Source: a virus | IMG/VR virus record: IMGVR_UViG_3300007346_000217 | Span: 1 to 24,813 of that record | Direction: 5' to 3' (one strand) | Length of the DNA stretch: 24,813 nucleotides | Shown here: positions 1 to 24,813 of the stretch, piece after piece | Position numbering within the stretch: position 1 is the stretch's first letter | Layout of the letters: the number at the start of each line of letters is the position of its first letter | The notes under the pieces: generated by a model | Seen by the model: only the letters and a program-made list of their open reading frames with translations | What the model was told of the DNA's origin: nothing | Database searches by the model: none | Made by a program: the position numbers and the translations under genes

Positions 1-188
1 AATCCCCAACTTTGCCAGTATTGTTTATCGTGCCACTGTGTGGCTTTACCACAACCATAATCCAACATACTGGTCACGCCATAGTTGCTGACTAACTGGA
101 CAACATCTCTGTGATTGCGTCTGTAACTGTTACCTGGATATACATCCTGTTTGTGGTATTCACGATATAGGGGGATTTTACTTGTCAT
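1..188 (-). CDS. SAM-dependent methyltransferase, N-terminal part (runs off left edge)
   Basis: The ATG at 188 opens a frame that stays open to the window edge and gives 62 residues. Residues 42-49 read LDYGCGKA, the glycine-rich motif I that binds S-adenosylmethionine in class I (Rossmann-fold) methyltransferases, preceded by a short hydrophobic strand (TSM). The substrate cannot be told because the rest lies outside the window. The start lies only 3 bases after the stop of the 238-residue gene upstream, so it is likely in the same transcript; there is no strong Shine-Dalgarno, only an A-rich GGAAAA. Small free-standing methyltransferases with this motif are common in marine phages, where roles in DNA, protein or glycan modification are mostly unproven. 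The family is fairly certain; the role is unknown. Confidence 0.75.
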   Translation of the reverse strand, partial: MTSKIPLYREYHKQDVYPGNSYRRNHRDVVQLVSNYGVTSMLDYGCGKATQWHDKQYWQSWG

Positions 189-191
189 TGT

Positions 192-908
192 TTAATATTT
201 TTCCAATAACAATTCAAAGCCAGCACTAACACCTGATGTGGCATCAACTTTACACTGGACTTCGATATCTGTTTTGGATTGTAACATTTCCACAACTTCA
301 TAGTGTCTAACAAACTGTGCGCCCCACGCGGTGCCATATACTTTAACATTGAAACTACCACCATTGTCAAATGGTCTGGTAATCAATCTACAGGTCATTT
401 CTTTTTGCTTGCTTGGACTGGCATACATGCTCAGTATGAAAGCACGATAGTTTCTAGGCACTGTGTATACTGCCATTAAACTTTGACCTTGATCTGCTAA
501 AATATATGCTCTAACTGTGCCACCAACTGTTGCTGATATATCACCAACATTAACAGCGCCAGTATTACAAGTGATGGTTGCCATACGAAACACACGCAAG
601 AATGTGGTTGTGCTTGCTGCTCCACCAACTGTTACTGTCTCTGTTACTAAGTCCCAATTTTGATCTAAACCTGATACTGCTACTGTTGTGCCATTGTCAG
701 CCGCACTATTTGATGATGTTAGTGTTAGGACACCTGCTGTTGTTATATATGGATAGGGTGTTACACCTTCCCATATTGTTGTGAATGTGGTGCCTACACT
801 GGCCGCATATCCAAATTTTTGTATACCACTAAGGTCACCAATTAGTCCTTTAGCAATAGCAATACCACCGTGGATATTATTGACATGTTGCCCTGCTGAA
901 TAACTCAT
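192..908 (-). CDS. Putative virion structural protein, beta-rich, paralogue of the 1070-1822 product
   Basis: This 238-residue protein is rich in Gly, Thr, Val and Ser, with no signal peptide or membrane segment, and alternates short beta-like strands with polar loops. Residues about 38-115 align by eye with the product of 1070-1822: VGTTF/VGTSL, TTAGVLTLTSSNSAADNGT/TAGEILKVVSSSANDTNTG, then a GLD motif and a T-V-x-G/N-x-N-G segment. Both proteins end with an LLLE/VLLE strand. The start at 908 has AGGAG eight bases upstream. The family is seen in environmental phages as an uncharacterised virion protein; decoration or fibre-like roles would fit, but I cannot choose. Being in the late region supports a structural role, which remains inference. 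Confidence 0.55.
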   Translation of the reverse strand: MSYSAGQHVNNIHGGIAIAKGLIGDLSGIQKFGYAASVGTTFTTIWEGVTPYPYITTAGVLTLTSSNSAADNGTTVAVSGLDQNWDLVTETVTVGGAASTTTFLRVFRMATITCNTGAVNVGDISATVGGTVRAYILADQGQSLMAVYTVPRNYRAFILSMYASPSKQKEMTCRLITRPFDNGGSFNVKVYGTAWGAQFVRHYEVVEMLQSKTDIEVQCKVDATSGVSAGFELLLEKY

Positions 909-1007
909 TTATAATTCTCCTATAATAGGTTTGGGTGCGGGCTGGCTTTACAGCACACTGCCCGTCTTACCCCGTCCCTTAGACAATGGTTTTTGTAACC
1001 ACTGGCA

Positions 1008-1070
1008 TTATTTCTTCTTTGGCTTTGGTTTTGGTTTAGGTTTGCCATAACCTTTCTTACCGTATGCCAT
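1008..1070 (-). CDS. Tiny Lys/Pro-rich basic peptide (20 aa)
   Basis: A 20-residue frame starts MAYGKKGYGK and continues as alternating K and P to the end, so it is extremely basic. Its ATG overlaps the stop of the upstream 250-residue gene (TAATG), and GGAG lies eight bases upstream, which makes translation plausible despite its size. Similar Lys-rich mini-proteins occur beside virion genes in environmental phages; DNA or scaffold binding would be a guess. After its TAA the same frame continues open for 19 more codons with another basic stretch (residues SKGRGKTG), which could be a lost extension. Confidence 0.5.
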   Translation of the reverse strand: MAYGKKGYGKPKPKPKPKKK

Positions 1071-1822
1071 TAGTCTGTCTCCAACAATACTTGGAAATCA
1101 GCACCAACTGCTACTTCACCACCAGTTAAACTTTTAGCACGGAATTCAATAATCCCGCCTCGTTGTAACTGGAATGGATTTGGCAATTGATAAGGTGTTG
1201 GACCACCAGCACCAACAATAACTGTTAGTTTCTGGAAGAATGGTGTGCTACCTGGGACTGGGCAACCCCAAATACTAACTTGAGCATTACCTGTAGCACT
1301 ACAAACAAAACTGGTTAAGTAACCATATTGATTACTAGCAACGTGCCAAGCCGCTGTTTGTTGTTGGTTTTCACCAGCACCAATTTCATATAACTTAGTT
1401 GTGCCATCATTGGCATATACAGTGATAAGACCATCATTAAAGTCACCACCTGTGCCAACCTTTTGGACACGCAAATCATTGATGTGTTTAAATGCGTTTA
1501 CAGTTTCAACTACTGTAGTGCCATTTAGGTTTACATCTTCTTCAAGATAAAGACCATCATTATCTAAACCTTTAATACGGATTCTTCTGGCATGTGCGCT
1601 GCCAGTGTTGGTGTCATTGGCACTGCTACTAACAACTTTTAGGATCTCACCTGCTGTTAGAATGTTTCTAATACCACCTGTATAGTGGATTGTTTCCAGT
1701 GATGTCCCCACTGCTGGGTTAAGGCCACTGGTGCCTTTTAATTCTATTTTGTCAATTCTGCCAGCACTTAATTCCAGACCTGCTGGAAGTGTAGTAACTG
1801 GTTGACCTCCTGACATAGGCAT
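1070..1822 (-). CDS. Putative virion structural protein, beta-rich, paralogue of the 192-908 product
   Basis: A 250-residue Gly/Thr/Val-rich protein without signal peptide or membrane helices. It shares with the 192-908 product the order VGTSxET, TAGxxLxxxSSSAxDxxTG, a GLD motif, a T-V-V-E-T-V segment with a following hydrophobic strand, and a terminal LLE strand, so the two are diverged duplicates. The start at 1822 has GAGGAA seven bases upstream; MPMSGG could also begin at the second Met (1816). The late-region location and beta-rich make-up suggest a particle surface component such as a decoration or fibre-associated protein. The exact function is not recognisable. Confidence 0.55.
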   Translation of the reverse strand: MPMSGGQPVTTLPAGLELSAGRIDKIELKGTSGLNPAVGTSLETIHYTGGIRNILTAGEILKVVSSSANDTNTGSAHARRIRIKGLDNDGLYLEEDVNLNGTTVVETVNAFKHINDLRVQKVGTGGDFNDGLITVYANDGTTKLYEIGAGENQQQTAAWHVASNQYGYLTSFVCSATGNAQVSIWGCPVPGSTPFFQKLTVIVGAGGPTPYQLPNPFQLQRGGIIEFRAKSLTGGEVAVGADFQVLLETD

Positions 1823-1856
1823 AACGTTATTCCTCTTCTTTTGTAAATCTGCTTGA

Positions 1857-2090
1857 TCAGAGCAGACTGATTATTTTATCTCCAAATATACTGCCTATAC
1901 TGGCTGTAATAAGAAGGAGAAGGATGGCCCACATTCTAGTGTCCATCTTATCCACTGTTTTGCGGATACCGTCCATATCTTTTTCAATGTGAAAAAGGTG
2001 ATTGTTTTTTATTGTGTCAATGTCTCTTTCGATGACTTTAAGCATCATAGTGTTTTCTTCAACACGCTCTTCTAATTTTTTATCAGCCAT
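1857..2090 (-). CDS. XhlA-like coiled-coil protein with C-terminal membrane anchor (possible holin accessory)
   Basis: In this 77-residue protein, residues 5-50 form a charged amphipathic helix with heptad-like spacing (ERVEENTMMLKVIERDIDTI), followed by a single hydrophobic segment at about 53-70 and a short basic/hydrophobic tail. This layout matches the XhlA/hemolysin family, small phage or prophage proteins that sit on the membrane with a coiled coil in the cytoplasm and take part in lysis with a holin and endolysin. No endolysin lies next door, so lysis is only a possibility; other coiled-coil membrane proteins look alike. A GGGGGA tract serves as the only ribosome-binding candidate. An AATAAATA site lies 28 bases upstream of the start. 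Confidence 0.5.
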   Translation of the reverse strand: MADKKLEERVEENTMMLKVIERDIDTIKNNHLFHIEKDMDGIRKTVDKMDTRMWAILLLLITASIGSIFGDKIISLL

Positions 2091-2118
2091 CGTTTTCCCC
2101 CATTGGCACTCTTTTTGT

Positions 2119-2126
2119 TATTTATT
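2119..2126 (-). promoter_or_regulatory. T4-late-promoter-like octamer AATAAATA
   Basis: AATAAATA on the coding strand lies just past the end of the HTH gene and 28 bases before the start codon at 2090. It matches the NATAAATA core of T4-like late promoters and belongs to a set of eight boundary sites in this window. Confidence 0.4.
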
Positions 2127-2137
2127 AGCGCAAAACA

Positions 2138-2476
2138 CTACTTGTCGTCCCAGGGAAGAATAGTTGTATCATCATCACTAACTGGATTATCACTGTAGCC
2201 CAGTAATTGTTTTGATAACCATATCTGAATGGTAGCGTTGTCTTTTTCACAAGCATTACGCATCATTGCTCTGCGTAATTTGATTTTACCACCGGCTAAT
2301 CCTTCTTCGTATACGTCTCTGTAGTTGCGCTCTATTGTATCACTGCTTACACCCATAACATACGCAACTTCTTTTAGTGAGCAATGTAACTCAGCCAGTT
2401 TGCGTATCTGATCTTTGTCTAATTCAATTTTTGGGCGTCCGCCTCGATTCTTCTTTTTTACTGTCTCTTCTGACAT
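2138..2476 (-). CDS. HTH DNA-binding protein, terminase small subunit-like
   Basis: A 112-residue protein. A basic N-terminus with GGRPK leads into a helix-turn-helix at about residues 22-52 (LAELHCSLKEVAYVMGVSSD, then TIERNYRD), and a basic helical segment KIKLRRAMMRNA follows. The stretch IWLSKQLLGYSDN is the end signature common in small HTH proteins annotated as terminase small subunits, which bind packaging-initiation DNA and regulate the large subunit. Here it lies about 20 kb downstream of the portal rather than beside it, and no large terminase is in the window, so a regulatory HTH protein is the alternative. The start at 2476 has GAGGGGAAG upstream. Confidence 0.55.
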   Translation of the reverse strand: MSEETVKKKNRGGRPKIELDKDQIRKLAELHCSLKEVAYVMGVSSDTIERNYRDVYEEGLAGGKIKLRRAMMRNACEKDNATIQIWLSKQLLGYSDNPVSDDDTTILPWDDK

Positions 2477-2508
2477 TGTCTTCCCCTCTCACGCCTTGGG
2501 TAGGCTGT

Positions 2509-2652
2509 TTAAAATATTGCTGTATAAACTTTATACAACAGATATCCAGCATAGTGAATAAATGCTAAACTCATTAATGCGTTTAACAATACCACACAAT
2601 GGCGGATATGTTTAATTGTAATCATTTGATTGTATTCGTTACTTTCTTTCAT
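2509..2652 (-). CDS. Small single-span membrane protein (47 aa), unknown
   Basis: This 47-residue frame has a polar basic N-terminus (MKESNEYN, then IKHIRH) followed by a continuous hydrophobic helix at about residues 19-45 ending at IF. One membrane span with a positively charged leading side predicts the N-terminus in the cytoplasm. It occupies the otherwise empty gap between the 137-residue gene and the HTH gene. The ribosome site is weak (AGGGTAAACGACA before the ATG). Together with the neighbouring XhlA-like protein it might take part in lysis, but I see no diagnostic motif; a superinfection-exclusion peptide would look the same. Confidence 0.5.
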   Translation of the reverse strand: MKESNEYNQMITIKHIRHCVVLLNALMSLAFIHYAGYLLYKVYTAIF

Positions 2653-2729
2653 TGTCGTTTACCCTGTATTTAGTTAAATATAGTTGAGCATCCAAGTGTA
2701 TCCGGGGGGTTATACATTTGGGGTTGCTC

Positions 2730-2762
2730 CGGGGAGTTGAGTCCGTCTCACTCCCCGTTTTT
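2730..2762 (+). terminator. Perfect 8-bp hairpin with T5 tail on the plus strand; overlaps a minus-strand stop codon
   Basis: CGGGGAGT (2730-2737) pairs perfectly with ACTCCCCG (2750-2757), with extra GAG/CTC pairing inside. On the plus strand it is followed at once by TTTTT, a rho-independent terminator form. On the coding (minus) strand there is no T tract, and the TGA of the 137-residue gene lies inside the stem. It would stop antisense transcription, or act as a processing or stability hairpin for the mRNA. Confidence 0.5.
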
Positions 2763-3161
2763 GTCTAATTGGACTAAAACTAGACTGTTTTTTACCAGCC
2801 AATCAATTGGCTCACCCGGATCAATTAGGATTGCTCTGCTATCCCATATAACACCAAATTCATAACTCAAATGTCTAAACAATTCCATTAGTGTGACATA
2901 GGCATCATACTGTTTACGATCGATGCCAGTGTCAATGCTCTGTAACATGTCATAACAATACATAAAGTTTGCCTGATCAAGTAGTGCGTCTCCAATACCA
3001 GTATGCTCCATCATGTCGTCAAAACTTGGATATTGATCTGCTAGTGTTTTAAGCGCATCTCTAAATTTAGTAATAACAGTTATCACTATAGTTGCGTTTT
3101 GTGGATTGTAAAACTGGAAATTTTCCTGTTTATCCCAGAATCCTTCAGTTGCGTGTGACAT
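2748..3161 (-). CDS. Unknown phage protein, 137 aa
   Basis: I do not recognise this protein. It is acidic, mostly helical by composition, without membrane segments, and has an aromatic-rich middle (NFMYCYDMLQ). An ATG at 3173 could add four residues, but the ATG at 3161 has GGAGG five bases upstream, whereas that motif lies inside the longer version, so I chose 3161. The gene overlaps the upstream basic 130-residue gene by 17 bases, which implies translational coupling. Its stop codon lies in the hairpin at 2730-2757. Confidence 0.6.
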   Translation of the reverse strand: MSHATEGFWDKQENFQFYNPQNATIVITVITKFRDALKTLADQYPSFDDMMEHTGIGDALLDQANFMYCYDMLQSIDTGIDRKQYDAYVTLMELFRHLSYEFGVIWDSRAILIDPGEPIDWLVKNSLVLVQLDKNGE

Positions 3162-3537
3162 TACCACCTCCACTTGCTATGGTTTTGCGTGTAGTGCGTC
3201 TTTTGATTACTACTTCTACACCGGGTTTGTCGTGTGTTAGTGGTTGTAATTTGCGCTCTAGTCGCTTTAATTCGTTTAATTCCTGTTTAAACTTAATCTG
3301 TTTTTTATTTACAATATCAAATACTCGTCTAGCCTGATAACGTGCTAGTGGATATAAACTGTTTTTTGCTCGTGTATTAATAGTGTATACAATTCTTTGT
3401 TGATCTATGTCTCCTCTGGTTGCCACTGTCTTACAGGCAAAGCGTAACCATTTGAGGATAACCTCTCGTTTTTCCGCTTGTTTGTGTGTTGAAACATACT
3501 TCCACCATTTGCGAAAGCGTTTATCGCTGTGTGCCAT
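3145..3537 (-). CDS. Unknown basic phage protein, 130 aa
   Basis: A very basic 130-residue protein rich in Lys, Arg and Trp at the N-terminus (FRKWWKYV), with a predicted long charged helix at about residues 75-100 (KKQIKFKQELNELKRLERK). It has no membrane segment and no family I recognise. The charge suggests nucleic acid or membrane-surface contact, but this is inference. The start at 3537 lies 4 bases after the upstream stop, with AAGGAG nine bases before it and GATAAATA 23 bases before it. Confidence 0.55.
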   Translation of the reverse strand: MAHSDKRFRKWWKYVSTHKQAEKREVILKWLRFACKTVATRGDIDQQRIVYTINTRAKNSLYPLARYQARRVFDIVNKKQIKFKQELNELKRLERKLQPLTHDKPGVEVVIKRRTTRKTIASGGGNVTRN

Positions 3538-3540
3538 TGG

Positions 3541-4113
3541 TTAATCTCCTTTAGTTGTAGTATTTATCGAGTATTTAAACTCACTGTTTGTCACTGTGTT
3601 AAGTCCAGTATCCACTCTATCTGTGACAAAGAATACGGCTGTGTTTACGCTGTCCAGTGCTTGCTCAATGCCCTGTCTGTGACTGCCTCGTGTGCTTGCT
3701 CTACTGACGTTGTTGTTTTTACGGAATGGATAGTCATATACATTATTACCTGTATCGTCTTCAGGATTGAGTATTCCATTAAAACCAACGCAATATATGT
3801 CTTCACCGGGGTGTAAGTGATGTGCTAGTCCTATAGCAGTGGCACCGGCATTGCCCCATTCACAGGGTAATGTTTGCCAGTAATCCCTTAATTCCTCTGC
3901 TCGTCTGTTTTGTAGATATCTGTCCTTAGTCCAGAAAGGGATATCTGTTTTAGTTGTGTTGTGTTTGTTGATGTAATGTAGTGCTTTTCTGTCAAATATC
4001 ACACAATGATCTAAATCCCAGTTTTCATATGCCCTATTACATCCAATCAATATGTGATTGTCAAGTGGATGCCAATTTAAACTATCTGGGTGATTACCTA
4101 TAACTATAACCAT
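3541..4113 (-). CDS. DUF115/CST-I sialyltransferase-like protein, 190 aa
   Basis: The N-terminus VIVIGNHPDSLN resembles the gNGPSL loop of DUF115 (MptE-like) and CST-I-type glycosyltransferase folds. It is followed by ILIGCNRAY (residues 21-29), a strand ending in D41 (HCVIFDR), and WGNAGATAIGLAHHL plus IYCVGFNG (about 86-113), which matches the family pattern of 'nsG..Al.lA...G...IyllGfD'. Such enzymes move sugar nucleotides or sialic-acid-like sugars. The protein is shorter than typical cellular members and the C-terminal 50 residues are polar and repetitive. A role in glycosylating virions or host surface is inference. AAGGAG and an AATAAATA site precede the start. Confidence 0.45.
   Translation of the reverse strand: MVIVIGNHPDSLNWHPLDNHILIGCNRAYENWDLDHCVIFDRKALHYINKHNTTKTDIPFWTKDRYLQNRRAEELRDYWQTLPCEWGNAGATAIGLAHHLHPGEDIYCVGFNGILNPEDDTGNNVYDYPFRKNNNVSRASTRGSHRQGIEQALDSVNTAVFFVTDRVDTGLNTVTNSEFKYSINTTTKGD
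3561..3568 (-). promoter_or_regulatory. T4-late-promoter-like octamer GATAAATA
   Basis: GATAAATA on the coding strand lies within the last codons of the 190-residue gene, 23 bases before the start of the 130-residue gene. A transcript from it would carry a short leader containing AAGGAG. Confidence 0.4.
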
Positions 4114-4132
4114 CTGATTACTCCTTTTGTTT

Positions 4133-4140
4133 TATTTATT
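4133..4140 (-). promoter_or_regulatory. T4-late-promoter-like octamer AATAAATA
   Basis: AATAAATA lies 19 bases before the start codon at 4113, with AAGGAG between them. The layout is nearly the same as at 3561-3568. Confidence 0.45.
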
Positions 4141-4318
4141 TCATCTTAAACCTCCAAACTTCGTTTAGAGGAAACATCAACTTCATCTGTTATCGCTATC
4201 GCTCTAACATCTTCAGTTGTGTTTAGTTTACTTCGAATCGATTAGATATAAAACATATGATTTATTTGATGTCTGTTAAGACATCGAAGTGATTATATAT
4301 TACCACGAAATTTTAGTC

Positions 4319-4344
4319 ACACTAAGCCTGATTTGGCTTAGTGT
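4319..4344. repeat. Perfect 10-bp inverted repeat with 6-base loop
   Basis: ACACTAAGCC and GGCTTAGTGT are separated by TGATTT. No T tract follows on either strand, so this is not a standard terminator. Direct copies of ATATTACCAC flank it at 4297-4306 and 4353-4362. Confidence 0.7.
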
Positions 4345-4533
4345 AACCTGAAATATTACCACTCATCTCAGTCAATACAGATTAGTCAACCCTTACGGGA
4401 TTAGGTAGGTTTTGCTATCACCTTTTACGACTACACTTGGACGCAGGGTGTGTATGCCTACTGTATAAAACATACACTCCTTCCAGGTTATTAGTGTCAA
4501 TAGAGCCTGGTCACTTTCTTTATTCCTGGGTGG

Positions 4534-4905
4534 TTAGTCCCAGGGCACCTCATCATTAGTGCTACGCTGGTTAACATCTGTTATTACCACAGGTGCTACC
4601 ATCGTTTTTGTGTGCTCCTCGTCGGATGCTTTTTCCACAGCGGTATTACTATCTGGCCCGCTAACCTTATGTGATGATTTGAATACCCAATTCATTAGTT
4701 TATCAAATTGGTATTGTTTTAATTTGCCTAGATTGTCAGTGCCATAATATTTTAGTGCCAATGCTTTTGCCCTTGCTTCTAATTGTTTGCCATGTTTTGT
4801 TTCTTTTTTTGCCTTGTTAGCATATTTTATAACAGCAGGAATTGATTGTTGAATTCCTGCCTGTGCTATTTTATATGCCCGATCTTTGCCAGTAAATTTT
4901 GCCAT
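4534..4905 (-). CDS. Unknown phage protein, 123 aa
   Basis: Not recognised. The N-terminal 75 residues are Lys/Ala-rich and helical, with a positively charged face (KYANKAKKETKHGKQLEARA). The C-terminal third is polar and acidic and probably disordered. There is no membrane segment or Cys. The only ribosome-binding candidate is AGGCAAAT, some nine bases before the ATG. The consensus sigma70-type promoter at 4962-4990 lies about 50 bases upstream, so this gene is probably its first target and may be expressed apart from the structural operon. The last codons lie in a CCTGGG/CCCAGG hairpin. Confidence 0.6.
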   Translation of the reverse strand: MAKFTGKDRAYKIAQAGIQQSIPAVIKYANKAKKETKHGKQLEARAKALALKYYGTDNLGKLKQYQFDKLMNWVFKSSHKVSGPDSNTAVEKASDEEHTKTMVAPVVITDVNQRSTNDEVPWD

Positions 4906-4956
4906 TGTCTATTTGCCTGTATTAGCCTATGTAAGTGCCTATTAAAATGCCTAATA

Positions 4957-4974
4957 TCAGTATTATAATACTGA
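4957..4974. promoter_or_regulatory. 18-bp perfect palindrome over the -10 box of P3 (operator candidate)
   Basis: TCAGTATTATAATACTGA is fully self-complementary and is centred on the TATAAT of the promoter at 4962-4990. A dimeric repressor bound here would block RNA polymerase. Its half AGTATTA resembles the AGTGTTA half of the P2 palindrome. Confidence 0.55.
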
Positions 4975-4990
4975 ATATAAAATATGTCAA
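4962..4990 (-). promoter_or_regulatory. Consensus sigma70-type promoter P3
   Basis: On the minus strand TTGACA (4985-4990) and TATAAT (4962-4967) are separated by exactly 17 bases. Both hexamers match the bacterial housekeeping consensus perfectly. The expected start near 4955 leaves a leader of about 50 bases before the 123-residue gene. It overlaps the end of the 51-residue gene region and an 18-bp palindrome. Confidence 0.75.
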
Positions 4991-4992
4991 CA

Positions 4993-5148
4993 CTAACATT
5001 TCTCTAACTCATCAGCGATCTCTACTTTAACACCTAAACTGTCCACTGTGATCCAGTCAAGTCGCTCTTTTAGATCGTCTGGAATGTTTGCTTCAATGTA
5101 TTTGTCATATTCGTATAGTGCCTTCATTACGGCTTCTCTTTGTGTCAT
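4993..5148 (-). CDS. Small acidic phage protein, 51 aa, unknown
   Basis: The ATG at 5148 overlaps the stop of the upstream gene (TAATG), with GGAG seven bases before it. The 51-residue product is charged and helical (MTQREAVMKALYEYDKYIEA) and ends in Lys-Cys; no membrane span. Its coding character is supported by the coupling, the ribosome site and the balanced composition. Function is not recognisable. It would be co-transcribed with the 119-residue gene from P2. Confidence 0.65.
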   Translation of the reverse strand: MTQREAVMKALYEYDKYIEANIPDDLKERLDWITVDSLGVKVEIADELEKC

Positions 5149-5507
5149 TATTTGTCTCCAAAATCAAATAGGTCATGTAAAATTGCGCTTCTAGCGTCAT
5201 ACCTAATATGGCTATTGATAGTGATTAACATTTGATCCCTGTCATCAACTTCTGTCAAAATTGTTGGCATTGAATCACCATGTATTTGAGTTTTGTCCTT
5301 GGGCATTAGTTTAACATCTTTAAGAATAAAACCATGTCCTGCTAAACTACGTTTAACAATATACTGCCAGTTAGTGTAATTTCGCATCGTCGGATCAACA
5401 TATGTATTGTATTCATTACCGTTAAAGTCCATGAATTCGATTTCATAGATTAAGCCACTGTGATGGCGAGATGATGATTTTTTGATGTCTAGAATAAAAA
5501 CTTCCAT
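5148..5507 (-). CDS. Unknown phage protein, 119 aa
   Basis: I place the start at 5507 (MEVFILDIKK), where AGGAG lies seven bases upstream. The frame is open to 5576, but the extra N-terminal codons run through the P2 promoter and a palindrome and lack a ribosome site. The product is soluble, with alternating beta-like segments (SGLIYEIEFMDFNG, NTYVDPTMRNYTNW) that suggest a small alpha/beta or OB-like domain. Nothing catalytic is visible and I do not recognise the family. It is the first gene after P2 and is coupled to the 51-residue gene. Confidence 0.6.
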   Translation of the reverse strand: MEVFILDIKKSSSRHHSGLIYEIEFMDFNGNEYNTYVDPTMRNYTNWQYIVKRSLAGHGFILKDVKLMPKDKTQIHGDSMPTILTEVDDRDQMLITINSHIRYDARSAILHDLFDFGDK

Positions 5508-5535
5508 TGTATTTCTCCTATTTTTAAAAAGTTTT

Positions 5536-5555
5536 AGTGTTACTATAATAACACT
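5536..5555. promoter_or_regulatory. 7-bp inverted repeat overlapping the P2 -10 box (operator candidate)
   Basis: AGTGTTA and TAACACT are perfect inverted halves separated by six bases that hold part of the -10 box of P2. In RNA it could also form a leader hairpin. Confidence 0.5.
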
Positions 5556-5572
5556 TTTATTTATCTTGTCAA
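5545..5572 (-). promoter_or_regulatory. Sigma70-type promoter P2
   Basis: Minus-strand TTGACA (5567-5572) and TATTAT (5545-5550) have a 16-base spacer, 5/6 at -10 and 6/6 at -35. The -10 is embedded in AGTGTTATTATAG, similar to P1 (AGTGTATTATAAG). It lies at the downstream edge of the structured region and would drive the 119- and 51-residue genes. Confidence 0.6.
5558..5565 (-). promoter_or_regulatory. T4-late-promoter-like octamer GATAAATA inside the P2 spacer
   Basis: GATAAATA lies between the -35 and -10 boxes of P2, 50 bases upstream of the start at 5507. If both are used, the same gene would have host-type and late promoters. Confidence 0.35.
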
Positions 5573-5600
5573 GCAAAAAAGCAAGACGTTTTGGTTAAAG

Positions 5601-5700
5601 TGAAGGGATTGTTACGGCCATGAAAAAAATATATTGGATTATATTAGAGTCTCTAAACTTAACGGAGAATAGAGATGCGAAGTTTGTAACAATCCCTTCA
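5601..5700. repeat. 100-bp segment bounded by 15-bp perfect inverted repeats
   Basis: TGAAGGGATTGTTAC at 5601-5615 returns as its exact reverse complement at 5686-5700. No duplicated target site is seen at the edges (AAAG versus ATAT), so a MITE-like insertion is not supported beyond the terminal repeats. Confidence 0.75.
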
Positions 5701-5767
5701 ATATTATTTAGTAAAAGTGGTAGCGTGTATAGCAATGGAGTCCATAAGACTGTGTTTTTTAAGGAGT

Positions 5768-5812
5768 CCCATATTCGGCTGGCCTTGTTTCAGGTAAATT
5801 ACCGAATATGGG
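5768..5812. repeat. 11-bp perfect inverted repeat with 23-base loop
   Basis: CCCATATTCGG (5768-5778) pairs with CCGAATATGGG (5802-5812). It is nested inside the 8-bp pair 5725-5732/5817-5824. Confidence 0.75.
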
Positions 5813-5893
5813 CTGTCTATACACCCAGTGGCTCACTGCCTTGCGGCGTGATCGTCATTTGAAAAGTGGATAACGTTACCAGCGTTACTAAAC

Positions 5894-5901
5894 TATTTAT
5901 A
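5894..5901 (-). promoter_or_regulatory. T4-late-promoter-like octamer TATAAATA
   Basis: An exact TATAAATA lies on the coding strand, just after the -10 box of P1 and at the upstream edge of the structured non-coding region. Confidence 0.4.
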
Positions 5902-5906
5902 CTCTT

Positions 5907-5934
5907 ATAATACACTAAACTGTTGATTTGTCAA
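5907..5934 (-). promoter_or_regulatory. Sigma70-type promoter P1
   Basis: Minus-strand TTGACA (5929-5934) and TATTAT (5907-5912) are separated by 16 bases, embedded in AGTGTATTATAAG; TATAAG at spacing 19 is an alternative -10. The -35 lies in the last codons of the 158-residue gene and within TGTTGATTTGTCAACA (5921-5936), a 6-bp inverted repeat that could be an operator. The transcript would begin with the structured region. Confidence 0.6.
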
Positions 5935-6391
5935 CACTTTTTTTAGGTCTACCAGCACCGGGTTTGTTAGTCCTACCTATACCACTTCCGTGCTGGTAAA
6001 TCCAATCTTCCGGATTTTTACTGCTCATTACTTCAAGCCACTTGCGTGGATCACGTCCCAGTTTACGCTCAATACCACTGACACGGATACCAGCAAAATC
6101 TTTGTTTACACTTATACTTACACAATCACTAAAGTGTTTCCAAGCCTTTAATTCTGAGTGTGTAGCAGTTGTTGCTACTAGATACCAGCCTTTGTGACAT
6201 TCCCTTAATACAAATGGCATCACGATAAAAGCACCGCCCCGACCCACTGGTAAATCTTTTGTTGTTTTAGTGGCAAAAAACCATCTATAGGCTTGATGGC
6301 TATTTCTGCCCTGATAATTAGCATTTAAAAAGTTTTTTAAATATGTCAGAGTCACGGCTGTGCTCGGGGGTCTATAAACTATCTTTCTCAT
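5915..6391 (-). CDS. Unknown phage protein, 158 aa
   Basis: A basic 158-residue soluble protein rich in aromatic residues (AYRWFFATK, KGWYLVATT), with a low-complexity C-terminal tail containing GAGRPKKS, an AT-hook-like basic patch. I do not recognise the family. It follows the fibre gene with 9 bases between stop and start, and AAGG overlapping the fibre stop serves as ribosome site. Genes in this position after a fibre often encode fibre chaperones or receptor-associated proteins, but nothing here proves it. Its last codons hold the -35 of P1. Confidence 0.6.
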   Translation of the reverse strand: MRKIVYRPPSTAVTLTYLKNFLNANYQGRNSHQAYRWFFATKTTKDLPVGRGGAFIVMPFVLRECHKGWYLVATTATHSELKAWKHFSDCVSISVNKDFAGIRVSGIERKLGRDPRKWLEVMSSKNPEDWIYQHGSGIGRTNKPGAGRPKKSVDKSTV

Positions 6392-6400
6392 TGTTATACC

Positions 6401-8122
6401 TTAACTTGCTGTTGTATCGGGATCGTGGCTTAACTTCCAGTTAGTGCCGTCATAGAATACTAGACATTTACCACTGGTTACTGTGCTTTCGTCTGTGACA
6501 TACGCTGTAGCACCTGCGCTAACATTTGTGGGTAGTGTGCTTACTGTGTAACTGGGTAACACAACGGGTTTGTCTGATCTAGTCTCTTTTCCAGTTAACT
6601 TTAATTCATTTAATCTTGTAGTGTCATCATGACTACGCACATCCAGTGCTATACTATTGTCAATTTCTGTGGTGTCATATTCATATGTGATTCTACCAAC
6701 CATTAGATATGATTCACTGTCACTACGCACACCAAATTCCCATTTGCCTTCAACACCATCTGGCACTGTGCTGGCGCCATTATCTAGACTGCTCTGGAAG
6801 AATGCGTGTGCTGTTTCACCATTAAGCACAGCATTCATAATTACATTCTTTTGATAAAAACTAGCATCTGGATTTAGGAATTCTGTTATACCATTTATGT
6901 AGTTGTAGATGTTATTATCACTGGGCCTCATTCTAAAACTTGCTAACTGTGTGACAGTTGCGCCAGTGTCATCTGTTGCGTTAATATCAAACTCTTTATA
7001 TGTGCCATTGTCTCTGGCTGTGTTAGTAATCAACCAGTTTTCTGTGCCACCTGTTGTTTCATGTTTAAAAGCAAGTGTTACACGACGGGTTGTGTTGTTA
7101 GTAATTTTGTTTAGCACTAGGTTTCTTACAGCATTCTGAGCATTACCACTCAAGCCCTGTGTGTTTGTTGCTATTACAGCGCCAATGTCTGTTGAGCCTG
7201 TTGCTGTTGATATGTCAATACTACCTGTGCCAGTAATGCTGTTAGTGTTTAAGTCTAGGTCACCACCCAGTTGTGGAGTTGTATCATCAACTAAATCTGT
7301 CATTAGTGTGCCAGTTTGACCTGGTAGCGTAAGTGTATAATCGCCGCCGCCTGCGGCTGTTAGTGTAGTTGTATCACCATAAATTGGAGGATTAGATGCT
7401 GGGGTTGATGTCTCAAACACAAGATCACCACCACCAAGATTTGTTATAACAATGTCACCATCACTCTCAAATCCAGCCGCCGCAAAGTTTGTATTAGTAA
7501 ATATTTTGTCAATATTAGTGCCAGCAACAGCGTCCTGTGCTTCAAAGTATTTGTCAGCACCACTACTGCCGTCTCTAACGTAAATTCTATTTTCTACTTC
7601 TAAGTCAGTTACATTGTTGATGTCAAATGTCTGTGCGTCTAAATCACCACCCAGTTGAGGTGTTGTGTCGTTTACAATATCAGTAATTCCAGCGGCACTT
7701 GCTTCTAAACTTATAAGCCCTGTTGCGTTATCATAAGTTAAAACATAGTTGTCTTGTCCTGATCCTACTGTTTGATCTACGTCAAATACTAAATTACCTA
7801 ATACAACATTACCTGTGCCATCAGGTGTTAGTGTAATATCGCCATTGCTTGTTGAAATAATACTGTTAGTATTAACATCCAAGTCACCACCCAGTTGTGG
7901 ATTTGTATCCTCAACTACTGCTGTAATACCTGTATCTGTATCGGTGGCTATAACCCAGTTAGCACCATTATATTTTAGAATACTGTTTGTTGTAACACCT
8001 GTGGTGTCTACATCGGCAAGATCATTAATAACAAGATTGCTGATAGATGTGTTTAGTGATGCTACGTCACCTTGGCTACTGCTACTAATTGAGCCGTCTG
8101 CGCCTAGTCTAATAGTTGACAT
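6401..8122 (-). CDS. Tail fibre protein with three internal repeats, 573 aa
   Basis: The repeat (D)TTPQLGGDLD appears at about residues 72-82, 152-162 and 278-288 (DNA 7259-7291, 7641-7675, 7881-7915). Between copies are beta-helix-like strings such as SNGDITLTPDGTGNVVLG. This pattern is typical of fibres in aquatic phages: repeated triple-beta or beta-helical shaft segments with a receptor-binding C-terminal half. The C-terminus ends in a short FYDGTNWK motif common as a trimerisation or tip cap. There is no chaperone/peptidase domain. The product would trimerise at the tail tip and bind the host surface. It follows the J-like gene by 10 bases, with AAGGAG before the ATG. Assignment as fibre is strong, receptor unknown. 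Confidence 0.75.
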   Translation of the reverse strand: MSTIRLGADGSISSSSQGDVASLNTSISNLVINDLADVDTTGVTTNSILKYNGANWVIATDTDTGITAVVEDTNPQLGGDLDVNTNSIISTSNGDITLTPDGTGNVVLGNLVFDVDQTVGSGQDNYVLTYDNATGLISLEASAAGITDIVNDTTPQLGGDLDAQTFDINNVTDLEVENRIYVRDGSSGADKYFEAQDAVAGTNIDKIFTNTNFAAAGFESDGDIVITNLGGGDLVFETSTPASNPPIYGDTTTLTAAGGGDYTLTLPGQTGTLMTDLVDDTTPQLGGDLDLNTNSITGTGSIDISTATGSTDIGAVIATNTQGLSGNAQNAVRNLVLNKITNNTTRRVTLAFKHETTGGTENWLITNTARDNGTYKEFDINATDDTGATVTQLASFRMRPSDNNIYNYINGITEFLNPDASFYQKNVIMNAVLNGETAHAFFQSSLDNGASTVPDGVEGKWEFGVRSDSESYLMVGRITYEYDTTEIDNSIALDVRSHDDTTRLNELKLTGKETRSDKPVVLPSYTVSTLPTNVSAGATAYVTDESTVTSGKCLVFYDGTNWKLSHDPDTTAS

Positions 8123-8132
8123 TCAATTCTCC

Positions 8133-9584
8133 TTAATTATTTTCTAAATACACACTGTCTGGAGCATAGCCTTCGAGGACGACGTCAACAGTGCTGTCTG
8201 GTTGTAGTGTAATACTATTAACACGGAATCTTTCATTTGTCCAATTCGGGACATCATGTGTAATTGTAACTGGATCACCTACTTGTAATTTAAGTGCTTC
8301 GTGCGTTGCTTTAAAACTAACAACAGTCTGATAACGGCTGATATTTAGATAATATGTGCCAATCTTTGTTGCTAGTGTTTTATCACTAATAAGCGGTAAG
8401 TCAAAACTCTTTTCATTTACAATACCGCTATCCTCGCTCAAGTATGTAGCATTTTCAATTAACACACTATCGCCTTGCCAATCCAAATTTGGATTAAAGA
8501 AGTTAACCTTTAACTGGTTGAAGCGTGTTTTCTTGTTGCCCAGACTGATTGTCCATTTACCAATAATGTTGTCTGTATTAAAATTAAACGCACCCGTAAA
8601 TGATTCCTGTTTAACTGGTTGGACGCTGTATTTGCCATTGGTGTAAACTAGGTTAATGTTACCACAACTTAATAATCTTTGTGTGTTATTGTAAATTGTT
8701 TCTGCTGTGCTTAGTGCGCCATTAAACGCTACACCAGCACTAGTTGCCCAGGTGCGAGTAGTTTGGAAACTTGTAATATCAATGTCAGCAGCCGCAATAC
8801 CTTTACCATAACGACTATTTGTGAGATAATCATATATAATGTTTGCTGGGTTACTTAATTCAGCGTCATCACTACTCCAGGTGCCCAGTGCGTTAACTGC
8901 TTGGATCTTTTTACCCTTGACATTTACTGTAATAGTAGGAGCACCAGGATATAAATCTCTGTCATATTTTAAGATAGCGTAGATGTAAGCAACACCATTC
9001 ATTTTATGACTTGATGTCCAGTCTTCACTTCTGTTGAAACTACCAATAGTGTAATCTGGACTTGTGCCGTCTTGGCTATTATTACCCAACCACATTCTTA
9101 ATGTAAGTTTACCGCTATAATCTCCATCGAGACTACCAGTGTTACCTGCCGCACTACCACTCCATACTTCTTTATTGTTAAATTGGACTGCTGTAATATC
9201 TTTGATGCCGTCATCGTTTGCGCCTCTGTTGCCACCCTGTGCTACTGCTAACACAATATGTAGATAGTCATCACCTCCGCTAACGCTGGCAGGGTTAGCG
9301 TTGTTAGTAGTTTCCACATAGACACGAGTGCCACCCAGTCGTCTTTGTCCATATACAACTGGTATGGCGGCGGTGTTGCTAGTTTTGTTAACCAACATTC
9401 CACTGTCTTGGACACCGCCACCGCCTCCCCCTGGCTTGTCTGGTCCTAGGATCGCGCCAACAGCAGCCTGTAGCACAAAACTAAATGCGGTTGCGGCAAA
9501 ACCACTCAAGCCCAATGCGGCTGCGGCATATGGGGCAAAGACCGCGACTGCGATCATCGCAATGGTTTTAAGTGCCTTACCCAT
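8133..9584 (-). CDS. J-like tail tip protein, 483 aa
   Basis: The N-terminus has a hydrophobic Ala-rich stretch (residues 7-48), then a Gly run (six G near residue 53), followed by IPVVYGQRRLGGTRVYVET, a start typical of tail tip/host specificity J-type proteins. Further on lie PGAPTITVNVKGKK and NPANIIYDYLTNSRYGKG (about 217-258), the conserved core of this family (tip hub annulus). At 483 residues it is far shorter than lambda J (about 1130) and lacks fibronectin-like C-terminal repeats, so receptor binding is likely handed to the separate fibre gene downstream. Its position after the NlpC/P60-like gene matches siphophage tail-tip order. It should form the trimeric cone that closes the tail tube and anchors fibres. 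Confidence 0.75.
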   Translation of the reverse strand: MGKALKTIAMIAVAVFAPYAAAALGLSGFAATAFSFVLQAAVGAILGPDKPGGGGGGVQDSGMLVNKTSNTAAIPVVYGQRRLGGTRVYVETTNNANPASVSGGDDYLHIVLAVAQGGNRGANDDGIKDITAVQFNNKEVWSGSAAGNTGSLDGDYSGKLTLRMWLGNNSQDGTSPDYTIGSFNRSEDWTSSHKMNGVAYIYAILKYDRDLYPGAPTITVNVKGKKIQAVNALGTWSSDDAELSNPANIIYDYLTNSRYGKGIAAADIDITSFQTTRTWATSAGVAFNGALSTAETIYNNTQRLLSCGNINLVYTNGKYSVQPVKQESFTGAFNFNTDNIIGKWTISLGNKKTRFNQLKVNFFNPNLDWQGDSVLIENATYLSEDSGIVNEKSFDLPLISDKTLATKIGTYYLNISRYQTVVSFKATHEALKLQVGDPVTITHDVPNWTNERFRVNSITLQPDSTVDVVLEGYAPDSVYLENN

Positions 9585-9586
9585 TT

Positions 9587-10108
9587 TTAGTCTTCCTGAT
9601 CTTCTATAATAAATTCCACTGACTCTTCAATGGCTATGTCAACTTCTTCTTTAACTGCTTTTTTATTAGACTTGTTAGTGTCAATTTGAGCACCAATCTT
9701 GCGCCAACCATTAGTAATATGTGGCTCCATTGCTTCAGGTGCGTAACCTGTTAATGTTTTACCTTCGACGACTGTCCAAAACGCACCGTCAAAGTAGATA
9801 AAACCACTAGCATAGTATTTGTGTTGATTTACGGCAACATCACCATCTTGCCAGTTATATGGAGCAGATATTTTTTCATATCCTTTTAAATGTAGCCATT
9901 GTGCCGGTGATACCATTGTCTTTTGAAACTTAATTGCTGCTCTGCGATCGTGATACTTATCTTTGATTCTTTTCAAATCGTCAGTGCCATACATCATGTC
10001 ATGGAATTCGATAAAGAATGTATTACAATCATTATGACTCCAAATAAACGGCTCATCTGTTTTGCTGGAAATGTAATTTCCTAATTTAAATTTGTCTTGT
10101 AATTTCAT
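9587..10108 (-). CDS. NlpC/P60-like tail tip peptidase (DUF6950-type), 173 aa
   Basis: WSHNDCNTFFIEF places a likely nucleophile Cys at residue 28 in the W-x-x-x-D-C motif of phage NlpC/P60 relatives. NWQDGDVAVN at about 100 matches the 'GD(V/I)' strand of the fold. The catalytic His is not certain: the usual 'GHVGI' is replaced by YASGFIYFDGAFW, so activity may be reduced. Such proteins sit in the tail tip and open peptidoglycan during infection. The gene lies between the DUF2163-like and J-like genes, as g14 does in gene transfer agents. The C-terminal 35 residues are charged and probably flexible. Confidence 0.6.
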   Translation of the reverse strand: MKLQDKFKLGNYISSKTDEPFIWSHNDCNTFFIEFHDMMYGTDDLKRIKDKYHDRRAAIKFQKTMVSPAQWLHLKGYEKISAPYNWQDGDVAVNQHKYYASGFIYFDGAFWTVVEGKTLTGYAPEAMEPHITNGWRKIGAQIDTNKSNKKAVKEEVDIAIEESVEFIIEDQED

Positions 10109-10124
10109 TTGTTTTCTCCAGGGG

Positions 10125-10685
10125 TTATTCTTTCCATTGTATATCTTTAATGACTTGGTTAGCGTATTCGAAACCTAAGTCACCACTGTATAAGGCTTGT
10201 TGTCTATTATCATTAGTTATCACGCCATTTGTGCGCTCATAATCAACCCAGTGACTTGAGCAAGTGGTTGCTACAGTAGTTGTTTCGCCTGGATCGTCTT
10301 CGATTACCGGGCTATCAATACGACCTTTAAACATTAGGAAACTATCGATATATGTGTCGTGGTCGAAGAAACTACGGTAAATCCATATGTCCTTGTCCAC
10401 ATAATCAAACTGTAGTATTTGACTAACAAAACTGTCACCTGTCTCAAAAGCAGGAATGCCAGCAAGTGTAACTGTTATTTCACTTGTGGTAAACAGACGT
10501 TGCTCTTCAATACTACTAAAACCTAAAAATTGTCCTAGGCTAATATATTCGTTACCGTCAATAGTAATATTCATCGGTGCGTTTGTGATATAAATGCCAC
10601 CGTCAATGTCCAAGTATACACTTTCATAACACTGTATGACTTGTTTCTCTACTGCGGCTTGTAATGCTGCGCTTAATCTACTCAT
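10125..10685 (-). CDS. DUF2163-like tail tip hub protein, 186 aa
   Basis: A 186-residue beta-rich protein. Features are a helical start (SRLSAALQAAVEKQV), a strand region YLDIDGGIYITNAP, a segment FLMFKGRIDSPVIEDDP, and a C-terminal NDNRQQALYSGDLGFEYA, which resembles the terminal Cys/D-rich segment of DUF2163 and related hub proteins (gp13 of the Rhodobacter gene transfer agent, L of lambda-like tails). The usual Cys cluster is thin: only three Cys are seen. The order distal tail, this gene, NlpC/P60, J supports a hub role at the tail tip. The start at 10685 lies 8 bases after the upstream stop. Confidence 0.6.
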   Translation of the reverse strand: MSRLSAALQAAVEKQVIQCYESVYLDIDGGIYITNAPMNITIDGNEYISLGQFLGFSSIEEQRLFTTSEITVTLAGIPAFETGDSFVSQILQFDYVDKDIWIYRSFFDHDTYIDSFLMFKGRIDSPVIEDDPGETTTVATTCSSHWVDYERTNGVITNDNRQQALYSGDLGFEYANQVIKDIQWKE

Positions 10686-10693
10686 TTGCTATC

Positions 10694-13600
10694 CTACTTA
10701 TACTGATCAAAATCAAATCTTACACTCATTCTGTATAAGCCGTCTGTGCCAACAGTGTATTCAAAATTATCGTCAGCAAGTGTAACAATTACCCACGATG
10801 GATTCTTATAAAGTTGAGCAGTGCCAGCCACCGCACTACCTCTCATACCATATGGGATACGGATCTTTGCTTCACCGTAACCGTTACTGTCAACATTGTC
10901 ATTCATTATCTGGACAATATCACCATTTCCATATTTGGCAAATCCCCAAATTACACTTTCACCTCTTATAAACACATTACTCTGGTTTGCTGGAAACCCT
11001 TCAAATAATAATGTCTTATCACCAACTGCCGCTGCCTCACGCAATCTAACACTATATGGACCGTTTAATCCGCCATCGGCGTCAACGTCAGTCCTTGCTA
11101 GTAATATACTTCTACCTGGAGTATCCAAATTTCTAACTCTAAAATAAAACGGTGTTGCTTGTCCTCTTGCCGCTTCTGTAACGGCTTCAAACTCTCGGAA
11201 GTCATCATACGTCATTGGTGGGTATGTAACTTCAAGTTGTTGTCTGAGTATACCGCTTGATCTAACATACTTTTTACCGCTTTGTGATACTGTAATACTA
11301 CTTGGCTGTTGATTTGTGATTTTTACACCGCTTGGAGCAATATGTGTAGGCCATAGTTTATTAGCACTATAGGCATCACTGTCCCACTCATCATCAGTAT
11401 CCCAAACATCTTCAGCATAAGGTGTTGGGGCGACATACAAGTTTGCTGGGCTTTCTATTTCAATAATTATATCACCACTATCAGCATAACGACCTTCAGC
11501 GTCAACTTCTTCTGTTAAACTAATGCTGTTTAAGTAACCACTAGCATCTACGCCCACTGTAAACTGTGCGGCTGTCTCTCCTGTTGTGCTATAGTAACTA
11601 GCACTTGAAGCATTTACAGCCCAATATCTAGATGTCTTAACTTGTGCCGCATATTGTGTAACATTGCTGACATCTTTGTAACTATATGCTATCCAACCTG
11701 GCATCTTAATGCTTACAGTGTCAATCTCATATTTGTAGGGCTCGTTTGTTGCTGGGGCAATACTACCTGTAGTTGCCGCGGTTGCGGTAGTTACAACTAT
11801 TTGACCAGCGTCTTCTGCTGTCTTAACTTCAAGCATAGACCCTGTAGTTGCCGCTACTGGTGTAACAACAACCTGTTGTCCTGCGTCATCTGCTGTCTTA
11901 ACTTCTGTTATTGTGCCTGTCGTTGCCGCGGTTAAACTGCTTAAAACAATTACATTACTAGAAGGTGCTGTGTAGGTTTCAGTGAATGTGTTATAACCGG
12001 ATCCAAATGTAAATTGTGTGAATACATTACTTGCCGCAAAATTGCTTGGTGTATTATCGATTTCTTGGACATTACCTGTTGTTGAATCAGTATAATCTGG
12101 AGCAATTTCCATTTCATAATATAAACCATCCATTGTATAATCGCCAGCAGTGAAACCATTGAATGCTGTCCAATTTGGTTTAAGTGTAAGTCCTGAATTT
12201 AAATAAAGAGTATATTCATCTTTACCACCAGCAGTAGCAGTATATTCTAAATAATAGGCATTACTATTGGCAGAATATAAGTAAGCATGTATTTGTGTAT
12301 CTGCTTGAGTGAAATCAACAACCCTGAGTCGACCGGTCGTATTCAAAGCGAAAATACCTTTATAATAATATTTTCCTGTATGGGATTCTTCAACAAGAAT
12401 ATTTGTCCTATTGTCACCACCACTAGGTAAAGCAAAGTGTGTTAGTGTGCCTGAATTTAAATTATTAAACACTGTTATGACATTACTATATGTTGATCCA
12501 GATAATTTTTTCATTGGTCCAGTGCCAATAGTGGCATTATTCTCCGCAACCAAATAATTACCGTCAAGTGTTGGTGACCATTTTTCAGTAAATGATTGAC
12601 TTAATGACCAAGCAGTATTGTTTGCTGATCTTGTATATACTAATGTTTCTCTGTTACCTGTTAAATCGGAATAAGCAACCAATAATGTGCCAGTGGAATT
12701 TAAATATGACCCTAAGCCTATCCATACATTATAACCATTGTATTGTGGAATAGTATTCGTTGTATCTTCAGCCCATGTGCCAGAAGATTTAAGATAAATT
12801 TTATCTGAATACAGATTAGCATTAACGTGCTCTTGTCTACCAGCGAGTAACACATTACCATCACCACTTAAAATAACATCTGTCCCAAGTTTATTATTAG
12901 TAGAATCACCAGTATCTGTAAAATCAGGATTGGCAAAATCAAAATTATCAGATAAACTTGCTCTTTCAAATATGTAAATTTTTCCTACTGATTGGCCCCC
13001 GTAAGTGGATTCACCGTTTTGAAGGTCACCAATAGCAAGTGTTAAACCATCATCACTAATACTCACAGTGTTTGTATCTCTAAATCCTTTAAAAGTAGCA
13101 ATATCAGTTGTTAAATCAACAGTGTCAGTGGAATATCCAGATCCACTATCTGTTATAATATACATTCTGTCAGCAATAGTTGGAGATGTATTTGATATTT
13201 CATAACAAACAATAGTAGACCAACTAGGATTATGAGTAAAATGATTCGCGTCTGTGATTGTTAAAGTAGCACCAGAATCAAGTGTAAGTGTATGTGTTGA
13301 TTTTGTATAATCGTAAAACTTTAATTCATCTTGATATAAAAGTGCTAGTCTTGTTGAAGATACCCAACGACTTTGAATTGGATCAGTAGTCAGCGGTATT
13401 GATATCTCTGATGTAGAGCCATCAGTGTATATACCAGGAGATGATGTTGAGTTTTGCTCAATAGACATTGGAGAGCCATCAGGAATCTTTGTGGCTCTTG
13501 TGGGTATTTTTATACTAATACTGTAGTCACTTTTTAATTCTACAGTATCTAAATCTACATCAGTTTCATTAGGAGTATAGAATACAAGATTACTACCACC

Positions 13601-15055
13601 GCTGTCCGTGCTAACATTAAATGTATTACCTGACACATTTTGGACATAAAGGTTTGTATTATTCCATTCAGCGCCAAATGTGCCATCAAATCCACTTACT
13701 GTAATTGGCATTCCGTTTTGATAATCGTCATTATATCCACTTGGAGCAGTTGGCACTGTGATTTCCACATCACCATCTACTGTAGCAGTAGATCCTGTTG
13801 ACGAAGCAAGGTGGTAAGGTGCTACTTCGTTTGTTAGACCAGCATCAGTGTATACTCTAAATGTTGATCCAGTTGAATTACCAATATATAAAGTTTGTCC
13901 GTTTAGTTGAGAATACCAAGTCCCACTTGCGTCGTTTAAATCACTAAATGTAATTTCATCACCATCAGTTACTGTGCTAACATCACCTACGTTTGTTGTG
14001 AATGTTAATAGGGAATCGCTTGAATACTTTTTAGGAGCAGTGTCGGTCAGTCTACCGTCTGCTTTGTTATAAAACTCAATGAGGTTTGTTAATCCAGCAT
14101 CTGTTGCTAGTTGTAATGTATTAGATCCAGTTGACTTAACATAAAGAGTTTCGCCATTTAATCCTGCCCAACTATTATCAAAACCACTTAGTATAACATC
14201 GTCACCGTCACTAAATCCATGTGCTGATAGGGAGGTTAAATTTGATGTTGTTTCGTGGACTGCTGTAGCACTGCTAATAACTTGATCGTTTAAATCATAA
14301 AATCTAACATATGGACCACTAACACTACCCACTCTTAATTTGAATGTTGTGCTGGTTACATCGCTCACATAATAATCAGTGTCATCAATATCTGCCCAAC
14401 TACCATTCATTCCACTAATATTTGCTACCATACCATTTGACAATAGATGTGGCGCACTAGTTGTAATTGTTGCTGCTGTAGAATCCACGTCAGCCGCTGT
14501 GATTGTAGCATCTGCTAGGTCGTAAAATCTTACATAAGGACCACTCGCACTGCCAACTCTCAATTTAAGAGTGCCATTACTTGCGTTACTTACATCACTG
14601 GCATAATAATCAGCATCATCAATATCTGCCCAACTACCATTCATTCCTGAAATAGTAACTAGCATACCATCTTCAAATTCGTGTGCGCCACTTACTGTTA
14701 TTAAGGCGCTGGTTGTGTCAACATTGGCTGATGTGATTGTTTCACTGTCAATAAGTTTCTTTGTAGCAACAACAATAGGGCTTCTAAAGATTTTATAAAA
14801 ACTAAAATGCTCACTGCCCAATGCGCTGTCTAAATAATTTTTGTATTTGGCTACTAACTCGCTGAATGTATCTACGTTTGTGCTTAGATCAGCAACAGGG
14901 TCTAGATTAGGCCAGGGTTTATAATTACCATCCAACATTTCTTGTAGTCTATAATCAATACCATATGAAGCATCGCCGCTCCAATCATCTGTATCTGTAA
15001 CGTAACCGCTACCTGAGTTGTTTGGGTAATTCCATTTGTCTTTTAATGTAGCCAT
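10694..15055 (-). CDS. Giant mosaic distal tail protein with Ig-like repeats and a beta-propeller-like insert, 1453 aa
   Basis: The C-terminal 240 residues (about 1212-1453) look like a distal tail (Dit-type) domain: a beta-sandwich with EVTYPPMTYDDFREFEAVTE and RGQATPFYFRVRN. The N-terminal part has about five beta repeats of some 78 residues (107-505), each with ITVSGxxxFxDGxxVxxSG and YVxDVxxxTFKL patterns. The middle (about 640-745) shows SISDDGLTLAIGDL and ILSGDGNVLLAGR with a YGGQSVGKIYIFER strand, the FG-GAP/integrin-like propeller wording. A 25-residue repeat occurs at about 1040-1096. Ordinary Dit proteins are 200-300 residues, so this one has probably gained adhesin-like modules that project from the tail. 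It directly follows the tape measure gene. Confidence 0.7.
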   Translation of the reverse strand: MATLKDKWNYPNNSGSGYVTDTDDWSGDASYGIDYRLQEMLDGNYKPWPNLDPVADLSTNVDTFSELVAKYKNYLDSALGSEHFSFYKIFRSPIVVATKKLIDSETITSANVDTTSALITVSGAHEFEDGMLVTISGMNGSWADIDDADYYASDVSNASNGTLKLRVGSASGPYVRFYDLADATITAADVDSTAATITTSAPHLLSNGMVANISGMNGSWADIDDTDYYVSDVTSTTFKLRVGSVSGPYVRFYDLNDQVISSATAVHETTSNLTSLSAHGFSDGDDVILSGFDNSWAGLNGETLYVKSTGSNTLQLATDAGLTNLIEFYNKADGRLTDTAPKKYSSDSLLTFTTNVGDVSTVTDGDEITFSDLNDASGTWYSQLNGQTLYIGNSTGSTFRVYTDAGLTNEVAPYHLASSTGSTATVDGDVEITVPTAPSGYNDDYQNGMPITVSGFDGTFGAEWNNTNLYVQNVSGNTFNVSTDSGGSNLVFYTPNETDVDLDTVELKSDYSISIKIPTRATKIPDGSPMSIEQNSTSSPGIYTDGSTSEISIPLTTDPIQSRWVSSTRLALLYQDELKFYDYTKSTHTLTLDSGATLTITDANHFTHNPSWSTIVCYEISNTSPTIADRMYIITDSGSGYSTDTVDLTTDIATFKGFRDTNTVSISDDGLTLAIGDLQNGESTYGGQSVGKIYIFERASLSDNFDFANPDFTDTGDSTNNKLGTDVILSGDGNVLLAGRQEHVNANLYSDKIYLKSSGTWAEDTTNTIPQYNGYNVWIGLGSYLNSTGTLLVAYSDLTGNRETLVYTRSANNTAWSLSQSFTEKWSPTLDGNYLVAENNATIGTGPMKKLSGSTYSNVITVFNNLNSGTLTHFALPSGGDNRTNILVEESHTGKYYYKGIFALNTTGRLRVVDFTQADTQIHAYLYSANSNAYYLEYTATAGGKDEYTLYLNSGLTLKPNWTAFNGFTAGDYTMDGLYYEMEIAPDYTDSTTGNVQEIDNTPSNFAASNVFTQFTFGSGYNTFTETYTAPSSNVIVLSSLTAATTGTITEVKTADDAGQQVVVTPVAATTGSMLEVKTAEDAGQIVVTTATAATTGSIAPATNEPYKYEIDTVSIKMPGWIAYSYKDVSNVTQYAAQVKTSRYWAVNASSASYYSTTGETAAQFTVGVDASGYLNSISLTEEVDAEGRYADSGDIIIEIESPANLYVAPTPYAEDVWDTDDEWDSDAYSANKLWPTHIAPSGVKITNQQPSSITVSQSGKKYVRSSGILRQQLEVTYPPMTYDDFREFEAVTEAARGQATPFYFRVRNLDTPGRSILLARTDVDADGGLNGPYSVRLREAAAVGDKTLLFEGFPANQSNVFIRGESVIWGFAKYGNGDIVQIMNDNVDSNGYGEAKIRIPYGMRGSAVAGTAQLYKNPSWVIVTLADDNFEYTVGTDGLYRMSVRFDFDQYK
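11766..11935. repeat. 75-bp tandem repeat, about 2.3 copies, inside the mosaic tail protein
   Basis: CCTGTAGTTGCCGC begins a unit at 11766 and another at 11841, and a variant begins at 11916. The 75-bp period keeps the frame and encodes 25 residues with EVKTAEDAGQ as the core. Confidence 0.8.
14382..14647. repeat. Two 32-bp identical direct repeats, 234 bp apart
   Basis: The same 32 bases are at 14382-14413 and 14616-14647, encoding GMNGSWADIDD in two adjacent Ig-like repeats. Identity at DNA level suggests recent duplication or recombination between repeats. Confidence 0.85.
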
Positions 15056-15066
15056 CTTGTGTCTCC

Positions 15067-18000
15067 TTAACTAGTTATGCCCTGGCGACCACGCTGGTTT
15101 TGTGCCTGTGATACCATGCCAATAATTTGTGGCTTATTCTTTAATAAGAATTCAACGCCTGTTTGAGTGTCCACAGCATTTATTTCAAACGTAATATTTG
15201 TTGTGCCACCGTTACCCATATTTATATCATCATTTGGTATGACTCTTCCTGATGTGTTAGGCACAAATAACTCTGGTCCTTTTTCACCAACAATACTTGC
15301 TCTGCCTACTGGAGGGACACCGCCATTAGCAAATCCAAGGAAACTACCAATACCACTAAAGAAACCACCAAAGTCTAGTCCGCCCATTGGAGCACCTACA
15401 GTTGGTGTGCCAAAGAGACTGCCTAGTATTCCACCTAGTCCACCACCAGCACTGCCACCTGTTAAGCCAGCAACTAGTGGATCAGTTAGATTCTTTTGGA
15501 TAATTGCTTGTAGAATATCTTCCAGTATCTGATTAAAGAAGTCTTTGAAACTGTTAAGGCTAAGTTTACCTTTTGCTAGTCCTTGTGCTAAACTACGGCT
15601 AAGTCCATCTGCCGCTTTCTTAAATGATTCATTAATTGTTTCAGCAATACTCTTGCTCTTCTCACCAACTTCATTAAGTGTATCCAAGCGTTTTTGTAAT
15701 GCTTCCTGTAACACTGTTTCATCAATGCCACTTTGTTTTGCTAATTCACTTACCTTTTTCAAATTTTTAGTTAGGTTGTCAATTTGCTTGTTTTTCTCTT
15801 TGATACTGTCAATAATTTTTTCAGTTTCTGTCTTCTCTTTTGTAGTTGTGCCTGTAAGTGACTTCATTGCTTCAGCATATACATCTAGGCTAATCTTACC
15901 TTCATCTAATTGCTTTTTAAGATCCTGTTTTGCCATTGCCGCAAAGCCAATCTCTCTAGCACTAGCACTGGCACTGTCAACAACATTTTTAAGGTATTGT
16001 TGATACAAGTCAATGCTTGGATCCTGGAATTCTTTGTTAAGCAAACTCATTGCTTCTCTGTATTGTGTAAGACTTAGTTTACCAGCATTGTATTCTGCTG
16101 TTAATTCTTTATATGCTTGATTCTGCCACTGTGCTGTTTGGACATTCTCATCAATAGTTGCTCTCAACTCTTTGAGGAAGTCTGCGTATGTTTTAGTTAC
16201 CTTGGTTAGTGGATCCTGTGACTCTGTGGTTTTCTTAATCTCTTCATTAAACTGTCCTAGTCCACGAGCCGCTCTAAGTGCCGCATCATCATATAGATCA
16301 TATAATCCTGCCGCCGCGTTAACCTCGTAATTGTGTTGTCTGTATTCTTTAACTGTGGTAGCAATACTGGTGCCAATACCTTTAATAGTTTCGCTAACAC
16401 CTGCTTTAACACCATTCCAGGCCTCAATAGTCTTAGTTGCCGCATCTTGAGCAAACCCAGTAACATTTATATATAAGCCATTTAGTCGGTCACCAGCCGC
16501 CGCAACATAGTCTGTGCCAAATGCGTCACCAGCAATCTTACCATAATCAGGAGCGGCATCAGCAACTTTCTTTAATTCTGCGTCAATAACACCACCCATA
16601 TTGCTAAAGGCATTCTGCGTAGCCGTTGCCATTGCTCCTTCAAAATCACCACTTAATGCTTGTTTAATTGCTGATCCAATATTACTGAATGTGCCAGCAA
16701 TACCTGCCGCAAATTCCAACACGGTTGCTTTAACAGCGTTAAATGATGCTAGGAATAAGTCTGGAATACCAAATATTGTGTCTTTAACAGCACCATATAT
16801 GAATACAAATGAGCCAATAACTTTGTTAGCAAGTGTTTTAGCATAGTCTGTTACTGTGCTTAATATAACTGCCCAAATACTACTAATTGGTGCCATTGCT
16901 GTTTTAAAGTTTTCTTTGATTAGGGTCCATACTTCACTTAAATAGTTGCCAATTTGTGTAGTCTTTTCACCAAAGTAATTGACTACATCTGTCCATATAC
17001 CTTTAATGTATTCTGTTGTCTTCCACCATAATGCGCCAACAACTTCACCAACATTAGTGTTAACATCAGCAATCTGAATGGCTGTGTCTTCAAAATACTT
17101 AAACAAGCCGTATACTGTAGCACCAATTGCCGCAATAGCCGCTACCCAAGGATTTAACAATAGTGGGCCTACTTTAGCAAGAGCAATTCCTGCGGCTGTA
17201 ACCAATCCCAGGCGGGTTGCTAGACCGCTTAACAATCCAAATAGTGATTTGAATGGACTTGCCAATATAGCACCAAATGTCACTAGGCTTTTACCAGTTT
17301 TATTAACTGCTGTGCCAAACGCTAACATACGAGTTTGTGCTACACTTAGTTGGACATTATTCTTGCCCAATGCTACTGTAGTTGCTGACAGTGAAACTAG
17401 GAATCTACCCAGTTGTTTTGTTACGTTACCAAAATACTGGAATAATTTAACAGCCAATACTGCTTGTGCGGCTGTGCTTACTAATTCAATGTTTTGAGCA
17501 ATAAGTTTAATAGCACCCACACTGCTGGTAATTGCTTGCCCAAGTCCATCACCCAGTGCTTCAATTAATTCGTCATTTGCTTCAATAAACTTAGTTGCGT
17601 CTGCGATTGCGCCTGTAAGTTGTGGTCTAAATTTATCACCTAATCTAGCGGCCGCATTAGTAACAGCAATACCAAAGTTTGACATTGCTGTGGACAAGTT
17701 GTCCATCTTCTTTTGTGTAGCGCCACCAAAGTTTTGATTAATACCACGCAATAATGCTTCAGTAATGCTTTTAGCACCTTCAGCAGTTTTACCATACTCA
17801 CTAACTTCGTTTCGTGTAATACCCAATTGGTCTTCCAGCATCTTGAATACTGGGACACCTCTGTCAGCAAGTCTGTTTAATTCTTCAAGTCCAAGTCCAC
17901 CACTGGTTGTGCGACTAAACAAATCAGTAACGGCATTAAGTGTGCCTATTTGATCAGTAGTAACAGCAGCAACATCAGTAAAACTTGTGAGTAGTTTTTG

Positions 18001-18357
18001 TGTTGGCTCAATACCAGCACCTTTTAGTTTAATAAAGGTCTGTGTTAGGTCTTCGACACCAAACTGTGTTTGTGTAGCAAACTTTTGGATAAACTTAAAT
18101 GCTTCACCACCATCTTTAGCACTGCCTGTAACAGTGTCAAGTGTGTCTCTGAAATCCTCAAATTTTGCTGTGGTTTGGACAATGTTTCTTACAACACCAC
18201 CCGTAAGGAAGCCGGCGAAGGCCGCACCAGCAAGTTTAAGTGTTTTGTTTACACCTTGTGCTTGCTTGTTTAAGCCTTCGACGCTCTTTTCTATTTTTCT
18301 CAGTGGACCACTAGATTGGTCTACTGCTTTAACAATTAATTCATATGTCGATGCCAT
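15067..18357 (-). CDS. Tail tape measure protein, 1096 aa
   Basis: The length, the helical and Ala/Gln-rich composition, the central hydrophobic segments (about residues 370-422), a coiled coil at about 840-910, and a C-terminal Gly-rich SIVGEKGPELFVPN motif are all typical of tape measure proteins, which set tail length and exit into the host envelope. A frame extends to an ATG at 18402, but I choose the ATG at 18357 (MASTYELIVK): it follows the frameshift product's stop by one base, has AGGAG eight bases upstream, and begins with the usual short strand before KAVDQSSG. The 45 extra bases code for the end of the chaperone in another frame. Expected tail length by the common 1.5 angstrom per residue rule would be about 160 nm. 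Confidence 0.92.
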   Translation of the reverse strand: MASTYELIVKAVDQSSGPLRKIEKSVEGLNKQAQGVNKTLKLAGAAFAGFLTGGVVRNIVQTTAKFEDFRDTLDTVTGSAKDGGEAFKFIQKFATQTQFGVEDLTQTFIKLKGAGIEPTQKLLTSFTDVAAVTTDQIGTLNAVTDLFSRTTSGGLGLEELNRLADRGVPVFKMLEDQLGITRNEVSEYGKTAEGAKSITEALLRGINQNFGGATQKKMDNLSTAMSNFGIAVTNAAARLGDKFRPQLTGAIADATKFIEANDELIEALGDGLGQAITSSVGAIKLIAQNIELVSTAAQAVLAVKLFQYFGNVTKQLGRFLVSLSATTVALGKNNVQLSVAQTRMLAFGTAVNKTGKSLVTFGAILASPFKSLFGLLSGLATRLGLVTAAGIALAKVGPLLLNPWVAAIAAIGATVYGLFKYFEDTAIQIADVNTNVGEVVGALWWKTTEYIKGIWTDVVNYFGEKTTQIGNYLSEVWTLIKENFKTAMAPISSIWAVILSTVTDYAKTLANKVIGSFVFIYGAVKDTIFGIPDLFLASFNAVKATVLEFAAGIAGTFSNIGSAIKQALSGDFEGAMATATQNAFSNMGGVIDAELKKVADAAPDYGKIAGDAFGTDYVAAAGDRLNGLYINVTGFAQDAATKTIEAWNGVKAGVSETIKGIGTSIATTVKEYRQHNYEVNAAAGLYDLYDDAALRAARGLGQFNEEIKKTTESQDPLTKVTKTYADFLKELRATIDENVQTAQWQNQAYKELTAEYNAGKLSLTQYREAMSLLNKEFQDPSIDLYQQYLKNVVDSASASAREIGFAAMAKQDLKKQLDEGKISLDVYAEAMKSLTGTTTKEKTETEKIIDSIKEKNKQIDNLTKNLKKVSELAKQSGIDETVLQEALQKRLDTLNEVGEKSKSIAETINESFKKAADGLSRSLAQGLAKGKLSLNSFKDFFNQILEDILQAIIQKNLTDPLVAGLTGGSAGGGLGGILGSLFGTPTVGAPMGGLDFGGFFSGIGSFLGFANGGVPPVGRASIVGEKGPELFVPNTSGRVIPNDDINMGNGGTTNITFEINAVDTQTGVEFLLKNKPQIIGMVSQAQNQRGRQGITS

Positions 18358-18358
18358 A

Positions 18359-18870
18359 CTAGCGTCTCCTAGGTTGTTTGTTGGCTCGCTTATTTTGCTC
18401 ATTTAAGTAAGCAAAATATTCTGCCCAACCACGCACTTCTACGCTACTCATTGACATAACTTCTTCAACAGTCTTGCCCAATTCTGTTGCTAACCTAAAA
18501 AGGAATAGCACATCGGGCATGTTTTTTAGTTTCCCAGGCTGTCTTCCAACTCCTGAGTCGCTTCATTAAATGAAGTTACAACTCTTAGAATTACCTGTGG
18601 ATCAACTGCTCTCATAAGTTTTAGTTTATCACTCATATCAAATAATTGGTTGCCATCTTTGTCTCTGGCTCGCATAATAAGTGTAACAACTAATGCCTCT
18701 GTTGTTTTACCCTGCTGTGTCAACTCAATTACTTTTGTTTCTTCAGCAAGTGTAGTGCTTGGTTTAAAATATACGTCTGTATCCCACTCTGGGACACTGA
18801 TTGGACCTTTAAGGCCCTGTGCTAACACTTCTTCGAAGTGCGCTGTTGCTTTGTCAATTAATTTACTCAT
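18359..18870 (-). CDS. Tail assembly chaperone, long form by programmed -1 frameshift (170 aa)
   Basis: The short product (18526-18870, 114 aa) ends SLGN with the codons GGA AAC TAA. The slippery heptamer GGGAAAC (18529-18535) covers those codons. A -1 slip continues for 56 codons to a TAG at 18359-18361. The extension contains FRLATELGKTVEEVMSMSSV and RGWAEYFAY, the usual Leu/Trp pattern of the second chaperone domain (lambda GT, HK97 gp14/15). These proteins bind the tape measure and recruit tail tube subunits, with both forms needed at a fixed ratio. Lambda uses GGGAAAG, one base different. I see no strong pseudoknot after the site. The start overlaps the upstream stop (ATGA). Confidence 0.85.
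18526..18870 (-). CDS. Tail assembly chaperone, short form (114 aa)
   Basis: This is the unshifted product. It is acidic, starts with a helix (LIDKATAHFEEVLAQG), has the short beta-hairpin VPEWDTDVYFKPSTT, then helices to the end, as in lambda G-like chaperones. It lies directly before the tape measure, where all long-tailed phages keep this gene. Confidence 0.8.
   Translation of the reverse strand: MSKLIDKATAHFEEVLAQGLKGPISVPEWDTDVYFKPSTTLAEETKVIELTQQGKTTEALVVTLIMRARDKDGNQLFDMSDKLKLMRAVDPQVILRVVTSFNEATQELEDSLGN
18529..18535 (-). promoter_or_regulatory. Slippery heptamer GGGAAAC (programmed -1 frameshift site)
   Basis: On the minus strand G GGA AAC is in the correct X XXY YYZ phase to the short chaperone frame and lies immediately before its TAA. 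Slippage by one base leads into the 56-codon conserved extension. Confidence 0.85.
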
Positions 18871-19169
18871 AATCTTGTCCGCCTCATTGCTAATCGCGAA
18901 ATTACAGGCTCAAGTATGCCTCTCGGCGCTTGCCTACTATAACCTCTATCTAATAAACCAATATATGGGACTTTGTTTTCAATCACCGTCTGGTCTCTCC
19001 CTAAGTTATAACTCCCCACTTTTCGCCACCCTCTGGCGGCTCTTCCAGTGCGGATGGGGGTTGCCTGTTTCGCATTTGTATTTATGTCCGTTAAAAGAGT
19101 GTCAACGGCACGCTCAATGCTTCTGTCGAGATCTTTTAAGATTACTCTTGGATTACTTGAGCGCACCAT
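18867..19169 (-). CDS. HK97 gp10-like tail completion/neck protein, 100 aa
   Basis: TPIRTGRAARGWRKVG followed by NKVPYIGLLDRGYSRQAPRG (about residues 37-85) is the signature of the HK97 gp10 / tail-completion family: a TG(R)-x-W strand, then 'N.vpYi..le.G.s.qap.g'. Members form a ring between the head and tail or cap the tail tube. It overlaps the chaperone start by four bases. Its place after the tube gene instead of before the tail terminator is unusual. Confidence 0.75.
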   Translation of the reverse strand: MVRSSNPRVILKDLDRSIERAVDTLLTDINTNAKQATPIRTGRAARGWRKVGSYNLGRDQTVIENKVPYIGLLDRGYSRQAPRGILEPVISRLAMRRTRL

Positions 19170-19183
19170 CGACTATTCACTCA

Positions 19184-19627
19184 TTAAGCCGCGTATGTCA
19201 TATCGCCAGTGCCTTCAAAGGCAATGGAATATTCAACTGCGCCGTCAAAACTAGCACTTCTTGAAATGCTTGTAACGATAGCACTGCCGCTGTAGTAACT
19301 TGAGCCAGTCCCTGCTGGGTATAACTCAAAGTCAATTGTATCACCAGCCTTAACGTCTGGAGTTGTGCCTACTACGTCGCCTGGGCTACTAGTTGTATCA
19401 GCATCATGACCCAAGTTAGTGTCATTAGCCTCCCAATAGCCGTCAACTGTGCCAGAGAAACCTCTGAAAGTTGATAGAATAGCACGTGAAGTATCTCCCA
19501 TGCTAGTTACATCAATAGTCTCTGTGGTTTCTTCTAGACTAAACGAAGTGACATTAAGTAGTGCCACAGTTGTGCCACCAGTTGGAGCGACTTTAACAAC
19601 GCCCTCTACACCTTTTGTTTCTGCCAT
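19184..19627 (-). CDS. Major tail tube protein, 147 aa
   Basis: A 147-residue beta-rich protein without Cys. Features are VEGVVKVAPTGGTTVALLNV, the typical E-TIDVTSMGD segment (about 32-46) and the fluctuating FRGFSGTVDGYWEA strand (about 53-66). All are family marks of phage tail tube subunits, which stack as hexamer rings around the tape measure. The C-terminus VEYSIAFEGTGDM matches the last tube strand. The expected high expression agrees with a good spacing to GGAATAAACA. It precedes the chaperone region as expected. Confidence 0.85.
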   Translation of the reverse strand: MAETKGVEGVVKVAPTGGTTVALLNVTSFSLEETTETIDVTSMGDTSRAILSTFRGFSGTVDGYWEANDTNLGHDADTTSSPGDVVGTTPDVKAGDTIDFELYPAGTGSSYYSGSAIVTSISRSASFDGAVEYSIAFEGTGDMTYAA

Positions 19628-19670
19628 TTGTTTATTCCTTTGTTATAACAAATAAAACGCTCTTGCGTTT

Positions 19671-20096
19671 TTAAGCATTACCACGGTCGTAGTAATACTT
19701 TACCGTATATACGATTGCCGCTTGACCATATGGAGCAGTTTCAGCAATTTCTCGGATAATCACCTCTGAAACTCCACTGTTAAAAGCATTGCCACCCATA
19801 CTGGGATCTAGTGCTAATTTTTCTTCTACTGCTTCGATAATAGCATTTCTGTTAGTATCTCTGTCATTGCCGTAAACGACAATGTTTAGTAGAAAATCCA
19901 GTGTTGCTTCGCGTCTGACTTCTCCACTGAAACTAGCGTCTTCGCGGACTTCATTGGCTGATTCAACCAATACATGTGGAAAACTAGTAGCGGCTAGTTG
20001 TCCTAAGTCCTTGGGCTCCCTAGTAACAGTCTTGATACTGCCTACTGTCCCCAATTGGGTAACAATATGTGCCGCAATATCTTCTCGCTTGCTCAT
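19671..20096 (-). CDS. Tail terminator-like protein, 141 aa
   Basis: A 141-residue alpha/beta protein: N-terminal helix (REDIAAHIVTQLGTV), a strand VLVESANEVRED, LDFLLNIVVYGND, an amphipathic helix IIEAVEEKLALD, and a final IVYTVKYYYDRG strand. This order matches the gpU/tail terminator fold, which caps the tail tube after it reaches full length and joins it to the neck. It is placed between the connector and tube genes. ATGA coupling joins it to the upstream gene. The family call rests on fold pattern and position. Confidence 0.65.
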   Translation of the reverse strand: MSKREDIAAHIVTQLGTVGSIKTVTREPKDLGQLAATSFPHVLVESANEVREDASFSGEVRREATLDFLLNIVVYGNDRDTNRNAIIEAVEEKLALDPSMGGNAFNSGVSEVIIREIAETAPYGQAAIVYTVKYYYDRGNA

Positions 20097-20539
20097 CTGT
20101 AAATCCTATCCTGTCTGTGCTTATGCTTTTCAGTGCGACTGATTGTGCCATCGTTGTTGAGATCATACTCAACACCTTTGCCAATTTCCAGGTCCATCTC
20201 CTCGTGGAATCTTTCCCTGTAAAAGTCAATCATCTCTCTGAAAGTGTCACCACCCACAGCAAAAGGACTCAAAGTTGGGAGGATATGGGCATATAAAGCA
20301 CGATACACTGTGGCACGAGTCCATTGTGTATCAGTCAACAGCGTCGCATCCATTTCGCTACCTACGGCACGGCCAATTTGGTCAAAACCCTGTGTAAAGG
20401 TTTTGTTATACCAGTTAACTTCCAACCAACGATTTACATCGTTTTCTGCTTCTGCTAACTGTGTTGTCCAGTCAGTTACCCCATGATTCATGATGGTGCT
20501 AACATATTGCGTTAGGTCACTATTAGTTGCGTATGCCAT
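20093..20539 (-). CDS. Head-tail connector protein with C-terminal EF-hand-like loop, 148 aa
   Basis: This mostly helical 148-residue protein begins with YATNSDLTQYV, as the gp6/SPP1 gp15 connector family does. It has a long helix with Trp residues (about 24-44, WTTQLAEAENDVNRWLEVNW) and another with the portal-facing RATVYRALYAHILP (75-88). It should form the first ring below the portal. Residues 126-137, DLNNDGTISRTE, fit a complete calcium-binding EF-hand loop: D1, N3, D5, T7, S9 and E12, with G6 and I8. The neighbours support the connector role. Confidence 0.7.
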   Translation of the reverse strand: MAYATNSDLTQYVSTIMNHGVTDWTTQLAEAENDVNRWLEVNWYNKTFTQGFDQIGRAVGSEMDATLLTDTQWTRATVYRALYAHILPTLSPFAVGGDTFREMIDFYRERFHEEMDLEIGKGVEYDLNNDGTISRTEKHKHRQDRIYR

Positions 20540-20556
20540 ATCCCTGTCCCCCTATA

Positions 20557-21420
20557 TTAAAGAGCCGCGTCAGAAGTAATTTTGACGATCTTGTTTTGGT
20601 CAAGAATACCAGCACCGAAAGCGGCACTAGCAACAACTTCGAAACCACGGATTGATTCATCACGCTGAAGAGCAATACGAAGATCACGCTTCAATGTCAT
20701 ACCAATCGCCGCAGGATGGAATACAGCACTGATTGCGTCATTACCAGAATCTGTGTCGATTGAAGCAGATTCGTAAATGTCGATACCAGCCACTGTGCCC
20801 AAATAGTAACTACGAGCAGCAGCGTTTGCTAAATCGTTAGCACTGAATTGACCACCTGAGTTTAGGATAGTCTTCTTAAGGTTGTAAGCAGCAAGTGGGT
20901 GGACAACAGCAACCAAACCTGTCATTGGCACACTGTTGTTACGAAGTGTAGCCGCAGCCTTAAGGATGTGGTCGATTGTCATTTCTGCGCCTGCGCCTGG
21001 ACCTACGTCTGTAGAAGCACTTGTGAATAGGTCTACAACAACTTCGTCCATTGCTTGAGCAACGGCATCACCAAGCACACGACCTACGTCTTGTGCCACT
21101 GCTAGTGGTGAGGACTCAACTACGATGTCCTGGATAGTTGCCATTGAGCCGTATTCAGCGGCTGTGATGTCTACTGCTGTAGCAGCAACATCTGTGTTAG
21201 AAAGGTCAGCACCAGCAGTAATTGCTGTTAGACCTGTTACACGTGGCCATACAGGCACTGATGCTGTAAGACCTGGTGTGCCTACCATGTTGTAAACTGT
21301 TACCAGGTTACGAAGTAGGGCGTTTTCGTTAAAAGTAAATTGGGCACTCTGTGTGACGTTTTCAAAAAGTTGACCTTCTGAGTTACCGCCGCCTTGGCCC
21401 GCATCTAATTCATTTGCCAT
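20557..21420 (-). CDS. Major capsid protein, HK97-like fold, 287 aa
   Basis: At 287 residues and rich in Ala and Val, without Cys, this protein follows the scaffold gene and ends before the connector. Features in order are a flexible Gly-rich N-terminus, FNENALLRNLVTVYN, a long helix AVAQDVGRVLGDAVAQAMDE (about 106-125, the spine helix of the HK97 fold), then VVHPLAAYNLKKTIL (P-domain) and YLGTVAGIDIYES (A-domain). There is no protease gene; a separate scaffold is used. AAGGA lies eight bases before the start. Codon use is more even than in neighbours, as expected for a highly expressed gene. Confidence 0.88.
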   Translation of the reverse strand: MANELDAGQGGGNSEGQLFENVTQSAQFTFNENALLRNLVTVYNMVGTPGLTASVPVWPRVTGLTAITAGADLSNTDVAATAVDITAAEYGSMATIQDIVVESSPLAVAQDVGRVLGDAVAQAMDEVVVDLFTSASTDVGPGAGAEMTIDHILKAAATLRNNSVPMTGLVAVVHPLAAYNLKKTILNSGGQFSANDLANAAARSYYLGTVAGIDIYESASIDTDSGNDAISAVFHPAAIGMTLKRDLRIALQRDESIRGFEVVASAAFGAGILDQNKIVKITSDAAL

Positions 21421-21435
21421 GATTTAAATCCTTCT

Positions 21436-22131
21436 TTATACTGTTTTAAAATTCCTTGTATTCCCAACCGCATATTTCTCTTTAAAGATTTTTCTATGCT
21501 CAGGGTTGCTCATATCAAGGTCAGATAACTTAACTTCTCTTGAAGTTGTGTGTTTTACATTTCCACTACTGCCACTTCCACTTGGGTTAGCAGTCCTGAA
21601 ATATGCGTTTTGCGTTAGAAACTCTTCCACTGCTTGATCTACACTAACTGGTAGAGCATTGTTGGTGTCATATCTAACATTTCCGTCTGAATCAATTACT
21701 TCAACTTGTCCGCTTTCATTTAAACGCACAGCAGACTTCATTAACTGAGCCACATGCTCCGGATTAACTGCTTTATGCTTGCTTGCCGCATTCAATAAAG
21801 CGCCATCAATCTGGACACGCTGTAATTCATTTTGAAGTTGAGTAATACGGCTATCCGCTTCACTCTTTTGCTTTTGTAGTAATTCCTCAAACTGATTCTT
21901 TTTCATCATCTCTGCTTCTCGTGCTTGCTCTTGCTGTGATTTCAGAGTCTGATATTCCTCAATATCAATGCCTTCAAATTTACGCTCTACCTGCTTTAGG
22001 CGGTTAGCAATAATTCTGTCAACATCTTCCTGAGTAAATGTTTTTGTTTCCTGGTCTGTTAAGTTACCTGTTTCCACAGCGGCACCAGTAGCCTCTGTCA
22101 CAGTATTATCGATGTTTGTATTATCGTCCAT
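21436..22131 (-). CDS. Capsid scaffolding protein, 231 aa
   Basis: The protein is acidic, with a disordered N-terminus, then a motif FTQEDVDRIIANRLKQVERK (residues 32-51), which is the usual opening of phage scaffolds of the DUF4355/minor structural GP20 type. A strong coiled coil follows at about residues 55-110 (KSQQEQAREAEMMKKNQFEE, then further Gln/Glu heptads). The C-terminus is basic and could bind the capsid protein. The scaffold would fill the procapsid and leave before packaging. It lies between portal and capsid genes. GGGAG is nine bases before the ATG and a TATAAATA site lies 67 bases upstream. Confidence 0.8.
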   Translation of the reverse strand: MDDNTNIDNTVTEATGAAVETGNLTDQETKTFTQEDVDRIIANRLKQVERKFEGIDIEEYQTLKSQQEQAREAEMMKKNQFEELLQKQKSEADSRITQLQNELQRVQIDGALLNAASKHKAVNPEHVAQLMKSAVRLNESGQVEVIDSDGNVRYDTNNALPVSVDQAVEEFLTQNAYFRTANPSGSGSSGNVKHTTSREVKLSDLDMSNPEHRKIFKEKYAVGNTRNFKTV

Positions 22132-22176
22132 CTTAAACGTCTCCCTCGAAGGTTAGTTAAACTTTGGGGGTTTATC

Positions 22177-22190
22177 TTAAACCGGTTTAA
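22177..22190. promoter_or_regulatory. 14-bp perfect palindrome before the scaffold gene
   Basis: TTAAACCGGTTTAA is fully self-complementary and sits in the 70-base gap between portal and scaffold, downstream of the TATAAATA site. It could be an operator or a short hairpin. Confidence 0.45.
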
Positions 22191-22198
22191 CTGTATGT

Positions 22199-22206
22199 TA
22201 TTTATA
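22199..22206 (-). promoter_or_regulatory. T4-late-promoter-like octamer TATAAATA before scaffold/capsid
   Basis: TATAAATA overlaps the portal stop codon and precedes the scaffold and capsid genes, where extra late transcription would be useful. The leader would be about 60 bases and contain the palindrome at 22177-22190. Confidence 0.5.
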
Positions 22207-23662
22207 CAGTGCCTTCCCCGGGCACTGTTACGCCCATTGAGGCGTGGTCTTCCTTGATTTCATCCAGGATTGGTTGTAAATCCTCTTCCTCAGTAATGAG
22301 CAAGCGGGCAATCTCATCGTGGATGTAATGTTGGAAACTGTTGTGTGGCACTAATTCAAGTGCCTTCTTGTATAATTCTAAATCAGCGTGTTTATCACGT
22401 AGGTCGAAACTGTCCTCATATTCCACATGGAAGTCGTCGTCTGGTTGGATGTCTTGCCAAGCAAAAAACATTTTCCAGATCTTCTTTTCTGCGTCTTCGA
22501 TCATCATACTATAATCGCTGAGTTTAGCATTTAACATTTCTCTCTCTACCTGTAGACTAACTCCGCTTTGTGGTGTATTACGCACTGCTTTGATAGCACT
22601 TAGGTGAGTCATTTCATTGATAGCATCTACTTTCTGCTGAATAGCATTTAGAATACTTTCAACACTAGCACCTGTTGGTTGTAACAAATAAGGCTGAATG
22701 TTGGTATTTTCAGTTACAGTGATAATCGCACCTGCTCCACCATTTACTTCTGTGCTGGGCTCAGCAACAATACTTGGGTGGCTTGACAAGCGGATACTCT
22801 GATACAATTCACTAGTTAAGTTGTAGATCTCACGTTGGATATCACATACATCGCCAATTGGGCTTGTGCCGATACCTTTGTGAAAACTTTTGTCTGATTG
22901 GACATGAATAAATGGCACCCAACCTAGTGGGTTAGCAAATTCTTCATAGTTAAGTATCTCACCATACTCACTAATGATGTTGTCATTGTTAGCAGTAGTG
23001 TCACCATAGGTTAATCCATTACTGGTGCTGGCATAATCTTTTTTGCTCACTGTGTATACTTCAACACGGTCAGGATACCAGCAACGTAGGACATCATAAT
23101 CAGCATATGATTCGTCAACTACGCAGATGTAAGTGAGTTTGCGTTTGCCGTTAATCATACGCTCATAACGCCAATTACGCACATTGGTTGGATTGTATAA
23201 TGTAGTAAACGCACGAATGCCCATGTCTATTTCCTGGGCTAGTGTATCAACTTGATATGATGGGCGATCAACGCCTACCCATGATCCACCATATATAATT
23301 ACCATATCCATAACTTCACGCATAAAATGGTCTAATTCTGTGCCATCTAAATCTGCGTTTTCTTTGAATTCCATAACAAACGGATCGTCAACAAGTTTAC
23401 CTAAACTACGAGTTGGCTCATTACGGAAGATAAAACTTCTATAAGCGTCTACTGTTTGTTTAACGTGATTTTGTAATGCTGTATCCAATAGTCTTTGTTT
23501 GTATTGGTTGCCAGGTGCTTGGTCTTCAGCAATATACTTTCTTAAATAGGCACCATCTCTATATTCTTCTGCTCCCATATAGGATCTCATATAGTAGTCC
23601 CAGCGAAACAGATATTCAGCATAGCCATTGTGGACTTTGCGTAAATCTTCTATTTGTAACAT
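22202..23662 (-). CDS. Portal protein, 486 aa
   Basis: A 486-residue protein of the usual siphophage portal size and acid/aromatic balance. Features are an N-terminal clip entry with YLRKYIAEDQ and YKQRLLDTALQNHVKQTVDA (about 41-73), then FRNEPTR, typical of DUF4055/SPP1-like portals. A segment NPLGWVPFIHVQSDKSFHKG is followed by GDVCDIQREIYNLTSEL (about 267-283), the wing and stem helix region; ending with LLITEEEDLQPILDEIKED (tunnel and crown helices). Twelve copies form the DNA gate and docking site of the terminase. The start has GAGG seven bases upstream. The upstream region contains two NATAAATA sites. Confidence 0.88.
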   Translation of the reverse strand: MLQIEDLRKVHNGYAEYLFRWDYYMRSYMGAEEYRDGAYLRKYIAEDQAPGNQYKQRLLDTALQNHVKQTVDAYRSFIFRNEPTRSLGKLVDDPFVMEFKENADLDGTELDHFMREVMDMVIIYGGSWVGVDRPSYQVDTLAQEIDMGIRAFTTLYNPTNVRNWRYERMINGKRKLTYICVVDESYADYDVLRCWYPDRVEVYTVSKKDYASTSNGLTYGDTTANNDNIISEYGEILNYEEFANPLGWVPFIHVQSDKSFHKGIGTSPIGDVCDIQREIYNLTSELYQSIRLSSHPSIVAEPSTEVNGGAGAIITVTENTNIQPYLLQPTGASVESILNAIQQKVDAINEMTHLSAIKAVRNTPQSGVSLQVEREMLNAKLSDYSMMIEDAEKKIWKMFFAWQDIQPDDDFHVEYEDSFDLRDKHADLELYKKALELVPHNSFQHYIHDEIARLLITEEEDLQPILDEIKEDHASMGVTVPGEGTV

Positions 23663-23670
23663 TTTATATC

Positions 23671-23705
23671 CTCAATTGAGTGTTGTTTTTACTGACCGTC
23701 GGTCA
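23671..23705. promoter_or_regulatory. Two small palindromes in the portal leader
   Basis: CTCAATTGAG (23671-23680) is a perfect 10-bp palindrome and contains the ribosome site GAGG on the minus strand. TGACCGTCGGTCA (23693-23705) has perfect 6-bp halves around one base. The second looks like a dimer-binding operator; the first may hide the ribosome site in a hairpin. Confidence 0.4.
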
Positions 23706-23743
23706 TAGACATAGTGTCCTTGGTGAGCAATACCAATATAATG

Positions 23744-23751
23744 TATTTATG
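23744..23751 (-). promoter_or_regulatory. T4-late-promoter-like octamer CATAAATA before the portal gene
   Basis: CATAAATA lies 81 bases before the portal start and downstream of the 9-bp hairpin at 23762-23783. No -35 box is needed for T4-type late promoters. Confidence 0.45.
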
Positions 23752-23761
23752 CCAGAAGAAT

Positions 23762-23783
23762 GGGGATCAGTCACCTGATCCCC
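23762..23783. repeat. Perfect 9-bp hairpin in the gap before the portal
   Basis: GGGGATCAG and CTGATCCCC are separated by TCAC. No T tract follows on either strand. It might protect the 5' end of the portal mRNA or mark a processing site. Confidence 0.65.
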
Positions 23784-23813
23784 GAGTGCGAGGTTACCAT
23801 AAAGTAACAGTAT

Positions 23814-23821
23814 TATTTATA
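23814..23821 (-). promoter_or_regulatory. T4-late-promoter-like octamer TATAAATA right after the terminator
   Basis: TATAAATA follows the T tract of the terminator at once, so a new transcript for the head and tail genes could start where the previous one ends. Confidence 0.5.
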
Positions 23822-23858
23822 AAAAAGCCCCCACTCAAAGGAGAATATGAGTGAGGGC
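23821..23858 (-). terminator. Rho-independent terminator ending the ART-like gene pair
   Basis: On the minus strand GCCCTCACTC and GAGTGGGGGC form a 10-bp stem with one G-U pair and a 12-base loop, followed directly by six Ts. It separates the two small ADP-ribosyltransferase-like genes from the portal operon. Confidence 0.85.
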
Positions 23859-23957
23859 GAGTGCTCGATATCATTACCGCTACAGTGTGTAAACTCTTAC
23901 ACTTTTATGGACTCCCATATGGCGCTGTAGCCCTGCCTATTCACAGGAGTGTGAATT
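23859..23957 (-). other. Structured 3' untranslated stretch between ART-like gene and terminator
   Basis: No gene is seen in these 99 bases. GCTACAG/CTGTAGC (23879-23885 with 23925-23931) encloses GTGTAA/TTACAC (23887-23902), and CCATATGG (23914-23921) is palindromic. With the terminator it could be a small stable RNA or an mRNA 3' end. It is too short for a tRNA. Confidence 0.35.
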
Positions 23958-24380
23958 CTATTCTATACCAAGTTGACGGGCCGCTTCTGGTGTAACACTG
24001 AATCCTGTTGCTGATCCATCACGCATAATAGTAACGCCCTCTGGTAAGTTAATGTTTGTTGGTATACTTGCTACCCAAGTTTTGTCAATTGGTATAGGCT
24101 TGCTGTATTTCCAAGTTTTGTTATTTGTAAAAGCAGTATGTTTATCACCACTGCTCAAGAATTGTTTTTTAAGCACATATTTAGGGATCTTGTAAACTAC
24201 AATCTCTTCGCCTTGATGCTTTGCGTGTTTGAGAAATGTAATAATTCTAGCATCTATATCATTACCTGCTAAAAATACAACATTATTGTAAGTATTACCA
24301 CTACCAGGCTGAATGTATCCATCACGTTGGATAGATTCATAGTTTTCTTTAGTAGTGCCGTGATAAAAGAATTTAGGCAT
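23958..24380 (-). CDS. ADP-ribosyltransferase-fold (KptA/ART-like) small protein, 140 aa
   Basis: The start at 24380 overlaps the upstream stop (TAATG) with GGAG eight bases before it; a frame from 24410 is longer but overlaps the upstream gene more and lacks a ribosome site. The product opens with FFYHGTTKENYESIQRDGYI: strand, H-G-T, then a helix and 'GxIxPG', as in KptA/Tpt1 and other ART-fold enzymes that bind NAD or 2'-phosphates. VVFLAGNDIDARIITFLKHA and IVVYKIPKYVL follow, then SKPIPIDKTWVAS, matching the usual 'yxxxIPpxxI'. A clear catalytic Glu is not identifiable by eye. It may modify host proteins or RNA as T4 Alt/Mod do, or act as a toxin. The function is inference. Confidence 0.5.
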   Translation of the reverse strand: MPKFFYHGTTKENYESIQRDGYIQPGSGNTYNNVVFLAGNDIDARIITFLKHAKHQGEEIVVYKIPKYVLKKQFLSSGDKHTAFTNNKTWKYSKPIPIDKTWVASIPTNINLPEGVTIMRDGSATGFSVTPEAARQLGIE

Positions 24381-24691
24381 TACACTGTCTCCTCTAACTC
24401 TACTATACAATTAACGGGTATCACACGCTCTCTGATTATATAATAATCACCGTTGCGTTTGTTTAAGAAGTCACCGTGATTCTCTACTTGTAGTCCGTCA
24501 ACACGGATCTCCAATATAACCAACTGTCGATCTTGTGATTGACAAGCCCGTAAACTACTCAACGGATTATCACAACACCAAATGCCAAGTGGCTTGTCCT
24601 GTTTGTATTTTATGTCATAATAACAGTGGAAACCCGTGTCACGCATTTGGTGTTTGTAGAATTCCAATGGCAATGTGTGATACAATAACAT
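24380..24691 (-). CDS. Second ART-like small protein, 103 aa
   Basis: The ATG at 24691 has GGAGG seven bases upstream and overlaps the previous stop (TGATG); GTG at 24694 is too close to GGAGG. The product begins LLYHTLPLEFYKHQMRDTGF, similar to the strand-H-T-helix-G opening of its downstream neighbour. It continues with GIWCCDNPLSSLRAC, LVILEIRVDG and ends YYIIRERVIPVNCIVELEE, again like the 'y.i...Ippe.i' ending of ART-fold proteins. At 103 residues it is small for an active transferase and could be a minimal or degenerate member. It is translationally coupled to the 140-residue gene. Cys-rich (three near 50-57). Confidence 0.4.
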   Translation of the reverse strand: MLLYHTLPLEFYKHQMRDTGFHCYYDIKYKQDKPLGIWCCDNPLSSLRACQSQDRQLVILEIRVDGLQVENHGDFLNKRNGDYYIIRERVIPVNCIVELEETV

Positions 24692-24813
24692 CACGCTGCC
24701 TCCAGTTTGGATTGTTTCTGTAATGTTAACTTTTCTTCAGTTAGTTGTTGGACTAACTCAATTCTGGCTGGTGAAGCCATCAATTGACCCAGTAGATAGA
24801 GGTCATAATTGAT
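24691..24813 (-). CDS. C-terminal fragment of an unknown gene (runs off right edge)
   Basis: The frame is open from the window edge to a TGA at 24691-24693, giving 40 residues (YDLYLLGQLMASPARIELVQ and a charged Lys/Gln-rich helix after it). The stop overlaps the next ATG, so the gene is coupled to the ART-like pair. No family can be named from this piece. Gene order in other phages would allow a terminase or an accessory gene here. Confidence 0.6.
   Translation of the reverse strand: MNYDLYLLGQLMASPARIELVQQLTEEKLTLQKQSKLEAA

Follow-up and report, generated by a model that had tools for sequence, protein, structure and literature searches.

ATAAATA motifs with a T4-late-like layout at the operon heads of small aquatic siphophages

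The phage fragment, its relatives and the placement of ATAAATA

The window, by which we mean the entire 24,813-base virus record analyzed here, is a fragment of a siphovirus genome whose coding strand is the - strand and is A-rich (34% A, 26% T). It encodes a portal, scaffold, major capsid, neck, tail chaperone, tape measure, tail tip and fibre protein, along with a terminase-small-subunit-like protein, a holin-like protein (a label derived from position and weak evidence) and many products that could not be assigned; this 24.8-kb fragment yielded no large terminase gene. Two tandem genes at 192-908 and 1070-1822 both match phrog_8198. The adjacent small proteins encoded at 23958-24410 and 24380-24694 have an ADP-ribosyltransferase/KptA-like appearance, a call that for the first derives from weak Pfam matches below the cutoff and for the second was made by eye, and similar-looking genes are present in the relatives G004 and G014.

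A search with the major capsid protein gathered 64 partly redundant loci, and these relatives, which are mostly metagenomic, stand in for the missing rest of the genome; the sites they contain share ancestry and are not independent of each other. The deposited relatives are phage DSL-LC06, a circular lake metagenome assembly of 29.8 kb deposited as complete with a predicted host in the Pseudomonadota, and four pelagiphages (HTVC026P/111P/112P/202P) of similar size recorded with cultured hosts. A further three relatives appear to be complete circles, 24-28 kb in size (G002, G013 and G014; loci L074-L075, L082-L083 and L084-L085), completeness being judged from their ends only: G002 has a 77-bp exact terminal repeat, G014 a 91-bp terminal repeat, and the ends of G013 overlap each other within G012. 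The genomes that carry the gene g3145 (the window, G002, G004, G005, G009 and G010) are referred to below as clade A, and G006/G007/G012/G013/G014 as clade B. When the window, G002, G004, G010, G013, G014 and DSL-LC06 were compared all-against-all, the clusters common to all seven genomes were structural ones and the small terminase, with the large terminase common to the six genomes other than the window.

The heptamer ATAAATA occurs ten times in the window, always on the - (coding) strand and never on the + strand, exactly where and in the orientation that a preliminary description of this DNA had placed it. The total is ordinary when set against dinucleotide shuffles of both strands (10 vs 8.5 expected), and the excess is confined to the gaps of the coding strand, which contain 7 copies against 0.9-1.2 expected, a count that 0/1000 gap shuffles reach; the gaps of the template strand contain none. 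ATAAATA is the most frequent 7-mer of the window's gaps, and genes contain 3 copies against 4.2 expected under codon shuffling. Some of the strand bias follows from the A-richness of the coding strand, which does not, however, account for the excess in gaps. The preliminary description had put the sites in gaps or in the last codons before the next gene, with just two copies inside genes. Seven are indeed intergenic or in contact with a stop codon, and the copy at 3561 falls in the final codons of the gene before it, but by our count three copies are in genes (3561, 15219 and 19079). The individual sites and the features around them are collected in Table 1.

Table 1. Motif sites, sigma-70 promoters, leaders and candidate regulatory genes in the window
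Feature	Coordinates	Strand	Remarks
TATAAATA	23814..23821	-	distal candidate portal promoter; +1 predicted at 23808 (T-1/G+1)
CATAAATA	23744..23751	-	proximal candidate portal promoter, 81 nt upstream of the start codon; predicted transcript start near 23738
Structured portal leader	23663..23739	-	three hairpins, the first with a TGCTC loop and the last adjoining the Shine-Dalgarno sequence
TATAAATA	22199..22206	-	candidate promoter of scaffold/capsid operon, overlaps stop codon of portal gene; start predicted near 22193
Structured scaffold leader	22132..22194	-	outer stem P1, inner hairpin, CCCCC(AA), Shine-Dalgarno sequence
CATAAATA	19079..19086	-	within the neck gene; putative internal promoter serving tail genes; T-1/G+1
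g5915	5915..6391	-	family with C-terminal HTH in four relatives; HTH not recognizable in window copy
Sigma-70 promoter, TTGACA-16-TATTAT	5907..5934	-	ATAAATA (5894) just 3' of its -10
TATAAATA	5894..5901	-	in control region after g5915, directly 3' of a sigma-70 -10 element
GATAAATA	5558..5565	-	lies in a sigma-70 promoter spacer, with T-1/G+1 at 5552
Sigma-70 promoter, TTGACA-16-TATTAT	5545..5572	-	ATAAATA in spacer
Consensus sigma-70 promoter, TTGACA-17-TATAAT	4962..4990	-	without ATAAATA
AATAAATA	4133..4140	-	19 nt before g3541; without T/R start signature
GATAAATA	3561..3568	-	in the end of g3541, before g3145; without T/R signature
g3145	3145..3537	-	basic protein, confident four-helix prediction; only in motif-rich clade A relatives; candidate regulator
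AATAAATA	2119..2126	-	before holin-like gene; without T/R signature in window

Conservation and start-site geometry of the motif

The count against shuffles that the preliminary description had proposed for the whole genome was carried out in the window and its relatives, and both gap enrichment and strand bias were recovered. Observed over expected copies in gaps were 7/0.9 in the window, 11/2.3 in G002, 6/1.8 in G004, 6/1.6 in G005 and 5/0.9 in G010, with a weaker enrichment of 5/1.8 in DSL-LC06; enrichment was not significant in G009, in clade B (G013, G014, G006) or in the pelagiphages. Summed over the 64 partly redundant loci, the coding and opposite strands carry ATAAATA in a ratio of 153:22. 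Conservation is concentrated at particular genes. The motif lies within 100 nt before the start of the scaffold gene in 19 of 22 diverged relatives, including DSL-LC06, and within the same distance before the portal gene in 14 of 22; many relatives keep a spacing (81-88 nt) comparable to that of the proximal portal site in the window. It lies at most 100 nt upstream of the holin-like gene in 7/9 diverged relatives and upstream of g3145 in 2/3, and at most 100 nt upstream of other structural genes in just 2/195 cases. The scaffold site persists in clade B despite the non-significant enrichment there. None of the four pelagiphages has ATAAATA before portal or scaffold (0/4), and we rejected them as carriers of the motif as they show no bias.

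The copy within the neck gene is read in frame as NTA-AAT-A, and its synonymous positions are preserved among clade A relatives, where the codons are ATA for 12 of 13 isoleucines, CTA for 7 of 7 leucines and AAT for 21 of 21 asparagines; the background usage for this comparison is 20-48% for ATA and about 60% for AAT.

In an alignment of 118 dereplicated sites, nothing resembling a -35 element precedes the core, and the N position directly before it shows no strong base preference. What the alignment did reveal is a T followed by a purine (T/R) at +11/+12, counted from the first A of the core. Because the relatives share descent, we retested this step within single genomes, and found it at 10/14 sites in G002 (p 2e-6), 7/11 in G004 (p 3e-4) and 4/10 in the window (p 0.045); across five genomes ATAAATA ranks 1 of 1,707 heptamers for this step. 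The TATAAATA sites of T4 itself peak at the same +11/+12 offset (8/15). T4 late promoters consist of an 8-bp TATA box with no -35 element (PMC2988020), and a T/R step at +11/+12 would place the core at -13..-6, with the heptamer at -12..-6, which is the T4-late layout (PMC2988020). From this signature, transcription is predicted to start 5 nt downstream of ATAAATA.

The sites do not form a uniform set. Those at 5558 and 5894 overlap sigma-70 promoters, and those at 2119, 3561 and 4133 are without the start signature, so that more than one class is represented; the latter three, in which the T/R step is absent, are the least certain as candidate promoters.

Structured leaders and sigma-70 promoters

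Downstream of the portal and scaffold sites lie structured leaders, whose 5' arms begin at +11..+19 from the motif and so coincide with, or closely follow, the predicted start of the transcript. The arms of the stems change together between relatives in a compensatory manner in both leaders. Stem P1 of the portal leader forms 6.5 bp when paired within sequences vs 4.9 bp when paired between them, and outer stem P1 of the scaffold leader 7.25 bp against itself vs 5.5 bp in crosses, with 0/5000 permutations in either case. The inner stems P2 are weaker (permutation p 0.07 and 0.02), and neither leader matched Rfam at gathering thresholds. It is possible that the two leaders are regulatory RNAs. 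A 5' hairpin at every site was considered and rejected, the mean z being -0.74 downstream vs -0.53 upstream of the motif, and given this weak general signal we claim leaders at portal and scaffold alone. On the same - strand, terminator-like hairpins occur around the two candidate portal promoters at 23844-23828, with a T run, and at 23783-23762; the distal portal site at 23814 comes after the one with the T run.

A second layer of signals is formed by near-perfect sigma-70 promoters in the control region that follows g5915, in the window (5934, 5572 and 4990) as well as in relatives. ATAAATA is found in the spacer of such promoters in the window (5572), G002 and G004 (at offsets 11 and 10 in the latter two), and just 3' of the -10 in the window (5934), G002 and G005. 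Early and late promoters have likewise been described as overlapping in T4-like cyanophages (PMC2984593). At the portal, scaffold and neck sites there is no TTGACA/TATAAT pair at a spacing of 16-18 nt.

The reader of the motif and what the promoters may mean

The preliminary description had suggested that these sites are T4-type late promoters, a core recognized in T4 and T4-like cyanophages by gp55-like late sigma factors, and had noted that a gp55-type sigma would be unexpected in a phage whose head-tail genes are not T4-like. The layout and the conservation at operon heads bear out the promoter half of this proposal: like T4 late promoters, the sites have an 8-bp TATA box of the form (N/T)ATAAATA, exemplified by the shared TATAAATA, and no -35 element, they stand at the heads of the scaffold and portal operons, as T4's do at late operons, and they display, as a sequence signature, a purine after T about 12 nt from the first base of the core, corresponding to T-1/R+1 with the core at -13..-6. 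The sigma half found no such support, since searches of the window and relatives for homologues of gp55 and gp45 gave no match. The profile for gp55 (phrog_234), which recovers gp55 in T4 at 2.5e-70 as a positive control, found nothing in the 18 records formed by the window, the viral relatives G001-G016 and DSL-LC06, and sigma-70 region 2 (PF04542) was likewise without a match in these records. There was also no match to phrog_12791 in the window, G001-G010, G012-G016 and DSL-LC06, or to the gp45 clamp in nine records (the window, seven viral relatives and DSL-LC06). The window is itself incomplete, and the gp55 and sigma searches covered the complete-looking G002, G013 and G014 and the complete DSL-LC06. 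The preliminary reading was to be given up if enrichment and a late sigma gene were both missing; enrichment is present and a recognizable late sigma is absent.

The only non-structural genes shared across the compared genomes are those for packaging, so no common factor gene is visible, and the individual candidates that we considered are not persuasive. The product of g3145 tracks clade A, beyond which no relatives of it were found, but it has no sequence family or sigma match and no sigma among the Foldseek and VIA-align matches listed, and we do not claim it as the factor. Members of the g5915 family, encoded after the tail fibre gene, have an HTH that in G002 and G004 resembles sigma region 4, and a fold search with the family returned mostly HTH regulators, none below E 0.001 and with no sigma among the matches listed. 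The window copy keeps the N-terminal domain of the family and has a GRPKK tail where its relatives have the HTH. The family was set aside on account of this unrecognizable HTH, and it is further disfavored because region 4 reads -35 elements, which the motif lacks. In G002, a small protein encoded at 6832-7311 of locus L074 matches PF20661, the RNA-polymerase-binding motif of SutA, with an E of 3e-4 that falls short of the curated cut-off.

Comparable arrangements are known from other phages. T4-like cyanophages use NATAAATA late promoters (PMC2984593), and S-PM2 and Syn9 share the same degenerate octamer and the overlap of early and late promoters with the present phages, but are reported to encode g55, g33 and g45 homologues (PMC2984593). 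T4 itself differs in that our phages are small siphoviruses in which no gp55, sigma region 2 or gp45 was found in the records searched for each, and in which some sites are nested in sigma-70 promoters. For rV5, a T4-late-like motif has been reported although the phage has no gp55, gp33 or gp45 homologue (PMC3606486); that motif, TggTAaAAtA, is looser, and the passage describing it contains no start-site or conservation test.

It is extremely improbable that the sites merely reflect A-rich gap composition and chance. The near-expected total in the whole window (10 vs 8.5) and the A-richness of the coding strand would fit such an origin, but the gap enrichment stands against gap-specific shuffles in five genomes, and conservation at two operon heads and the start-site signature tell against it as well. 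Chance is refuted for the portal and scaffold sites, while the copies at 2119, 3561, 4133 and 15219 may singly be due to it. The motif could alternatively act in RNA, as an AU-rich processing site or a ribosome stand-by site placed before leaders and Shine-Dalgarno sequences rather than as a promoter. The sites at 2119, 3561 and 4133 do lie just before Shine-Dalgarno sequences, and the leaders 3' of the motif are structured. Nevertheless, the T/R step is fixed at the same offset as in T4, the motif is conserved inside the neck coding sequence and it is absent before nearly all other structural genes, which makes an RNA-level role improbable. Hence, the ATAAATA sites are very probably promoters with T4-late geometry.

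There remains the question of what would read such promoters. To our knowledge, no bacterial sigma factor recognizes a NATAAATA promoter lacking a -35 element, and this speaks against a sigma factor of the host as the reader, whether by itself or as sigma-70 redirected by a co-factor from the phage, as do the failure of a host contig search to return a match and the absence of the motif pattern in the pelagiphage relatives. With such a reader no phage sigma gene would be needed, in keeping with the lack of sigma region 2 or gp55 in the searched records and of a clamp in nine, with the absence of any recognized replication gene among the ten G002 proteins scanned with Pfam, and with the lack of a non-structural factor shared by clades A, B and DSL-LC06; the near-perfect sigma-70 promoters further point to transcription of some of the genome by host RNA polymerase. 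On balance we regard a host sigma as rather unlikely. A different source would be the late machinery (gp55/gp33/gp45) of co-infecting T4-like phages, borrowed in the manner of Sputnik. The core geometry matches the late promoters of T4 and cyanophages, no late factors of their own were found in the records searched, the scanned G002 proteins include no recognized replication gene, and there is a precedent in the small virophage Sputnik, which shares promoter motifs with the larger mimivirus, the late-promoter motif among them (PMC11998528), though helper dependence is hypothetical here. Nonetheless, the phages possess a complete complement of head and tail genes along with terminase genes, and pelagiphages of similar size with cultured hosts suggest that growth alone is possible; such borrowing appears quite improbable. 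The most likely option, which we hold tentatively, is that the core is read by a phage-encoded factor that has diverged beyond recognition.

Taken as a whole, the evidence is likely to be best explained by a dedicated, T4-late-like promoter class whose reader is not a recognizable gp55. Every sequence test has come out T4-late-like, and we do not class the sites as T4 late promoters because gp55 and gp45 were not found in the records searched for each. According to this proposal, NATAAATA would be the core of a promoter class dedicated to small (about 24-30 kb) aquatic siphophages. An RNA polymerase carrying a specificity factor other than sigma-70 would melt the 8-bp TATA box at -13..-6 without contacting a -35 element, and transcription would begin 5 nt downstream of the core, at the purine after T. 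The strongest of these promoters would head the portal and scaffold/capsid operons and feed the structured leaders, which begin at the predicted start or shortly after it. Further sites would act before the holin-like gene, within the neck gene ahead of the tail genes, and from positions nested in early sigma-70 promoters; there, ATAAATA could add to or replace transcription after a switch.

T4 late transcription has been regarded as characteristic of T4-like phages and linked to gp55, gp33 and a replication clamp. The same layout in siphophages of 24-30 kb, where neither gp55 nor sigma region 2 was found in any record searched and the clamp in none of the nine examined for it, would imply that the box is read by something else or that a larger phage is being tapped. 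It is a real possibility, though short of an even chance, that small, autonomous-looking siphophages operate T4-type late promoters without gp55, through a new factor or by parasitizing T4-like phages; if the latter were true, they would be a bacterial counterpart of the virophages.

Follow-up and report, generated by a model that had tools for sequence, protein, structure and literature searches.

A candidate structured RNA family between predicted host-type promoters in uncultured phages distantly related to pelagiphages

Here, we describe RNA1, a predicted noncoding RNA located between two promoter-like sites, P1 and P2, in an IMG/VR virus contig of 24,813 nucleotides, the whole of which is referred to as the window. 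A conserved structured RNA almost certainly exists between these sites. Judged from sequence comparison, RNA1 is a previously undescribed family with a consensus structure backed by compensatory changes, lying outside Rfam 15 in uncultured phages distantly related to pelagiphages, and its consensus structure and model render it searchable elsewhere. If transcribed, it would be a standalone noncoding RNA gene in phages with almost no RNA genes described, and its conserved anti-Shine-Dalgarno (anti-SD)-like loop offers a direct test of RNA targeting of translation initiation by phages. Moreover, strong host-type promoter pairs can serve as pointers to unannotated phage RNA genes.

Promoter-like sites in the late region

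The portal protein encoded by the contig is ~36% identical to pelagiphage portals, e.g., that of HTVC026P. Upstream of the portal, a 150-aa ORF (23958-24410, minus strand) includes FFYHGTTKENYESIQRDGYIQPG; to the eye this is reminiscent of an ADP-ribosyltransferase-like fold, and a Pfam search yielded no match. In the region from P1 to P3, where the genes read leftward, the original prediction had placed three sigma70-type promoters. All three were found there on the minus strand, each with a perfect TTGACA and a spacer within the 16-18 nt of sigma70-type promoters, and P3 with the complete TTGACA-17-TATAAT:

5907..5934, minus strand: P1, TTGACA-16-TATTAT (11/12), predicted promoter of RNA1, overlapping the end of ORF 6391-5915
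5545..5572, minus strand: P2, TTGACA-16-TATTAT (11/12) with a TGn extended -10, predicted promoter of ORF 5504-5148
4962..4990, minus strand: P3, TTGACA-17-TATAAT (12/12), predicted promoter of ORF 4905-4534

At standard criteria, no other sigma70-type match in the 24.8-kb record is as good, the next best reaching 10/12. One perfect 12/12 site is present where 0.03 are expected, and with slightly relaxed criteria four sites of at least 11/12 were counted against 1.25 expected, a number reached in 11/300 shuffles. The significance of P1 to P3 from the window sequence alone is modest, i.e., slightly over chance. The -10 string described as common to the three sites is mostly the -10 hexamer itself, P2 having a TGn extended -10, and a search for AGTGTTATTATA with up to two mismatches returned 9 matches against 6.1 expected.

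Syntenic relatives were gathered via tail-protein and structural-protein searches; direct protein searches with the window genes 5915-6391 and 3541-4113 yielded no relatives, and phage records, when searched at the nucleotide level with either the window region or the RNA of contig L033, gave nothing or weak chance matches. In the relatives reaching the region, the tail fibre is followed by a gene ending at a near-consensus promoter, by 200-500 nt that are mostly noncoding, and by another near-consensus promoter with a small gene after it. A near-consensus pair at the positions of P1 and P2 is present in 9/9 syntenic phage sequences. A ranking of every sigma70-like site, whichever its strand, within each relative's sequence placed this flanking pair as the best or joint-best in 8/9 relatives; L040 is the exception, with its two sites within the top four. 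A counterpart of P3 (TTGACA-16-TATAAT in the same interval) was observed in L033 and L040 only. Because the pair recurs in every syntenic relative, host-type (sigma70) promoters are a well-supported prediction for this late region, as originally proposed; that the boxes are kept in relatives together with the flanking genes likewise favours promoters.

The ORF preceding RNA1 (6391-5915, minus strand) has counterparts in relatives that contain a helix-turn-helix, and the one in L033 matches sigma70 region 4 (E 3.5e-8). The window copy aligns in its N-terminal part alone and lacks the helix-turn-helix region of L014 and L017.

A covarying RNA between P1 and P2

The P1-P2 interval comprises ~330 nt and contains no minus-strand ORF. 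The following elements are predicted for RNA1:

5577..5900, minus strand: RNA1, predicted structured noncoding transcript with estimated ends, its start being put ~7 nt past the -10
5871..5887, minus strand: 5' hairpin, UAACG...CGUUA; a hairpin is found at the same place in other members too
5723..5826, minus strand: conserved core, three-way junction, based on the match to model R2 and covariation
5826-5817 paired with 5732-5723, minus strand: stem A of the core
5812-5768, minus strand: hairpin B of the core
5752..5766, minus strand: conserved anti-SD-like loop CUCCUU(AAAAAACAC), with CUCCUU in every member
5751-5739, minus strand: hairpin C of the core
5601..5700, minus strand: 3' hairpin, a 15-bp perfect stem UGAAGGGAUUGUUAC/GUAACAAUCCCUUCA, weak as terminator

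The core shared by the members reads stem A, GAC(A/C), hairpin B, CUCCUUUCAAA, ACU, hairpin C, CC-AUGC and stem A'. A plus-strand ORF at 5620-5862, antisense to RNA1 and with no family match, was rejected as a protein gene.

RNA1 of the window folds with a z-score of -6.25, and 0/100 shuffles were as good. Comparable values were obtained for L033 (z -7.6) and L017 (z -6.7), and the folds of L026 and L031 were no better than shuffles (z -1.3 and -1.0, respectively). Since MAFFT misaligned hairpin B between subtypes, pairs were counted in nine distinct cores with loops hand-trimmed to equal length. Compensatory changes were observed in 14/18 pairs and 94% of the cells pair, and the covariation score of 0.676 compares with 0.015-0.157 for slid partners and 0.21 in shuffles. 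The untrimmed, model-aligned cores gave the same picture with a covariation of 0.660, obtained from an alignment that is itself fitted to the structure. Moreover, the leave-one-out model R2, which was built without the window, detected the window core 5826-5723 as its sole match with 35.5 bits and an E-value of 8.4e-9, a rough value owing to shortened calibration. The nine distinct cores behind the family model include several that closely resemble one another. If the promoter matches were due to chance in AT-rich DNA and the folded stretch were incidental, 11/12 sites barely above expectation in the window would be unsurprising; however, the positional conservation, the covariation and the leave-one-out detection contradict this explanation, which we consider negligibly probable.

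Model searches revealed RNA1 in 10 IMG/VR contigs besides the window, among which L017 equals L018 in this region and the core of L033 is the same as that of L040; the members are metagenomic fragments, all from one phage group. A scan of viral contigs with a degenerate pattern, independent of protein homology, returned 11 stretches, 10 of which are true members; the match in L041 was discarded as a chance match inside a coding gene. Non-members scored 15.3 bits at most. In the collection of cellular genomes the pattern matched twice, neither match scoring with the model, and a model search revealed no RNA1 in HTVC111P, HTVC026P and DSL-LC06; RNA1 is absent from the isolate phages and cellular genomes searched. 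Rfam 15, including GOLLD, ROOL, c4, manA and wcaG, gave chance matches far below gathering scores for the window and its relatives, and the matches to caiA, RF_site3 and MIR5048 were dismissed on these grounds. L024/L025 and L028 harbor promoters and a CUCCU-bearing stretch at the same place, unrecognised by the model and folding in L025 with a z-score of -3.9, which may possibly be divergent copies of RNA1.

Terminator-like hairpins ahead of P2 are clear in L021, L033, L040, L014 and L017, and weak in the window, L026, L035 and L027. The promoter pair, the conserved RNA between its sites, the hairpin close to the predicted 5' end and the terminator-like hairpins before P2 suggest that RNA1 is an autonomous RNA gene, which we regard as probable. 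The order of promoter, junction RNA, hairpin and gene, together with a three-way junction containing conserved junction bases and a terminator-like hairpin in several members, would likewise fit a riboswitch-like or attenuator-type leader acting in cis, in which the terminator before P2 controls read-through into the small genes. However, every member has another near-consensus promoter behind the hairpin, and the gene after this promoter belongs to different families, one in the window and L014 and another in six relatives, while RNA1 is retained throughout. Because the family of the P2 gene differs between relatives, cis-regulation of one particular gene is disfavoured, and we consider a leader unlikely.

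In L027 (11534-11820, plus strand), a short ORF of ~60 aa and, after it, a GGGGGCTTCGGCCCCC hairpin of the GGGGGC-UUCG-GCCCCC type separate P1 from RNA1, which looks like the insertion of a small gene into the RNA unit.

Small genes and palindromes at P2 and P3

The features located at and after P2 and P3 are:

5148..5504, minus strand: 118-aa ORF after P2 with an AGGAG site; its homologue after P2 in L014 has 30% identity
4534..4905, minus strand: 123-aa ORF after P3, without a family match or a counterpart in the examined relatives
5535..5554, minus strand: imperfect palindrome AGTGTTATTATAGTAACACT, 20 bp, at P2, not conserved
4959..4976, minus strand: palindrome TCAGTATTATAATACTGA at P3, apparently not conserved

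The promoter set had been proposed to serve small genes at 5.5-4.5 kb. This holds for P2 and P3, which precede such genes equipped with ribosome-binding sites, and fails for P1, which precedes the noncoding RNA. The genes after P2 and P3 vary among relatives, L027 has the additional short ORF described above, and the stretch does behave as one of accessory, moron-like genes. The product of the P2 gene has no solved relative, and its AlphaFold model was of low confidence (pLDDT 45) and was not used.

A palindrome had further been assigned to each promoter. Those at P2 and P3 match at 9/10 arm positions, a value reached by 8/3000 planted promoters, and exceed chance, whereas the one at P1 is ordinary (7/10 arm positions) and sits at the -35 instead of the -10. 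Half-site, spacing and position all vary among the three palindromes, and 0/18 promoters of relatives contain a palindrome of 9/10 strength. We therefore rejected one operator common to P1, P2 and P3, the palindromes being unlike each other and not conserved, and since they are not conserved a shared repressor is unsupported; a lineage-specific operator may be present at P2 or P3. Thus, the idea of a repressible set of host-type promoters, in which a palindrome-binding protein would allow independent expression of small moron genes, draws on the small variable genes behind P2 and P3 and on the strength of their palindromes, but it encounters the absence of a protein gene after P1, the mutual differences of the palindromes and their lack of equals in the 18 promoters of relatives. 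We consider it decidedly improbable.

Several further elements were noticed in this part of the genomes. Following the P3 gene, the window contains a second structured noncoding stretch (4114-4533, minus strand; z -6.0, and -3.4 against a Markov null), whose counterpart positions in relatives are also noncoding and for which an Rfam search gave no match; GTAAAAGG(A)TGATAGCAAAACC...CGTAAG(G/A)GTTGA is common to the window and L040. In L062 (188-800, plus strand), ~580 nt of noncoding sequence that may relate to this second region lie behind a perfect TTGACA-17-TATAAT. The gene after a P3-like promoter in L061 (5023-5502, plus strand) weakly matches, below the cut-off (E 3e-4), the RNA-polymerase-binding domain of SutA. 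L031 (~6737-6858, minus strand) and L040 (~8040-8160, minus strand) have another leader between P2 and the next gene that starts with ATATATAAATTGTTTAGTA and in L031 closes with ACAATTTATATAT, suggesting a further structured element.

The anti-Shine-Dalgarno-like loop and known RNAs

The most constant stretch of RNA1 outside the stems is CUCCUUUC, present in all members but the window, whose loop CUCCUUAAAA keeps only CUCCUU. This stretch exactly repeats a segment of the anti-SD tail of 16S rRNA, and L026, L027, L031 and L035 extend the identity to CACCUCCUUUC. Fold predictions leave the loop unpaired in the window, L026, L021 and L017 and pair part of it in L031 and L033. Canonical SD sites are in use in these phages, and two of those in the window match its loop over 8 nt. 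Because the complementarity of the loop to SD sites is about that of the 16S rRNA itself, this result does not discriminate; the search for targets by complementarity singled out none, the match being expected of any anti-SD sequence.

We infer transcription of RNA1, the ends and timing of the transcript and SD pairing. Host sigma70 RNA polymerase would start at P1 and generate a structured RNA of roughly 200-400 nt, depending on the phage, whose three-way junction would display a loop that is mostly unpaired and reads CUCCUUUCAAA, or CUCCUUAAAA in the window. The loop would base-pair with SD regions of phage or host mRNAs and thereby adjust translation, while P2, past RNA1, would independently start the small gene that comes next, and P3 would start another variable gene. 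As a whole, this account of an autonomous, host-transcribed phage small RNA pairing with SD regions is put forward tentatively, as plausible but somewhat short of probable.

Conservation extends past the loop to further junction bases (GAC, ACU, CC-AUGC), which suggest a defined three-dimensional fold, as it occurs in protein-binding or ligand-binding RNAs. RNA1 could accordingly be autonomous and act with a protein partner, such as host RNA polymerase, the ribosome, a defence protein or a phage structural protein, the CUCCUUUC loop being a protein-binding or tertiary-contact element instead of a pairing seed. However, the loop would then match the anti-SD by coincidence; we hold this explanation to be possible, though rather unlikely. 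A bolder version of SD pairing, for which we see little likelihood, is that RNA1 mimics the 3' end of 16S rRNA: the host polymerase would produce an anti-SD mounted on a rigid three-way junction, and broad occupancy of SD sites would shift translation in infected cells.

Bacterial trans-acting small RNAs, such as AbcR of alphaproteobacteria, expose a CUCC-type seed complementary to SD sites. RNA1 resembles them in its candidate CU-rich anti-SD seed and differs in being phage-borne, in its covarying three-way junction and in that its pairing is a prediction.

GOLLD and ROOL are large ornate RNAs found in phages and prophages (PMC12286853). Like RNA1, they are phage-encoded structured noncoding RNAs that were recognised by covariation, and GOLLD is also known from marine samples. 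In contrast, RNA1 is the smaller RNA, its three-way-junction core bears the CUCCUUUC loop, Rfam contains no match to it, and no tRNA is located near it in the window or most relatives.

A phage-encoded RNA of the antisense type is c4, from which RNA1 is distinguished by its own flanking promoters, a different core and the lack of an Rfam match. The c4 antisense RNA (RF01695) occurs in phages and Proteobacteria (PMC2864571). Finally, manA and wcaG are structured RNAs of marine metagenomes that are also found in phages, including cyanophages, and both were described as cis elements near apparently regulated genes (PMC2864571), whereas RNA1 is followed by a second promoter and, in different relatives, by unrelated genes.
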